The position numbers and the translations under genes are program-made. From a virus, in IMG/VR virus record IMGVR_UViG_3300038701_000498, positions 1 through 45,191 of that record: a stretch of DNA of 45,191 bases; one strand, given 5' to 3'. The notes below the pieces were generated by a model, which was given only the letters and a program-made list of their open reading frames with translations, ran no database searches and had not been told where the DNA came from. Shown here piece by piece: positions 1-45,191 of this stretch (positions within the stretch are counted from its first letter, which is position 1; every line of letters begins with the position of its first letter).

Positions 1-676
1 AGACGACAGGTTCCCGAGGGAGGTTGGGCCCCTGCACGGGTCCGGGCCGGCTGGGCGCGCGGAACTCAGGCGCTTCGAAAATGTCTGGCACGTCCGAGAG
101 CATCGGGAACGGCCGATCGCCGCGGCGCTGTGTTTCTGCGAGCTCTTCGGTAGCAGTCATCGGTCCGGGACCGACCTCGACGTCGCTCACGCGCGGTGCC
201 ACATCACCGATGCTCGGTTCTTCCTCGCGCCCGGCGCGCAGGATGCGCTGCCGGTTCACGTCCGTCTGCACTCGAGCTTCCTCCAGCGCGCGCTGGAGCT
301 CCGTCAGATCACGCAACCGAGAAGTGTACGGGCCCTCAACCTCGCCGCCCTCCTGCATGCGCTCCACCGGGGCGCCCTGCGGCGCCATAGCAGCGATGCC
401 CGAGTTCTCGGTCATGTCGGTCTGGGGAGCCATGGCGCGGGCCATACCGGCGAGACCCGCCTGCGGGACGCCCGCAGCGGCGACAGCATCCTCGGCAACC
501 GTGGTGGGCTCCGGTCCGGCCATACCGTCCGCCGCCTGCTCCATACGCGTGCGGCGCTGCAGCTCCGACAAGATCAGATACTGCGGTACGGCACCGGTCG
601 GCATCTTCATCTCTTGGACCAGCTGGTCCTTGGAGAAGTCCTTCAGCTGCTCGCTGAGCTTGAACAGGTTCGTCAT
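1..676 (-). CDS. Large virion (ejection-type) protein, N-terminal part, cut by window edge
   Basis: The frame opens at the ATG at 674-676 and runs off the left edge, so 225 codons are visible without a stop. The ATG overlaps the stop of the preceding gene by 4 nt (ATGA). The N-terminus is helical and amphipathic (LFKLSEQLKDFSKDQL, then VPQYLILSELQRRTRM), followed by Ala/Gly/Met/Pro-rich sequence and a Glu/Arg-rich helix near residues 115-150. Similar N-termini occur on large internal or ejected virion proteins of marine short-tailed phages, some carrying a lytic transglycosylase further on. That domain is not visible here, so the role is inferred from position and N-terminal style. Confidence 0.75.
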   Translation of the reverse strand, partial: MTNLFKLSEQLKDFSKDQLVQEMKMPTGAVPQYLILSELQRRTRMEQAADGMAGPEPTTVAEDAVAAAGVPQAGLAGMARAMAPQTDMTENSGIAAMAPQGAPVERMQEGGEVEGPYTSRLRDLTELQRALEEARVQTDVNRQRILRAGREEEPSIGDVAPRVSDVEVGPGPMTATEELAETQRRGDRPFPMLSDVPDIFEAPEFRAPSRPGPVQGPNLPREPVV

Positions 677-1656
677 GCCGAGAGCCCCCGATAGAGACCG
701 ATCGCCCCAAGCCCGGCACCGAGCGCCTGCTGCAGCGGATTATACGGCTGGTAGCCGATCTGCGTGACCGTCGGCTCGACCGGCACGCCCCGGAGGATCG
801 ACGAGTATAGCTGGAGCTGCTGCTCCGGATAGGCCTGCTGCCGCAGGAAGTCTTCGTAGCCGATGTCGAGCTGCCGCTGGCGAAACGCCTCGTCCTGCTG
901 ACCCACAGCCTCGAGCAGCTGTGCGTTCTGGATGTCCGCGGCGCGGCCCATCTCGCCGAAGCCCGCCATCTGGGCGGCCTGCTCGGCGCTGAACCCGAGA
1001 GCCTGCAGCTGCTGAGCTCGGGCAGCCATGTCCTGCTGCGCCTGCGCCTGCTGAGTGCCGAACTGCGCCGCGCGGTCCGCTTGGAAGCCCTGCTGCGCCT
1101 GCTGGTATGCCTGCTGCATACCGCTCGCCTCGATGTTGGCCATGCGGTTGAGCAGATCCCGCTCAGCCAAGCCTTCCTGCACCGCCTGCCGGCTGCCGCC
1201 GAAGGCCCCCGCCTTCACCGCCTGTGCCGCGCGAGCACCGCCCTGCTCGTTGAACTGCCTCCGCGCCTGTTCCTTCTGCACGTCGAGGACGTTGCGGATG
1301 TAGGGGGACATGTAGGACTCGGCCTCGCCCGGGTCCGTGAACTGCCGCGTGCGGCCGAAGTCATACGGTTGCGCCTGCCCAGCGATCTGCTGCCCTTGCG
1401 CGATGTTGCCCGAGGCTACACCCATGGCTTGGGGCAGTCCGGCGATGCCGCTGCCGGCGATCTCCCGTGTCAGCTGCTGGGCCCCGAGAATATCCCCGCT
1501 GCGCCCGGCGATGCGAGCGCCCCCGTAGGGCGTGTAGCCCGTGAGCGACTGCCCCTCGGCACGCTGCAAGAGCCGCGTGAAATACGGCTCGGCGTAGTCC
1601 GGCAGGCTCGTCTGCTCGACTGTGGTTTCGGTAGGTGCGCTGCTGCCTTTACCCAT
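673..1656 (-). CDS. Internal virion/ejection-type protein, Gln/Ala-rich
   Basis: This 327-residue protein begins with MGKGSSAP and a short conserved segment (LPDYAEPYFTRLLQRAE). Residues 110-260 are a long Gln/Ala/Arg-rich helical region, probably coiled coil, and the C-terminus is a Gly-rich hydrophobic tail (LGAGLGAIGLYRG). It overlaps its upstream neighbour by 8 nt and its downstream neighbour by 4 nt, so it belongs to the late operon. Proteins of this design sit beside the nozzle gene in marine short-tailed phages and are thought to be injected with the DNA. No enzymatic motif is visible; the function is inferred from position and composition. Confidence 0.8.
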   Translation of the reverse strand: MGKGSSAPTETTVEQTSLPDYAEPYFTRLLQRAEGQSLTGYTPYGGARIAGRSGDILGAQQLTREIAGSGIAGLPQAMGVASGNIAQGQQIAGQAQPYDFGRTRQFTDPGEAESYMSPYIRNVLDVQKEQARRQFNEQGGARAAQAVKAGAFGGSRQAVQEGLAERDLLNRMANIEASGMQQAYQQAQQGFQADRAAQFGTQQAQAQQDMAARAQQLQALGFSAEQAAQMAGFGEMGRAADIQNAQLLEAVGQQDEAFRQRQLDIGYEDFLRQQAYPEQQLQLYSSILRGVPVEPTVTQIGYQPYNPLQQALGAGLGAIGLYRGLSA

Positions 1657-2089
1657 CGCTCAAATCCATCTTGTATGCGATATAGTCGGGTTTCCACCCG
1701 TAGGTGCGGAGCCAGCGCTCCCAAGCCCTACGTCCGTAGCCTTGGAGTTCCGTGCAGCCGTGGTCTTTACCATAACGCGAAAAGGTCTGCTGGGCCAGAG
1801 GAAGCCACTCCCGCATCCGAGAGCCACCCATCCAGTCGATGGCCAGAGACCGGCACTGCGGGTAGGCGACGATCCGCGTCGTCATTGCGGCGATCGGCGT
1901 CTCTCCGTCCATCACAACCCAAAGGCCCATATCCCTGCGCAGCAGGGAGGCCAGAATACCGATCGTGGTATAGCGGCCGCCGGAGGCATCTATCGCCTTC
2001 TGGAGCATGGGCTCGACGTCAGACCACACAAGCTGGATCGCCTCGACGGGCACGGCGCTCATCTGCAGTGTGGTGACGGAGTCCTTCAT
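1649..2089 (-). CDS. GNAT-like internal virion protein
   Basis: The 146-residue product looks like a GNAT-fold protein. It has a central beta segment (LWVVMDGETPIAAMTTRIV), a helix, and a late WERWLRTYGWKPDYIAYKMDL stretch that fits the final strands of an acetyltransferase fold. In T7-like phages the internal virion protein gp13 and its relatives share this acetyltransferase-like fold and sit next to the ejection proteins, as here. The acetyl-CoA loop (Q/RxxGxG/A) is not clear, so catalytic activity is uncertain. Its start overlaps the preceding gene by 4 nt. Confidence 0.7.
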   Translation of the reverse strand: MKDSVTTLQMSAVPVEAIQLVWSDVEPMLQKAIDASGGRYTTIGILASLLRRDMGLWVVMDGETPIAAMTTRIVAYPQCRSLAIDWMGGSRMREWLPLAQQTFSRYGKDHGCTELQGYGRRAWERWLRTYGWKPDYIAYKMDLSDG

Positions 2090-3264
2090 GCGGGCAACAG
2101 GCCTCCGACGGCCACCTGTGCGGGCTGCTCGGTTTTCCCGGTCCGAGCCTCTCGCACCCTCGACATCATCCGCTCGAGCTCGGCGGCGCCAGCGTCGCTG
2201 GAGCCGTTACCGAGACCGCTGACCACGTCAGCCGGGACGATGAACTCCCCATCGCTCAGCAGCACATCTTGGCTGCCGTCATCCATCTGGGCCGGCACAA
2301 GGTCATCCATGCCGTCGCCCGGGCCGCGGATCTGACCCTCCATGTCGCCGCCGCGCGGGTTGCGCCCTTGGCGCACATCATCGACCAGACGACGCAGCGC
2401 GTCTTCCCCGAAGGTTTGGAGGAACTGACCCAGCACGACCGCGGCCTGTTGCTCCGGCAGCTCGCCGCGCACAGCGCGGATCGCCTCGCGGACGACGTCC
2501 TTGTCGTTCATCTGGGGCGCAGCGGGTGCCATACCGGGCATCCCGCCCATGTCGGCGATACCGCCAGCCTGCATGCGCACCGCGGTGTTCATGCCCGTGG
2601 GGCGGTAGACCATGCCGCCTTGGGCGTAGGTCGACGGCACCGGGTAGGGGTTGAAGTAGGTGAACTCCGGGTCGAGGCCCGGGCGGAACCCCGCCGGCGG
2701 GGTGTACATCTGACGGTCCGCAGGGTCAGCCTGTGGTCGTTCCACCTTGTTGGCGTTCGGGTCCTCCATGGGCGGCAGCGCCGAGGCACCAGCGAGCGCC
2801 GTACCCAGACCCGCCCCGGTCAGCGTGCCTTGCTGCAGACCTGACACGAGCCCCTGAGACAGAGGCGTTCCCGCGGGCATCGGGGTGCCGGCCGTCAGAC
2901 CCGGCTGCATGTTCTGGAAGAGACTCCCCATAATCCCCGGCTGGGCCGCGGCTTGCCCCGCGCCCGCCGCTGCGCTCTGCATGGCCGCTTTTGCGGCCAA
3001 CTCCTTCGCCGCGGCTCCGCCTGCTCCACCCGTAGCTGCGGCTGCAGCGCCTGCTCCGCCCATCTGCTGCGCCAGAGCGCCGCCGATGCCGCCCATGAGG
3101 CCCGCGGTCAGGCCGGTCTTGATACCCTCGCCGATGTCGCCCGTCTGAATGGCCTGCCCGATGCCCGCACCGAGGGAGCCCGCGATGAGGGGGCTAAGCG
3201 TACCGAGCACACCCGCACCAGCCGCGGCCGAGCCAAGAACGCTGAGAAGGAAAGGAAGAGCCAT
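2086..3264 (-). CDS. Virion protein with hydrophobic N-terminus and conserved acidic C-terminal domain
   Basis: The start is the ATG at 3262-3264, preceded at a suitable distance by GGAG; a GTG six bases upstream is less likely. The product has 392 residues. Residues 1-110 are almost entirely Gly/Ala/hydrophobic, which suits membrane insertion during DNA ejection. A Pro/Gly/Met-rich middle follows. The C-terminal part contains the motif DVLLSDGEFIVPADVVSGLG, seen in many ejection-type proteins of marine and alphaproteobacterial phages. Position between the fibre and GNAT-like genes supports a role as an internal or ejected virion protein. The exact function is unknown. Confidence 0.75.
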   Translation of the reverse strand: MALPFLLSVLGSAAAGAGVLGTLSPLIAGSLGAGIGQAIQTGDIGEGIKTGLTAGLMGGIGGALAQQMGGAGAAAAATGGAGGAAAKELAAKAAMQSAAAGAGQAAAQPGIMGSLFQNMQPGLTAGTPMPAGTPLSQGLVSGLQQGTLTGAGLGTALAGASALPPMEDPNANKVERPQADPADRQMYTPPAGFRPGLDPEFTYFNPYPVPSTYAQGGMVYRPTGMNTAVRMQAGGIADMGGMPGMAPAAPQMNDKDVVREAIRAVRGELPEQQAAVVLGQFLQTFGEDALRRLVDDVRQGRNPRGGDMEGQIRGPGDGMDDLVPAQMDDGSQDVLLSDGEFIVPADVVSGLGNGSSDAGAAELERMMSRVREARTGKTEQPAQVAVGGLLPA

Positions 3265-3290
3265 TGGCACACTCCGCGATGTTTCACTGG

Positions 3291-3319
3291 ACTATATCAT
3301 GCAGCATTGGTGTTGTAAC
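3291..3319 (-). promoter_or_regulatory. Candidate sigma70-type promoter in a late-operon gap
   Basis: One of the few intergenic gaps in the late operon (3265-3323) holds, on the minus strand, GTTACA (3314-3319), a 17-base spacer and TATAGT (3291-3296). The -10 matches the consensus at 5 of 6 positions and the -35 at 4 of 6. It would drive the ejection-type genes from 3264 leftward. This is a pattern match only. Confidence 0.35.
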
Positions 3320-3323
3320 CCCA

Positions 3324-4418
3324 TCAGAGCTGCAGCTGTGAGACGTTTACTAGGACCGACGGCGCATCGGGCGCAAAACCTAGGCTAGTGATCGCGCTCA
3401 AGGACACGTCCGTGCTGTCGGCCGCCCAGTAGAGTTCGACATACTGCGACGCCTCCAGCGAGATCGTGTAGTTCAGCGCAATAGGGCTCCTGCCGCTGTT
3501 CAGGGTGACCGTAATCGCCCGCGTGGTGTCGTCTACATCCGCGCCGTCTTGGCGCAGCCAGAAATAGATAGTCTTGGCGCTGGAGCTGCTAGAGGTGAGC
3601 TGCAGGGATACGTCGATGTTGTAGAACCCCGCCTGCGCCGCAGTGAGCCGCGATCCGCTCGACAGGGAGATGCCGTTAGACGACAGTGTGTTGCTCAATG
3701 TGACGGCCGTGGCCGTGTTGATCGCCGACAGCGTCTGGGTGCTGGTCGAGTCAAACGACCCATAGTCGAGTCCCATCGGAATCGTCGGCCGCACGAGAAT
3801 CTCGCCGGCCGTGGCGTCCACGGTAAGTACGGCGGCCACCACGATCACGACGTTCGGCGCCGTCGGCCGCACGTTCGTCAAGCCGCCTGCCGTTGTCGGC
3901 GAAGCGTACAGGATATCCCCGATGCTCCACGTCTCCGCGCCGGGGCCGGTTGTATCGAGACCACGCACCTTGCCGTAGGTTGTCACCATGCCGGTGTCGC
4001 CGTCGGCCATATCAAACGTCGCCACGCCGACAAAATACAGCTCCGGGAACGAGCCGTCGGCGATGTACGGCGCGACCTTGATCTCGCCGTTGACGCCCGC
4101 AAAGCCCACAACCGTCCCGTTGGGGATAGCACTGCCCGTGTCGTTCGTCGCGCGCATGTACTGCTCGATGCCGAGCTGCTGAACCACGCCGTTTAGGTGC
4201 GACAGGTCCAGCGTGTCCTCCGCACTGTTGTAGGTCAGAACGCCCGTCGCCGTCGCGTCGCCGGTCGGCGTGAGCGTAAGAGACGTCGCACGCCATGGGC
4301 CGGGCGTGTTCATCTGCTGGGCGTAGTTTGCGAAGGCCCGCGTCACCTCGGCCAGATACTGCGGGTTGTAGTCCAGCGGTGGGATCGGGAAGTATGGGAT
4401 AGGGACGCTGCGAGACAT
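3324..4418 (-). CDS. Tail fibre/appendage protein with C1q/TNF-like C-terminus
   Basis: This 364-residue protein follows the nozzle gene with a 1-nt TGATG overlap. The N-terminus (SRSVPIPYFPIPPLDYNPQY) is short and proline-rich and probably docks on the tail. Residues 60-215 form a beta-rich domain with Gly/Thr repeats. The last 130 residues (from about SRLTAAQAGFYNIDVSLQL) alternate strands like C1q/TNF-type trimeric heads of receptor-binding proteins. No catalytic motif is evident. The call rests on beta-rich composition, position and resemblance to marine phage fibres. The receptor is unknown. Confidence 0.65.
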   Translation of the reverse strand: MSRSVPIPYFPIPPLDYNPQYLAEVTRAFANYAQQMNTPGPWRATSLTLTPTGDATATGVLTYNSAEDTLDLSHLNGVVQQLGIEQYMRATNDTGSAIPNGTVVGFAGVNGEIKVAPYIADGSFPELYFVGVATFDMADGDTGMVTTYGKVRGLDTTGPGAETWSIGDILYASPTTAGGLTNVRPTAPNVVIVVAAVLTVDATAGEILVRPTIPMGLDYGSFDSTSTQTLSAINTATAVTLSNTLSSNGISLSSGSRLTAAQAGFYNIDVSLQLTSSSSSAKTIYFWLRQDGADVDDTTRAITVTLNSGRSPIALNYTISLEASQYVELYWAADSTDVSLSAITSLGFAPDAPSVLVNVSQLQL

Positions 4419-6280
4419 CAGCGGGTACCGTCAGTTCGCACGTTCAAGCGCGGCGTGCCCAGCCGCCACGCGGTGTTGCGCTCATTGGACTCGATCCTGA
4501 TCGACATGGACCGGCCGCGCAGTCGGATGTCGATGTCGCGGGTGAACTTCTCCACGGGCACGGTCGCTGAGCGCGTGACCGGATTGTCCTCTTCCTTGGC
4601 GAGATAGCCGTCGCCCGGCCAGTTTCTGGCCTTGAGCGTCATGGTCACCGACGGCGTGCCCGTCGAGCTCCGGAACGTGATATCCGGGATGAGCTGGCTG
4701 GCGAACATGTAGCGGTCGCCCTCGCCCATATCGACAGGGCTGGACTCGATGTAGGCATGGATCGCGCTGGACGGGTTGGTGCTCCCGTCGTTGATCCCGC
4801 TCTCGTGGTAGTAGAGGTAGCCGTCCGGTGCCGCACCGATGCTGTAGCCGAAGATGCCGCGCTGCTGCCATGCGGTGCGCGCGAGAGTGCCGTAATACCA
4901 GATGTTCTGGGCGTAGTTGTAGACGACATAGCTGTCGTTTTCGGAGCCGTCGACGGACTGGTAGAACCACCAGACCTCGGAATGCTCGCTGTTGTGCGCC
5001 GCGGTGATCTTCTGTGCTTGTGCGATGTCCAGACGGCTGAACACGTATTCCCGGACAGAGCAGGGTATCTTCTGCACCCGGCCGTCATAGAGGTAAAAGT
5101 CGCCCTCACCCATCCAAAACACGGAGTCGTTCACGGCGACGGCGGCCTGCGGCCCGGCGATCGTGATGTTCACCGACAACTCAGTCAGACCGAACGTGAA
5201 CGGAGCCCCGATATACTGCATCGCGTGCAAGGATACGTCTGTGAACACGAGCACCTGCTGGCGGGTTTTGACCGCCGTGACGATACCGCTCCCCGAACTG
5301 ATCCGCAGGCTGCCGGCGGTGTTGTCGGCCCGGGTCTCCCAGTCCGTGATGTCTTCCTGCGCCGAGAAGCGGATGAGCAGGGGGTCTTGCGTGCCGATAC
5401 TGAACTCATCGTCGCAGCCGAAGGCGAGCGCGTGGCGGTCTCGGTCCGACGTCATGACGACACGCGCCACCGTGGGGGCCTTGTTGGCCCCGGAGAGATC
5501 CTCGAGCGCCCCGCCGCGCACTGCAGTGCCGGTTGTCGCATCCCAGTAGAATACCGCCCCGTTGCGTACGCAGAAGAACAAGTCCTCGCCGTAGTTGTCG
5601 GCCGACCAGAGCCGGAGCTGCGCTCCGGGGATCGACGTGTCCGCGGCAGACCCCCAGCCTCCCGCGCTCCAAGGGTCCGCGCCCCAGCCGTCTCCGAAGG
5701 CTGCGCTCTCAAGGCCGGTGTTGATCTGGTACTCGCCGACGACCGCGCCGCCTCCGTTACCAGTGTCAGAGGCGTTGGCCGCCACATCGAGCTCGATCTC
5801 GTAGCTGTCGGCGTTCACGATGCGCGTAATCTGGTGCTCGGCGTTGAGCACCGTGGCCGTGACCGTGCCACCCAGACTGACCGCACCACTGAAGGTCACA
5901 AAGTCATTTAGCAGGGCCCCATGCCCTGTGTCAGATACCGTGAGAGTTGTCGACCCGTCGGTCGCACTGAAGGTCACGTCGCCGGCGGCGGTCGTGGCGC
6001 GGATGGGTGTGATATCGAAGAGCGCAGTGCCTCGCACGAGGTAATGCTTGAGGTCGGTGCCCACCGAGACATAGCTCTCGTTTGCCAACGTGTTCCACGT
6101 ATGCAGATTTCGGCAGGTGCCGAGAAACGTGGACGCGGTAAACCGCTCCCAACCACCGATGGTTTCGGGGAAGCCTGAGCGGAAGCGGATCTTGTCACAG
6201 TCCTGCCAGCCGCCCTCGTTGGTGTGCGAGGTCGTCTCCCGGTTAATGCCCGGACGGAACTGCAGCTTGGTCAGAGCCAT
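4418..6280 (-). CDS. Tail nozzle/hub protein (P22 gp10-like)
   Basis: The ATG at 6278-6280 is chosen because AGAGAGG lies 8 nt upstream; the upstream GTG has no better site. The 620-residue product starts with LTKLQFRPGINRETT and then has W- and G-rich segments (GGWQDCDKIRFRSG, ETIGGWERF). These are characteristic of the phage stabilisation/nozzle family that closes the tail of P22-like and related short-tailed phages. The rest is beta-propeller-like, with recurring aromatic strands (VFWMGEGDFYLYDGR, IWYYGTLARTAW). The neighbouring connectors and ejection proteins fit a short tail. Good family-level confidence. Confidence 0.82.
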   Translation of the reverse strand: MALTKLQFRPGINRETTSHTNEGGWQDCDKIRFRSGFPETIGGWERFTASTFLGTCRNLHTWNTLANESYVSVGTDLKHYLVRGTALFDITPIRATTAAGDVTFSATDGSTTLTVSDTGHGALLNDFVTFSGAVSLGGTVTATVLNAEHQITRIVNADSYEIELDVAANASDTGNGGGAVVGEYQINTGLESAAFGDGWGADPWSAGGWGSAADTSIPGAQLRLWSADNYGEDLFFCVRNGAVFYWDATTGTAVRGGALEDLSGANKAPTVARVVMTSDRDRHALAFGCDDEFSIGTQDPLLIRFSAQEDITDWETRADNTAGSLRISSGSGIVTAVKTRQQVLVFTDVSLHAMQYIGAPFTFGLTELSVNITIAGPQAAVAVNDSVFWMGEGDFYLYDGRVQKIPCSVREYVFSRLDIAQAQKITAAHNSEHSEVWWFYQSVDGSENDSYVVYNYAQNIWYYGTLARTAWQQRGIFGYSIGAAPDGYLYYHESGINDGSTNPSSAIHAYIESSPVDMGEGDRYMFASQLIPDITFRSSTGTPSVTMTLKARNWPGDGYLAKEEDNPVTRSATVPVEKFTRDIDIRLRGRSMSIRIESNERNTAWRLGTPRLNVRTDGTR

Positions 6281-6533
6281 CGGTGGCACCTCTCTTCACC
6301 CGGGCGGCGGTCTCCAGCAGCTCAGCCGCGCGCCGCACGTCTGCGTGGAACCATACCTCGCAATGCCGCTCTTCGCCACGCAAAACCCAGAACACCCAGT
6401 CGATGAACCGCTCAGCCCGCCGCCAGCCGTCCATATGAACCCGCGCGGAGAAGGTCATGTCCGCCACGCCCCCGCAGACCACGTTGATGAGACGTGACCC
6501 GACCGAGAAGAGTTCGTGGAGGGGGTGGGGCAT
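6243..6533 (-). CDS. Small conserved phage protein
   Basis: This 96-residue protein starts MPHPLHELFSVGSRLINVV and continues with GGVADMTFSARVH and an aromatic, charged helix (FIDWVFWVLRG). The same kind of protein occurs in other alphaproteobacterial phages and prophages near tail genes, but its job is unknown. It overlaps the nozzle gene start by 38 nt. No strong Shine-Dalgarno precedes ATG 6533. An internal ATG at 6458 is possible, but the longer start keeps the characteristic MPHPLHEL segment. Confidence 0.6.
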   Translation of the reverse strand: MPHPLHELFSVGSRLINVVCGGVADMTFSARVHMDGWRRAERFIDWVFWVLRGEERHCEVWFHADVRRAAELLETAARVKRGATDGSDQAAVPSGH

Positions 6534-6560
6534 GGGGCGATTAAGTCTCTGGCAGTCCGT

Positions 6561-6779
6561 CTACGGCGCGTCGCCGGGCGGGGCTTCAAGCCCCATGAAA
6601 CGAAAAAACTCAGCGACATCGCTACGATCCTTCGCGGCTTGAAGTAGGGCCGTGTGGTCCACGCCGTTTTTCACGAAGTCCCGGAAGTCGATACCGTAGT
6701 CATCGCAAAGATCTCGGGTGCACTTCACGCTATGCTTCTCGATCCCGTGTTGGCGGAGATGGTCAGGTGTTATCAGCAT
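6561..6779 (-). CDS. Small hypothetical protein
   Basis: The 72-residue product is mostly helical and charged (DLCDDYGIDFRDFVKNGVDH). The start is supported by AAGGAG 6 nt upstream, and it overlaps the end of the preceding gene by 17 nt. A short two-helix protein directly after a fibre-assembly-like gene could be part of the same appendage-assembly unit. There is no recognisable motif and no family assignment. Confidence 0.6.
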   Translation of the reverse strand: MLITPDHLRQHGIEKHSVKCTRDLCDDYGIDFRDFVKNGVDHTALLQAAKDRSDVAEFFRFMGLEAPPGDAP

Positions 6780-7224
6780 ACCAGCTCCTTACAAGATCTC
6801 GGGCTGCCAGCCACTCCTCTCGGGTGGCCTCCCCCGCTTGAAATTTCATGAAAATCGGGTCAGCTAACTCACGCATATCGCGCTGCATCGCTTCCTTCCG
6901 TTCACGTTCTCGTCTCCGATGGACGGCCAGCTTCTGTTCTGCGGTCATCTCTACAGCGGTTCGGCGCTTCGTCCACTTACCATTCACATCTTTGCTGATA
7001 AACCAATCACCATGTATTTGGGTGTCGGTGTCGATTGGGTCTTTTACAACCTCGCATGGGAAAACATTGAATGCGGACAAGCGCTCATTGCGAAGGCTCT
7101 CGTCTTGTATTGACGCAAAATCCGGCGGGCTGACGTTTGCGGCCATTAGCTTTTTTGAAAGCTCTCGCAGCGAGATTGTGGTTGGTTCCCCGCTTTCATG
7201 GATGTATACGTATTCTTTGCTCAT
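6763..7224 (-). CDS. Tail-fibre assembly chaperone-like protein
   Basis: The start is ATG 7222-7224, preceded by GGAGG with 5 nt spacing. The 153-residue product has a beta-rich N-terminal half and a strongly charged helical C-terminal half (KLAVHRRRERERKEAMQRDM) that ends in FMKFQAGEATREEWLAA. That ending resembles phage tail-fibre assembly chaperones, whose C-terminus often reads like a fibre-binding helix with a TREEW-type segment. The gene sits immediately after a fibre-type gene, which is where such chaperones are normally encoded. The assignment is inferred. Confidence 0.55.
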   Translation of the reverse strand: MSKEYVYIHESGEPTTISLRELSKKLMAANVSPPDFASIQDESLRNERLSAFNVFPCEVVKDPIDTDTQIHGDWFISKDVNGKWTKRRTAVEMTAEQKLAVHRRRERERKEAMQRDMRELADPIFMKFQAGEATREEWLAARDLVRSWYADNT

Positions 7225-7226
7225 TT

Positions 7227-7868
7227 CTACCTCCAACTTGCCGACGCCATCATGTGATTACCGCCGCTGTTTGAAGTTATCGAATAGGACGCGTTATCTG
7301 CGGAAATAAGCCCCGCCCCGCCAGACGTGCGGTTGGCTAGGTCGTATTCCTCTGTGATGTTTGTCCAAGTGTATGGGGTTGCGGCGATTGACCCAGCGGC
7401 GGAGACAACCACCCCACCTTCTGTGACGGAGAGGGAGTGCGTTAACGGGCTTGAGCCAGCGGACGCATTAGTGTCCTCGGGGGTCGAGCTATCCAAATCG
7501 TAAAGAGAAATGGTAGAGTAGTAACGATTATCCATTTTCCCACCGTAGGTTATATCTAAGGTGGCGCTAGTTCCTGTAGGCACAACTCCGTATAGGAGCC
7601 TAATTGCGGAATTTCCTTGGGTTGTCGTTGGCCCGACAGTTAGAGTCACCCCGCCGAGGGTCGCCGCTGAGATCGTAGACGGAGACCTGCCCGAATCAAC
7701 TTCCACGTCAGCAACAACAACTAACCTGTCTGACGCTGGAGTTCCTATGTCTATGTTGATAGACACACTGTTGCCACCGCCACTACCACTGCCTCCAAAT
7801 TCATAGGATACCACCGCTCTTTTTCCACCCATAATCAGTCCGGGGGTTGGGAAGATCAGCCCTGCCAT
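7227..7868 (-). CDS. Putative receptor-binding/fibre tip protein
   Basis: The start is ATG 7866-7868, just past the TAA of the gene before it, with GGGGCG upstream. The product has 213 residues. After a short N-terminus and a Gly/Ser linker (FGGSGSGGGNSV), the rest is an alternating beta-strand domain rich in Thr, Ser and Gly, resembling carbohydrate-binding lectin-like fibre tips. It is followed by the assembly-chaperone-like gene. Base composition is more AT-rich than its neighbours, a common sign of exchange at host-range genes. Receptor specificity cannot be read from the sequence. Confidence 0.55.
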   Translation of the reverse strand: MAGLIFPTPGLIMGGKRAVVSYEFGGSGSGGGNSVSINIDIGTPASDRLVVVADVEVDSGRSPSTISAATLGGVTLTVGPTTTQGNSAIRLLYGVVPTGTSATLDITYGGKMDNRYYSTISLYDLDSSTPEDTNASAGSSPLTHSLSVTEGGVVVSAAGSIAATPYTWTNITEEYDLANRTSGGAGLISADNASYSITSNSGGNHMMASASWR

Positions 7869-7869
7869 A

Positions 7870-8922
7870 TTACGCCCCGTTGCTCGCAAAGCCGTAGAGG
7901 GTGGTTCCCACCTTCCAGACTGTGATGACCGTGTCTCCGGTCGTCCGGAGAACCGGTACCGAACCGTCATCACTAATCCACGTGATCGTCGGCCACGCGA
8001 TCGTAAAGGCAGAGCCGTCATCTACGTGCAGGATCACGCTCTCTCCGTCTACGAGGTTGTCAGTGACCGCAGTGACGTTGCCCGTCAGTGTAATCTCCTG
8101 CAGCAGTCCGTTGGCCGGATCGAGCGTCACCGCACCCGTCCAGTTTGCTGTTTCGGTGTCAATGGTCAGGCCGTCTTGCAGAACCGCGGCGGTCAGCGTC
8201 TTGTTCGTCAGAGTTTGCGCCCCCGCCTCGGTCACGAGCGTGCCTGTCACACCGCCAAGCAGGTTCAACTCAGCTGCCGTCGCCGTCAGTGTGTTGTAGT
8301 CCGTCAGCGTCCACGTCACGCCGTCGAGGATGTTCAGCTCGGCCGTGGTCGCCGTCACCCCATCGAGGATGTTCAGCTCGGCCGTGGTCGCCGTCACCCC
8401 GTCGAGGATGTTCAGCTCTGCCGTGTCCAGAGTGGCGCCGTCGAGGATGTTCAGCTCGGACGCGTCCGCCGTAATGCCGAAGTCGCCAAGCGCGAGCGCG
8501 GTGACCGCGAGGTCCGCGGTGAGGTCCACAACAGCCGCACCGGAACCTGCCCCGTCGCAGTAGATGATTGCCGTCTTGCCGTCCGCAACGGTGACGTTGC
8601 CCCCGGAACCTTGGCTCAGCACGACGTTCTCGCCAGAGTCGTTTTTGACGATATAGGTGCGCTGAGCATCGTTCGGCGAGATCGTGACCGTGTTGGTCCC
8701 CGAGGGGGAGCCACCGAACACCAGAACGCCATACTGGCCGTCCGAGAGGATGCCGTCGGAGATCGTCAGGGTATGCGTCGTCCCCGAAAGCGCAATCGCC
8801 CCCGCTTGGGACACCATGCGGTCGATGATCTGCAGGTTGGTGTTCGTCGTGCCGCCCCACGTGCCGGACTGTTCACCGTCGCCGATGAGCTCCACGCCGC
8901 TCTTAGTAAATGTACTGGGCAT
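7870..8922 (-). CDS. Tail fibre/virion protein with 13-residue AELNILDGVT repeats
   Basis: The 350-residue product begins MPSTFTKSGVELIGDGEQSG, a tail-attachment-like start. Residues 60-140 are beta-rich. Residues 150-215 contain tandem 13-residue repeats of the form AELNILDGVTATT, followed by GAQTLTNKTLT. Both motifs are widespread in phage fibre and structural proteins, where they form repetitive shafts. The C-terminal 100 residues form another beta domain. It lies directly before the putative tip protein and after the lysis genes. Confidence 0.7.
   Translation of the reverse strand: MPSTFTKSGVELIGDGEQSGTWGGTTNTNLQIIDRMVSQAGAIALSGTTHTLTISDGILSDGQYGVLVFGGSPSGTNTVTISPNDAQRTYIVKNDSGENVVLSQGSGGNVTVADGKTAIIYCDGAGSGAAVVDLTADLAVTALALGDFGITADASELNILDGATLDTAELNILDGVTATTAELNILDGVTATTAELNILDGVTWTLTDYNTLTATAAELNLLGGVTGTLVTEAGAQTLTNKTLTAAVLQDGLTIDTETANWTGAVTLDPANGLLQEITLTGNVTAVTDNLVDGESVILHVDDGSAFTIAWPTITWISDDGSVPVLRTTGDTVITVWKVGTTLYGFASNGA
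8324..8457. repeat. Four 17-bp repeats at exact 39-bp spacing inside the fibre gene
   Basis: The 17-mer TCGAGGATGTTCAGCTC occurs at 8324, 8363, 8402 and 8441, always 39 bp apart. It encodes the NILDG core of the 13-residue repeat. Exact spacing in frame allows expansion or contraction by slippage or recombination, changing shaft length without a frameshift. Confidence 0.9.
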
Positions 8923-8931
8923 CGCTGCCTC

Positions 8932-9120
8932 CTACGGCTGCCACCCGCAGATCCGGGCACCTATTTCGTTGTGCAGGAGTATCTGCCTGCCAGTCTCATC
9001 GGTCAATACGTCCGCCTGCGACGGCCGGATCGGCGTGGCCCAATCACACGACTGGCTAGTCACGCATCCAGCGAGACAGAGCGTCGCGGCGCTCATCAGC
9101 GCCCATGTCGTTAACCTCAT
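8932..9120 (-). CDS. Rz1-like outer-membrane spanin (lipoprotein)
   Basis: The 62-residue product has a lipoprotein signal peptide with lipobox LAGC (Cys18 is the predicted lipidated residue), then a short periplasmic segment ending GARICGWQP. AGGAGG lies 6 nt before the ATG. The gene starts inside the last 65 nt of the TM/coiled-coil gene in another frame, the overlapping arrangement typical of Rz/Rz1 pairs. Outer-membrane spanins join an inner-membrane partner to fuse the two membranes at lysis. It is less proline-rich than classical Rz1, so the role rests on lipobox plus context. Confidence 0.6.
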   Translation of the reverse strand: MRLTTWALMSAATLCLAGCVTSQSCDWATPIRPSQADVLTDETGRQILLHNEIGARICGWQP

Positions 9121-9280
9121 CCTCGACCTCCTGCGCCTCGCGCATCGCTTCGACCCTACGCCGGGTCTCTTTGGCCTCCGCCGCCTGCCCGCCGTCGCGC
9201 CGCCCAGCGAGGTAGATGCCTACGAACGCAAGAACAGCTGCACCTGCAGCCGCGAGCCAGAGCTTGATCCGGGAGATCAT
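9056..9280 (-). CDS. Rz-like inner-membrane spanin
   Basis: The start is ATG 9278-9280 (MISRIKLWLAA), overlapping the holin-like gene stop as ATGA. The 74-residue product has one N-terminal transmembrane helix (residues about 5-25) and then a charged coiled coil rich in Glu, Arg and Ala (KETRRRVEAMREAQEVEDEV). This matches the i-spanin plan of an N-in anchor and a periplasmic coiled coil. The outer-membrane partner overlaps its 3' end. An upstream in-frame ATG at 9289 is possible but has a poorer junction. Confidence 0.6.
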   Translation of the reverse strand: MISRIKLWLAAAGAAVLAFVGIYLAGRRDGGQAAEAKETRRRVEAMREAQEVEDEVNDMGADERRDALSRWMRD

Positions 9281-9456
9281 GTGGTCCATCCGCGATTTTT
9301 CGCGAGCGTGTAGGCTGCCTCGACCGCGGCCCCGATGCCCATGGCGACATAGAACACGATGTCCGGATCGCCCGCGAGCAAGTCGCCAGCCTCCATGCCG
9401 ACCACGCCGCCGACGATGTAGCGCAGGGCGATGCGTGCGAGCGGGGCCCACGTCAT
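9277..9456 (-). CDS. Holin-like small membrane protein
   Basis: The start is the ATG at 9454-9456, overlapping the amidase stop (ATGA). The 59-residue product has two hydrophobic stretches (YIVGGVVGMEAG and IVFYVAMGIGAAVEAAYTLA) joined by an acidic turn (DLLAGDPD) and ends in a short basic tail. Size, two-helix topology and place between the amidase and the spanin pair fit a class II-type holin. Holins have little sequence conservation, so the call rests on topology and context. Confidence 0.55.
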   Translation of the reverse strand: MTWAPLARIALRYIVGGVVGMEAGDLLAGDPDIVFYVAMGIGAAVEAAYTLAKNRGWTT

Positions 9457-10022
9457 GCGTTCCCCCGGAAGATCTTGAGAAACGCCGCGATGATCGCAGC
9501 GATCGGGTTGGGCTTGGCGGGCGCCGTGGTCGGTGCGGGCGCGGCCCCCAGCCACTCCTGAACGTCAAAGGCGGGGCAGCCCTTGCCGGGATCGACCTCG
9601 TTGTGGCCTAGCACCTGCAGCTCGCGGCCCGCGGCGCGGTTGATCTTGGCGATGGTCTCGCGCAGCCAGCGGTCCTGCTCCGGGGTGAAGTGGTCCTCGA
9701 AGGCGTCGGTACGCGCACCCCAGCGCCCGTCAGGCCAGCGCCCGCCCGCGAGGGCGAGGTGGATTGTGTCGCTGTTGTGCCCCCGCGCCCCGGCGCCGGT
9801 GTCGTCGAAGGTGTTGCCGTCGTTGTTCAGGTCGCGGCCCGGCGCACCGTGGCCGTCGTAGTCCCCGATCTCGGCGTAGGCGATGTCGCTCCACCCGCGG
9901 TCGCGGGTGTGCCACAGCCTGACTTCAGCAACCATCTGCTCGGCGGTCTTGCCCTGCCCCCAGCTCGGCGGCGTGGCGAGGCAGTGGATCATGATCTTCT
10001 TCTTGTGCGCGGGAACCTTCAT
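9453..10022 (-). CDS. N-acetylmuramoyl-L-alanine amidase, T7 lysozyme-like endolysin
   Basis: The 189-residue enzyme cleaves the bond between N-acetylmuramic acid and L-alanine in peptidoglycan. The start is ATG 10020-10022, with GGGGAGG upstream. Zinc ligands of the amidase_2/PGRP fold are visible: His13 (in IHC), His140 and Cys149 (LGHNEVDPGKGC). Tyr49 and Lys147 match the catalytic Tyr/Lys of T7 lysozyme. The last 20 residues are hydrophobic and basic (IAAIIAAFLKIFRG), possibly an amphipathic membrane-contact helix. There is no signal peptide, so release should need the adjacent holin-like protein. Confidence 0.9.
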   Translation of the reverse strand: MKVPAHKKKIMIHCLATPPSWGQGKTAEQMVAEVRLWHTRDRGWSDIAYAEIGDYDGHGAPGRDLNNDGNTFDDTGAGARGHNSDTIHLALAGGRWPDGRWGARTDAFEDHFTPEQDRWLRETIAKINRAAGRELQVLGHNEVDPGKGCPAFDVQEWLGAAPAPTTAPAKPNPIAAIIAAFLKIFRGNA

Positions 10023-10026
10023 CGTC

Positions 10027-10656
10027 TCATCCTCCCCTGTAGGTGTCGGTCTGAGAGCGCCGGGCGAGGCCGCCAAGCCCCTGCAGGGCCTCCTGATACT
10101 TCTTCTCGTAGAACTGCATGACGTCCGCGTCGCCCTTCATGAAGGTGTAGGCTTCCGTCAGGGCACCGTAGAGCAGCACCTGCTCGGCGTTCTCGCCAAG
10201 CCACGATGTGCCCGCGGTCACGATAGACTCAGGGTCGTAATAGTAATGCAACGCCACGGAATACCCGCTGTCCGGCGTCGGTCCGAAGATGAAGCGCCCC
10301 TCGCTGCTCGAGGTGTCGCCATCGTACTGGGCGTAGTATCGCGGCAGACCCGTGGTCGTCGGGTCCGGAAAGGCTTCGCGGACGAAGTCCACGTCCTTCT
10401 CGAGCAGGTAGTAATAATTCCCGTCGCCGTCGATGACAGCCATGGAGAAGGGCGACAGGAAGTCGGCCGGCCGGTCCAGTAGCTGAGTGCCGCTGACAGC
10501 CGTGAGCGTCGTGTGCTTGCGGAGCTCGGGCAGGAGGATGGAGCGGAAGATTCGCTCCTCTGTTTGCCGGACGAACGTCGGGATTTGCGAGACGAATGTC
10601 GCCTCGTCATTCTCCGCGTAGTCGCGGATCGCCTGTGTGAGTTCCGCGTAGTTCAA
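10027..10656 (-). CDS. Head-tail adaptor (SU10-type connector-like)
   Basis: The 209-residue product begins MNYAELTQAIRDYAENDEAT and continues FVSQIPTFVRQTEERIFRSI. This N-terminal pattern characterises the adaptor protein that attaches to the portal ring in SU10-like and other short-tailed phages. The middle is beta-rich (DGDGNYYYLLEKD), and the C-terminus is a helix (VMQFYEKKYQEALQGL). It overlaps the stop of the inserted GIY-YIG gene by 4 nt. The family call comes from recognising the N-terminus. Confidence 0.7.
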   Translation of the reverse strand: MNYAELTQAIRDYAENDEATFVSQIPTFVRQTEERIFRSILLPELRKHTTLTAVSGTQLLDRPADFLSPFSMAVIDGDGNYYYLLEKDVDFVREAFPDPTTTGLPRYYAQYDGDTSSSEGRFIFGPTPDSGYSVALHYYYDPESIVTAGTSWLGENAEQVLLYGALTEAYTFMKGDADVMQFYEKKYQEALQGLGGLARRSQTDTYRGG

Positions 10657-11204
10657 AACTGTCGCACCTTCAGCCCGTTATCTCGTATCCAGTTGGCAAA
10701 TGTGGAGTTACTTATACCCACAACCTTGCACGCGTCCTTTCTATACATCCCGCCAAGCACAAGAACCCACGCCTTTTGACACAGCGGTTCGTATATCTTG
10801 GCACGGTTCTCTGCGTGCCTTTCAGTGGTTTTTTTCGAGATCTTTCTGCGCGCGCCGGCCTGACTGCTGCCACTTTTGAAGGTCCTATTACTATACATAC
10901 CGGGCTTTTTACGTAAGTTATAGTCGCCCATCCTAACCGTTAGCGCGTGTTCCCAGCAGTCTCGGTCTGGTGTATCGCAAACGAGCATGGGCTCGCAAAC
11001 GAAAGCGTTTGCCCCGTAGGTGTTCCATGCCTTTTGCAACGCGGTCGAAGGGTGGGTCCCTCTACTTAGGTGGCGCAGGTGGTAGCCAAGCCTGTGGCGG
11101 GGTCTTGTGGTGGAGCCGATGTAGCAGTTCCCCGAGTCTACGTGCCTAATAGCGTATACTAGGCACTCGCTCTCCGGCATCTTTTGGGCGTTTAGATACT
11201 CCAT
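10653..11204 (-). CDS. GIY-YIG homing endonuclease (free-standing)
   Basis: The ATG at 11202-11204 overlaps the upstream stop by 1 nt (TGATG). The 183-residue product carries a GIY-YIG nuclease core: VYAI near residue 16, CYIGST about 12 residues later, a conserved Arg, an AWNTYGANAF helix and a Glu-containing helix (CWEHALTV). The C-terminus (YRKDACKVVGISNSTFANWI) is a helix-turn-helix for target recognition. It sits between two virion genes and is more AT-rich than they are, as expected for a mobile selfish gene. Its target is probably in a related phage lacking the insertion. Confidence 0.88.
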   Translation of the reverse strand: MEYLNAQKMPESECLVYAIRHVDSGNCYIGSTTRPRHRLGYHLRHLSRGTHPSTALQKAWNTYGANAFVCEPMLVCDTPDRDCWEHALTVRMGDYNLRKKPGMYSNRTFKSGSSQAGARRKISKKTTERHAENRAKIYEPLCQKAWVLVLGGMYRKDACKVVGISNSTFANWIRDNGLKVRQF

Positions 11205-11629
11205 CACGAGGACTTATACTTGCCGCCGCGCGACGCAGCGCCCATGCCACGGCACATGCCGCCTTTGGCTTTCTTTTCAGTCTTGCGGCGTCGGCTCTTA
11301 TCCCCAGCGGTCCCGGGGAACGGCCCCACACCCTGAGAAGCGGCGTTGGACCGCTCCAGCCCCTGCCGTTCTTCCGTAGACATGCCCCTCGGAGACGTTG
11401 CCATACGACGACGGGTTTCAGCCTGCCGCCGTTGCGCAGTGGCCGAACGGTTGGCCCCTCCCCCGGCCATCTTCTTGACCTTCCCGCCGGACTTCATGCC
11501 GGCTTCCATCTCACGACGGGTCATGTCGCCGCGCCGTGCTGCGCGGTTGCCGCGCTCACCTGCTTCCCGCTCTTCGCGGGTCGACGGACGCGGACGGGGC
11601 CGCATGGATTTGCTCGGTGCTCGTGCCAT
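11204..11629 (-). CDS. Small basic low-complexity virion-associated protein
   Basis: The 141-residue product is strongly basic and rich in Arg, Lys, Gly and Ser, with a Met-rich KMAGGG stretch and a conserved tail (GGMCRGMGAASRGGKY). Several marine podoviruses carry short basic proteins with this tail in the same late region, and they are probably packaged with DNA. No fold or enzyme motif is visible. It ends at the start of the GIY-YIG gene. Confidence 0.65.
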   Translation of the reverse strand: MARAPSKSMRPRPRPSTREEREAGERGNRAARRGDMTRREMEAGMKSGGKVKKMAGGGANRSATAQRRQAETRRRMATSPRGMSTEERQGLERSNAASQGVGPFPGTAGDKSRRRKTEKKAKGGMCRGMGAASRGGKYKSS

Positions 11630-11649
11630 AGTGGCCTCCTATCTTGCCC

Positions 11650-11928
11650 TCACTCGGGCCAATCTACGCCTATGTTTACCTGATCTGTGAGCTCACGACT
11701 AGCCTCAAGGCCAGTGTCGGGGCGCGGGTCGCGCAGCGACTGCGGATCAACCACGCGCACGCGGCCGAGAAAGTTCTGGGGGTGGTCCGGGTCGACCATG
11801 TCCTTGCCGATGCGCATCCCGGTGCGCTTGCCGTCCTTGTACTCCCAGACAAGATCTTTCAGGGGGTAGCGAAAGCCCGTGCGGTCGCAGATTCCCAGCG
11901 CGTGTTTACCCTTTGCGTAGGCGACCAT
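11650..11928 (-). CDS. Conserved small late protein
   Basis: The ATG at 11926-11928 overlaps the previous stop (TGATG). The 92-residue product begins MVAYAKGKHALGICDRTGFR, followed by a Trp/Lys segment (VWEYKDGKRTGM) and a C-terminal VDPQSLRDPRPDTGLE element. Related short proteins with an AKGKxAxxIxDRxG start are common between connector genes of marine phages. Their function is undescribed to my knowledge. Longer upstream extensions read only as frame shadow of the connector gene. Confidence 0.7.
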   Translation of the reverse strand: MVAYAKGKHALGICDRTGFRYPLKDLVWEYKDGKRTGMRIGKDMVDPDHPQNFLGRVRVVDPQSLRDPRPDTGLEASRELTDQVNIGVDWPE

Positions 11929-12593
11929 CAGTAGCCCCCCATCGGTGTGAGATACCACGACGCCCGGTCCGAGTCCTCGGCCGCGGCACGCTGGAACTGC
12001 TCCTCGTATTCCGCCTTCAGCGGCTGCGCCCGGGCGGCAGCCTCGGGCTTCTTCATGGCGATGTGGAACGCCAGCCCCGACACGAGGGCCGGGATGAACC
12101 GCGGCGGGATCGCCGCCGAGCCAGAGATGCCCGAGCTGAGCCCGTCGATACCCTTCAGGCGGTAGTAGAACAGCGAGTAATCGGCGCTGTCCGGCACGGG
12201 CCACAGGGTGGCGCGCACGTCGCCTGCGCGGCGCTCGACATAGATCTGCGTCGGCCGCCCTCGGGTGTTCTTGTTGGTCTGCTGAGCGTATGTCGCGACC
12301 CCGACGCGCATGAGCGCCGTGTCGATCTGGTTCACGCCCGTCCCCTCACGCAGCTGGTGTTCGACGAGGTCGATCGTGTCCGTGGGCAGTGTGTATGTCG
12401 CCGTCCCCACGACGAGCGGCGTGGAGCCAGAGTCGATCGTGAAGAGGTTCAGGCCCCGGTTCTGCCACTCCAGCGTCAGCAGGTTGAGGCTGCGCCGCAC
12501 GGTACGCAGGTCGTAGCCAGTGCGCATCTCGAGCCCGGCCCGCTCGAAGGCCTCCTCGAAGAGCTCAGACAGATCGGGGGTGACGACGGCCAT
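11928..12593 (-). CDS. Connector/tail accessory protein (P22 gp4-like architecture)
   Basis: ATG 12591-12593 overlaps the preceding stop by 1 nt. The 221-residue product has an N-terminal helical pair (LSELFEEAFERAGLEMRTGYDLRTVRRSLNL is one continuous helical block), then LEWQNRGLNLFTID, and a beta-rich centre with TYTLPTDTIDLVE and TLWPVPDSADY. It ends in a helix with basic and acidic residues. Head-closure and tail-accessory proteins placed after the portal module show this helix-helix-strand layout. The family call is tentative; a second, SU10-like adaptor lies downstream. Confidence 0.6.
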   Translation of the reverse strand: MAVVTPDLSELFEEAFERAGLEMRTGYDLRTVRRSLNLLTLEWQNRGLNLFTIDSGSTPLVVGTATYTLPTDTIDLVEHQLREGTGVNQIDTALMRVGVATYAQQTNKNTRGRPTQIYVERRAGDVRATLWPVPDSADYSLFYYRLKGIDGLSSGISGSAAIPPRFIPALVSGLAFHIAMKKPEAAARAQPLKAEYEEQFQRAAAEDSDRASWYLTPMGGY

Positions 12594-14482
12594 CACATAC
12601 CTCCAAGCCCGCGTTTCCGCGGATCATACGATGCGTAGTAGCTGCCCGGCACGAAAGCGTTCGTCATGCCCGGCTTCACCATGCCACCCGCAGCCATGGC
12701 CATCGGGTACCCCATCTGGGCCGCCGCCATCAGGTCGTTGTACGACCGATAGTAGGGGGTCGGCGTCACGGGTGTCACGGGTACCCCGGGCGGCAGCGCC
12801 CCGGTGGGCGGGATGTACGGAGGGTTGACCGGAGCCTGCCCCGGCGGGACGTACTCGCCGCCCTTACCTTTGCCGGGAAGCCCCTCGGTGGGGTTCGTTG
12901 CCTCAGCGCGGTCGCTCTTATCTTCGCTGTTGTCAGCAGCCCACTCGTCGAAGTTGAAGCTGCCGTCCTCGTTGCGGTAGCCCTCGTTGGCCGGGAAAAC
13001 CCCGCCCTCTCCGAACACTGGACGCTCGCCGGTCAAGACGTCGCCGACGTTGCGGACGGCATTCTGGATACCGCCGATCACCGGGCCGACGCCCGGGATA
13101 CCCACGGCTGCGGGTACCGGCTGCGCCGCAGGCGCGATGTTCTGGGGCTGCATAACCGGCGCAGGCGTAGCCGCGGGAGTTGACGGGGGCTGTTGGGTAA
13201 CGGTGGTCGTGGGCTGCGGTGTCGGGGTGGGCGCAGCGGGGCTCTGCATGCCCGGGGGGACCGGGGTGGGGATAGGTGCTGCGGGGGCAGGTGCCCCCAT
13301 ACCCGGCGGAACGGGCGCAGGCATCGGCGTGGAAGCAAAATCCACTTGCGTGGGGGCAGACCCAGCCATGCCGGGCGCGAGTTGAGGTTGGGCCATCATC
13401 CCCGGCGGAGGCTGCATCGGGGCAACCGCTTCAGGGGCGCCACCCATCGTGGGCGGTGACATCGCAGGCATCGCCCCGAAATACCCCTCCATGAACGGGT
13501 CGCTCTGCGTAGCCGCGGGCGTCGAGGGGTCAAAACTCGGCAGTGCGCCCACCTGCGGGGGCACCATCACCGGGCGGAACCGCGACGCTACCAGAGCGGA
13601 CTCGCCGCCCGGCACACCGGGCAAAGACGTATCTCCGGGGTAATACTGCGGCGCGGACGACATGTAGCCGGCCGCGGAGTTCGTATCCATAGCCGCCGGC
13701 GCCATGCGCGGCGGGGGGAGAGTGAAGTAGTTCGGGTCCTCGATGTAGGTCGCCGGCGTCATACCCCGGGGCGGCAGAGCGCCCGGCATGGCAAAGAAGT
13801 TCGGGTCCTCAATGTAGGTAGCTGGTGTCATACCGACACCGCCCGGGCTCACGGCTTCGCCACCGTACTGCCCCACGACGTTACCCGCGGCGTCGTACAT
13901 GGAGGTCTGGCCGAACGACCGCACGCCCCCCATCAGCTTGTCGCGTGCGAGCTGGCCCCCGCCCGACGGCGTCGGTGCCGCAGGCATACCCGGAAGGCCC
14001 GGCAGGCCGGCAATGCCCCGTTGCGTCAGGATCTGCTGCACGAGGGCTGCGTCGTCCGCGCCGCCCTTCGGGGATACCGCACGCGTGCCGCCGGTGCTGC
14101 TCGCGCCGGTGGACGTTACCTTGGTGCGGCCCTCGCCAGAGGAGATCGACTTCGGCCGAGCCGGGCTCGAGCTGCGCCCGTCGCCAGAGGAGATGGATTT
14201 CGTCTTAGACGAACTCCGGCTGCGGGATTCGCCCTCACCGGAGGAGATCGAGCTGTTGAACGACTTCTGAGCCGCGGACGCGGTGGCCGCAGCGGACGGC
14301 GACTTGGTCCGCGAACCCGAGCTGGTGCCGCCCGGGCTCTTGCTGCTCGACGAGCTCGAGTTGTTGAACGACTTCTGGGCCGCGGATGCGGTGGCCGCAG
14401 CGGATGCCGACTTTTCCCGCGAACCCGAGCTGGTGCCGCCGGGGTTCTTGTCAGGCTTGCTCGACGACTTCGACGTGGCCAT
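12593..14482 (-). CDS. Repetitive Ser/Pro-rich virion protein
   Basis: The 629-residue product is low-complexity. Residues 1-75 hold two 36-residue repeats, each containing SAAATASAAQKSFN, separated by Ser runs. Residues 75-130 repeat SISSGEGRS-type units. The centre is Pro/Met/Gly-rich with two copies of GMTPATYIEDPN. The C-terminus has the AAGGMVKPGMTNAFVPG style seen in ejected virion proteins. It ends in YDPRKRGLGGM. The DNA repeats (108-bp period near 14255 and 14363) are nearly identical, so length variation is likely. Function unknown; probably a flexible internal virion component. Confidence 0.75.
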   Translation of the reverse strand: MATSKSSSKPDKNPGGTSSGSREKSASAAATASAAQKSFNNSSSSSSKSPGGTSSGSRTKSPSAAATASAAQKSFNSSISSGEGESRSRSSSKTKSISSGDGRSSSPARPKSISSGEGRTKVTSTGASSTGGTRAVSPKGGADDAALVQQILTQRGIAGLPGLPGMPAAPTPSGGGQLARDKLMGGVRSFGQTSMYDAAGNVVGQYGGEAVSPGGVGMTPATYIEDPNFFAMPGALPPRGMTPATYIEDPNYFTLPPPRMAPAAMDTNSAAGYMSSAPQYYPGDTSLPGVPGGESALVASRFRPVMVPPQVGALPSFDPSTPAATQSDPFMEGYFGAMPAMSPPTMGGAPEAVAPMQPPPGMMAQPQLAPGMAGSAPTQVDFASTPMPAPVPPGMGAPAPAAPIPTPVPPGMQSPAAPTPTPQPTTTVTQQPPSTPAATPAPVMQPQNIAPAAQPVPAAVGIPGVGPVIGGIQNAVRNVGDVLTGERPVFGEGGVFPANEGYRNEDGSFNFDEWAADNSEDKSDRAEATNPTEGLPGKGKGGEYVPPGQAPVNPPYIPPTGALPPGVPVTPVTPTPYYRSYNDLMAAAQMGYPMAMAAGGMVKPGMTNAFVPGSYYASYDPRKRGLGGM

Positions 14483-14743
14483 CTACTTACTCCTGCGGTG
14501 CCGCGCGGTCTTGCGGGCGATCTTCTCGGGCTGGCGGACGTGCTGCTTACCCTTCTTCGTGCCCTCCCGCTTGGCACGCGTCGTGGCAGCATATTCTGCA
14601 GGGGATAATGCCTTAATCGCCTTCTCGGGTAAATAGCGCTCCCCAGTGGCCTTCGGACCCTGCGTCGACGGCTTGCCGGACCGCGTGCGCCACTTCTGCT
14701 TCGTCCAGTTTGACAGGCTCTTCTGACTGGGTTTCTTAGCCAT
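14483..14743 (-). CDS. Small basic late protein
   Basis: The 86-residue product is lysine/arginine-rich: WTKQKWRTRSGKPSTQGPK, then GERYLPEKAIKALSPAEY, ending in a basic tail. The same pattern recurs in short late proteins of marine phages and some large DNA viruses, where the role is unknown; DNA binding or packaging is plausible from the charge. Its ATG overlaps the HNH gene stop (TGATG), so translation is probably coupled. Confidence 0.65.
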   Translation of the reverse strand: MAKKPSQKSLSNWTKQKWRTRSGKPSTQGPKATGERYLPEKAIKALSPAEYAATTRAKREGTKKGKQHVRQPEKIARKTARHRRSK

Positions 14744-15195
14744 CAGTCCCCATAGCTCCCAAAATCTTCTAAATAATCTAAAGCGTTTTTAAGTACAGTT
14801 GGGCTATCTTTAAACATCCCTAGTGCACGGTTGCACTGTCGGCATAGCACGCCGCGAAACTCCCCGGTTTCGTGGTTGTGGTCGATAGCGCTATCTATAA
14901 GCGTTATCTCTTGCCGGCATATTGCACAGCAGCACTCTTGGCGTTCGAACCTATCAACAAGTTGTTCAGGGGTTATACCCCGCCGGGCGCAACGCTTTGC
15001 GAGTGTCCAAGTATCTTTTTCGCGGTATTCCCGAACCCTATCTGGGTTATTTTCTGTCCAGCGACGGTGCTCCTTGTACATACACGAGTTGCACCGACTT
15101 TTTAGCAAGTGCTTCTGCGCTCCGCCCCGGTTTCGGAACGCGGTGATCGGTTTCTCCTCGCCGCACATAGTGCACACTTTAGTCTCTGTACCCAC
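14743..15195 (-). CDS. HNH endonuclease, recombination endonuclease VII-like
   Basis: Two adjacent GTG codons are available; the one at 15193-15195 is better placed 6 nt after AAGGAGG. The product is about 150 residues. The N-terminal zinc finger has CTMCGEEK and CNSCMYKEH. The nuclease part has CCAICRQEITLIDSAIDHNH followed by GVLCRQCNRALGMF, the zinc-bound His-Me fold of endonuclease VII. It is more AT-rich than its neighbours and overlaps the end of the preceding small basic gene. Standing alone among late genes, it is probably a mobile homing-type nuclease. Confidence 0.88.
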   Translation of the reverse strand: MGTETKVCTMCGEEKPITAFRNRGGAQKHLLKSRCNSCMYKEHRRWTENNPDRVREYREKDTWTLAKRCARRGITPEQLVDRFERQECCCAICRQEITLIDSAIDHNHETGEFRGVLCRQCNRALGMFKDSPTVLKNALDYLEDFGSYGD

Positions 15196-15496
15196 CACCG
15201 GCCTCCTTGTATTTTTTAGCCAGCAGCTGAGCTTTTCTCCCGCTCCACTGCCCCGGTTTACCGCCTTTGCCGCCTGCCTTGATCTCCTCGAACATGCGCT
15301 TGCGCATACCGGGCTTGGTGTAGTTGCCAGCCTCGTTCACACGGCTCTTGGTCTTGCCCCCGGCGGCCTTGCGCTCGGTGCTGCGGTACCCGCTGGCGTA
15401 GGCAGCGCGCCCCTGCCGCTCCGCGGCGGCGCGGGTCTTGTAGACCTTGCCCTTGCTACCCCACTGGTAGCCTCCGGGGACCTTACGGACTGGCAT
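15179..15496 (-). CDS. Small basic late protein
   Basis: The start is ATG 15494-15496, preceded by AGGAG at 7 nt. The 105-residue product opens MPVRKVPGGYQWGSKGKVYK, with a second conserved block (RVNEAGNYTKPGMRKRMFEE) and ends in KAQLLAKKYKEAGGGYRD. Both blocks recur in small basic proteins of marine phages and of environmental prokaryotes. Function is unknown. Its 3' end is overlapped by the start of the HNH gene, suggesting that the nuclease gene was inserted at this junction. Confidence 0.7.
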   Translation of the reverse strand: MPVRKVPGGYQWGSKGKVYKTRAAAERQGRAAYASGYRSTERKAAGGKTKSRVNEAGNYTKPGMRKRMFEEIKAGGKGGKPGQWSGRKAQLLAKKYKEAGGGYRD

Positions 15497-15504
15497 GGCG
15501 TCTC

Positions 15505-15774
15505 CTAGCAGTTCCAAGCCCGCAGGCTCTTGTTGATCCGGCTGTTCGGGTCGTTGCGGGTCTTGGCCGAGGTGTTCTTGGCCTTCATACCCTTCATCCG
15601 CGCACAGAAGCTCTTGCGGCGCGCAGCGTCCTTCTTGGTCTTCGGGTTCGGCGCAGGGGGTTTGAGGTTCATACCCTCCTTCTTGGCGGAGGCCCGCCCC
15701 TTGGCGTTGAGCCCGCCCTTGGGGTTCTTCCCCTCCTTACGCTGCCACGCACCGGTTTTTGGTTTCTTGGCCAT
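15505..15774 (-). CDS. Small basic late protein (DUF6321-like)
   Basis: ATG 15772-15774 overlaps the previous stop by 1 nt. The 89-residue product is very basic: KTGAWQRKEGKNPKGGLNAK, then a Lys/Pro segment, RRKSFCARMKGMKAKNT and the ending DPNSRINKSLRAWNC. The segment order fits what I recall of the DUF6321 group of short phage proteins, but I cannot verify the number. The absolutely conserved-looking Cys residues could bind metal. With its two neighbours it forms a trio of basic late proteins, perhaps DNA-condensing virion components. Confidence 0.7.
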   Translation of the reverse strand: MAKKPKTGAWQRKEGKNPKGGLNAKGRASAKKEGMNLKPPAPNPKTKKDAARRKSFCARMKGMKAKNTSAKTRNDPNSRINKSLRAWNC

Positions 15775-16004
15775 CACTGACCTACCTTAGCGATCAGGGC
15801 TTTTATGTCGTCGCGTATCTCAGCGAGCATCTTGTTGGTGTCCTCGCGCGCCTCCTTCGAGGCTTGGATGTCTTCTTTGCGCTGGTTCCAGAGCCGCTTG
15901 ATCTCTTTGGTGTTGTCCATAGCGCGCGCCTCAAGACGGACCAGCCACGCCACAAGAGCGATGAAGCCCACCACGACTGGCCAGAATTGAAGGATCAGTT
16001 CCAC
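15774..16004 (-). CDS. Membrane-anchored coiled-coil protein
   Basis: GTG 16002-16004 is the start, with GGAG at a suitable distance. The 76-residue product has one N-terminal transmembrane helix (residues about 3-22, FWPVVVGFIALVAWLV) followed by a charged helix to the C-terminus (KEIKRLWNQRKEDIQASKEA). The layout resembles i-spanins and haemolysin XhlA-like phage proteins. A separate spanin pair exists at 8932-9280, so this one may be an accessory lysis or membrane protein. The role is not settled. Confidence 0.6.
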   Translation of the reverse strand: MELILQFWPVVVGFIALVAWLVRLEARAMDNTKEIKRLWNQRKEDIQASKEAREDTNKMLAEIRDDIKALIAKVGQ

Positions 16005-16005
16005 G

Positions 16006-16476
16006 TCAAATCTCCATCGGTATCGCTTGCAGGCCCATCGCTGCGAGGGCGTCAGTCCCCTTCATGCCGACCACGGCGACGATCTTGGTCCCGTCGATCT
16101 GCGGCACAGGGTTGTCAGGCATCTCGCCGGTTTCGGGGTCAGGTGTGGCAGGCATCCAGACATTCCCCCGCAGCATGTCATGCGCGCGGTTAGCCCCAGC
16201 CATGTTGATGGCGTAGTTCCCATCCTCGTCAGGCACGTCCTGCGCGGGGCGCTGGAGGTCAGCGTATTGCAGCGAAGCCAGCATCATGTCGATTGCCGTC
16301 TGAAAGGCAGGCGTAGACAGGACACGGTAGAGATTGCCCTGCGCATCCTGATACTGGGCGGAGAATGTATCCATCAGCTCAGAGGCCGACTGGCCCACGC
16401 TCATGCCATGCACAAGGCGCATCTGGATCGCGTCAGTGCGCGAGGCTTCGGGGCAGGCTACGGTGAGGATAGGCAT
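16006..16476 (-). CDS. Hypothetical late protein near fibre genes
   Basis: The 156-residue product starts MPILTVACPEASRTDAIQMR and contains a helical centre (AFQTAIDMMLASLQYADLQ), an acidic loop with DEDGNYAINMAGANRAHDML, and a hydrophobic end (TKIVAVVGMKGTDALAAMGL). It overlaps its upstream neighbour by 1 nt. Similar proteins accompany spike/fibre genes in rhodobacterial prophages, so it may be an appendage-assembly or small structural protein. No known domain is recognised. Confidence 0.6.
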   Translation of the reverse strand: MPILTVACPEASRTDAIQMRLVHGMSVGQSASELMDTFSAQYQDAQGNLYRVLSTPAFQTAIDMMLASLQYADLQRPAQDVPDEDGNYAINMAGANRAHDMLRGNVWMPATPDPETGEMPDNPVPQIDGTKIVAVVGMKGTDALAAMGLQAIPMEI

Positions 16477-16703
16477 TATCCCATCCTCTCAAAGTTCACA
16501 GTGCCCTTGAAAAGGCCACCGCATTTGTTTGAACCGGGATAGCCCACACCATCATACCATTTGCCAGCGCCATAGACTTGATAACGGACGTTGTAGCTGC
16601 CGTCCTCGTTCTTGCTGACGATTTCGCAGTTGTCCATGTCAGCAGGAAAGCCGACAATCCACTTTGCTTTTTCGCCGGGGGAAAACTCAAGTTGCTCGGT
16701 CAT
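16476..16703 (-). CDS. Small hypothetical protein, SH3-like
   Basis: The 75-residue product reads as short beta strands with Gly/Trp turns (KAKWIVGFPADMDNCEIVSK, NVRYQVYGAGKWYDG), the rhythm of an SH3-like barrel. It overlaps the fibre gene stop by 4 nt. Position suggests a helper for the head-spike fibre, but there is no recognised family. Confidence 0.55.
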   Translation of the reverse strand: MTEQLEFSPGEKAKWIVGFPADMDNCEIVSKNEDGSYNVRYQVYGAGKWYDGVGYPGSNKCGGLFKGTVNFERMG

Positions 16704-18421
16704 AGCGTGACGCCGCTCCTGTCTGCGAGGAAGGTTTCAGTGTCGGAGATTTCTTGGGCGGTGGAGGTAGCGAATCGGAGAATCAGGCCGTAGATGCGAC
16801 CGTCCAAAAATCTAGCGCTGCCAGTGTTAGCTGCCCCTATTGTAACGCTACCACCGATAGGAAGTTCGTTGTAAGAACCACTCAACAGAGAAGAGCCGTT
16901 TACTCTAAATTGCCCCCCGGACGCATAAACTAGTGCAGACAAAACGTTTTCTGTTTCTGTGTTGATATCCACGTCTCGCCAATCACCATCAAAAAATCCA
17001 GCGTAGCCGTTTTGGGATGCAGGTAGCCCTAGTATCAGACGACCACTCTCAATGTCGATAACATACGCTCGATTGGTTGACTCACCAGAGTCGGCTTTTG
17101 CGCCTAAAAAAATAGAAACTGGCCCAGCGGGGTTTGAAATTGACAAGTCAAAATGATCATCCACCCCGTCGAAGTCGAGATACCAGAGGCTATCCACGCC
17201 CGCCTCGGTCACGTCATACTCGGAGGCTACCTTTTGGTAGGCGGTGGCGGTGGAGCCTTCTTCGAGTTGTGCGCCCCAGATGTAGATGCCGCCGCTATCG
17301 GTCACTGTGACGGAATTGTCCGCATCTGCTAGGTATACGGTTACGACAGAACCAGCCGCATCTGCCACAGAGCAGCGATACCAGCCATCGCCTTCGTCGC
17401 TAATTGCAGCCGTATGGCTGGCATTTGTTGTCCCGACAGCGCCCGTCGAAATGTCAAACCAAGTGCGCCTTGGACTACCTCCCGCCTGAGTTTGCAAAAA
17501 TACCCAATTTTTGCCGTTTGGCTTTACATACACAGAAAACGTCTGAGCAGAACTCCAAGAGATAGTTCTTTCAACTAGCCCGCTACTTGTTTCCCCAGAT
17601 GCCTGTTGAAAGTCCTCAGCAGTTGTAGTTCCGTCAGGTGCAGTTGCCGCGTTTGCCGTAATTGTTGACCGAAGTTTGCTCCAATACGCATTATCAAACT
17701 CTTCCGTCCGTTCCAGCAGGTTCCGCCGCCCGCCGCTCGGCACACGGGCAAGGACAGGCCGCGCTGCTGCTGTCGTTTGCACAGCGTGGTTGCCGGGGAG
17801 TTCGCGGACGGAGATGTTGTCTACTTCAATGTAATCTCCAGGGTCTCCGCTAATTTCCGCATAAATCCGAATATGAAGTTCTTCTGTTGTGGCCACAAAA
17901 ACGCCAGAAAAAGAACCTACATTCGACCCAATAATGTAAGAAGATGAATTATTTGACGATCCCATTTGTAGCCGGGAATTTATACCTTCGATAGCGGTAA
18001 TATCAAAACTATAAAAATATGTTTTACCAACTTCGACTGTTATTGGGCCTTGCTTTGCAAACCCATTGGCGTCCGTGCTGGTGACTCGCATAGCGCCAGA
18101 ACTTATACTGGTTGTCGCCCTTGTAGCAGTCCACCCACTCACATCCGTATCAAACGTCCCATTCGTGACCAGTTCACTCCCCAGCCCCGTAAAGCTGCCA
18201 CCCGAATACCCAGCACCTTGGCTTGTATCGAGTTGGAACCCGACAGTATCTCCAGCCCCTGCGGGCGTGAGGTCAGTCGTGGACAGGAAAGAGGTCGTCG
18301 GCCCCGGCAGGAACAGAGCGCCTTCCTCGCCCGCTGCGAACAGCGATACCGGATTGAAAGCGGCTGCGGCCGTGGCGGCCTTCAGCCGGCTGACCAGAGA
18401 CATGCCTATACCGACAAACAT
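16700..18421 (-). CDS. Head-spike fibre/carbohydrate-binding appendage protein
   Basis: The 573-residue product has a short hydrophobic N-terminus and three beta-sandwich-like modules. The first (residues about 80-210) and second (about 235-400, NLLERTEEFDNAYWSK and ENGxxW-type strands) look like carbohydrate-binding modules. The C-terminal one (about 415-570, LDFDGVDDHFDLSI to GRIYGLILRFA) matches LamG/concanavalin-like folds. Such multi-lectin proteins are annotated as head-spike fibres next to the spike-base protein in Rhodobacterales prophages and gene transfer agents. Parts are AT-richer than the surroundings, suggesting exchange. It probably binds host surface polysaccharide. Confidence 0.68.
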   Translation of the reverse strand: MFVGIGMSLVSRLKAATAAAAFNPVSLFAAGEEGALFLPGPTTSFLSTTDLTPAGAGDTVGFQLDTSQGAGYSGGSFTGLGSELVTNGTFDTDVSGWTATRATTSISSGAMRVTSTDANGFAKQGPITVEVGKTYFYSFDITAIEGINSRLQMGSSNNSSSYIIGSNVGSFSGVFVATTEELHIRIYAEISGDPGDYIEVDNISVRELPGNHAVQTTAAARPVLARVPSGGRRNLLERTEEFDNAYWSKLRSTITANAATAPDGTTTAEDFQQASGETSSGLVERTISWSSAQTFSVYVKPNGKNWVFLQTQAGGSPRRTWFDISTGAVGTTNASHTAAISDEGDGWYRCSVADAAGSVVTVYLADADNSVTVTDSGGIYIWGAQLEEGSTATAYQKVASEYDVTEAGVDSLWYLDFDGVDDHFDLSISNPAGPVSIFLGAKADSGESTNRAYVIDIESGRLILGLPASQNGYAGFFDGDWRDVDINTETENVLSALVYASGGQFRVNGSSLLSGSYNELPIGGSVTIGAANTGSARFLDGRIYGLILRFATSTAQEISDTETFLADRSGVTL

Positions 18422-18430
18422 GGGCGACCC

Positions 18431-18685
18431 TCAGTAGAGCGCGACGATGTCCGTCGCGGTAGTGTCAGTGCTGTACACCCGAACAACTTGGATCGGCAGC
18501 AGGGTGCCTGCCGCCACACCGGCGAAAGTGATCGCCGTGCCGTTCTCGGCCATGTCGACCTTCACGTCCCCAGCTCCGCCCACGAAGATCCCACGGGTCG
18601 GTTTCAGAGCTGTGGAGTCCGACGGCGTGACAGCCTCGGCGCTGTGCGCCGAGACCGTAGCATCAGAGGTGCGATATGCGGGCAT
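18431..18685 (-). CDS. Spike base protein (RCAP_Rcc01079 family-like)
   Basis: The 84-residue product contains the family pattern: an N-terminal polar segment, then AVTPSDSTALKPTRGIFVGG, GDVKVDM, a hydrophobic AITFAGVAAGTLLPIQVVRV, and a final TTATDIVALY. In the Rhodobacter gene transfer agent this protein forms the base that holds the head spike. It lies directly upstream of the large fibre gene, as expected for base plus fibre. The ATG at 18683-18685 overlaps the tiny upstream gene as TGATG; a GTG just before it is not needed. Confidence 0.75.
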   Translation of the reverse strand: MPAYRTSDATVSAHSAEAVTPSDSTALKPTRGIFVGGAGDVKVDMAENGTAITFAGVAAGTLLPIQVVRVYSTDTTATDIVALY

Positions 18686-18762
18686 CACTCATCCCCCTCC
18701 TTGGGAGCAGGCTTGCGCGGCGGCTTGACCGCCTTCACGGGCTTGGGGTTCAGCTTACCCAT
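18685..18762 (-). CDS. 25-residue Pro/Lys-rich mini-protein
   Basis: A short frame lies in the gap between two virion genes: MGKLNPKPVKAVKPPRKPAP and five more residues. Its ATG (18760-18762) lies 1 nt after the stop of the preceding gene, and its TGA overlaps the next ATG, so it tiles the gap exactly. The Shine-Dalgarno (GGTGAG) is only fair. A basic, proline-rich peptide of this size is hard to assign. The perfect tiling is the argument for it being translated. Confidence 0.5.
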   Translation of the reverse strand: MGKLNPKPVKAVKPPRKPAPKEGDE

Positions 18763-18763
18763 A

Positions 18764-19249
18764 TCAGCTCACCGTGGCAGAGAAGGGCGTCGCTTCGGTG
18801 CCCGTAGCCGCACCAGTGATCTTGACCGCCCAGAGGTTGGCCGCCACGTCCTGCAGCTCGACAACCGCACCGAGGATGCCGCCAGTGGTGCCGCCGTTGA
18901 AGGTGATCGTGTCGGAATCCGCAGCCGTCTCAAAGATCGAAGCCGAGTTGTCCGTGTCATTCGCCACGATGGCAACACCCGCCATCACGTCCGTCGCGTC
19001 CGCGACCTTGATCGTGGTCGAATTCGACGTGATGGTCGTCTTGACGAAAAACTTGTAGGTGCTGCCCGAGCCAATGGCAGCAGGGAGCGTCAGGGCTTGG
19101 CCTGCAGCGCGATCGAGGAGGACCGTGCGCCCCGCGTGTGCCGCGGCCGTGACGGTCGCCGTGGCGGCGTCGACGGTGACAAGGGAGTTTGCGCCGGAGA
19201 TGAAGCCCGCCGTAGAGACGACCGGGCCGGAGAACGTCGAAGTACCCAT
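18764..19249 (-). CDS. Ala/Thr-rich virion decoration or spike protein
   Basis: The 161-residue product is beta-rich and rich in Ala, Thr and Gly. It opens MGTSTFSGPVVSTAGFISGA and has TVLLDRAAGQALTLPAAIGSG, which are typical of phage head-fibre/decoration and trimeric structural proteins. It lies between the capsid module and the spike-base gene. After the capsid terminator it may be transcribed by read-through or from the promoter before the GIY-YIG gene. Confidence 0.65.
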   Translation of the reverse strand: MGTSTFSGPVVSTAGFISGANSLVTVDAATATVTAAAHAGRTVLLDRAAGQALTLPAAIGSGSTYKFFVKTTITSNSTTIKVADATDVMAGVAIVANDTDNSASIFETAADSDTITFNGGTTGGILGAVVELQDVAANLWAVKITGAATGTEATPFSATVS

Positions 19250-19272
19250 GTGGATCTCCTGTCTGGGTCAGT

Positions 19273-19291
19273 CAGCTGCACCGTGCAGCTG
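19273..19291 (-). other. Hairpin with 8-bp stem and 3-nt loop
   Basis: CAGCTGCA-CCG-TGCAGCTG forms a perfect stem in the gap between the GIY-YIG gene and the next virion gene. No T-run follows on either strand, so it is not a standard terminator. Confidence 0.6.
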
Positions 19292-19311
19292 TCAGGATGT
19301 TTGGAGGGTAG

Positions 19312-19329
19312 CACGGCGACTCCGCCGTG
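19312..19329 (-). other. Hairpin directly after the GIY-YIG gene
   Basis: CACGGCG-ACTC-CGCCGTG is a perfect 7-bp stem starting 1 nt beyond the GIY-YIG stop codon. It has no U-tract; it may protect the mRNA 3' end or mark the old insertion boundary. Confidence 0.55.
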
Positions 19330-19330
19330 T

Positions 19331-20452
19331 CTACGACCCCGCTTTGCGCTCATGGTAGCGCCGCCTCGCAGCGGCACGCTCTTCGTCGGTTCGCCCACGG
19401 GCAGATTTCTTGGCATTCTGAGTAGTCCAGTCCTCCCGCTTGCACTCCGTGCAGCCCCCGGCCGTTACCCGCGGTGCGACATGGCCCCGTGTGCATGGCT
19501 TGTCGGTGAAGTACTCCTTGGCCCCGAGGTTTTTTGCTTCCTGCCGCGTGCGAGGCAGGTGGGCGTATTCGTCGGGGATCTCGGGTTCAGAGGGGAGCGG
19601 CGGCAGCTCGTCACCTTCACGGTAGAACCTCCACCCGGTGAGCGGACCTTTGACAAGCGGCTGCTTAGACTTTGCGGCTCGGTGCACGGTGGGCGCAAAC
19701 ACCAAGAGGTCCTCACATAGAGCAGATATGGTGCTGTATCGTGTCTCCTGCCCGTCGGGCGCAACGGCGATCATAGGAGCCCCCATCTTGTCGCGGCTTT
19801 CTTGCGAGTGGGTTTTACCCAACCAGTGCTGGTTACCCTTTGCGGCTTCTGCGAGTTTGCGGCGGTGCTCTTTCGTACGGACGTGCCCCTTGGCGTTCTG
19901 GTTCCCCTTGAGAGCTACCGACATCTTGGCCCGGGTCTCTTCGCTTGGAATAAACTTGCCCCCGCGCCCCTCGGCGACTGCCTGTTGGATCTTAGCACTG
20001 ATCTTGGCGCGGGCCTCGGGAGAGTGCGGTATGCCCGACCGAGGATCGGAGATCGCCCACTGTTCCTTGGCGGCTTCGCGGAGTTTTTGTTTGGCCTCCT
20101 CAGACAGCTTCTTTCCGGACATAGGCGAGATGCCCATTCCCTTGGTGCCCCGCCAAGGGGCTTTCGAACTACGTCCGTGGTTGTAGCAGTGAGGCCCCCC
20201 TACGTGCTGTTGTAGCCAGCGGTCTTCCGCAGCCTCGAGATCGGCCTCGTTGATTACACGCTCGACCACAGAAAACTCGAAAACGGCTTCGCCATACTTA
20301 TTCCACGCAGCTTGCAAGTGTTTGCAGTGGTGGGTGCCAGCGCGCAGCTTGTTCTTGTGGGTGCGCCAGCGCACGTAACGCTGAGTGGTGCTACCCACGT
20401 AAAACTTACCGTTCTCGCGGTTCTTGATCCAGTAGACGACGGGCTCTTTCAT
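19331..20452 (-). CDS. GIY-YIG homing endonuclease with NUMOD3 repeats and zinc finger
   Basis: The 373-residue product has a GIY-YIG core at residues 5-85: YWI at 7-9, YVG at 18-20, an AAWNKYGEAVFEF helix and a Glu in EDRWL. Residues 115-235 hold several NUMOD3-type DNA-binding repeats (SPEARAKISAK, SEETRAKMSVA, KEHRRKLAEAA, SQESRDKM). A Cys/His finger (CTRGH, then CTECKRE) and a basic tail close the protein. This is the I-TevI-like plan of nuclease, linker repeats and DNA-binding end. GGAGG precedes the ATG by 7 nt. The gene sits behind the capsid terminator and has its own promoter. Confidence 0.92.
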   Translation of the reverse strand: MKEPVVYWIKNRENGKFYVGSTTQRYVRWRTHKNKLRAGTHHCKHLQAAWNKYGEAVFEFSVVERVINEADLEAAEDRWLQQHVGGPHCYNHGRSSKAPWRGTKGMGISPMSGKKLSEEAKQKLREAAKEQWAISDPRSGIPHSPEARAKISAKIQQAVAEGRGGKFIPSEETRAKMSVALKGNQNAKGHVRTKEHRRKLAEAAKGNQHWLGKTHSQESRDKMGAPMIAVAPDGQETRYSTISALCEDLLVFAPTVHRAAKSKQPLVKGPLTGWRFYREGDELPPLPSEPEIPDEYAHLPRTRQEAKNLGAKEYFTDKPCTRGHVAPRVTAGGCTECKREDWTTQNAKKSARGRTDEERAAARRRYHERKAGS

Positions 20453-20482
20453 AGCTATACCTCCAGCTAACGATATAGCTTT

Positions 20483-20511
20483 GGTATAGAGTCTAATTTT
20501 CTTGTAGTCAA
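20483..20511 (-). promoter_or_regulatory. Promoter for the GIY-YIG gene
   Basis: On the minus strand TTGACT (20506-20511), a 17-base spacer and TATACC (20483-20488) lie 31 nt before the GIY-YIG ATG and just after the capsid terminator. The -35 matches at 5 of 6 and the -10 at 4 of 6 positions. It would let the endonuclease be expressed although transcription stops after the capsid gene. Confidence 0.6.
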
Positions 20512-20516
20512 GACAA

Positions 20517-20541
20517 AGAAAAACCCCCGCCGAAGCGGGGG
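20517..20541 (-). terminator. Rho-independent terminator after the major capsid gene
   Basis: Read on the minus strand, CCCCCGC-TTCG-GCGGGGG (stem 20524-20530 with 20535-20541) is followed by TTTTTCT. It lies 33 nt after the capsid stop codon. A TTCG tetraloop with a 7-bp GC stem and U-run is a textbook intrinsic terminator. Confidence 0.9.
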
Positions 20542-20573
20542 TCTAACCGGGCTAAGCCCTTGATTTTACGGGA

Positions 20574-21479
20574 TTATGCCCCCGAGGAAGCATACATCGA
20601 GAGCGGGTCCCCCACGCCGAATGAGTATCGCTCGCGGGCCTTATAGCGTGCGTTCCCGGTGTCAAAATCCCCGTCCATTGACGTCGTCATTGCGGCGCGA
20701 ACGAAGTGCTTCGCGCCGTTCGGGATGTCGGTCTTAAGGAACCAAGCATCGTTGTCGGTCAGGTAGTGGTTGACCCTATACCCTTCCGGAATAGACCCGT
20801 TGGTGCGCAGTGCGTTCAGGTCGTTATCGGCGGTGCCGACACGCAGCTCCGTCTGCAGAAGACGGGTGGCCACGAACATCAGCGCCGGCGGCACGATCAG
20901 CTTGCGCGGCTGGGCGGCGATCAGAAGACCACGCTCGTCCACGAAACCCGCGATGTCGATCACGGCCTGCTCGAGAGACGTCTCGTTCAGGTCAGCGTCG
21001 ACCGACGGCCGGTTGCGGTTCGTCGCGCCGTCCACCGTCGGGTGGGCGGTGTTGAACCACGTGACGGCGTCACCGGTGTTGTAGGTCGTGAAGCCGTTGT
21101 TCAGCAGAGCTGCGGCCTTGACCTGCTTGGTGTACGCCATGGCGCGAGCCAGAGCGCGGGTGTAGCGAGCCGAGAGCGAGTCGTAGAGGTTGTCCTCGAC
21201 AGCTTCCTCGGTAATCGCAAAGCCCATCGCGACCGTCTCATGGACGTAGCGAGTGGTCCATGCTTCCTGCGCGTTGTCGTAGGAGATGGCCGCGCCTTCC
21301 GACTTGACCGGCGCAGCGCCGAAGCCAGACAGCTTGACCTCTTCTTCGAACGAACGCTCGGAAGTCTCGGTCTCGTAGATCTCTGCGTGCTCGTTTTCGT
21401 ACTTGTCGTACTCCATGCCGAACAGCGCGTTGAGACCCGGGAGAAGCTCCTTGAGGAGCTGGGAACGTGAAATAGCCAT
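20574..21479 (-). CDS. Major capsid protein
   Basis: The 301-residue product has an N-terminal helical arm (LLKELLPGLNALFGMEYDKY), an E-loop-like segment rich in Glu and Gly, an AITEEAVEDNLYDSL helix (spine-like), AHPTVDGATNRN, and a P-domain region with LIVPPALMFVATRLLQTEL and WFLKTDIPNGAKHFV. Together these fit an HK97-fold head protein of the kind annotated as major head subunit. It follows scaffold and decoration genes and precedes a strong terminator, consistent with very high expression. No protease domain is encoded, so assembly probably uses the separate scaffold. Confidence 0.85.
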   Translation of the reverse strand: MAISRSQLLKELLPGLNALFGMEYDKYENEHAEIYETETSERSFEEEVKLSGFGAAPVKSEGAAISYDNAQEAWTTRYVHETVAMGFAITEEAVEDNLYDSLSARYTRALARAMAYTKQVKAAALLNNGFTTYNTGDAVTWFNTAHPTVDGATNRNRPSVDADLNETSLEQAVIDIAGFVDERGLLIAAQPRKLIVPPALMFVATRLLQTELRVGTADNDLNALRTNGSIPEGYRVNHYLTDNDAWFLKTDIPNGAKHFVRAAMTTSMDGDFDTGNARYKARERYSFGVGDPLSMYASSGA

Positions 21480-21492
21480 ATTTCAGCCCTCC

Positions 21493-22113
21493 TTACAGGC
21501 CAACAGCGTTGGTGAAGCTGTGGTAGCCCGGGTTGAACTTGACCAGCACGTCCGGATAGGCGTCACCGATCGGCGAAACCGCCGCCACGATGCGGAATGC
21601 CGCGGTCGTGGTGACAGTGGTAGCGTCCAGCGCCGAGGTCGAGTTACCCGTCGCGGTCGAACCGGTCGAGGTGCTCTGAGCTGCAGCAAAGAACGTGTTG
21701 GCGCCGATGTCCGACTGGTCGATCGTGCCATCCAGCTGAGCTTGGAAGAGCACGTTCGGGTCGTCGACGACGAACGCCTTGATCTCGGTGCCGGTCGGAG
21801 CAGCGTAGCCCGAGGGGTAGTACTGCGAGTGGATCAGCTGCCCTTGGGCGTTGACGTACTCACAGCCCACGAAGACGCCAAGCGAGCCCGTCAGCGTGGT
21901 GCCGGTGGGAAGCGCGTTCGTGGTGCCGTCGGCACCGGTTGCGGTGGACAGTGCGATGTAGCCATCAGCACCGATGTGGACGACCTGACCGTAGAAGAGG
22001 TTCGTGGCCTCCCCTGCGGGGTCGATGAGATACTGGGACGTGGCCCCAGCGTACGGAAGACCGTCCGCGCGTTTCACGGGACGGAGACCGTATGGCTTAG
22101 CAGTTGCTGCCAT
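21493..22113 (-). CDS. Head decoration-type structural protein
   Basis: The 206-residue product starts MAATAKPYGLRPVKRADGLP and is beta-rich, with Gly/Ala/Thr turns and conserved segments YGQVVHIGADGYIAL and LGVFVGCEYVNAQGQ. Proteins with this N-terminus lie immediately before the capsid gene in many marine phages and are found in virions, where they probably decorate or cement the head. It ends 14 nt before the capsid ATG. Confidence 0.7.
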   Translation of the reverse strand: MAATAKPYGLRPVKRADGLPYAGATSQYLIDPAGEATNLFYGQVVHIGADGYIALSTATGADGTTNALPTGTTLTGSLGVFVGCEYVNAQGQLIHSQYYPSGYAAPTGTEIKAFVVDDPNVLFQAQLDGTIDQSDIGANTFFAAAQSTSTGSTATGNSTSALDATTVTTTAAFRIVAAVSPIGDAYPDVLVKFNPGYHSFTNAVGL

Positions 22114-22148
22114 AGCACTTCTCCTCGATGGATTGGATCATGGCAAGG

Positions 22149-22595
22149 TCACCCCTTGCCGAACGAAGTGCGCGTGGTCCGTTCCGGTTTCAGAACAGGC
22201 ATGCGGGGGTCAGACTGGCGGAGGTAGTTGTTGTCTACCGCCTCCATCTGCTTCTGAGTCATCTCGCTCTGTTGCGCGACACGATCCTCGGCGATCTCTT
22301 CGTCGATCGCACATAGAAGGAGGCCACCGACTTCGATGTTGTCCTTCCAGCGGGTGTCGAGATCCGAGACGAGTTGCATCTCAGGGTGATCTGCGGCCTT
22401 GACGGGTACGTAGCCTTCGCGGAAGCGCGTGGAGACGTTGGGGTTGTCGGAGTTGCCCATAGTTGCGGTGCGAACCCAGCGGAATTTGACTCCGCCTTTC
22501 TGGTTCGGAGTGGGCAGAGCCGACGGCCGCTGCCACGTCTTTTTGCGCTGACGCGTCTCGCGCGTCTGCTGATCTCGTGGCGTGCGGTCAACCAT
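22149..22595 (-). CDS. Conserved virion-module protein
   Basis: The start has AAGGAG 8 nt upstream and overlaps the scaffold stop by 8 nt. The 148-residue product has a basic N-terminus, then GVKFRWVRTATMGNSDNPNV and RFREGYVPVKAADHPEMQL, and a helical C-terminal half (VAQQSEMTQKQMEAVDNNYL). The RFREGY segment recurs in proteins found between scaffold and capsid genes of marine phages. The function is not known. Confidence 0.7.
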   Translation of the reverse strand: MVDRTPRDQQTRETRQRKKTWQRPSALPTPNQKGGVKFRWVRTATMGNSDNPNVSTRFREGYVPVKAADHPEMQLVSDLDTRWKDNIEVGGLLLCAIDEEIAEDRVAQQSEMTQKQMEAVDNNYLRQSDPRMPVLKPERTTRTSFGKG

Positions 22596-23544
22596 TTCCT
22601 TGCTCCTTCAGCAGCTGTGCTGCGTACTGTTGTGGTGTCAAACCCAAGCGCTTGGCGAGAGCTGCCTGAGTCGAGGTCAATTTGATCCTGCGTGGTGATT
22701 TCGCAGCGCGAGCTGCAGGCGCTACCACGTTCTGCGCTTTCCGGGCGGGGGGCTTGACCTCTTCCCCCACATCCGAAAATTCGTCAGGGAAACGACGTCG
22801 CATGACCTCGTCAATCTGACTGTAATACGTTTCACTGTCTGGATCAACGCCGCTCTTGACAAGGCGTTCGTGCACCCCAAGCGCTGCACCGGTCATTTCG
22901 GGGTTCTTCCCATACCAGTCGTTGCGCTCAAGCCACGCTTTCTGCCGTGCATTGAGTTGCGGGGCTTGGGTCTGCGCCTGCGGTTGCTGCGGCTGCTGCG
23001 GCGTCGGCTGGTACTGCGGCTGCGGTTGGGGAGCCGGAGGCCGGTAGTTCTGCACGCGCGCCAAGTTATACTGCGCCGTGTTCAGCTCCCGCTGCGCTGC
23101 GATGAGCGCCTCGGAGTCGCCCGCCTCGTACGCGGCCTTGTACTTCGCCTCCGCATTGGTGATCTGTGCCTCGGCCGCGACCTTGGCCTGCGAGATCGCG
23201 TACTCCGTGCCCTTGGTCGACATCTGCTGGAGGCGCTGGTTCTCCGCGTGCAGGCGCTGGGCGTACTGCACAGCTTCATCGCGCAGCCGCTGGGCCTCGG
23301 CCTGCTGGCGCGCGGCCTCGCGGGCCTCGAAGGTCAGCTTCTTGAGGCGCTTCTGCACCCCCTCGCTGTAGCTCTCGAGGTCATCGTCGTCCGGGATCTC
23401 AGGCTTGGCATCCGCCGGCCGCCGGGGTTTCTCCTCCGGGTCGACGTCGTCGACGATCTCAATGTCAAAGTCACTGTCGTCGTCCAGCTCCACCTCGGGG
23501 GCGTCGTCGCGGTCGAACTCTTCGGTGTTCTGCTCTTCAGTCAT
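22588..23544 (-). CDS. Scaffolding protein
   Basis: The second ATG (23542-23544) is spaced 7 nt from GGAGG, the first only 1 nt, so the product is 318 residues. It has a very acidic N-terminus (DDDSDFDIEIVDDVDPEE), a long coiled coil at about 60-165, a Pro/Gln-rich linker (QPQPQYQPTPQQPQQPQ) and a basic C-terminal helix (KSPRRIKLTSTQAALAKRLG). Acidic start, coiled coil and basic capsid-binding tail is the standard phage scaffold plan. It sits between portal and capsid genes and would be removed from the procapsid at maturation. Confidence 0.82.
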   Translation of the reverse strand: MTEEQNTEEFDRDDAPEVELDDDSDFDIEIVDDVDPEEKPRRPADAKPEIPDDDDLESYSEGVQKRLKKLTFEAREAARQQAEAQRLRDEAVQYAQRLHAENQRLQQMSTKGTEYAISQAKVAAEAQITNAEAKYKAAYEAGDSEALIAAQRELNTAQYNLARVQNYRPPAPQPQPQYQPTPQQPQQPQAQTQAPQLNARQKAWLERNDWYGKNPEMTGAALGVHERLVKSGVDPDSETYYSQIDEVMRRRFPDEFSDVGEEVKPPARKAQNVVAPAARAAKSPRRIKLTSTQAALAKRLGLTPQQYAAQLLKEQGNG

Positions 23545-23546
23545 GC

Positions 23547-23795
23547 TCATGCCTCCGTAGCCGGAGCGGGCTTAGTCGCCGCTTTCACGGCCCACATCGC
23601 CGCGTCTTCAACATGGGTCTGCGCCAACGCCTTGAGGCGCTTTACCTCTTGGTGCTGCTCCTCGTTGGCAATCAACGCCACCGGGATGCTGTCGACCAAG
23701 TCGATCAGATCGGCCGCTGCCCGCTTGATCTGGGACACCATGTCATCGTTGCTGGGGTTGAACGTGATCCCCACACGATATTCGCCTTTAGTCAT
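23547..23795 (-). CDS. Acb2-like hairpin protein, candidate anti-CBASS cyclic-nucleotide sponge
   Basis: The 82-residue product (ATG 23793-23795, 7 nt from AAGGG) matches the Acb2/T4 Vs.4 design. It has a short beta start (YRVGITFNPS), a helix (VSQIKRAAADLIDLVDSI), a polar loop and a second helix with LAQTHVEDAAMWAVKA. The ExAxMWAxKA motif near the C-terminus is the signature of this helical-hairpin group. Known Acb2 proteins form hexamers that bind cyclic oligonucleotides and so block CBASS immunity. Here it is encoded in the head operon between GroES-like and scaffold genes. Binding activity is inferred from the motif only. Confidence 0.7.
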   Translation of the reverse strand: MTKGEYRVGITFNPSNDDMVSQIKRAAADLIDLVDSIPVALIANEEQHQEVKRLKALAQTHVEDAAMWAVKAATKPAPATEA

Positions 23796-23797
23796 GC

Positions 23798-24163
23798 TCA
23801 TGCCCTTTCATACCCGCGCGGGTCGTCGACCACCGCCTCGACGGTGTCGTCGTTGATGATCCGGAACTCCTTGCCTGCGATCTTGAACCGGGTCCCCGAG
23901 TAGGACCGGAAGATCACGAAATCGCCCTCCTTGCAGTAGGGGCCAGACGGGAACTTGTCACCGTCCTTATACGCCTCCGGACCCACCTTCAGCACGAAGC
24001 CGATGATAGACGCGGTCTGCTCCCGCGATTTCAGCTCATCCGGGAGGTACACCCCTCCCTCGGTCTTCTGCGACACGTCCAGTGTCGCAATCAGCAGCCG
24101 GTAGCCCGCGGGCTCGGGCAGCTTGTGCAGGATATCCTGCGAGATCTCTGTACTCTCGTACAT
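23798..24163 (-). CDS. GroES-like co-chaperonin
   Basis: The start is ATG 24161-24163 with GAGGA 4 nt upstream; the product has 121 residues. It shows the Cpn10 order: N-terminal PAGYRLLIATLDVSQKTEGG (strand and mobile-loop start), VYLPDE, then GFVLKVGPEAYKDGD, a YCKEGDFVIFRSYSGT strand pair and a final EFRIINDDTVEAVV. Cpn10 caps GroEL. Phage versions (T4 gp31 is the known case) adapt GroEL for folding the capsid protein. Its place beside the scaffold and capsid genes suits that. The mobile loop carries a TEGG/VYLP segment, as in GroES. Good confidence in the fold. Confidence 0.8.
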   Translation of the reverse strand: MYESTEISQDILHKLPEPAGYRLLIATLDVSQKTEGGVYLPDELKSREQTASIIGFVLKVGPEAYKDGDKFPSGPYCKEGDFVIFRSYSGTRFKIAGKEFRIINDDTVEAVVDDPRGYERA

Positions 24164-24232
24164 GTCGTCCTCATCGCGACGGATCGGCCCCGTCGTAGCC
24201 TGCACCGGACCACCCGGTGATTCTGCGCGCCG

Positions 24233-24418
24233 TCAGTCCTCGGCGTAGCGTCTCTCGATCTCGAGGATTTCCTCGAGCACCGCTCGGAGCGCCGCCACCT
24301 TCCCGGTGATGCGGGCGTACTCCGTCATATCCTTCACGTTGCCCGCGGCGAGGTAGTCACTCGCCGCCTTGATCTCGTCCTTCAGGCGGAGCCTGAGTGT
24401 CTCCAGCGGCTCGATCAT
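24233..24418 (-). CDS. Small coiled-coil protein overlapping the portal 3' end
   Basis: The 61-residue product is one long helix (ETLRLRLKDEIKAASDYLAA, then a second segment VAALRAVLEEILEIERRY). GGAGG lies 6 nt before the ATG, which supports translation despite a 62-nt overlap with the portal gene in another frame. Coiled-coil heptads suggest an oligomer. Function is unknown; position suggests an accessory of head assembly. Confidence 0.7.
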   Translation of the reverse strand: MIEPLETLRLRLKDEIKAASDYLAAGNVKDMTEYARITGKVAALRAVLEEILEIERRYAED

Positions 24419-26882
24419 TGGCGCCCTCCGTCATCATCTCTGCGACCCGCAGGCCGATGTCCACGCCCTTCTGGCGCTCTTGGCGCTGGCCCTTGTCGAG
24501 ATCGACCGCGAGCTTGGCACCGATCTGCGCCGCGCTGCGCTGGTTCTCGGACTCCAGCCGCTCCTCGCCCATCATCAGGTTACCCGCGATCTTCTGGGCC
24601 TCGAGCTTGAGCTTCTCCATGTCCAGCACGGCGTCGTGCTTAGCCTCGGCCTCCTTGAGCGCTACCTCGCGCTCCTTCAGCTCGAGCTCCTTCATCTGGA
24701 TCTGGGTCAGCGGGTTCTGGGCCTGCTTCTGGGCCTCCTCCTGAGCCACGTCGGTCTTGTTCTTGCCGAGCAGCTTCTCCGCGGCGGCCGCGGCAAGCCG
24801 CGAGACCTCGCGCTCCACGTCCTCCGGCAGCTCGCTGTCGTCGTCAGGCAGCTCGACACCCAGCACCTGCTGCATCTGGGTCCGGTAGGCCATCGCCACG
24901 TGTTCCGTGACGTGCGCCGCCATGGCGCTCTGGATTGCCGACGCGAACGGCGACTGCCCCACCAGCTGCAGGATCTTCGGGTCCTGCGCCGCTGCCATGT
25001 GGACGGCGATGTGCGCCTCGTGGTCCTGATACTGGAACGCCTTGACCGGCTCCTGCTTGAGGATCGCCATGTTCTCGGTCACCGGGTCCATCGGCTTAAT
25101 GTCCTCCGGCAGCTTGATGATCTCGTCGGCGTCTTGGATGTTCAGCACCTCAAGCATGCCCCTGTGGAGCTTGCCGAGGTCGTAGAGCTGCGGCGCCTGC
25201 TGCGCCAGCTGCAGCGCGGCCTGATACTGCACCACCCGCTGGGCCATCGTGGCCGCGTTGGGATCAGAGACCGGGATCACATCCACACGACCATCGAAGT
25301 CGGCGACGCGGTCGTGCTCGCTCTCCTCCTCGTAGTCGTAAACAGGCGACATGAAATCGTGGATGATCTGGGCCAGCAGCTTGAGCTCGCGGCGCATCGC
25401 AGCGTGGAGGCGAGCCTGCACGCCAGTCATCACCTTCATCGAGCGCTCGAGCAGCGCGAGCGTCGTCCCCACCGGGGCCTCGGGGTTCATGTTGCCGACC
25501 TGAATGTCAGCGACAGATCCGATCCGGCGTCCCTCCTCAACCACGTTGCCAAGCAGCTGGTAGAGCACGGTGGATGGCTCTTTGTAAGGTAGCGGGAACA
25601 GCGACTCCCGCAGCGTGCCCCCGGGCACGTCCACGTCCCGCCACTCGCCGGGATGGAGCGGAGTGCCGTCGTTTGTGATCCGCATGCCCTTGGTCTTGAG
25701 GCCTGCCGGCAGGTTCGACAGCGTACCTGCGTCGATCAGCTGCCGCAGGATGGACGTCGCGGACTTGGCAAGGCCACCGATCATGTGGATGAGCCCGGTG
25801 CCGTAGAACCCCATCCCGGGTAGGTACTTGTAGTGCACGAAGTGCATCCGCTTCAGCTTGCGGCCGTCGTCCTCGAACCAATTCTTGCGGATCGACAGGA
25901 TCGTCATGGACGACTTGTCCATGGTGACGATGTAGGGCCGCGGCACGCCGTCCGGGTCGTCCAGATCCTCCGGCATGTTCATCGTCACATGCATCTCGAG
26001 GATCGTGTGCCGGTCATCGTCGTCGATGACGGCCTCCTCACCGGCCAGCTCGTTATACTTCTCCTGAATGTCGGAGAAGTCAGCGGTGGGCTCCGGCAAG
26101 TCCACGTCGCGATAAAAGCCGCTCAGCTGCAGCTTCATGACCTCGACCGGGGACTTCTTCATCACGTGGGTGAAGCGCTCGCAGGTCTGCAGGTCCGACG
26201 CCCCGTAGGGCGCCACCAAGTCCTCCGCCGGCACGAAGATCGACGCCGGCCGCTCCATGATCGGGTCGTAGTAGACCTTCTTGAACGCCGAGCCCGCCAG
26301 CGGCAGCTGGAACAGCATCTGCTCCAGCTCATCGCGATACTCGGTCATGTTCTCGGTCATCTGGTAGTTCAGCTCGCGCTCGACGCGCTGGGACTGCTTG
26401 AACTTCTCGGGCGTCATCTTGCCCACGATCTTCGACCGCGCCGGGCCCGCGGCGGGGAACATCTCGCTCATGGCCTGCGCTTGGAACCGCACCACGGCCT
26501 CGGTCAGCAGCGGGTGGAACACCCCGGCCGCGCCCTGCCACGGCATCGCCCGCTCCTCGATCTTCAGGCCAAGCAAGTCCATACCGTTGGCATATGCCGT
26601 CGCCCACTCCTTGCGGGCGTTCCTGTCGTTCTCGAAGTCCTGCAGCAGCTCGGAGGCCATGGACTGCAGCTCGTCCTCGTCAATCAGCTCCGCGAGGTTC
26701 GCGTCGTGCTCGGGGCCCATGATCTCCTCGGCGATCTCGCCGCCAAAATCGATGATGATGCCACCGTCCTCATCCGTAATGGCCACCGCCTCCGGGTCGA
26801 TGATGTCGATCTCGAGCTCTTCCGGATCGTCGCCGACGGTGTCCTCGATGTCGAACGGCTGGGCTGCGCGGTCAACGGCCAT
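24357..26882 (-). CDS. Portal protein
   Basis: The 841-residue protein forms the dodecameric ring at the packaging vertex. AAGGAGG precedes the ATG. The portal core is recognisable by RKEWATAYANGMDLLGL, MPWQGAAGVFHPLLTEAVVR, the FQLPLAGSAFKKVYYDPIME strand block and the PYGASDLQTCERFTHVMKKS segment. The C-terminal 150 residues are a long charged coiled coil (NPLTQIQMKELELKEREVAL onward), like the barrel of P22-type portals. The N-terminal 80 residues are acidic. The gene lies between the terminase and scaffold modules, the usual order. Confidence 0.92.
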   Translation of the reverse strand: MAVDRAAQPFDIEDTVGDDPEELEIDIIDPEAVAITDEDGGIIIDFGGEIAEEIMGPEHDANLAELIDEDELQSMASELLQDFENDRNARKEWATAYANGMDLLGLKIEERAMPWQGAAGVFHPLLTEAVVRFQAQAMSEMFPAAGPARSKIVGKMTPEKFKQSQRVERELNYQMTENMTEYRDELEQMLFQLPLAGSAFKKVYYDPIMERPASIFVPAEDLVAPYGASDLQTCERFTHVMKKSPVEVMKLQLSGFYRDVDLPEPTADFSDIQEKYNELAGEEAVIDDDDRHTILEMHVTMNMPEDLDDPDGVPRPYIVTMDKSSMTILSIRKNWFEDDGRKLKRMHFVHYKYLPGMGFYGTGLIHMIGGLAKSATSILRQLIDAGTLSNLPAGLKTKGMRITNDGTPLHPGEWRDVDVPGGTLRESLFPLPYKEPSTVLYQLLGNVVEEGRRIGSVADIQVGNMNPEAPVGTTLALLERSMKVMTGVQARLHAAMRRELKLLAQIIHDFMSPVYDYEEESEHDRVADFDGRVDVIPVSDPNAATMAQRVVQYQAALQLAQQAPQLYDLGKLHRGMLEVLNIQDADEIIKLPEDIKPMDPVTENMAILKQEPVKAFQYQDHEAHIAVHMAAAQDPKILQLVGQSPFASAIQSAMAAHVTEHVAMAYRTQMQQVLGVELPDDDSELPEDVEREVSRLAAAAAEKLLGKNKTDVAQEEAQKQAQNPLTQIQMKELELKEREVALKEAEAKHDAVLDMEKLKLEAQKIAGNLMMGEERLESENQRSAAQIGAKLAVDLDKGQRQERQKGVDIGLRVAEMMTEGANDRAAGDTQAPPEGRDQGGE

Positions 26883-26920
26883 TGGTGGCCTCCTTCAGGT
26901 TGGGCACCTCTAGGATACCT

Positions 26921-27427
26921 TTACAGCCCATGTTTTTGCAAGGCCTCTGCGATCTTGAATAGCTCTGCAGATGTAGCATCGTTTTTTATCCTGTTTGCAC
27001 GCGTACATACGACCCAGAGGTTATCGAGTGTATAGCCCTGCTTAGGGTCTTTCCGATCAATGCTTGGGCCGTTAGGCGCTATCTTACCCTGCCCATACAC
27101 TATAGGTGTACCCAGAAGTGGGCACACGTCCACGGCCAAAGACAAAACTTCGTGTAAAGTCAGGTCCACTGGGAGGTTGTATGTTTTGGCCCTAGCGTAA
27201 CAGTTTTTGATCGTCGTCTCAGCCCACCGCTGTTTTGGGTCTAGATTTTTGTACCGATTACGCTGGCGGCTGTTTAGTTTTTTCTGCGCTTCCGGGCTTA
27301 ATTTGGTGGGTTTTCTAGATACTGTGCAATCACGGCATATAGCATAGCGGCCCCGCCGGGCGCGCTTCGGCATAAATTCTTCTATGTCTTTCTCTCGGTT
27401 GCAGCTTTTGCAAAGTTTTGTGGGCAT
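26921..27427 (-). CDS. HNH endonuclease (free-standing)
   Basis: The start is ATG 27425-27427, 7 nt after AAGGAGG, giving 168 residues. An N-terminal CKSCNREKDIEEF and CRDCTVSRK pair makes a zinc finger. The nuclease core contains CPLLGTPIVYGQGKIAPNGP, SIDRKDPKQGYTLDN and a WVVCTRANRIKN motif, the HNH arrangement seen in phage homing nucleases (Asp in SIDR, Asn near the end). It is much more AT-rich than TerL and portal on either side, and fits between them without disturbing them. Probably mobile. Confidence 0.88.
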   Translation of the reverse strand: MPTKLCKSCNREKDIEEFMPKRARRGRYAICRDCTVSRKPTKLSPEAQKKLNSRQRNRYKNLDPKQRWAETTIKNCYARAKTYNLPVDLTLHEVLSLAVDVCPLLGTPIVYGQGKIAPNGPSIDRKDPKQGYTLDNLWVVCTRANRIKNDATSAELFKIAEALQKHGL

Positions 27428-27474
27428 GGGGCGCCTCCTTATATGGCGATAGATTACCCATGACTCTATTTTTG

Positions 27475-29079
27475 TCAATAGTACTCAACTGGCCTGCGGT
27501 ACGGCAACTCATCTTCAGGTTCGTCCGTTGGCAGGCGGATGAAGCCGCCTTGGCGGAACCGCATCAGAGCCATAATGGTGGCGTCGACTTGGTCGTCGTT
27601 CCGCATGTACGGGAAACCTGCAATCTCCTCAATGAGGTCCTCAGCCCAGCGCCGATCCGGCGCCCAGACCAGCCCGGAGCGGATGATGTCCGCCACGGAG
27701 TTTAGCCTTGCCATCTTGGTGTTCGGGTTGTTCTGCGTCCCCCGCACGGGCGTGTATTCGCCCACCGGGATGCCGATGCGCCGCAGTTCCTGATACAGCG
27801 GCGTGCCCGAGCTCTTCTTCTCCACGATGAACACGTCGGGGTCCCAGTCCTGATACTCGCGCAGCGCGAGCTCCTTGAGTTCGGGGAACTCCAACCGTTC
27901 CTTGATCGCGTTCAGCAGGATGATGTTGTGGGCATTGTCCTCCTCGTTGAAGAACACCCCCCACGTGGTCAGCGACGTGAAGTCCGCCCGGTTGTGGGCC
28001 TCAGCCGCGGCGTCCAGCGTCATTATCATATACTCGCACGGGGGCGGGTCGTCCTTTGTCCAGACACGCCACCACTCTCGCTTCACGATCGAAGCTTCTT
28101 CTGCCGTCGGCTTCTGCTGATACTGCGCGTTCCACTGATACGCAGGCATCGAGGCCTTGGTGCGCTTCAGCGCGTCGAGGTCGAAGAACTCAGGCCAGAG
28201 CGCCTTCTCCTTGACCCGAGTCTCCCCGGTCAGCAGGTCCTTGGTCTCCTTCTCGAGGATCGCCGGGAACTCAAACACCTCATACTGGTCTGCGTCGGCG
28301 TTGTTGGTCATGTCCTTGACCACGCGCCCGATGAGGTCGTCCTCCGCCCAGCGGGTGTGCACGATAGCCACGGCCCCGCCCGGCATCAGACGTGTGCGCG
28401 CACCGAAGGCAAACCAGTCGTAGGCCTTCTCGAAGACCGTGAAGTTCCCAGCGAGCACGTCCTGTTCGGAGTGCGGGTCGTCAACGACGAGCAAGTGAGC
28501 ACCGCGGCCCGCGAGGGCCGCCCCGACGCCCGTGGCATAGAACTCCCCGCCTGCTGTCGTGTTCCACCGACCGGCCGACTTGCTGTCCTTGGACAGCTGT
28601 GTGTCCGGGAAGACCTCTTGATACAGCGGGTCCGCGATCAAGTTCCGCACCTTGCGGCCGAAGTCCACGGCGAGATCCGTCGTGTGCGACACGAGCATCA
28701 CCTTGTGGCCCGGATTCCGGCCCAGATACCACGCCGTATAGTATATAGAGGTGAGCTGCGACTTGCCGTGCCGCGGCGGCACGGACACGCAGATCCGGTC
28801 CTTCTCGCGCCGCTCGATGTCCTCGAGCAGGCTGGCCAGCCGCCTGTGGTGCGCACCGACCTTATAGTCGTCCTGCATGTGCTTGGCGAACTCAATCAAG
28901 CTGTCCCCGCAGCGCTGCACGTGCTCGCGCTTCTCCAGCTCCTCCACGAGCTTCTCGATCTCGACGATCTCCGCATCGCTCAGCTGGTCGATGTTGGCCA
29001 GCAGCGTCTCGATGTCCTCCCGAGACAGCTCGGGAGCCGGTGCCGCCGTGGCGGCCGGAGGCGGGGTGCCGTCAGGCAT
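27475..29079 (-). CDS. terL: Terminase large subunit
   Basis: The 534-residue motor translocates DNA into the prohead and cuts it. The ATPase has Walker A VPPRHGKS (residues 100-107), Walker B LLVVDD (196-201) and a coupling region with HTRWAEDD (240-247). The nuclease domain has Asp355 (TLDAAAE), Glu419 (FIVEKKSS) and Asp498 (NDDQVDATIMAL), the usual RNase H-like triad. The N-terminal 60 residues are helical. The start overlaps the mini-protein stop by 8 nt. Family membership is clear; the end-cutting mode (cos, pac) cannot be read here. Confidence 0.95.
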   Translation of the reverse strand: MPDGTPPPAATAAPAPELSREDIETLLANIDQLSDAEIVEIEKLVEELEKREHVQRCGDSLIEFAKHMQDDYKVGAHHRRLASLLEDIERREKDRICVSVPPRHGKSQLTSIYYTAWYLGRNPGHKVMLVSHTTDLAVDFGRKVRNLIADPLYQEVFPDTQLSKDSKSAGRWNTTAGGEFYATGVGAALAGRGAHLLVVDDPHSEQDVLAGNFTVFEKAYDWFAFGARTRLMPGGAVAIVHTRWAEDDLIGRVVKDMTNNADADQYEVFEFPAILEKETKDLLTGETRVKEKALWPEFFDLDALKRTKASMPAYQWNAQYQQKPTAEEASIVKREWWRVWTKDDPPPCEYMIMTLDAAAEAHNRADFTSLTTWGVFFNEEDNAHNIILLNAIKERLEFPELKELALREYQDWDPDVFIVEKKSSGTPLYQELRRIGIPVGEYTPVRGTQNNPNTKMARLNSVADIIRSGLVWAPDRRWAEDLIEEIAGFPYMRNDDQVDATIMALMRFRQGGFIRLPTDEPEDELPYRRPVEYY

Positions 29080-29161
29080 GGGCGTACCCGCAGTGGTCGC
29101 ACCTGTCCCCCTCGAGAACCATGACGAACCACTTGCCGCAGCATTCGCATTTTACGAACAT
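29072..29161 (-). CDS. 29-residue zinc-ribbon-like mini-protein upstream of TerL
   Basis: A short frame runs from ATG 29159-29161 to TGA 29072-29074, with GGAG 6 nt before the ATG. The product has two close cysteine pairs (CECCGKWF and CDHCGYAHA) separated by a short turn, so it could bind one zinc. Its stop lies 8 nt inside the TerL start, giving tight translational coupling. I know of no named family; it could be a packaging or DNA-end factor, but that is a guess. Confidence 0.65.
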   Translation of the reverse strand: MFVKCECCGKWFVMVLEGDRCDHCGYAHA

Positions 29162-29162
29162 G

Positions 29163-29441
29163 CTACTCTCCGCTCCTATTGAGCTCCGTCAGGTGGTCCT
29201 TGGCTACCTCCACCGCGCCCTGCATGCTGTAGCCGCCGACGCGGCCAGTAACAGTGTACGACGCCGTGTGGTCCTTATGCAGCGGTACGGCCAGCATCCC
29301 GACGATCTCACCTGCCTCCGCAGCTGTGAGCAGGTCGCGCAGCGTCTCCACGAGGATCTCGCTGACATACGGCGCTTCCGGCGCCGCCGGGGGCACCAGC
29401 TCGAACTTCCGCACGTTGTCGTTCGCGGGCTGCTCAGTCAT
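29163..29441 (-). CDS. Small late protein
   Basis: The start is ATG 29439-29441, which has GGAGG 6 nt upstream and overlaps the preceding stop by 8 nt. The 92-residue product starts MTEQPANDNVRKFELVPPAA, a style common in rhodobacterial proteins, and has a helix (ILVETLRDLLTAAEAGEIVG) followed by short strands. It sits between the small-terminase candidate and TerL. Function is unknown. Confidence 0.65.
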   Translation of the reverse strand: MTEQPANDNVRKFELVPPAAPEAPYVSEILVETLRDLLTAAEAGEIVGMLAVPLHKDHTASYTVTGRVGGYSMQGAVEVAKDHLTELNRSGE

Positions 29442-30036
29442 CGTCGTCCTCCACGATTTCCGCATCTTCCGCAGCGGGTGGCGCGTCCAGCGCCTGCGCC
29501 GCGGGCGTCACGTTCTTCAGGCGGCCGAGCCGGGCTTTCAGCTGCGCACGCAACTCATCACTGGTCTGGTGGGTCACCGTGACCTCACTGCGCTCCGTGA
29601 AGAGACCGACGTCGCTCATCTTGCCCAGCAGCTCGAGGGCCCGCACCCGGATGCGCGGGTCAGGGTTATCCGTCTCTTGTATCAGCTTGTTGACCACCAT
29701 GTGCCGCACCTGCACGGAGCTGTGCACGATGGAGTGCCCGAAATCCTGCAGGATCTGGTAGGTCAGCTTCAGCGCAGGCGGCGGCATCGCCGCGATCTCC
29801 TTGGCACCGAAGCTCTCAGACGCCTTCTCGGGGTTCTCCGCATACTCCGTGGCCCAGCCGCCGGCCTTATACATGTCCTGCTTGTTGTCGAGCGGCTCAT
29901 CCGCCAGCCCGTGCTTCTCCAGCAGGTCGATGGCGTTCGCAGCGGCCCGGGCCTTCTCGAACATGTCGGCCCTCGCCTCCTTGTCATGCGCAGGAGGGAC
30001 CGGCACGCTGTCTTCGATATCCAGAAAAATGCTCAT
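29434..30036 (-). CDS. Candidate small terminase subunit (by position)
   Basis: This is the first gene of the leftward late operon, 200 residues. It has an acidic N-terminus, a helical centre with ALKLTYQILQDFGHSIVHSS and VQVRHMVVNKLIQETDNPDP, and an acidic C-terminus ending in EIVEDDDD. Two genes downstream lies TerL. Small terminases are usually the first packaging gene and about this size, and are mainly helical, but no HTH is obvious. It could also be a different packaging accessory. Confidence 0.5.
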   Translation of the reverse strand: MSIFLDIEDSVPVPPAHDKEARADMFEKARAAANAIDLLEKHGLADEPLDNKQDMYKAGGWATEYAENPEKASESFGAKEIAAMPPPALKLTYQILQDFGHSIVHSSVQVRHMVVNKLIQETDNPDPRIRVRALELLGKMSDVGLFTERSEVTVTHQTSDELRAQLKARLGRLKNVTPAAQALDAPPAAEDAEIVEDDDD

Positions 30037-30067
30037 GAGTGCAGCTTACCAGCTGTTTTGGGATGCT

Positions 30068-30091
30068 GGGAAGCCCCCAGAGGGGCTTCCC
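30068..30091 (-). other. Hairpin in the leader of the late operon
   Basis: GGGAAGCCCC-CAGA-GGGGCTTCCC is a perfect 10-bp stem with a 4-nt loop, 32 nt upstream of the first late gene. No U-tract follows, so it is more likely a leader structure than a terminator. Confidence 0.6.
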
Positions 30092-30209
30092 GACGAATGT
30101 GGCGCATTCGATAGAGCGTCCGCAGGAGTTGACCTGCGAAAACCGCCTGCGCTGTGGCACAGACATATATAGTGTGCAGCTTTTTCTAGGGGAGGTAAAG
30201 TATAAAATA

Positions 30210-30230
30210 GGGGTCCCGGGAGGGGTGGGG
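30210..30230 (+). other. G-quadruplex motif
   Basis: Four runs of three or four G (30210-30213, 30218-30220, 30222-30225, 30227-30230) with loops of 1-4 nt satisfy the usual G3+N1-7 pattern on the plus strand. A second G-rich stretch follows near 30260. Confidence 0.6.
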
Positions 30231-30390
30231 TGGTTGGTATGTGGAAAATATGTTGTGTGGGGGAGGGGGTGTGTTTAGTGGGCTTGGTATGCTTTGTAGG
30301 TTTAGATGTGATTTGTTCGCGCAGAATAGTATTATATAGCAGAGCAACCCGAGCTGCCACAGAGGGGGGATGCCCCCCGGTGGGGTCGGC

Positions 30391-30409
30391 GGTATGCGCC
30401 GCGCATACC
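30391..30409. repeat. Dispersed palindrome 1
   Basis: GGTATGCG-CCG-CGCATACC: perfect 8-bp arms, 3-nt loop. It lies 110 bp before the first early gene. Confidence 0.9.
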
Positions 30410-30519
30410 AAGAAACCCCCCATAGCGTCGCACAATCGCTGGCAATGTACGCCAAGCCATGCCATAAAGAGATTGTCAGGACGGATTGGCCGCCTGACCT
30501 AACACAAGGAAACTTCACT

Positions 30520-31059
30520 ATGACCACCAAGAATTCCGCCGCGATCGCTGACATTTTCGCTGACATTGCCAAGGCGGTGAAGGCCCACGACACTCGCATG
30601 GCGACGCTGGTCGCGCCGCTGGTCAAGGCGGGCGTCGATCCGACCAAGGCCCTCAAGCCTGAGGGTGAGTGGTACGATGACTTCCGCGGCGCGGTCGCGG
30701 CGGCGTACCTGACCGGACCGCAAGCGGCGGCGGTTCTGGACCCCAGCGTGTCCGGTAAGGCCAAGGTTGGCAAGCTGACCAAGGCGGATCTGACCAAGCG
30801 GCTCAGCTCGAGCGTGTCCAAGGTTCGCGCCGCGGTCATCAAGGCAATGGGCGCCAGCGCCGCCGGCGACGCCCCCAAGGGGTCCAAGCGGTCCGAATTC
30901 GAAACGATGTACGATCGGATCAAAAAGGACCGCGACACGCTGGCCAGCGCGATTGACGGGACGTCGAAGTCGGCATTCTGGAAGGAATTCACCGGCGACG
31001 TGACCGACGCCCGCAAGGCGCTGGACGCCGCGCTCAAGGCGCTCGACGCTCTCAAGTAA
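30520..31059 (+). CDS. Early protein of unknown function with its own terminator
   Basis: The start is ATG 30520, 9 nt after AAGGA. The 179-residue product is mainly helical, Ala/Lys-rich and basic: MTTKNSAAIADIFADIAKAV, a WYDDFRGAVAAAYLTGPQAA segment, SSSVSKVRAAVIKAMGAS, and a C-terminal helix of repeating ALDAALKALDALK. It is the only gene between two control regions and is followed by a perfect terminator, so it is a monocistronic early unit. Basic helical character and position hint at a DNA-binding or host-takeover protein. No family recognised. Confidence 0.75.
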   Translation: MTTKNSAAIADIFADIAKAVKAHDTRMATLVAPLVKAGVDPTKALKPEGEWYDDFRGAVAAAYLTGPQAAAVLDPSVSGKAKVGKLTKADLTKRLSSSVSKVRAAVIKAMGASAAGDAPKGSKRSEFETMYDRIKKDRDTLASAIDGTSKSAFWKEFTGDVTDARKALDAALKALDALK

Positions 31060-31065
31060 CACCAC

Positions 31066-31097
31066 GCCCCGCACGGTTCGCCGTGCGGGGCTTTTTT
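31066..31097 (+). terminator. Perfect rho-independent terminator
   Basis: GCCCCGCACGG-TTCG-CCGTGCGGGGC followed by TTTTTT: an 11-bp perfect stem with a TTCG loop, starting 6 nt after the stop codon of the early gene. Confidence 0.95.
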
Positions 31098-31149
31098 GTG
31101 TCTGGCGTTTCGACGCCAGTTTCGAAGAAACCAGTTCCGCGCCTCTGGT

Positions 31150-31163
31150 AGCAGCGGAGAGCC
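31150..31163. repeat. Degenerate copy of the 30-bp repeat
   Basis: Only the core AGCAGCGGAGAGCC is exact here. It is 89 and 215 bp from the other two copies. Confidence 0.6.
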
Positions 31164-31227
31164 GCGAGGCGGCCGGCGTTCTCGGCGCAGTCGGGCGGGT
31201 TGCAAATTTGCAAAGTCCGCCTCGATG

Positions 31228-31257
31228 CCAGTTTCTCTAGCAGCGGAGAGCCTGAGC
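31228..31257. repeat. 30-bp direct repeat, copy A
   Basis: The unit starts CCAGTTTCTCTAGCAGCGG and ends CCTGAGC. It is identical to copy B at 31354-31383 and is followed 11 bp later by palindrome 2. Confidence 0.9.
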
Positions 31258-31268
31258 CGAGCGCACGA

Positions 31269-31287
31269 GGTATGCGGCGCGCATACC
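31269..31287. repeat. Dispersed palindrome 2
   Basis: GGTATGCG-GCG-CGCATACC, perfect 8-bp arms, in the repeat-rich stretch; no gene follows directly. Confidence 0.9.
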
Positions 31288-31353
31288 GCCCCGGCGGATT
31301 CGGCGTGGTCGACCTACCCAACAAAGCGCACGAACGACCTACCCAACACGACA

Positions 31354-31383
31354 CCAGTTTCTCTAGCAGCGGAGAGCCTGAGC
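31354..31383. repeat. 30-bp direct repeat, copy B
   Basis: Exact copy of 31228-31257, 126 bp further on. Palindrome 3 follows after 33 bp. Confidence 0.9.
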
Positions 31384-31416
31384 GCGTCGGCGAGCCCGGC
31401 GGACCGGACCCGCGAG

Positions 31417-31433
31417 GTATGCGCGCCGCATAC
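31417..31433. repeat. Dispersed palindrome 3
   Basis: GTATGCG-CGC-CGCATAC; its right end touches the stop codon of the minus-strand zinc-finger gene. Confidence 0.9.
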
Positions 31434-31690
31434 TACTCGTCGTTACCTTCGATCTCAGATATCACGTGGGCGCGGAACCGCTTCGCGTGTTTCTCATAAG
31501 ATCTAAGCTTAAATATAAGGAAACGCTCGTGGTCGAGCTCCCGAGCCAGCCGCTCGTTTCGGCACGTCCTGCAACACACGACGTCGGGTTCACCAAGCTT
31601 AGATGTAAGTTTTACCCGGTGAACACCGTGCAACGGAGATCTAAGGCAGTAGGTGCAGGTGTTAGATTTAAGGTTTGCGACGCGGGCCAC
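31433..31690 (-). CDS. Small zinc-finger protein embedded in the repeat region
   Basis: GTG 31688-31690 starts an 85-residue frame, with AAAGGA 6-7 nt upstream. The product has a CTYC and CCRTC pair (residues about 12-15 and 39-43), giving a four-cysteine zinc site, and a basic, helical C-terminal half (RLARELDHERFLIFKLRSYE). It is the only minus-strand gene right of the late operon. TTAGAT-type half-sites lie both inside it and just upstream, so it could be a regulator or replication factor acting on them. That is inference; no family is recognised. Confidence 0.6.
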   Translation of the reverse strand: MARVANLKSNTCTYCLRSPLHGVHRVKLTSKLGEPDVVCCRTCRNERLARELDHERFLIFKLRSYEKHAKRFRAHVISEIEGNDE

Positions 31691-32282
31691 CGTATTTCCT
31701 TTCGATCTAAGTTAGATGTTTGCTTAGATTACCCTTAGATGTTCGGTTTAACAAGCGGAAACCGCCGTTCTTAGATCTAAGATAACCTTAGATCTAATAA
31801 ACTACAATGCAAAAAGCTACATTGCTACATTAGGCGGCTTGTAACCCCTTGATATTAAAGCGATGTTCCTAATGTTCCAATGTTCCGGGTTTTCCGAACA
31901 CAAGGGGGGTCAAACGCGGCGCGGCGCGAAATCGTCACGGTGTATTATGTTATCAGCACGCCGCCAGACTCCACAGGATTCTATTGTTTTCGAAAACTAC
32001 ATTAGGAACAGAGGAACATTTCATTTTTCATACATACTACTACTACTACTAAACCTAGAAAAAACAGGCACTTGCGCCCCCACCCCATGCCCCCATGTTG
32101 CAAAACAATGTAGCGTTTCGGCCTAAAAATTTAGCTACGTTTAGAACATTCTTATCTTTCAAGCACTTAGACCCCCTAACCTTAGATCTACAGAAAACCC
32201 CGAAATGTTGAGAAAGTGTAAGCCCCGGCCGCCCCGAGCTGCACACACCCCGATAACCTGAAATCTAAGATCTTAAATCTAA
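31691..32282. other. AT-rich iteron-like tract, candidate replication origin or operator array
   Basis: From about 31500 to 32282 base composition drops to AT-rich, unlike the rest of the window. TTAGAT or its complement ATCTAA occurs 15 times from 31501 to 32282. Pairs are arranged as perfect palindromes, for example CTTAGATCTAAG at 31770-31781. Three AATGTTCC-type repeats lie near 31863-31886 and inverted copies near 32005-32020, with a TAC microsatellite near 32035-32050. I see no gene in 31691-32282. Confidence 0.65.
31863..31886. repeat. Three tandem ATGTTCC repeats
   Basis: ATGTTCC (31863), AATGTTCC (31871) and AATGTTCC (31879) lie 8 bp apart. Inverted copies (GGAACA at 32005 and GGAACATT at 32013) lie about 120 bp downstream. 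Confidence 0.75.
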
Positions 32283-32301
32283 GGTATGCCAACCGCATAC
32301 C
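32283..32301. repeat. Dispersed palindrome 4
   Basis: GGTATGCC-AAC-CGCATACC, with one arm mismatch; it abuts the last ATCTAA half-site of the AT-rich tract. Confidence 0.8.
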
Positions 32302-32406
32302 GCCGATAGGCGTCTACCGCACTATAGCCCCCATGGGCTACATCTATTGACTTACACCCTATAATATGTTATTCTGTTGACAGTTGTCGTGAGTTCTTGG
32401 TTACCC

Positions 32407-32426
32407 GGCCGTCGCCTGCGACGGCC
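32407..32426 (+). other. Hairpin with 9-bp GC stem
   Basis: GGCCGTCGC and GCGACGGCC pair perfectly across a 2-nt gap. A short pyrimidine run (CTCTTT) lies a few bases downstream, so weak terminator activity on the plus strand is possible. Confidence 0.55.
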
Positions 32427-32490
32427 CCGCTCTTTGACATCGTTGGTCCGGTCCACCCGTAGGGGGTGCGACCATGCTCAGCTAGGTCCG

Positions 32491-32507
32491 GTATGCGTCC
32501 CGCATAC
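32491..32507. repeat. Dispersed palindrome 5
   Basis: GTATGCG-TCC-CGCATAC in the non-coding stretch; same loop as palindrome 6. Confidence 0.9.
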
Positions 32508-32709
32508 TTCGACCGATGATGCGAGAACTGTGTCTGCCACTCCGGCGCACGTGCGATGGTATCGTATGGCCTGAACGCTGCTCATGCAGCGCAGTCAGGA
32601 TGCGTGCCGATCAATAACCAAGAGAGCGTGTCCACGCAGCCCCGCTGCCCACAAGGACACCGACAAATAGGCTTGAGCCTTCGCACCATGCGTCGGGACG
32701 GAGCGAAAG

Positions 32710-32728
32710 AGTATGCGTCCCGCATACT
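32710..32728. repeat. Dispersed palindrome 6
   Basis: AGTATGCG-TCC-CGCATACT, perfect 8-bp arms; no gene starts in the following 200 bp. Confidence 0.9.
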
Positions 32729-32820
32729 TATGCCACGTGTTCCCAGCGCCCGCACCTACTGAGAATGTCTAGGTGAACGGTGCCGATGCAGTTCGTTACA
32801 GCTAGGAGATTGATAGTTTG

Positions 32821-32842
32821 GGTAGCCCCTGCAGGGGCTGCC
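32821..32842 (+). other. Perfect 16-bp palindrome able to form a 9-bp RNA stem
   Basis: AGCCCCTGCAGGGGCT (32824-32839) is extended to nine pairs in RNA with a U-G wobble. It lies about 105 nt upstream of the first gene of the plus-strand cluster. Confidence 0.6.
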
Positions 32843-32946
32843 TTCTGGTGTCAATCGAGTGTGTGGGTTGGGTAACCTGCACAACACCGAAACCACCGGG
32901 GTGCAACACAACCACGCAACCGCGCCCCCTAAAAGGAGAGACCAAC

Positions 32947-33144
32947 ATGCCCACAACAACACCCACACCCACGAAGAAGTACCGCCTCGTCCCGATGCGT
33001 CGTCTCGCCCCTGAACCGGGCCACTACTGGGAGCTGCGCCACCCCGACGGCTACTGGGTCGGGCCCGAGCTCGGCCTTTTCGAGACGGCTGGCGAGGCGC
33101 TCGACTGGCTGCACAACCACCTGCGCGGTATGCGCCGCGCATAA
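32947..33144 (+). CDS. Small early protein
   Basis: The start is ATG 32947 after AAAAGGAGAGACCAAC. The 65-residue product begins with a Thr/Pro run, then KKYRLVPMRRLAPEPGHYWE, an acidic/aromatic stretch and a C-terminal ALDWLHNHLRGMRRA. The final codons GGT ATG CGC CGC GCA TAA are the dispersed palindrome itself, so the palindrome supplies both the C-terminus and the stop codon. Function unknown. Confidence 0.65.
   Translation: MPTTTPTPTKKYRLVPMRRLAPEPGHYWELRHPDGYWVGPELGLFETAGEALDWLHNHLRGMRRA
33128..33144. repeat. Dispersed palindrome 7, overlapping a stop codon
   Basis: GTATGCG-CCG-CGCATAA, last base changed to make TAA. It ends 16 nt before the next start codon at 33161. Confidence 0.85.
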
Positions 33145-33160
33145 CAAGGAGACTAACAAC

Positions 33161-33439
33161 ATGCCTACATTCGACTCGCTGACCCTCGCCCTGCCCGCTC
33201 ACTGGCTGCCCACCCTCATCAACGGCGACACCACGCACCTCGACGACGAGGAGTACGCCCAGCTCGCCCGCTGGGAACTCGACATGTTGAACGAATTCGG
33301 CCCGCTCATGTTCGAGCTGCCCGAGGATGCCGAGACTCACTTCGCCCGCTACCACGACGCCGCCGAGTACGGCGTGCTGGCCTGCGACTGCTACGACATC
33401 GAAGTGTGGTTCCACGCCGAGACTGAGGCCGCGGCCTGA
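33161..33439 (+). CDS. Small conserved phage/bacterial protein (DUF6926-like)
   Basis: The 92-residue product begins MPTFDSLTLALPAHWLPTLI, with NGDTTHLDDEEYAQLARWEL and a FARYHDAAEYGVLACDCYDI segment. The PAHWxxxLINGD and HDAxxYGVLACD blocks recur in small plasmid and phage proteins that I recall as DUF6926; I cannot check the number. No enzymatic motif is evident. AAGGAG precedes the start and a palindrome precedes that. Confidence 0.7.
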   Translation: MPTFDSLTLALPAHWLPTLINGDTTHLDDEEYAQLARWELDMLNEFGPLMFELPEDAETHFARYHDAAEYGVLACDCYDIEVWFHAETEAAA

Positions 33440-33451
33440 GCCGCCCGACAA

Positions 33452-33468
33452 GTATGCGCACCGCATAC
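33452..33468. repeat. Dispersed palindrome 8
   Basis: GTATGCG-CAC-CGCATAC, 18 nt before ATG 33487. Confidence 0.9.
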
Positions 33469-33486
33469 CCAGAAGGAGAACAACGG

Positions 33487-33900
33487 ATGACTTACACGAA
33501 CTGGGTCTGGGAGCTCGGACCCGAGGAGCTGATCGGAAAGACGATCATCATGATAACGACGCGCCCTGACGAGGTGGAGTTCAAGCTGTCCGACGGTCGC
33601 ACGCTGGTCATGGGACACCAGCAGGACTGCTGCGAGAGCGTCACCCTCGAGGACGTTGTGGGCGACTGGGAAGACCTGCTCGATACGCCGATCCTTGTCG
33701 CCGAGGCCCGCAGCGACGACGCCCAGCTGATGCAGGACATGGTGGAGAGCCACCCGGACTACGACGAGTACAACTCCGAAAGCCAGACGTGGACCTTTTA
33801 CACCTTCCGGACGATCAAGGGGACCGTCGATGTGCGCTGGTTGGGCACGAGCAACGGGTACTATTCCGAGCGCGTCGACTGGGGCTGGCTGGAAGACTGA
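33487..33900 (+). CDS. DUF7448-like small protein
   Basis: The start is ATG 33487, preceded by AAGGAG. The 137-residue product has a strand start (ELIGKTIIMITTRPDEVEFK), DGRTLVMGHQQDCCESVTLE, a DVVGDWEDLLDTPILVAEAR segment and ends TFYTFRTIKGTVDVRWLGTS plus NGYYSERVDWGW. The HQQDCCExV and RWxGxSNGYYS blocks are those I associate with DUF7448 in phages and bacteria. Function is unknown. It is followed 2 nt later by the next gene. Confidence 0.75.
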   Translation: MTYTNWVWELGPEELIGKTIIMITTRPDEVEFKLSDGRTLVMGHQQDCCESVTLEDVVGDWEDLLDTPILVAEARSDDAQLMQDMVESHPDYDEYNSESQTWTFYTFRTIKGTVDVRWLGTSNGYYSERVDWGWLED

Positions 33901-33902
33901 CC

Positions 33903-34052
33903 ATGACCGCTGCCGCTGCAACCGCCCTCGCATGGCAAGCCTTGCTCGCAGGCATGCTGATCGGCGCGTGGCTCACCGCCACGCTGATATCGCTGCACCT
34001 CTACCTGCGTCGCCCGAGGCGGCGCGGTATGCGGCGCGCATACCGGAGGTAA
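33903..34052 (+). CDS. Small membrane protein
   Basis: The start is ATG 33903, 2 nt after the previous stop. The 49-residue product has one hydrophobic helix (WQALLAGMLIGAWLTATLIS) and a basic C-terminal tail (RRPRRRGMRRAYRR). Residues GMRRAY in that tail are encoded by the dispersed palindrome 9, so tail and repeat are the same DNA. It may be an inner-membrane accessory protein. Confidence 0.6.
   Translation: MTAAAATALAWQALLAGMLIGAWLTATLISLHLYLRRPRRRGMRRAYRR
34026..34044. repeat. Dispersed palindrome 9, inside the C-terminus of a gene
   Basis: GGTATGCG-GCG-CGCATACC, 11 nt before ATG 34056 and in frame with the membrane protein's end. Confidence 0.9.
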
Positions 34053-34055
34053 CAG

Positions 34056-34391
34056 ATGACAGATGACATCGACGACGACACCGACCAGCCGTGGCGCTGG
34101 TGGCCATCGTGGTGCACGCACAAAACCATCCGCAAGCTACGCTTCGTCGGCTCCACCGAGCGCTTCGACGTGTTCTATGACTCGTTCGACGATGACTACT
34201 CGCTGGTGCACGAGACCGGCTACCGGGTGTCGGCCGACGCGGAGCTAGAGCTCAACTTCTACATCTTCGAGGTGACCGACGAGGGCTTGATCCAGTTCGG
34301 CAACTACGCACCCAAGGAGGATCTCGACCCGCTCAACATGTGCCAGCTGTACCAGCTGCTAGAAGATTTCAAGGAGGTTAAACGTGACTAA
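34056..34391 (+). CDS. Hypothetical protein, paralogue of the 42404 gene
   Basis: GGAGG lies 6 nt before ATG 34056. The 111-residue product has a Trp-rich N-terminus (DQPWRWWPSWCTHK), FDVFYDSFDDDYSLVHET and a C-terminal DPLNMCQLYQLLEDFKEV. The DVFYD...DPLxMCxxxQxLE pattern is shared with the 42404-42730 gene, suggesting an ancient duplication. No catalytic motif; function unknown. Confidence 0.7.
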   Translation: MTDDIDDDTDQPWRWWPSWCTHKTIRKLRFVGSTERFDVFYDSFDDDYSLVHETGYRVSADAELELNFYIFEVTDEGLIQFGNYAPKEDLDPLNMCQLYQLLEDFKEVKRD

Positions 34392-34692
34392 ACAATTGAC
34401 AATCCGTGGGGTGACATACCCCAGCCGCAAGGCCGCTGCCGAGGCGCTCGGCGTGTCAGGCCAGACCATAACGACTGCCGCGAAACGCGGCACGCTGGAT
34501 TTCGTGGGTCGCGGACCGCGCAAGCCCGGGTGCGATCCGGCGTACACTTTACCCACGACGGTTGGCGGCGTGACATACCCCAGCCGCAAGGCGGCCGCCG
34601 AGGCCCTCGGCGTGACGCAGAACCACATCAGTGGCTACATCGCCGTGATGCACGCCCTGCTCGAGAAAGAGGAGGTTCACCACAATGCCTAA
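34384..34692 (+). CDS. Tandem NUMOD1-like DNA-binding protein
   Basis: GTG 34384 follows AAGGAGGT at an ideal distance. The 102-residue product is an internal duplication: GVTYPSRKAAAEALGVSGQT near residue 9 and GVTYPSRKAAAEALGVTQNH near residue 62. Each unit is a strand pair plus helix-turn-helix like the NUMOD1 modules attached to homing endonucleases, but no nuclease is fused here. It could be a free regulator or a remnant. DNA binding is likely by analogy; the target is unknown. Confidence 0.72.
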   Translation: MTKQLTIRGVTYPSRKAAAEALGVSGQTITTAAKRGTLDFVGRGPRKPGCDPAYTLPTTVGGVTYPSRKAAAEALGVTQNHISGYIAVMHALLEKEEVHHNA

Positions 34693-34930
34693 CACTAACA
34701 CCTACACACCCGAATGCACGGTATGCGGCGACGCATACTCCCAGCGCCGCGCGGCGCTGGGCTACCGGACATGCCTCGACTGCGGCGAGACGGCGGCGTT
34801 CGAAGAACGCCAGAGCTGGACTATTGTAGTATCCGCCAAAGGTCATTACACTAGGATAACCGACCCCGAAGATTTGAAGGAGCTAAACAAGTATGCCTCC
34901 CCGGAATCAAAGCGGTTCCCGCAACCCTAA
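34685..34930 (+). CDS. Zinc-ribbon protein
   Basis: The 81-residue product contains CTVCGDAYSQRRAALGYRTC and LDCGETAAFEERQSW, a four-cysteine ribbon, then WTIVVSAKGHYTRIT and a helix (DLKELNKYASPESK). Similar ribbons with an RAALGYRTC block occur in other phages. The last 38 nt overlap the HNH gene in another frame, so the C-terminus after LNKYA may have been altered when that gene arrived. A palindrome lies in frame within the zinc-site codons. Confidence 0.75.
   Translation: MPNTNTYTPECTVCGDAYSQRRAALGYRTCLDCGETAAFEERQSWTIVVSAKGHYTRITDPEDLKELNKYASPESKRFPQP
34721..34738. repeat. Dispersed palindrome 10, inside a gene
   Basis: GTATGCG-GCGA-CGCATAC with 4-nt loop; it encodes part of the zinc ribbon (V-C-G-D-A-Y). 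Confidence 0.8.
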
Positions 34931-35432
34931 CCACAGACATGGCATGTACGGTACCAAAGTATACACGACGTGGCAGCAGATGCGGCATCGGTGCAAGAAA
35001 GACCCAAGGTATGTTACCAACGGGACCAAGGTCTGCCCTGAATGGGAAAGCTTCGCCGATTTCTACGCGTATGTAGGGGATCCCCCCAGCGACGACCATA
35101 GCATAGACCGAATAGACCCGTTCGGGGATTACGAACCCGGCAACGTGCGGTGGGCTACGCGTCTAGAGCAGAGCCGCAACTTCCGCGTGCACAAGGAACG
35201 TGAACCGTACACCGTGGCTGCTGAACGTCATGGGCTACACCCGCAGACTTATGCGTACCGGATAAAGAACGGGATACCACTCTGCAAATCCACAGATTTG
35301 CGTAAGACGCACTGCATACACGGGCACGAACTATCCGAAGACAACGTGTACGTGTGTAAACGCGGGAAGCGGCACTGCAAAACATGTCGAAGAGACAGAG
35401 CTAGAAAGCTCAGAGAAACAAGGAGGAACTGA
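34893..35432 (+). CDS. HNH homing endonuclease with zinc finger tail
   Basis: The start is ATG 34893 with GGAG about 10 nt upstream. The 179-residue product opens with RHGMYGTKVYTTWQQMRHRC, then CPEWESFADFYAYVG, SIDRIDPFGDYEPGNVRWAT and EQSRN, the compact HNH family common in phages (catalytic His/Asn region around SIDRID...NVRW). A C-terminal finger (CIHGHELSED, then CKTCRRDRARKL) suits DNA recognition. AT-richer than neighbours and overlapping the zinc-ribbon gene. Probably mobile. Confidence 0.9.
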   Translation: MPPRNQSGSRNPNHRHGMYGTKVYTTWQQMRHRCKKDPRYVTNGTKVCPEWESFADFYAYVGDPPSDDHSIDRIDPFGDYEPGNVRWATRLEQSRNFRVHKEREPYTVAAERHGLHPQTYAYRIKNGIPLCKSTDLRKTHCIHGHELSEDNVYVCKRGKRHCKTCRRDRARKLRETRRN

Positions 35433-35433
35433 A

Positions 35434-35619
35434 GTGTCTCAACCAGAAAAGCAGGTGACCAACCAGATATGGCACCCCGACTACGGGCTGACCGCCGAGC
35501 TGCGCATAGCGGCGCTGCGTGAGGCTGAGCGCACGAGCGCGGCCGAGGCCGCCGAGATGTTCAACGTGCACGTGAGCAGCGTGCGCCGGTGGCGCCGACG
35601 CGTCGAAACCGGGGAGTGA
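35434..35619 (+). CDS. Small helix-turn-helix protein
   Basis: GTG 35434 follows AAGGAGG. The 61-residue product contains ELRIAALREAERTSAAEAAE and MFNVHVSSVRRWRRRVET, a homeodomain-like HTH in which the second helix (HVSSVRRWRRR) carries the basic residues that would read DNA. The N-terminus may contact another protein. It is a reasonable candidate for a regulator of the palindromes, but that is only inference from its presence in the same cluster. Confidence 0.75.
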   Translation: MSQPEKQVTNQIWHPDYGLTAELRIAALREAERTSAAEAAEMFNVHVSSVRRWRRRVETGE

Positions 35620-35673
35620 TCCCCGGTCTGGGTAGGTTGGCTACCTGCCCACTGATGAGACAAGCCGCAAAGA

Positions 35674-35690
35674 GTATGCGCAACGCATAC
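35674..35690. repeat. Dispersed palindrome 11
   Basis: GTATGCG-CAA-CGCATAC, 16 nt before ATG 35707 of the AAA+ ATPase. Confidence 0.9.
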
Positions 35691-35706
35691 AACAACGGAG
35701 AGACTA

Positions 35707-36804
35707 ATGACTAACAACGCACAGAAGATGTACGACCTGTCTATTGAACAGTGCGCCAACCTCATCAAGACCGTTGGGGCCAAGCGTACCGTCGTCGTAA
35801 CCGGCCACACCGGGACAGGTAAGAGCTCGATCGGCAAGCAGCTGGCAAGGGAACTACCTTCACATACCTTCTGCTACTTCGACTGCACGACCAAAGATCT
35901 CGGCGACATTTTCATCCCAAAGGTCGGCACCGCGGAAGCGTCGGACTATGTGTCCTTTGCGCCAAACGAAGAGTTCGGTATCCACCATGGCGGCCCCGTG
36001 ATCCTCATGATCGACGAGCTGGGCAAAGCCAACCCGATGGTCAAGAACGCGCTTCTCCGCGTCATGCAGGAGCGGCAGATCGGTGCGCAAACCTTACACC
36101 CTGACTCTATTGTGTTTGCCACCACCAACCTCGGTTCCGAGGGTCTTGGGGACATCCTGCCAGCCCATGCCCGTAACAGGCTGTGCATGGTCCGGATGCA
36201 AAAACCAGATCATCTGACTTGGATCAGCTGGGGTATCGACAACGGCATCGACCACGGCCTGCTCGGCTGGGTGCGGGACAACCCGCAGGTGTTCCAGAGC
36301 TTCGAGGACATCGGCAACCCGGACGACAACCCGTATATCTTCCACCCCCGTGCGACCGGGCGCACGTCCTTCGTCACGCCTCGCTCGCTCGAAGCTGCGT
36401 CGGACATCCTGAAGCTGCGCGAGTTCATGGACGACCAGAGCGTCACGGCTGCGCTCATGGGCACGATCGGTGACCGGGCTGCCATGGACATGATGGCCTA
36501 CGTCCGACTGGCAGATGACCTGCCGAAGCTCGCACAGATCAAGAGCGACCCCGAGAGCGCCCCGGTGCCGAAGTCCATCGCCGCCCAGTGCATGGTGGTC
36601 TACCGCACGCTGGCGAGCATCGAGCGCGACTGGATCGACGCGTGGATGACGTACCTCAACCGCATGCCGCGTGAGTGTCAGGGCATGTTCGCCAACGGCG
36701 TGCGCACCCCGGGCTACAGCCGGCAGGGTATCGTGATGACTAACGCAGGCTTCACGTCGTGGGCTCGCACGAACTCGTACCTCTTCGCCAGTGACAAGCA
36801 GTAA
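35707..36804 (+). CDS. MoxR/CobS-like AAA+ ATPase
   Basis: The 365-residue product has Walker A GHTGTGKS (residues 33-40), Walker B VILMIDE (98-104), a sensor-1 ATTN (138-141) and a likely arginine-finger region HARNR (154-158). The helical lid follows. MoxR/CobS-type ATPases work with a VWA-domain partner as remodelling machines on metallo-proteins or cofactors. A VWA protein is encoded 3.2 kb downstream and a DUF3150-like gene between them. GGAGAG precedes the start. Strong family confidence; the substrate is unknown. Confidence 0.88.
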   Translation: MTNNAQKMYDLSIEQCANLIKTVGAKRTVVVTGHTGTGKSSIGKQLARELPSHTFCYFDCTTKDLGDIFIPKVGTAEASDYVSFAPNEEFGIHHGGPVILMIDELGKANPMVKNALLRVMQERQIGAQTLHPDSIVFATTNLGSEGLGDILPAHARNRLCMVRMQKPDHLTWISWGIDNGIDHGLLGWVRDNPQVFQSFEDIGNPDDNPYIFHPRATGRTSFVTPRSLEAASDILKLREFMDDQSVTAALMGTIGDRAAMDMMAYVRLADDLPKLAQIKSDPESAPVPKSIAAQCMVVYRTLASIERDWIDAWMTYLNRMPRECQGMFANGVRTPGYSRQGIVMTNAGFTSWARTNSYLFASDKQ

Positions 36805-36824
36805 CAACACCAACGCGGCTCGCT

Positions 36825-36841
36825 GTATGCGAGCCGCATAC
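36825..36841. repeat. Dispersed palindrome 12, with competing hairpin
   Basis: GTATGCG-AGC-CGCATAC, 17 nt before ATG 36859. An alternative 9-bp stem GCGGCTCGC (36815-36823) with GCGAGCCGC (36829-36837) uses overlapping bases, so only one can form. Confidence 0.85.
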
Positions 36842-36858
36842 TCAAAGGAGAGACTAAG

Positions 36859-37461
36859 ATGAGACTGAACACCGACATCCGCAACATGATCCTCAAGAAG
36901 GCGATGGCCTCGGTGCCGAGCATTAACTACCACCCCCTGATGGCTGCCGTGGTGCAGAACGTCCTCCGGGACCACATGCCGCTGCACATCCAGATGGCCT
37001 ATGACGACCTGAAGCAGCGCCCCTACCTCAACACGTTCTCCGTCAGGCTGAAGGAGGGGAACTTCGGGACGCCCATTCTGGATGGCAGCGGGCGCTATAA
37101 CTACCACCAGTTCTACGGTCACTCGACACAGCGTGGTGAGCTCGTTGTCAGGGTCGACGGGCTGGGCCACCACGCTGGCCCTCTGCATGGGGCCATATCC
37201 GACGCCATCATCGCCAGTGGCTACTACGCCAAGCACAAGGAACAGGAGGAGCTCCTCTCCAGTGTGCAGTCCCGGCTGCTCAACACCCTCCGCAGCGTGA
37301 CAACCGTCAAGCGGTTGTATGATGTGCTCGAGCCCGAGCTGCACCACCTGATCCCCAAGGAGAGCGACAAGAACGCTCTCCTGCCAGCCGTCGCTGCCCC
37401 TGTGGTGGACGACCTGCGTAAACTGGGCGCTGACCTGCCCACCATCCCCAAAGCGAAGTGA
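36859..37461 (+). CDS. Hypothetical protein, possibly Nmad5-like
   Basis: The 200-residue product starts MRLNTDIRNMILKKAMASVP, has a Tyr/Gly-rich centre (YHQFYGHSTQRGELVVRVDG) and a helical second half (QEELLSSVQSRLLNTLRSV). The N-terminal MRLNTxIRxxIL block recalls the nucleotide-modification-associated Nmad5 family, but I cannot confirm this without comparison and give it low weight. It follows the ATPase gene with a palindrome in between. Function otherwise unknown. Confidence 0.55.
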   Translation: MRLNTDIRNMILKKAMASVPSINYHPLMAAVVQNVLRDHMPLHIQMAYDDLKQRPYLNTFSVRLKEGNFGTPILDGSGRYNYHQFYGHSTQRGELVVRVDGLGHHAGPLHGAISDAIIASGYYAKHKEQEELLSSVQSRLLNTLRSVTTVKRLYDVLEPELHHLIPKESDKNALLPAVAAPVVDDLRKLGADLPTIPKAK

Positions 37462-37478
37462 ACCCAAAGCGGCTCGCT

Positions 37479-37495
37479 GTATGCGGGCCGCATAC
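37479..37495. repeat. Dispersed palindrome 13, with competing hairpin
   Basis: GTATGCG-GGC-CGCATAC. No gene starts between this copy and copy 14, 60 bp on. A competing 9-bp stem (37469-37477 with 37483-37491, one G-U pair) also exists. Confidence 0.85.
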
Positions 37496-37537
37496 CCAAG
37501 GCACCACAATCGAAGAAGCACTACTCCTAAACAAACA

Positions 37538-37556
37538 AGTATGCGGGCCGCATACT
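37538..37556. repeat. Dispersed palindrome 14
   Basis: AGTATGCG-GGC-CGCATACT, 8-bp arms, followed 16 nt later by ATG 37573 of the DUF3150-like gene. Confidence 0.9.
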
Positions 37557-37572
37557 CAAAGGAGAGACTAAC

Positions 37573-38463
37573 ATGAACGCAATGAACACAACCGCTATCA
37601 CCGCACCGTCGATCTCGTCTGCCAGCATGCTGGTGGAGCTGTCGATCTCCTGCTGGACCGGCCGCCGCAAGGACCGCACCGTGTCCGACGAGGTGACCAT
37701 GTCCAAGCACGCCAAGTCCGGCGTCGCCAACGTGACCAAGAAGCTCCTCGCCGACTGCGACGAGCTGGTCGCCATCCAGAAGTTCGCATCGAACGTGCGC
37801 ACCTCGCACTACGCCTCGACGCTGCCGTGGTCGGACAGCGGTATCCGCCTGCTGCCGACGGCCCGGTACTTCGACTACCAGAAGCATATGACCGGGCTGC
37901 AGAACGAGTTCGAGCGGCTGGTCGAGGCGTTCCTCGCTGCCTACGACTGGGAGGTGATGGAGGCCCAGACCTCGCTGGGCGACCTCTTCGACCGGGACGA
38001 GTACCCGACCGTGGACGCGCTGCGCCACAAGTTCGCCTTCCGGCTCAACTACATCCCCGTGCCCGACGTGGGCGACTGGCGTGTAGACATGGAGCGCGAG
38101 GCGCAGGACGCGCTGCGGGCGCAGTACCAGTCCTTCTACGAGGACCAGATGGGTCGGGCCATGGGCGACCTGAACGAGCGGCTGCGTGAGCAGCTGGAGC
38201 GCATGGTGGCACAGCTCGAGGTCAGCGAGACCCGCAAGGGTAAGGTGTATCAGTCGACCATCGACAACATCAGCAACCTGATCGACCTGCTGGGTGCAAC
38301 GAACTACACCAACGACCCCCAGCTGCAGCTGGCCGAGGCCAAGCTGCGCGCCGCGCTCTACGGCGCCAGCAAGGATGATCTGGTCAAGAACCCGGCGTAC
38401 CGCGAAGCCACCCGCAAGTCCGTCGAGGAAGCCATCGCAGCCCTGCCCGGGCTCGATATGTAA
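37573..38463 (+). CDS. DUF3150-like protein of the AAA+/VWA module
   Basis: The 296-residue product begins MNAMNTTAITAPSISSASML and has a conserved-looking SISCWTGRRKDRTVSDEVT, then helices (LADCDELVAIQKFASNVRTS) and long charged helical regions to the end (GRAMGDLNERLREQLERMVA). Size, helical make-up and position between a CobS/MoxR-like ATPase and a VWA protein match DUF3150 proteins, which I know as companions of such pairs on plasmids and integrative elements. No catalytic motif is visible. It is probably a structural adaptor of the complex. Confidence 0.65.
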   Translation: MNAMNTTAITAPSISSASMLVELSISCWTGRRKDRTVSDEVTMSKHAKSGVANVTKKLLADCDELVAIQKFASNVRTSHYASTLPWSDSGIRLLPTARYFDYQKHMTGLQNEFERLVEAFLAAYDWEVMEAQTSLGDLFDRDEYPTVDALRHKFAFRLNYIPVPDVGDWRVDMEREAQDALRAQYQSFYEDQMGRAMGDLNERLREQLERMVAQLEVSETRKGKVYQSTIDNISNLIDLLGATNYTNDPQLQLAEAKLRAALYGASKDDLVKNPAYREATRKSVEEAIAALPGLDM

Positions 38464-38493
38464 GAAGTAAAAGGTGTTCACATCGCCCGCCGC

Positions 38494-38512
38494 GGTATGC
38501 GGCGGGCATACC
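38494..38512. repeat. Dispersed palindrome 15, with competing hairpin
   Basis: GGTATGC-GGCGG-GCATACC, 16 nt before ATG 38529. A 9-bp alternative stem pairs GCCCGCCGC (38485-38493) with GCGGCGGGC (38499-38507). Confidence 0.85.
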
Positions 38513-38528
38513 AACCAAGGAGAAAGAA

Positions 38529-38933
38529 ATGGGTTATAGCTCAGACGTGGTCATCGGTGTCGCGTTCAAGACGCGCAAGCAGATGGAGGAGGTTCTGGCG
38601 GTGTACCGCATGGACCCCAAGGTGCAGAAGCACAACGTGATGAAAGAGTGGAAGCTCTGCCCCGACCACGAACCACCGTACATGGTGTTCACTGGCAACG
38701 ACGTGAAGTGGTACGATTCCTACGAGGACGTACAAGCGTTCGAACATATCGCCAGTGTGTGCGGAGATTTCGCCGACGAGCGCGGTTTCGAGTATGCCTA
38801 CCGCATAGTGCGTATCGGTGAAGCAGACACCGATGTAGACGTCGATGACAGCTACGACAACGACGATTACGACCTGATGGATTTTCTCCAAGACAACCTC
38901 TACCCCATCCGCCGCATTGACTGCGACCTGTAA
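38529..38933 (+). CDS. Conserved hypothetical phage protein
   Basis: The 134-residue product opens MGYSSDVVIGVAFKTRKQME and has an acidic C-terminal half (GEADTDVDVDDSYDNDDYDL). The MGYxSDVxxxxxF start is found in several phage and bacterial small proteins of unknown role. AAGGAG lies before the ATG and palindrome 15 lies before that. A partial palindrome (38792-38808) occurs in the coding sequence. Confidence 0.7.
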   Translation: MGYSSDVVIGVAFKTRKQMEEVLAVYRMDPKVQKHNVMKEWKLCPDHEPPYMVFTGNDVKWYDSYEDVQAFEHIASVCGDFADERGFEYAYRIVRIGEADTDVDVDDSYDNDDYDLMDFLQDNLYPIRRIDCDL

Positions 38934-38948
38934 ACAAGGAGACCAACA

Positions 38949-39695
38949 ATGGCTTTTGCAATCTCAACCGCGAATATCCCTAGCATCTTCAGCTACACCG
39001 ACGCGCTGCGTTACCATGACCGTGCGGCCCAGAAGCCGTGGCGCAACGGCGGCGAGGACTTCCCCTTCCCCGAGAAGCGGGTCCGGCAGTACGGCGTGCG
39101 CAAGCTAAACGACGGGAGCATCGCGTTCCGCCTGCACAGCACCGACGTGGTGACGTGGCACCCTGACAACTCGCTCACGCTCGAGGTGTACACCAGCCAG
39201 AGCACCCAAGCCTTCGCCAACTGCCTGCTGCCTTACGGTGTGTCCACCGGCGGCGGGATGACCCGCCTCGAGATCGGCCGGAACTGGAAGGCCCAGAAGA
39301 TGTATCCCATCGCCGACACCGTGCACATCGCACCGGACCACGAGACCATCGACACACCCGTGGTGTGGGAGAGGCGCAGGACCGACCGCAAGGTGGCCCG
39401 GCGCGTGCTGGCCGAGACCCGCTATGCCGAGTACCGGGAGTGGTACAAGCTGATGCGGTCCATGATGACCGAGCCCCCCAAGCTGCTGGGTTTCTGGTCC
39501 CCCCGAGAGACGGTGGCGATGCTTGCCGATCAGAGCTTCTGGCATGACCTGATGACGTCTTGGTCCGGCGGCACACCGGACGACGTGCGCTACGCGATCT
39601 ACGACCAGACCAACGAGCCCGTCTTCTACCACGAGCGCATGCCCTACGTGGTCGGGCACAACGCCCTCAAGAGCTGCTACGCGGTGTCGAAATGA
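38949..39695 (+). CDS. Hypothetical protein within the AAA+/VWA cluster
   Basis: The 248-residue product starts MAFAISTANIPSIFSYTDAL, has a KPWRNGGEDFPFPEKR segment, and a beta-rich first half (GSIAFRLHSTDVVTWHPDNS, TLEVYTSQSTQAF). The second half is helical with several Trp. It lies 16 nt after the previous gene without a palindrome, so it is probably co-translated with it. No known domain is recognised. Confidence 0.65.
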   Translation: MAFAISTANIPSIFSYTDALRYHDRAAQKPWRNGGEDFPFPEKRVRQYGVRKLNDGSIAFRLHSTDVVTWHPDNSLTLEVYTSQSTQAFANCLLPYGVSTGGGMTRLEIGRNWKAQKMYPIADTVHIAPDHETIDTPVVWERRRTDRKVARRVLAETRYAEYREWYKLMRSMMTEPPKLLGFWSPRETVAMLADQSFWHDLMTSWSGGTPDDVRYAIYDQTNEPVFYHERMPYVVGHNALKSCYAVSK

Positions 39696-39698
39696 GCG

Positions 39699-39715
39699 GT
39701 ATGCGCAACGCATAA
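39699..39715. repeat. Dispersed palindrome 16
   Basis: GTATGCG-CAA-CGCATAA, one base off, 17 nt before ATG 39733. Confidence 0.85.
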
Positions 39716-39732
39716 CAACAAGGAGAGACACG

Positions 39733-39948
39733 ATGACACATGACTACAACCGTCGCACGGGGCTCAGCGCCGCTGTGCATCGCTTCCGAGACGACGCGGC
39801 TGTCCACGTAGGCACCGGCGAGACTGCCTACCTCACACCGAAGCAGGCGCGGGCTCTGGCCCGCGCTTTGTATACAGTCGCCCGGGATATCGACAACAGG
39901 GCGTTCACCGAGAGCGAGGTCGCTCCGGTACAGATCAAGATTAACTGA
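39733..39948 (+). CDS. Small hypothetical protein
   Basis: The 71-residue product has a basic, helical core (TPKQARALARALYTVARDID) after a strand pair (VHVGTGETAYL). GGAGAG precedes the start. It is a two-helix small protein sandwiched between the AAA+ module and the VWA protein. Function unknown. Confidence 0.65.
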   Translation: MTHDYNRRTGLSAAVHRFRDDAAVHVGTGETAYLTPKQARALARALYTVARDIDNRAFTESEVAPVQIKIN

Positions 39949-39962
39949 AGGAGTAACCAACC

Positions 39963-41192
39963 ATGTTCCACAAAGCACTTACCCCTGCCCAACGGCTGGA
40001 CAAGGCCGTCATCGACATCATGGCCAAGCCGGAGCTTGTCGCCCTGTCGGGCGTCATGATGATCGGCAAGCGGGAGATCCGCGAGGGTATCCCCACGGCC
40101 TGCACCAACGGGCGTGACGAGTTCTATGGGCGCGAGTTCGTCGACGGGCTCAACGACGCCGAGCTGCGCTTCACCGTGCTGCACGAGGTGTACCACAAAC
40201 TGTACAAACACCTGACCACGTGGCGCTGGATGTTTGATGAGAATCCCAAGCTCGCAAATGTCAGCGCGGATTTTGTTGTGAATATACAAATACTTGACGA
40301 GCTCGGCAGGGGTGGCTGGGTCAAGATGCCCGAGGGCGGCTGCTACGACGACAAGTACCGGGGCTGGGACGCCGCGCAGGTGTTCCGCGACCTGCAGAAG
40401 CGCTTCCCCCCGCAGGAGGGCGGCGGTGGCGGCCAAGGCCAGCCGGGCCAGTCCGGGAGCGGTATGCCGGGTGGCATACCCGAGGGGTTCGACGAGCACG
40501 ACTGGGACGGCGCGCAGGAGATGACCGAGGCCGAGAAGCAAGACCTCGCCCGGGAGATCGACGAGGCGCTGCGTGCTGGCGTGCTGGCGGCGGGCAAGAC
40601 CGGGTCCGGCGGTGACCGGTCCTTCGAGGAGCTGCTGGCGCCGCAGGTCGACTGGCGTGAGGTGCTGCGCGAGTTCATCCAGACAACCTGTGCTGGCAAG
40701 GACTATTCCACGTGGAAGAAGCCCAACCGCCGCTACATGGGCGCGGGCTACTACATGCCGTCCGGCATCTCCGAGCAGATCGGCGAGATCGTCGTAGCGC
40801 CAGACATGTCCGGCTCGACCTTCACGCCGAGCATGATGCGCACCATCATGGGAGAGCTGAAAGGCATCGTCGAGTCCGTCAAACCCGAAGGGGTGCGTAT
40901 CCTCTACTGGGACACCGAGGTCTGCGCCGACGAGTACTACGGCGGCAACGAGCTGGACGGCCTGATGACTTCGACCAAGCCCGAAGGCGGTGGCGGCACG
41001 CGCGTGTCCTGCGTGTCCGACTATATCCGCGACAAGCAGATCAAGGCCCAGTGTGTTATCGTCCTGACCGACGGCTGGCTCGGAGGGGATTGGGGTAACT
41101 GGCATCACGAAACCCTGTGGGTTATCGCCGGCAACGATCGCACCACGTCGCCCGTCGGTAAGACGGTGCATGTGCGAGAGCAGGATATGTAA
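39963..41192 (+). CDS. Zincin plus VWA-domain protein (DUF2201-like), AAA+ partner
   Basis: The 409-residue product has an N-terminal zincin motif HEVYH (residues 74-78) and a further His at 83, giving HExxHxxxxH. A Gly/Gln-rich linker (residues 150-175) follows, then a VWA-like domain with the MIDAS sequence DMSGS (281-285) and a later VIVLTDGW strand. N-terminal putative metallopeptidase plus VWA is the DUF2201/CobT-like plan. VWA proteins of this kind partner MoxR-type ATPases. Protease activity is possible but not shown. Palindrome 17 lies in frame inside the linker. Confidence 0.85.
   Translation: MFHKALTPAQRLDKAVIDIMAKPELVALSGVMMIGKREIREGIPTACTNGRDEFYGREFVDGLNDAELRFTVLHEVYHKLYKHLTTWRWMFDENPKLANVSADFVVNIQILDELGRGGWVKMPEGGCYDDKYRGWDAAQVFRDLQKRFPPQEGGGGGQGQPGQSGSGMPGGIPEGFDEHDWDGAQEMTEAEKQDLAREIDEALRAGVLAAGKTGSGGDRSFEELLAPQVDWREVLREFIQTTCAGKDYSTWKKPNRRYMGAGYYMPSGISEQIGEIVVAPDMSGSTFTPSMMRTIMGELKGIVESVKPEGVRILYWDTEVCADEYYGGNELDGLMTSTKPEGGGGTRVSCVSDYIRDKQIKAQCVIVLTDGWLGGDWGNWHHETLWVIAGNDRTTSPVGKTVHVREQDM
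40461..40480. repeat. Dispersed palindrome 17, inside the VWA gene, with compensatory change
   Basis: GGTATGCC-GGGT-GGCATACC, encoding G-M-P-G-G-I-P in the linker. Position 8 is C paired with G instead of G paired with C, a compensatory swap. Confidence 0.85.
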
Positions 41193-41208
41193 ACAACCCA
41201 CCCGCCGT

Positions 41209-41225
41209 GTATGCGGCGGGCATAC
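41209..41225. repeat. Dispersed palindrome 18, with competing hairpin
   Basis: GTATGC-GGCGG-GCATAC, 17 nt before ATG 41243. A 7-bp alternative stem pairs CCCGCCG (41201-41207) with CGGCGGG (41214-41220). Confidence 0.85.
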
Positions 41226-41242
41226 TCAAAAGGAGTTATGAG

Positions 41243-41890
41243 ATGAACGAAGACCGCAAAGCTGCGCTCATCGAGCGCTACCGTGACATCAACGTCGACC
41301 ACGACTGGTGGGAGCACACCTACGAGGACTTCGAGCGGATCTGCACGATCCTCGGGATTGAGTTGCACAGAACCTCGACCATGACGCCGCGGGGTCGGGG
41401 CAGTCGCCCTGACATCGAGTTCTCCGGCTTCTGGTCGCAGGGTGACGGGGCGTCGTGGACCGGGGCCTACCGGGCGCGGGAGTGGGCATCCCTGCACAGG
41501 GTCCACACCTACGACATCGCACCGGCCAAGATCAGGGAGCACGCTCCCAACGACGAAGAGCTGCACCGCATCGCCGACGAGCTCTGTCTGCTGGCGAGGA
41601 TCTACTACCCAGCCTACGGCGTGGTGGAGCGGGCTGGGCGCTACAGCCACTCCGGCACCATGCGCCTCGCATACTGCGAGCCGGTGGAGGAGGACGAGGA
41701 CGCCTACGCCGAGGAGGTGCACACCCACGTCGAGGAGACGCTGACGCAGCTGTTCCGGGACTTGGCCGACTGGCTCTATGCGCAGCTCGAGCGGGAGTAC
41801 GAGCATCTGACCAGCGACGAGTCGGTGTGGGACACAATTCAAGCCAACGAGCTCGATGAGGACGAAGAGGAGGATGAGGACGCAGCATGA
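41243..41890 (+). CDS. Conserved phage protein (antitoxin-like annotation in relatives)
   Basis: The start is ATG 41243, with AAGGAG upstream. The 215-residue product has a helical start (DRKAALIERYRDINVDHDWW), ICTILGIELHRT, a FSGFWSQGDGASWTGAYRAR block, ELHRIADELCLLARIYYPAY and a very acidic C-terminus. The FSGFxSQGDGAxFxGxY and HRIADEL blocks define a widespread phage/bacterial family that is sometimes labelled as antitoxin of a stability system. That label is unproven. It overlaps the next gene by 4 nt. Confidence 0.7.
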   Translation: MNEDRKAALIERYRDINVDHDWWEHTYEDFERICTILGIELHRTSTMTPRGRGSRPDIEFSGFWSQGDGASWTGAYRAREWASLHRVHTYDIAPAKIREHAPNDEELHRIADELCLLARIYYPAYGVVERAGRYSHSGTMRLAYCEPVEEDEDAYAEEVHTHVEETLTQLFRDLADWLYAQLEREYEHLTSDESVWDTIQANELDEDEEEDEDAA

Positions 41891-42267
41891 GTAAGACACT
41901 GGACCGGCTGTGCCGGGAGCTATGGGCGGCGGAATACACCCCGCCGCAGTGGCGCGCAGCCTCCGGCTGGGCCCGAGACCCGGTGCACTGGCTCGCTCTT
42001 GAGCTGAAGCAGGCGGGCATGGACACTCGCGAGCGGCTCTGGCGCGTGACGTACAGCGCAGATGCGCCGATCCACACCGTGTCGATCGACCTGCCGGTCA
42101 GCGACGAGGAAGGCACGGAGCACATCTTCGACAGCTGGGATGACCTGCCGGAGTGGATGCAGGACCGCATCCGGGCGCTCGGTATGATTACCGGCAAGCC
42201 GCCGACAGGCTGGATCGACGGGATCGGCCGCCGCATGTCCGACACAGTTTACTGGGTGGTGGAGTGA
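41887..42267 (+). CDS. Hypothetical protein
   Basis: The 126-residue product overlaps the preceding gene by 4 nt (ATGA). It is Trp-rich and mixed alpha/beta (AAEYTPPQWRAASGWARDPV, LWRVTYSADAPIHTVSIDLP, EHIFDSWDDLPEWMQDRIRA). No family is recognised. Its stop overlaps the GTG of the next small HTH gene by 4 nt. Confidence 0.65.
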   Translation: MSKTLDRLCRELWAAEYTPPQWRAASGWARDPVHWLALELKQAGMDTRERLWRVTYSADAPIHTVSIDLPVSDEEGTEHIFDSWDDLPEWMQDRIRALGMITGKPPTGWIDGIGRRMSDTVYWVVE

Positions 42268-42404
42268 GAAACGGCAACAGAGAAGCGGTCCTGCAGCTCA
42301 CGCTGCGGGGCCTGACAGCCAGAGAGATCGGTGACCTGCTGGGCATCGCCATGGGCACCGTATACGCGCATCGGTATGCGCTGCGCATACAAGGGAGATT
42401 GTGA
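42264..42404 (+). CDS. 46-residue helix-turn-helix protein
   Basis: GTG 42264 overlaps the previous stop (GTGA). The product contains LQLTLRGLTAREIGDLLGIA followed by MGTVYAHRYALRI, a compact LuxR/sigma-4-type HTH. The Tyr-Ala-Leu-Arg-Ile end (RYALRI) is encoded by dispersed palindrome 19. Too short for a complete regulator; it may act as a dimer or adaptor. Confidence 0.6.
   Translation: MRNGNREAVLQLTLRGLTAREIGDLLGIAMGTVYAHRYALRIQGRL
42374..42390. repeat. Dispersed palindrome 19, inside the end of an HTH gene
   Basis: GTATGCG-CTG-CGCATAC, in frame with the HTH gene's last codons and 13 nt before ATG 42404. Confidence 0.9.
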
Positions 42405-42730
42405 TGGCAGGTGAGAGTAACGAACCAAGGTGGCCTATACCTCACGGGTTAAATCCCGAATGCTTCATATTCTTGGCGCGCGAAGAGGTGTTCGACGTGT
42501 GGCATGACATGCGTGACGGCGACCTCATGGTTGTTACCAGCCCCGACACCGATCTGTTCGCAAACTACGATTACATACATGCGCGCCACGGTGAACCAGA
42601 CATAGGCGATATCGCCAAGATGGACCCGCTCTCCATGTGCATAGCCCACCAAATCTTGGAGAAATACTACGATGGCAGCAACGCCAGAAGCAAAGGTCAA
42701 AGCCAAAGTCACCAAGCTGCTGAAGGCTAG
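42404..42730 (+). CDS. Hypothetical protein, paralogue of the 34056 gene
   Basis: The 108-residue product starts MAGESNEPRWPIPHG and has EVFDVWHDMRDGDLMVVTSP, DLFANYDYIHARHGEPDIGD and DPLSMCIAHQILEKYY. DPLxMCxxxQxLE matches the 34056 gene. It overlaps the VRR-NUC gene by 59 nt; the segment after EKYYDG may be a frame tail only. Function unknown. Confidence 0.65.
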   Translation: MAGESNEPRWPIPHGLNPECFIFLAREEVFDVWHDMRDGDLMVVTSPDTDLFANYDYIHARHGEPDIGDIAKMDPLSMCIAHQILEKYYDGSNARSKGQSQSHQAAEG

Positions 42731-42983
42731 GGGGGCTTACTACTTCTACCCTGTCACCGGCGGCTACGGTGGGTCGGGGGTGCCCGACATCATCGCCTGC
42801 CACCGCGGCAGGTTCATCGGTATCGAGTGCAAGGCGGGCAAGAACAAGCCGACCAAGCTGCAGGAGCGGAACCTCGAGCAGATCAAGCACACGGGCGGCT
42901 TCGCCCTTGTCATCAACGAAGACAACCTGAGTGAGTTAGAAACAACTCTGAACTACGTGGAGACACTATATGCAACGAAGTAA
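42672..42983 (+). CDS. VRR-NUC nuclease (PD-(D/E)XK)
   Basis: The start is ATG 42672 with GGAG about 9 nt upstream. The 103-residue product has VPDIIACHRGRFIGIECKAG: catalytic Asp39, Glu52 and Lys54 in the PD-(D/E)XK arrangement, with Gln64 in LQERNLEQI. The short VRR-NUC form is known from phages and bacteria and can act on branched DNA, including four-way junctions. It would be a resolvase candidate for recombination or packaging. Good family confidence. Confidence 0.88.
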   Translation: MAATPEAKVKAKVTKLLKARGAYYFYPVTGGYGGSGVPDIIACHRGRFIGIECKAGKNKPTKLQERNLEQIKHTGGFALVINEDNLSELETTLNYVETLYATK

Positions 42984-43464
42984 CACAGGCTTCGAGCCGG
43001 AGATCCACTCCGTGCTCGTCACGGACCAGCTGGAATCCATGAGCACGTTCGGCCATGCCGACAACGGCGAGGGGGTGTTTATCCCGGCCGTCGTGGCCCG
43101 GGCGGCGCAGATTAAGATCGGCGACACGATCATAGCCTCTCTGGTCCCGAACAACCACAGCAACAACACCCCATGGTTCGCCATGCACGTGCACGGCGCA
43201 GGGGAAGAGATCGCTACCGACACGTGGCTGCGGATGTCCGACGAGGCCGTCCTCGCCCTGCTGACAGAAGAGCCGCTGACTACGCAGGAGATCGCCGATG
43301 AGCTCAAGGTGCCCCGCACGCTGGTGCACTCCCGGATGAACGGTCTGTTCCGGGCCCGGAAGGTGGTGAAGAGCATGGTGTTCGACAACCCCAACAAGGA
43401 AGCAGCGCCGGCAGCGGTGCTATGGGGCCGCACCGTGGAACAGTTTATGGGAGAAGAAGAATGA
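42970..43464 (+). CDS. Protein with C-terminal winged helix
   Basis: The 164-residue product overlaps the VRR-NUC gene by 14 nt. Its first half is beta-rich (VFIPAVVARAAQIKIGDTII and PWFAMHVHGAG), OB-like in rhythm. Its second half has EEPLTTQEIADELKVPRTLV and SRMNGLFRARKVV, a winged-helix DNA-binding unit. It may be a regulator or replication accessory. No specific family is named. Confidence 0.65.
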   Translation: MQRSNTGFEPEIHSVLVTDQLESMSTFGHADNGEGVFIPAVVARAAQIKIGDTIIASLVPNNHSNNTPWFAMHVHGAGEEIATDTWLRMSDEAVLALLTEEPLTTQEIADELKVPRTLVHSRMNGLFRARKVVKSMVFDNPNKEAAPAAVLWGRTVEQFMGEEE

Positions 43465-43703
43465 TCGAGAAGCTATTGTTTGCGCTACTGATTGCGTCAG
43501 TGGCTATGCTTGGTGTGTCTATGCACCTCACACAGCAACATGTTGACCTGTTGCAAAGCACCCGCAGCGCGCTGGCAGATGAGACAACGGAGCTGCAGGA
43601 GCTGCTCACGTCTATCGAAGACCGCGCCGCTGAGTATGATTGCTTCGTGCGGCAGGGCGAGTGGCATCCCGAGTTTGGGTGTGCGTTGGAGCTGCTGGAC
43701 TAG
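43461..43703 (+). CDS. Membrane-anchored coiled-coil protein
   Basis: The ATG overlaps the previous stop by 4 nt. The 80-residue product has an N-terminal transmembrane helix (LLFALLIASVAMLGVSMHL) and a helical, charged remainder (ADETTELQELLTSIEDRAAE) ending with two cysteines. It may be an early inner-membrane protein involved in superinfection or signalling. No family recognised. Confidence 0.65.
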   Translation: MIEKLLFALLIASVAMLGVSMHLTQQHVDLLQSTRSALADETTELQELLTSIEDRAAEYDCFVRQGEWHPEFGCALELLD

Positions 43704-43804
43704 TGTGGGAACATATGCTATTCGGTATGCTCTACGCATACTGCGTGGTGAAGTATGACACCATGGAGGACGTAGGCGAATGTCTATGGCTCCTGACAAA
43801 CTGA
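43703..43804 (+). CDS. 33-residue hypothetical protein
   Basis: GTG 43703 overlaps the previous stop (TAGTG), with GGAG 11 nt upstream. The product is MWEHMLFGMLYAYCVVKYDT plus MEDVGECLWLLTN, amphipathic with a hydrophobic first half. It fills an otherwise empty gap exactly, and dispersed palindrome 20 lies in its codons. Translation is plausible but not certain. Confidence 0.5.
   Translation: MWEHMLFGMLYAYCVVKYDTMEDVGECLWLLTN
43725..43741. repeat. Dispersed palindrome 20
   Basis: GTATGC-TCTAC-GCATAC, with an imperfect seventh pair, inside a small putative gene. Confidence 0.75.
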
Positions 43805-43813
43805 GGACTCAAC

Positions 43814-44104
43814 ATGAGCTACGACGAATACGACGAGTATGAGGGTGATGCAGCCGGGACGGCTGCCGAGATCACGATCGACAAGGACATCCCGATCCCT
43901 ACGAAGATGCAGCTCGGCCGGCGCTCCAAGTACCCGTTCGACATCATGGACGTGGGCGACAGCTTCTTCGTCCCCGGACGGGACGGCAAGAGCTTCGGCG
44001 GCACCGTGACCGCGGCGCGCAAGCGCTACACGGATATGTCGTTCGAGATGCGCACCGTGAAGGAGGACGGTGTGGTAGGCGTGCGTGTCTGGCGCACGGA
44101 GTGA
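43814..44104 (+). CDS. DUF7303-like small protein
   Basis: The 96-residue product starts with an acidic Tyr-rich segment (SYDEYDEYEGD), then TIDKDIPIPTKMQLGRRSKY, PFDIMDVGDSFFVPGRDGKS and a C-terminal GVVGVRVWRTE. The RRSKYPFDxMxVGDSFFVP block is one I associate with DUF7303 in phages; I have not verified the number. Function unknown. Confidence 0.7.
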   Translation: MSYDEYDEYEGDAAGTAAEITIDKDIPIPTKMQLGRRSKYPFDIMDVGDSFFVPGRDGKSFGGTVTAARKRYTDMSFEMRTVKEDGVVGVRVWRTE

Positions 44105-44109
44105 ACCCC

Positions 44110-44129
44110 GGGGCCGCCGCGGCGGCCCC
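44110..44129 (+). other. Perfect 20-bp GC palindrome
   Basis: GGGGCCGCCGCGGCGGCCCC lies in the gap before the 44152 gene, with no T-run. A very stable RNA hairpin here could block or insulate read-through. Confidence 0.7.
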
Positions 44130-44151
44130 TCAACATCAGAAGGAGATAGAT

Positions 44152-44526
44152 ATGGGTAAGAAGTACAATGCGCTGAGCTTTGTGCAGCGCAACAGAGTGA
44201 TCCAAGATTACTTGAAACCTGTGTGTAAAGACTTGGGGGAGGGCAAGCTCGAGCTTCCGACGAAGTCTACGCCGGAGCTGGCCGCAGAAGCGACTAAGAC
44301 CCTCGGCTTTTATGTGACCAACGGGAACATCTCGGGTGCGATCCGGGACTTGGAGGAAATGGGCCACAAGGTGGTTCGCCGCAACTCGGTGGGGAGCAAG
44401 GCGAACATACAAGAGCTCGAAGGGCGCATCGCAGCGCTGGAGGCCCGCGTGGAGCATCTGGAGTTAAAGGAGCTTATGCGTGGCTGGGAGGATGACCAAG
44501 ACCCCGGACCTGCCTCGGGAACTTGA
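44152..44526 (+). CDS. Hypothetical protein with C-terminal coiled coil
   Basis: The start is ATG 44152 after AAGGAGATAGAT. The 124-residue product has a helical, basic N-terminus (QRNRVIQDYLKPVCKDLGEG), LAAEATKTLGFYVTNGNISG and GAIRDLEEMGHKVV (HTH-like), and then a coiled coil (IQELEGRIAALEARVEHLEL). It could be a dimeric regulator. No family recognised. Confidence 0.65.
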   Translation: MGKKYNALSFVQRNRVIQDYLKPVCKDLGEGKLELPTKSTPELAAEATKTLGFYVTNGNISGAIRDLEEMGHKVVRRNSVGSKANIQELEGRIAALEARVEHLELKELMRGWEDDQDPGPASGT

Positions 44527-44638
44527 GGCAGAGCTGGCAAGACTGGGGGTCATGCGCCCCCGGCCCGAACCGCCACCGACGAGACCGTTGCCCGCAGTGT
44601 GGAGACCTGCGCACCCCGGCGACGAGCCGCCCTTCTAG
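44480..44638 (+). CDS. Small proline-rich hypothetical protein
   Basis: GTG 44480 is the preferred start, since AGGAG lies about 8 nt upstream; ATG 44492 would shorten the product from 52 to 48 residues. It is rich in Pro, Arg and Glu (VMRPRPEPPPTRPLPAVW) and overlaps the coiled-coil gene. Such short overlapping frames are common in this cluster. Function unknown. Confidence 0.5.
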   Translation: MAGRMTKTPDLPRELEAELARLGVMRPRPEPPPTRPLPAVWRPAHPGDEPPF

Positions 44639-44647
44639 GAGAGAGAT

Positions 44648-44770
44648 ATGACCTGCTGCACGGAAAACTGCCGACAGGGTCGCAACTGCCCGAACCGCAT
44701 CAAGCGGGCGCTGTGGCCTGCGATCAAGGAAACGCTGGCACGGCTGGCGAGGGAGAGGACCGATGATTGA
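44648..44770 (+). CDS. 40-residue cysteine-rich protein
   Basis: AGGAG lies just before ATG 44648. The product starts MTCCTENCRQGRNCPNRIKR, with five cysteines in the first 15 residues or so, followed by a helical, basic tail (IKETLARLARERTDD). The CC...CxQGRxCP pattern recurs in small phage proteins. It probably binds metal. It overlaps the next start by 8 nt. Confidence 0.7.
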   Translation: MTCCTENCRQGRNCPNRIKRALWPAIKETLARLARERTDD

Positions 44771-45188
44771 CCTGATTGAACGCGCAAAAGAGGCGCTGGA
44801 AGGCGCAACGCCGGGGCCTTGGTCGTTGTCCCAAGACACCTGCTATTCAGGTCGTATGTCCGGCAGCTATTACCGCGTGTGGGACAATGATTTAAACGCG
44901 ATTTGTGCCGAAGAATACGGGGCGCACAATGACGGCGGAGCAGCGAACATGCGCCTCATCGCCATGTCACCCGACCTCGCCCGCGCGTTGATTGCAGCGG
45001 GGGAGTTGGCGGAGGCTGCGAAAGAGGTGCGCAATATCGCCAACATGGCTTTCGGTGCTGGCACAGAAGAACGCGAAGGTGGGTCAGGGCGGCGACAAGG
45101 CAAGCTGATTGATGACTACGAGCGCAGAATTGACGCAATCAACGCCGCCCTAGCCCGCTTCCGCGCCATTGCGGAGGGTAAGGAATGA
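44763..45188 (+). CDS. Ea22-like phage protein
   Basis: The 141-residue product begins MIDLIERAKEALEGATPGPW, with a conserved-looking ANMRLIAMSPDLARALIAAG and LAEAAKEV. This is the layout of the Ead/Ea22-like proteins found in many phages and prophages, whose function is poorly known. Its stop overlaps an ATG at 45185 that begins a further gene cut by the window edge. Confidence 0.65.
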   Translation: MIDLIERAKEALEGATPGPWSLSQDTCYSGRMSGSYYRVWDNDLNAICAEEYGAHNDGGAANMRLIAMSPDLARALIAAGELAEAAKEVRNIANMAFGAGTEEREGGSGRRQGKLIDDYERRIDAINAALARFRAIAEGKE

Positions 45189-45191
45189 CCT

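Follow-up and report, generated by a model that had tools for sequence, protein, structure and literature searches.

The early region of this phage carries a family of dispersed palindromes that are probably operators at which a dimeric, sequence-specific DNA-binding protein of the phage itself, most likely the product of the first early gene, regulates early genes. Between related phages, palindrome and first gene change together, and this suggests that the virus encodes a DNA-binding switch protein, with a set of landing sites, that has not been described before.

The window, as we call the whole analysed stretch of 45,191 nucleotides, contains 18 copies of a 17-bp palindrome, all confined to its early, plus-strand third. 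Twelve copies are exact GTATGCG-N3-CGCATAC, and six (starting at 32284, 33128, 38495, 39699, 41209 and 43725) carry one mismatch. Allowing up to three mismatches, the window yields 23 matches, compared with 2.4 ± 1.6 in dinucleotide shuffles (maximum of 6 in 100 shuffles), confirming the excess over sequence of like composition on which the initial annotation had made its regulatory interpretation depend. Among the perfect 7-3-7 palindromes of the window, the GTATGCG arm occurs 12 times and each other top-ranked arm once. About 20 palindromes with conserved arms and a varied loop had been reported. All 20 positions can be read in the sequence, but two are intragenic 18-mers with the spacing extended by one and are doubtful members: one at 34721-34738 within a zinc-ribbon ORF (34685-34930), also present in the related contigs L041, L046 and L065, and one at 40462-40479 within a metallopeptidase gene, also present in L041. 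Arm conservation stands for six nucleotides (GTATGC-N5-GCATAC), but positions 7 and 11 vary.

That the palindromes mark gene starts, as had been proposed, is true of ten 17-mers, which lie no more than 40 nt upstream of a start codon with gaps of 12-18 nt. Random placement would give 1.25 such copies, and ten were reached in 0 of 20,000 trials. In order, and with the start and the gap in brackets, they occupy 33128-33144 (33161, 16 nt), 33452-33468 (33487, 18 nt), 34027-34043 (34056, 12 nt; this copy overlaps the end of the upstream ORF), 35674-35690 (35707, the AAA ATPase gene, 16 nt), 36825-36841 (36859, an Nmad5-like gene, 17 nt), 37539-37555 (37573, a DUF3150-like gene, 17 nt), 38495-38511 (38529, 17 nt), 39699-39715 (39733, 17 nt), 41209-41225 (41243, 17 nt) and 42374-42390 (42404, 13 nt). 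Coupled downstream genes are palindrome-free, as had been claimed, at all eight places concerned (33903, 34384, 34685, 34893, 35434, 38949, 39963 and 41887). The other eight 17-mers have no adjacent start. Six of them lie in and around a non-coding region that contains the first early gene, namely 30392-30408, 31270-31286, 31417-31433, 32284-32300, 32491-32507 and 32711-32727; the seventh, at 37479-37495, is a second site upstream of 37573, and the last is at 43725-43741. The first early gene (30520-31059, plus strand, 179 aa) begins 111 bp after the first of these copies, which is a putative autoregulatory operator, and the gene is followed on the same strand by a terminator-like hairpin with a T run (31066-31096), as read in the sequence.

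A scan of viral contigs for the exact window palindrome returned mostly unrelated single matches, and only three contigs held five copies. The comparison was anchored on the AAA ATPase gene (phrog_1297; 35707-36804, plus strand) and covered 80 related viral contigs. Nearly all of these relatives carry a perfect palindrome upstream of the ATPase gene, at the same place as in the window and in many different sequences. The initial annotation had held that its regulatory interpretation would fail if the homologous genes of related phages lacked palindromes; what differs between relatives is the sequence of the palindrome. Half-sites include GTTAGTG, GTTATAAC, TGTATACA, TTTACGG, CCTGAC and others, and are phage-specific, each genome having one uniform palindrome family of a single length. 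This length ranges from 16 to 21 bp between phages, and 354 of 376 half-site pairs are spaced at exactly the family length. The sites keep to the early half: of 163 perfect sites in 20 genomes, 4 fall within minus-strand genes, counting called genes of 150 aa or more. HTVC023P and CRP-901, which share the portal, show no such palindrome family. Similar systems occur in two named phage genomes, one of them the cultured Rhizobium phage RHph_TM3_14A, in which the palindrome is GTTACC-N6-GGTAAC and EVB41_028 is the candidate binder.

Fixed spacing within each phage is consistent with binding by a dimeric protein, although the length spread between phages would demand an altered dimer geometry. In L114 and L120 the flanks of the palindrome upstream of the ATPase gene are near-identical and the palindrome is swapped. 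Generic structural elements that act without a dedicated trans-acting protein, such as mRNA-stabilising, RNase-cleaved or REP-like sequences, would be placed much as these are, between genes and before Shine-Dalgarno sequences. Structure alone, however, leaves unexplained the identity within a phage, the difference between sister phages and the tie to one gene, and we regard this explanation as highly improbable.

That tie is to the first early gene. In close pairs, defined as phage pairs with an ATPase identity of at least 85%, the first-gene proteins are 68% identical when the palindromes match and 23% identical when they differ. Across 38 distinct first-gene proteins, the central helix region shows 78% identity in close pairs with the same half-site and 19% in those with different ones, and protein and half-site are correlated in a partial Mantel test (r = 0.42, 0 of 5000 permutations). 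For 16 other core early genes, identity in close pairs does not drop in this way when the palindromes differ (for example 91 versus 91 and 70 versus 70). Individual genomes illustrate the pattern: G008 and G020 share near-identical copies of most early genes and differ in their palindromes, and their first proteins are 4% identical in the central helix region and 85% in the C-terminal part. L106 belongs to another lineage and combines the G008 palindrome with a G008-like central region and a different C-terminus. Among distant pairs that share six half-site letters, the proteins are not always similar.

Other candidate binders were rejected. A conserved HTH_17 protein keeps 98% identity even where the palindromes of the phages differ, and two proteins of about 300 aa that are encoded downstream of the VWA gene are fast-evolving with an identity that is independent of the palindrome (70 versus 70 and 65 versus 65 in close pairs). 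The small HTH proteins of the window had been suggested as binders in the initial annotation, but the gene that tracks the palindrome is the one at 30520-31059.

The product of this gene is an unannotated all-helical protein. No match to it was found in Pfam, PHROG or PDB by profile or fold, nor any recognised DNA-binding motif or HTH; the Foldseek fold search was run on the first model, the window protein being the second. A profile built from 45 relatives, with the window excluded, places the window ORF first among 433 window ORFs (E = 0.0015) and at the same genomic position, so that by sequence the window protein is only weakly linked to the family. The contigs of the close, L041-like relatives end short of the first early gene. 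The first-gene alignment is also without conserved words. We suggest more tentatively, and with rather less confidence than in the operators themselves, that in these apparently lytic phages the first early gene encodes DNA-binding regulators of a new family, with no known fold, in which a swap of the central domain exchanges the specificity and all operators switch in step. Lytic phages would thereby have an equivalent of immunity groups.

As operators, the palindromes would be bound by this protein both upstream of its own gene and just 5' of the Shine-Dalgarno sequence in a subset of early genes, where the bound regulator would most likely block transcription elongation. As the protein accumulates, early genes would be shut down or tuned. 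Replacement of its DNA-contacting part would be accompanied by a change of operators genome-wide, so that specificity would switch as a unit. The placement of the sites in relatives is compatible with such a roadblock. Some 20 of their start-associated palindromes are preceded, at a distance of about 45-75 bp, by a consensus sigma-70 promoter, which places the site within the transcribed leader; for the first gene, no common promoter position was found among relatives.

A site in the leader would equally suit an RNA-level operator, a hairpin before the Shine-Dalgarno sequence through which the first-gene protein would bind RNA and control translation or modify the polymerase, in the manner of lambda N/boxB. 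The median distance from site to start codon is 19 nt, with a median of 8.5 nt between palindrome end and Shine-Dalgarno sequence, and N/boxB pairs are likewise phage-specific in lambdoid phages. In five of the ten window copies the gap is 17 nt; a roadblock would not require so tight a link between palindrome and start, and translational control would also produce one. A second, overlapping hairpin, which occurs in some GC-rich relatives (7 of 7 sites in L067, 4 of 4 in L071), would fit an RNA structure as well; it is rare elsewhere and was rejected as a core part of the element. Base pairing itself, however, leaves no trace in the mismatches: single-mismatch pairs comprise 15 G-U, 11 A-C and 55 other pairs, compared with 13.5, 13.5 and 54 expected if pairing were irrelevant. 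The stem sequence is fixed and the loop free, in which most protein-bound RNA hairpins differ. Many sites lie away from starts, in non-coding stretches or inside genes (about 14 of 23 in G014 and most of 12 in the Rhizobium phage), and in most relatives the site of the first gene stands at about -98 to -145 relative to the gene start. Because the mismatches lack a wobble-pair bias and many sites do not precede starts, RNA-level control appears the less likely of the two, and we judge it improbable overall. The initial annotation had left the choice between a dimeric DNA-binding protein and an RNA hairpin; the fixed spacing, the mismatch pattern and the co-varying gene favour the DNA operator, and the RNA half of that proposal is weakened.

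Hairpins can also be promoters. In N4, the virion RNA polymerase uses promoters that form a hairpin with a 3-nt loop close to the transcription start, and the AAA ATPase of the present phages is distantly related to the Schitoviridae ATPase, so that transcription by a phage RNA polymerase might start just past the palindrome. The virion RNA polymerase and RNA polymerase II subunits of Vibrio phage pVa5 matched no relative, however, while the ATPase used as a control gave 73 matches; host-type TTGACA/TATAAT promoters exist, and the co-varying gene is not a polymerase. We consider such promoters very unlikely here.

The DNA operators favoured here could have a further role in superinfection immunity, shutting off related phages in an infected or lysogenised cell and thereby driving rapid specificity switching. 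This possibility, which we hold to be doubtful though less so than RNA-level control, is a special case of the preferred explanation, and the likelihoods given to the two overlap. A specificity switch between near-identical genomes is the pattern of immunity groups, as in cluster A mycobacteriophages. Against it, no tyrosine integrase and no ParB were found in 13 genomes, the integrase search covering the tyrosine type and the window being a fragment, and a screen of 85,462 genomes of bacteria and archaea revealed no relative at the sensitivity used; lysogeny is therefore not indicated. On the ParB search in the 13 genomes, dispersed centromeres of the ParB/parS type were rejected. Exclusion during lytic infection is possible.

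Stepwise mutation can hardly account for the joint change of ten to twenty sites and the protein that goes with them, and near-identical genomes that differ in almost nothing else open the switching process to study. The helical first-gene family would constitute sequence-specific regulators of a new type that come with a ready series of specificities, and the similar systems in named genomes, including that of the cultured phage, make the idea testable.

Several known systems share features with the one described here. In lambda, the early protein N recognises phage-specific hairpin targets (boxB, in the nut sites) in the early leader. These number one or two per operon, whereas here one site precedes each of many genes and the mismatches give no preference to pairing in RNA. 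The Streptomyces phage phiC31 has CIRs, about 18 palindromic repressor sites of around 17 bp near early promoters; they differ in sequence and host group. The resemblance to the start-associated sequences (SAS) of cluster K mycobacteriophages noted in the initial annotation extends to their position directly upstream of starts in a subset of genes, but not to the type of sequence. The SAS is an asymmetric 13-bp element of the GGGATAGGAGCCC type that includes the Shine-Dalgarno sequence and lies 3-7 bp before the start, and in the ESAS, 17-bp inverted repeats occur in pairs separated by a variable spacer, whereas here a single palindrome of fixed length (16-21 bp) lies upstream of the Shine-Dalgarno sequence. 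The authors who described SAS and ESAS were sceptical of RNA hairpins and put forward operators as a possibility for the inverted repeats.

Closest in working are the stoperators of cluster A mycobacteriophages (L5, Bxb1, TipsytheTRex). There too, many short sites (20-30) with a phage-specific consensus are dispersed over each genome, some are intergenic and one lies upstream of the repressor gene, and site consensus and protein co-vary between phages. Bound repressor blocks elongation in cluster A, and the position of the present sites downstream of promoters would fit a similar action. Stoperators, however, are 13 bp long, asymmetric and oriented with transcription, while the present sites are symmetric and tied to starts. 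Cluster A phages are temperate, whereas no tyrosine-type integrase was found here, and their repressor binds as a monomer through an HTH and a Stoperator domain, neither of which is matched by the first-gene protein. The best reading of this comparison is a system that would work much like stoperators, although its sites are symmetric and its protein is unrelated.

In the 45,191-bp window, late structural genes occupy the minus strand, the plus strand carries the early genes from ~30.3 kb onwards, and all 18 copies of the 17-mer GTATGCG-N3-CGCATAC (12 exact, 6 with one mismatch) are confined to 30392-43741. This count far exceeds that of shuffled sequence. The initial annotation had listed about 20 palindromes, ten of them 11-18 nt before a start codon. 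Of the 18 17-mers, 10 indeed lie 12-18 nt upstream of a start codon (1.25 expected); the elements at 34721 and 40462 prove to be intragenic 18-mers that are retained in close relatives and may stand outside the family. A match with two mismatches at 1105, within the late region, is probably due to chance. The palindromes at 33128, 36825, 38495 and 41209 share sequence with a second, covarying hairpin that reaches into them from upstream; it recurs in the GC-rich related contigs L067 (7/7 sites) and L071 (4/4) and is rare elsewhere.

Using the AAA ATPase gene (35707-36804) as an anchor, we retrieved 80 viral contigs with a relative, and 19 longer or complete relatives were gone through in full. 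Three near relatives share the palindrome of the window, and the others carry a palindrome of different sequence at the same position of the same gene, including GTTAGTG-N3-CACTAAC, GTTAGGG-N4-CCCTAAC, CCTGAC-N4-GTCAGG, TTTACGGAATTCCGTAAA, TGTATACATATGTATACA and GTTATAAC-N2-4-GTTATAAC. Most contigs hold one such palindrome sequence, in 4-23 copies of constant total length. Across 20 genomes, 4 of 163 perfect sites fall within minus-strand genes called at a length of 150 aa or more. The window accounts for two of the four, in ORFs that may be miscalls, since the mechanical call there overlaps early genes or their leaders.

The palindrome co-varies with the first early gene (30520-31059, plus strand). 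Most early genes of the related genomes G008 and G020 show 97-100% identity, yet the palindromes of the two differ. The first early gene is the outlier, the G020 protein being 50% identical to that of G008 and 77% to that of G009, a genome with the same palindrome as G020. An iterated profile collected 46 members, each contig contributing one at this position. The window ORF is among them and remained top of 433 with a profile built without the window (E=0.0015); leave-one-out E-values for seven other divergent members were 1e-7 or better. With half-sites assigned by mechanical consensus, a few by eye, pairs whose ATPases are at least 85% identical showed 78% identity in the central region of the first protein when half-sites were the same (n=23) and 19% when they differed (n=27). 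Partial Mantel r fell from 0.42 in the central region to 0.35 in the core and 0.16 in the C-terminus. In the contigs L082 and L083, the ATPases are 98% identical, the palindromes different and the first-gene cores 13% identical. Such dependence was absent among close pairs in 16 other early genes, a few of which had raised partial correlations, mostly from few contigs and without a close-pair gap. Domain shuffling is visible in the protein: G008 has the C-terminus of G009 and G020 with a different central region. In L106, which belongs to another lineage, the G008 palindrome and a G008-like central region go together with a different C-terminus.

The first-early-gene protein had no match in Pfam, PHROG or a profile search against the PDB, and tblastn with one member found no relative in 50,697 phage records. 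AlphaFold models of the G009 and window proteins are mainly helical (mean pLDDT 85 and 78, respectively), and Foldseek with the G009 model found nothing. Past the terminator of this gene, a GATACCAGTTC...GCGTTGAGCC-like repeat occurs 2-4 times in nearly all relatives (G001-G020), often adjoining a palindrome; the window has three copies (CCAGTTTC / TAGCAGCGGAGAGCC) at 31110-31378. The same non-coding region holds AATGTTC/AATGTTAC-like short-repeat arrays similar to replication-origin iterons (window ~31865-31890; also G004, G005, G008, G011, G015 and G020) and, in the window, a CTTAGATCTAAG-like 14-mer present nine times between 31447 and 32285.

Half-site pairs have the exact family length in 354 of 376 cases and one nucleotide more in 15. 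Single-mismatch pairs (15 G-U, 11 A-C, 55 other) match the expectation if RNA pairing is irrelevant, the stem is constant and the loop unconstrained, as in a symmetric DNA site, and many sites lie away from gene starts. Fixed length, lack of G-U bias, fixed stem with free loop and the non-start sites therefore lead us to favour action as DNA, even though the tight spacing to the Shine-Dalgarno sequence (median 8.5 nt; 19 nt to the start codon) keeps alive a palindrome read at the RNA level.

Roughly 20 start-associated sites of the relatives have a consensus promoter ~45-75 bp upstream, which places the palindrome within the leader rather than over the promoter. A protein bound to this leader DNA would halt elongation, as proposed for stoperators, the dispersed repressor sites of cluster A mycobacteriophages. 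This step rests on the relatives, because no consensus promoter was found at the corresponding places of the window. A site ~100-145 bp upstream of the first early gene itself suggests autoregulation. The phages look lytic, since searches of 13 genomes found neither tyrosine integrase nor ParB, and a collection of bacterial and archaeal genomes yielded no relative at the sensitivity of the search.

Elsewhere in the window, 19331-20452 and 34384-35432 contain probable homing-endonuclease-like genes, namely a GIY-YIG-like protein in the late set, recognised by reading the sequence, and in the early set a NUMOD1-like tandem protein and a possible HNH-type gene. An Nmad5-like gene (nucleotide modification associated domain; 36859-37461) hints at modified phage DNA, and a late-region protein with tandem TAELNILDGVT repeats (7870-8922) is probably tail-related. 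In the related genome G012 (L175, L176), the terminase large subunit and a SNF2-like helicase both carry intein-like insertions, and its giant late protein shows matches to the DarB-like and LPD39 families. Three records assigned to different cyanobacterial hosts (OL906435, OQ594354 and PP438419; L211) are each 65,014 bp with identical match statistics. Given in addition a GC content of 68% in the region read, the host assignments may be incorrect.

In Rhizobium phage RHph_TM3_14A, 12 perfect GTTACC-N6-GGTAAC sites are spread over the early region; most are intragenic, and three lie no more than 35 nt from a start. The record of Planktothrix phage Pag-Yong1 shows GGTTCA-N3-TGAACC 18 times, the majority of copies being 10-37 nt upstream of starts. 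No relationship to the family described here could be detected for the first early genes of these two phages, so these systems may be analogous rather than homologous. The open literature, to which our search was confined, yielded no description of this family of palindromes. Among known systems, the cluster A stoperators are closest in working and the start-associated repeats of cluster K similar in placement, but the palindrome system lacks defining features of each.
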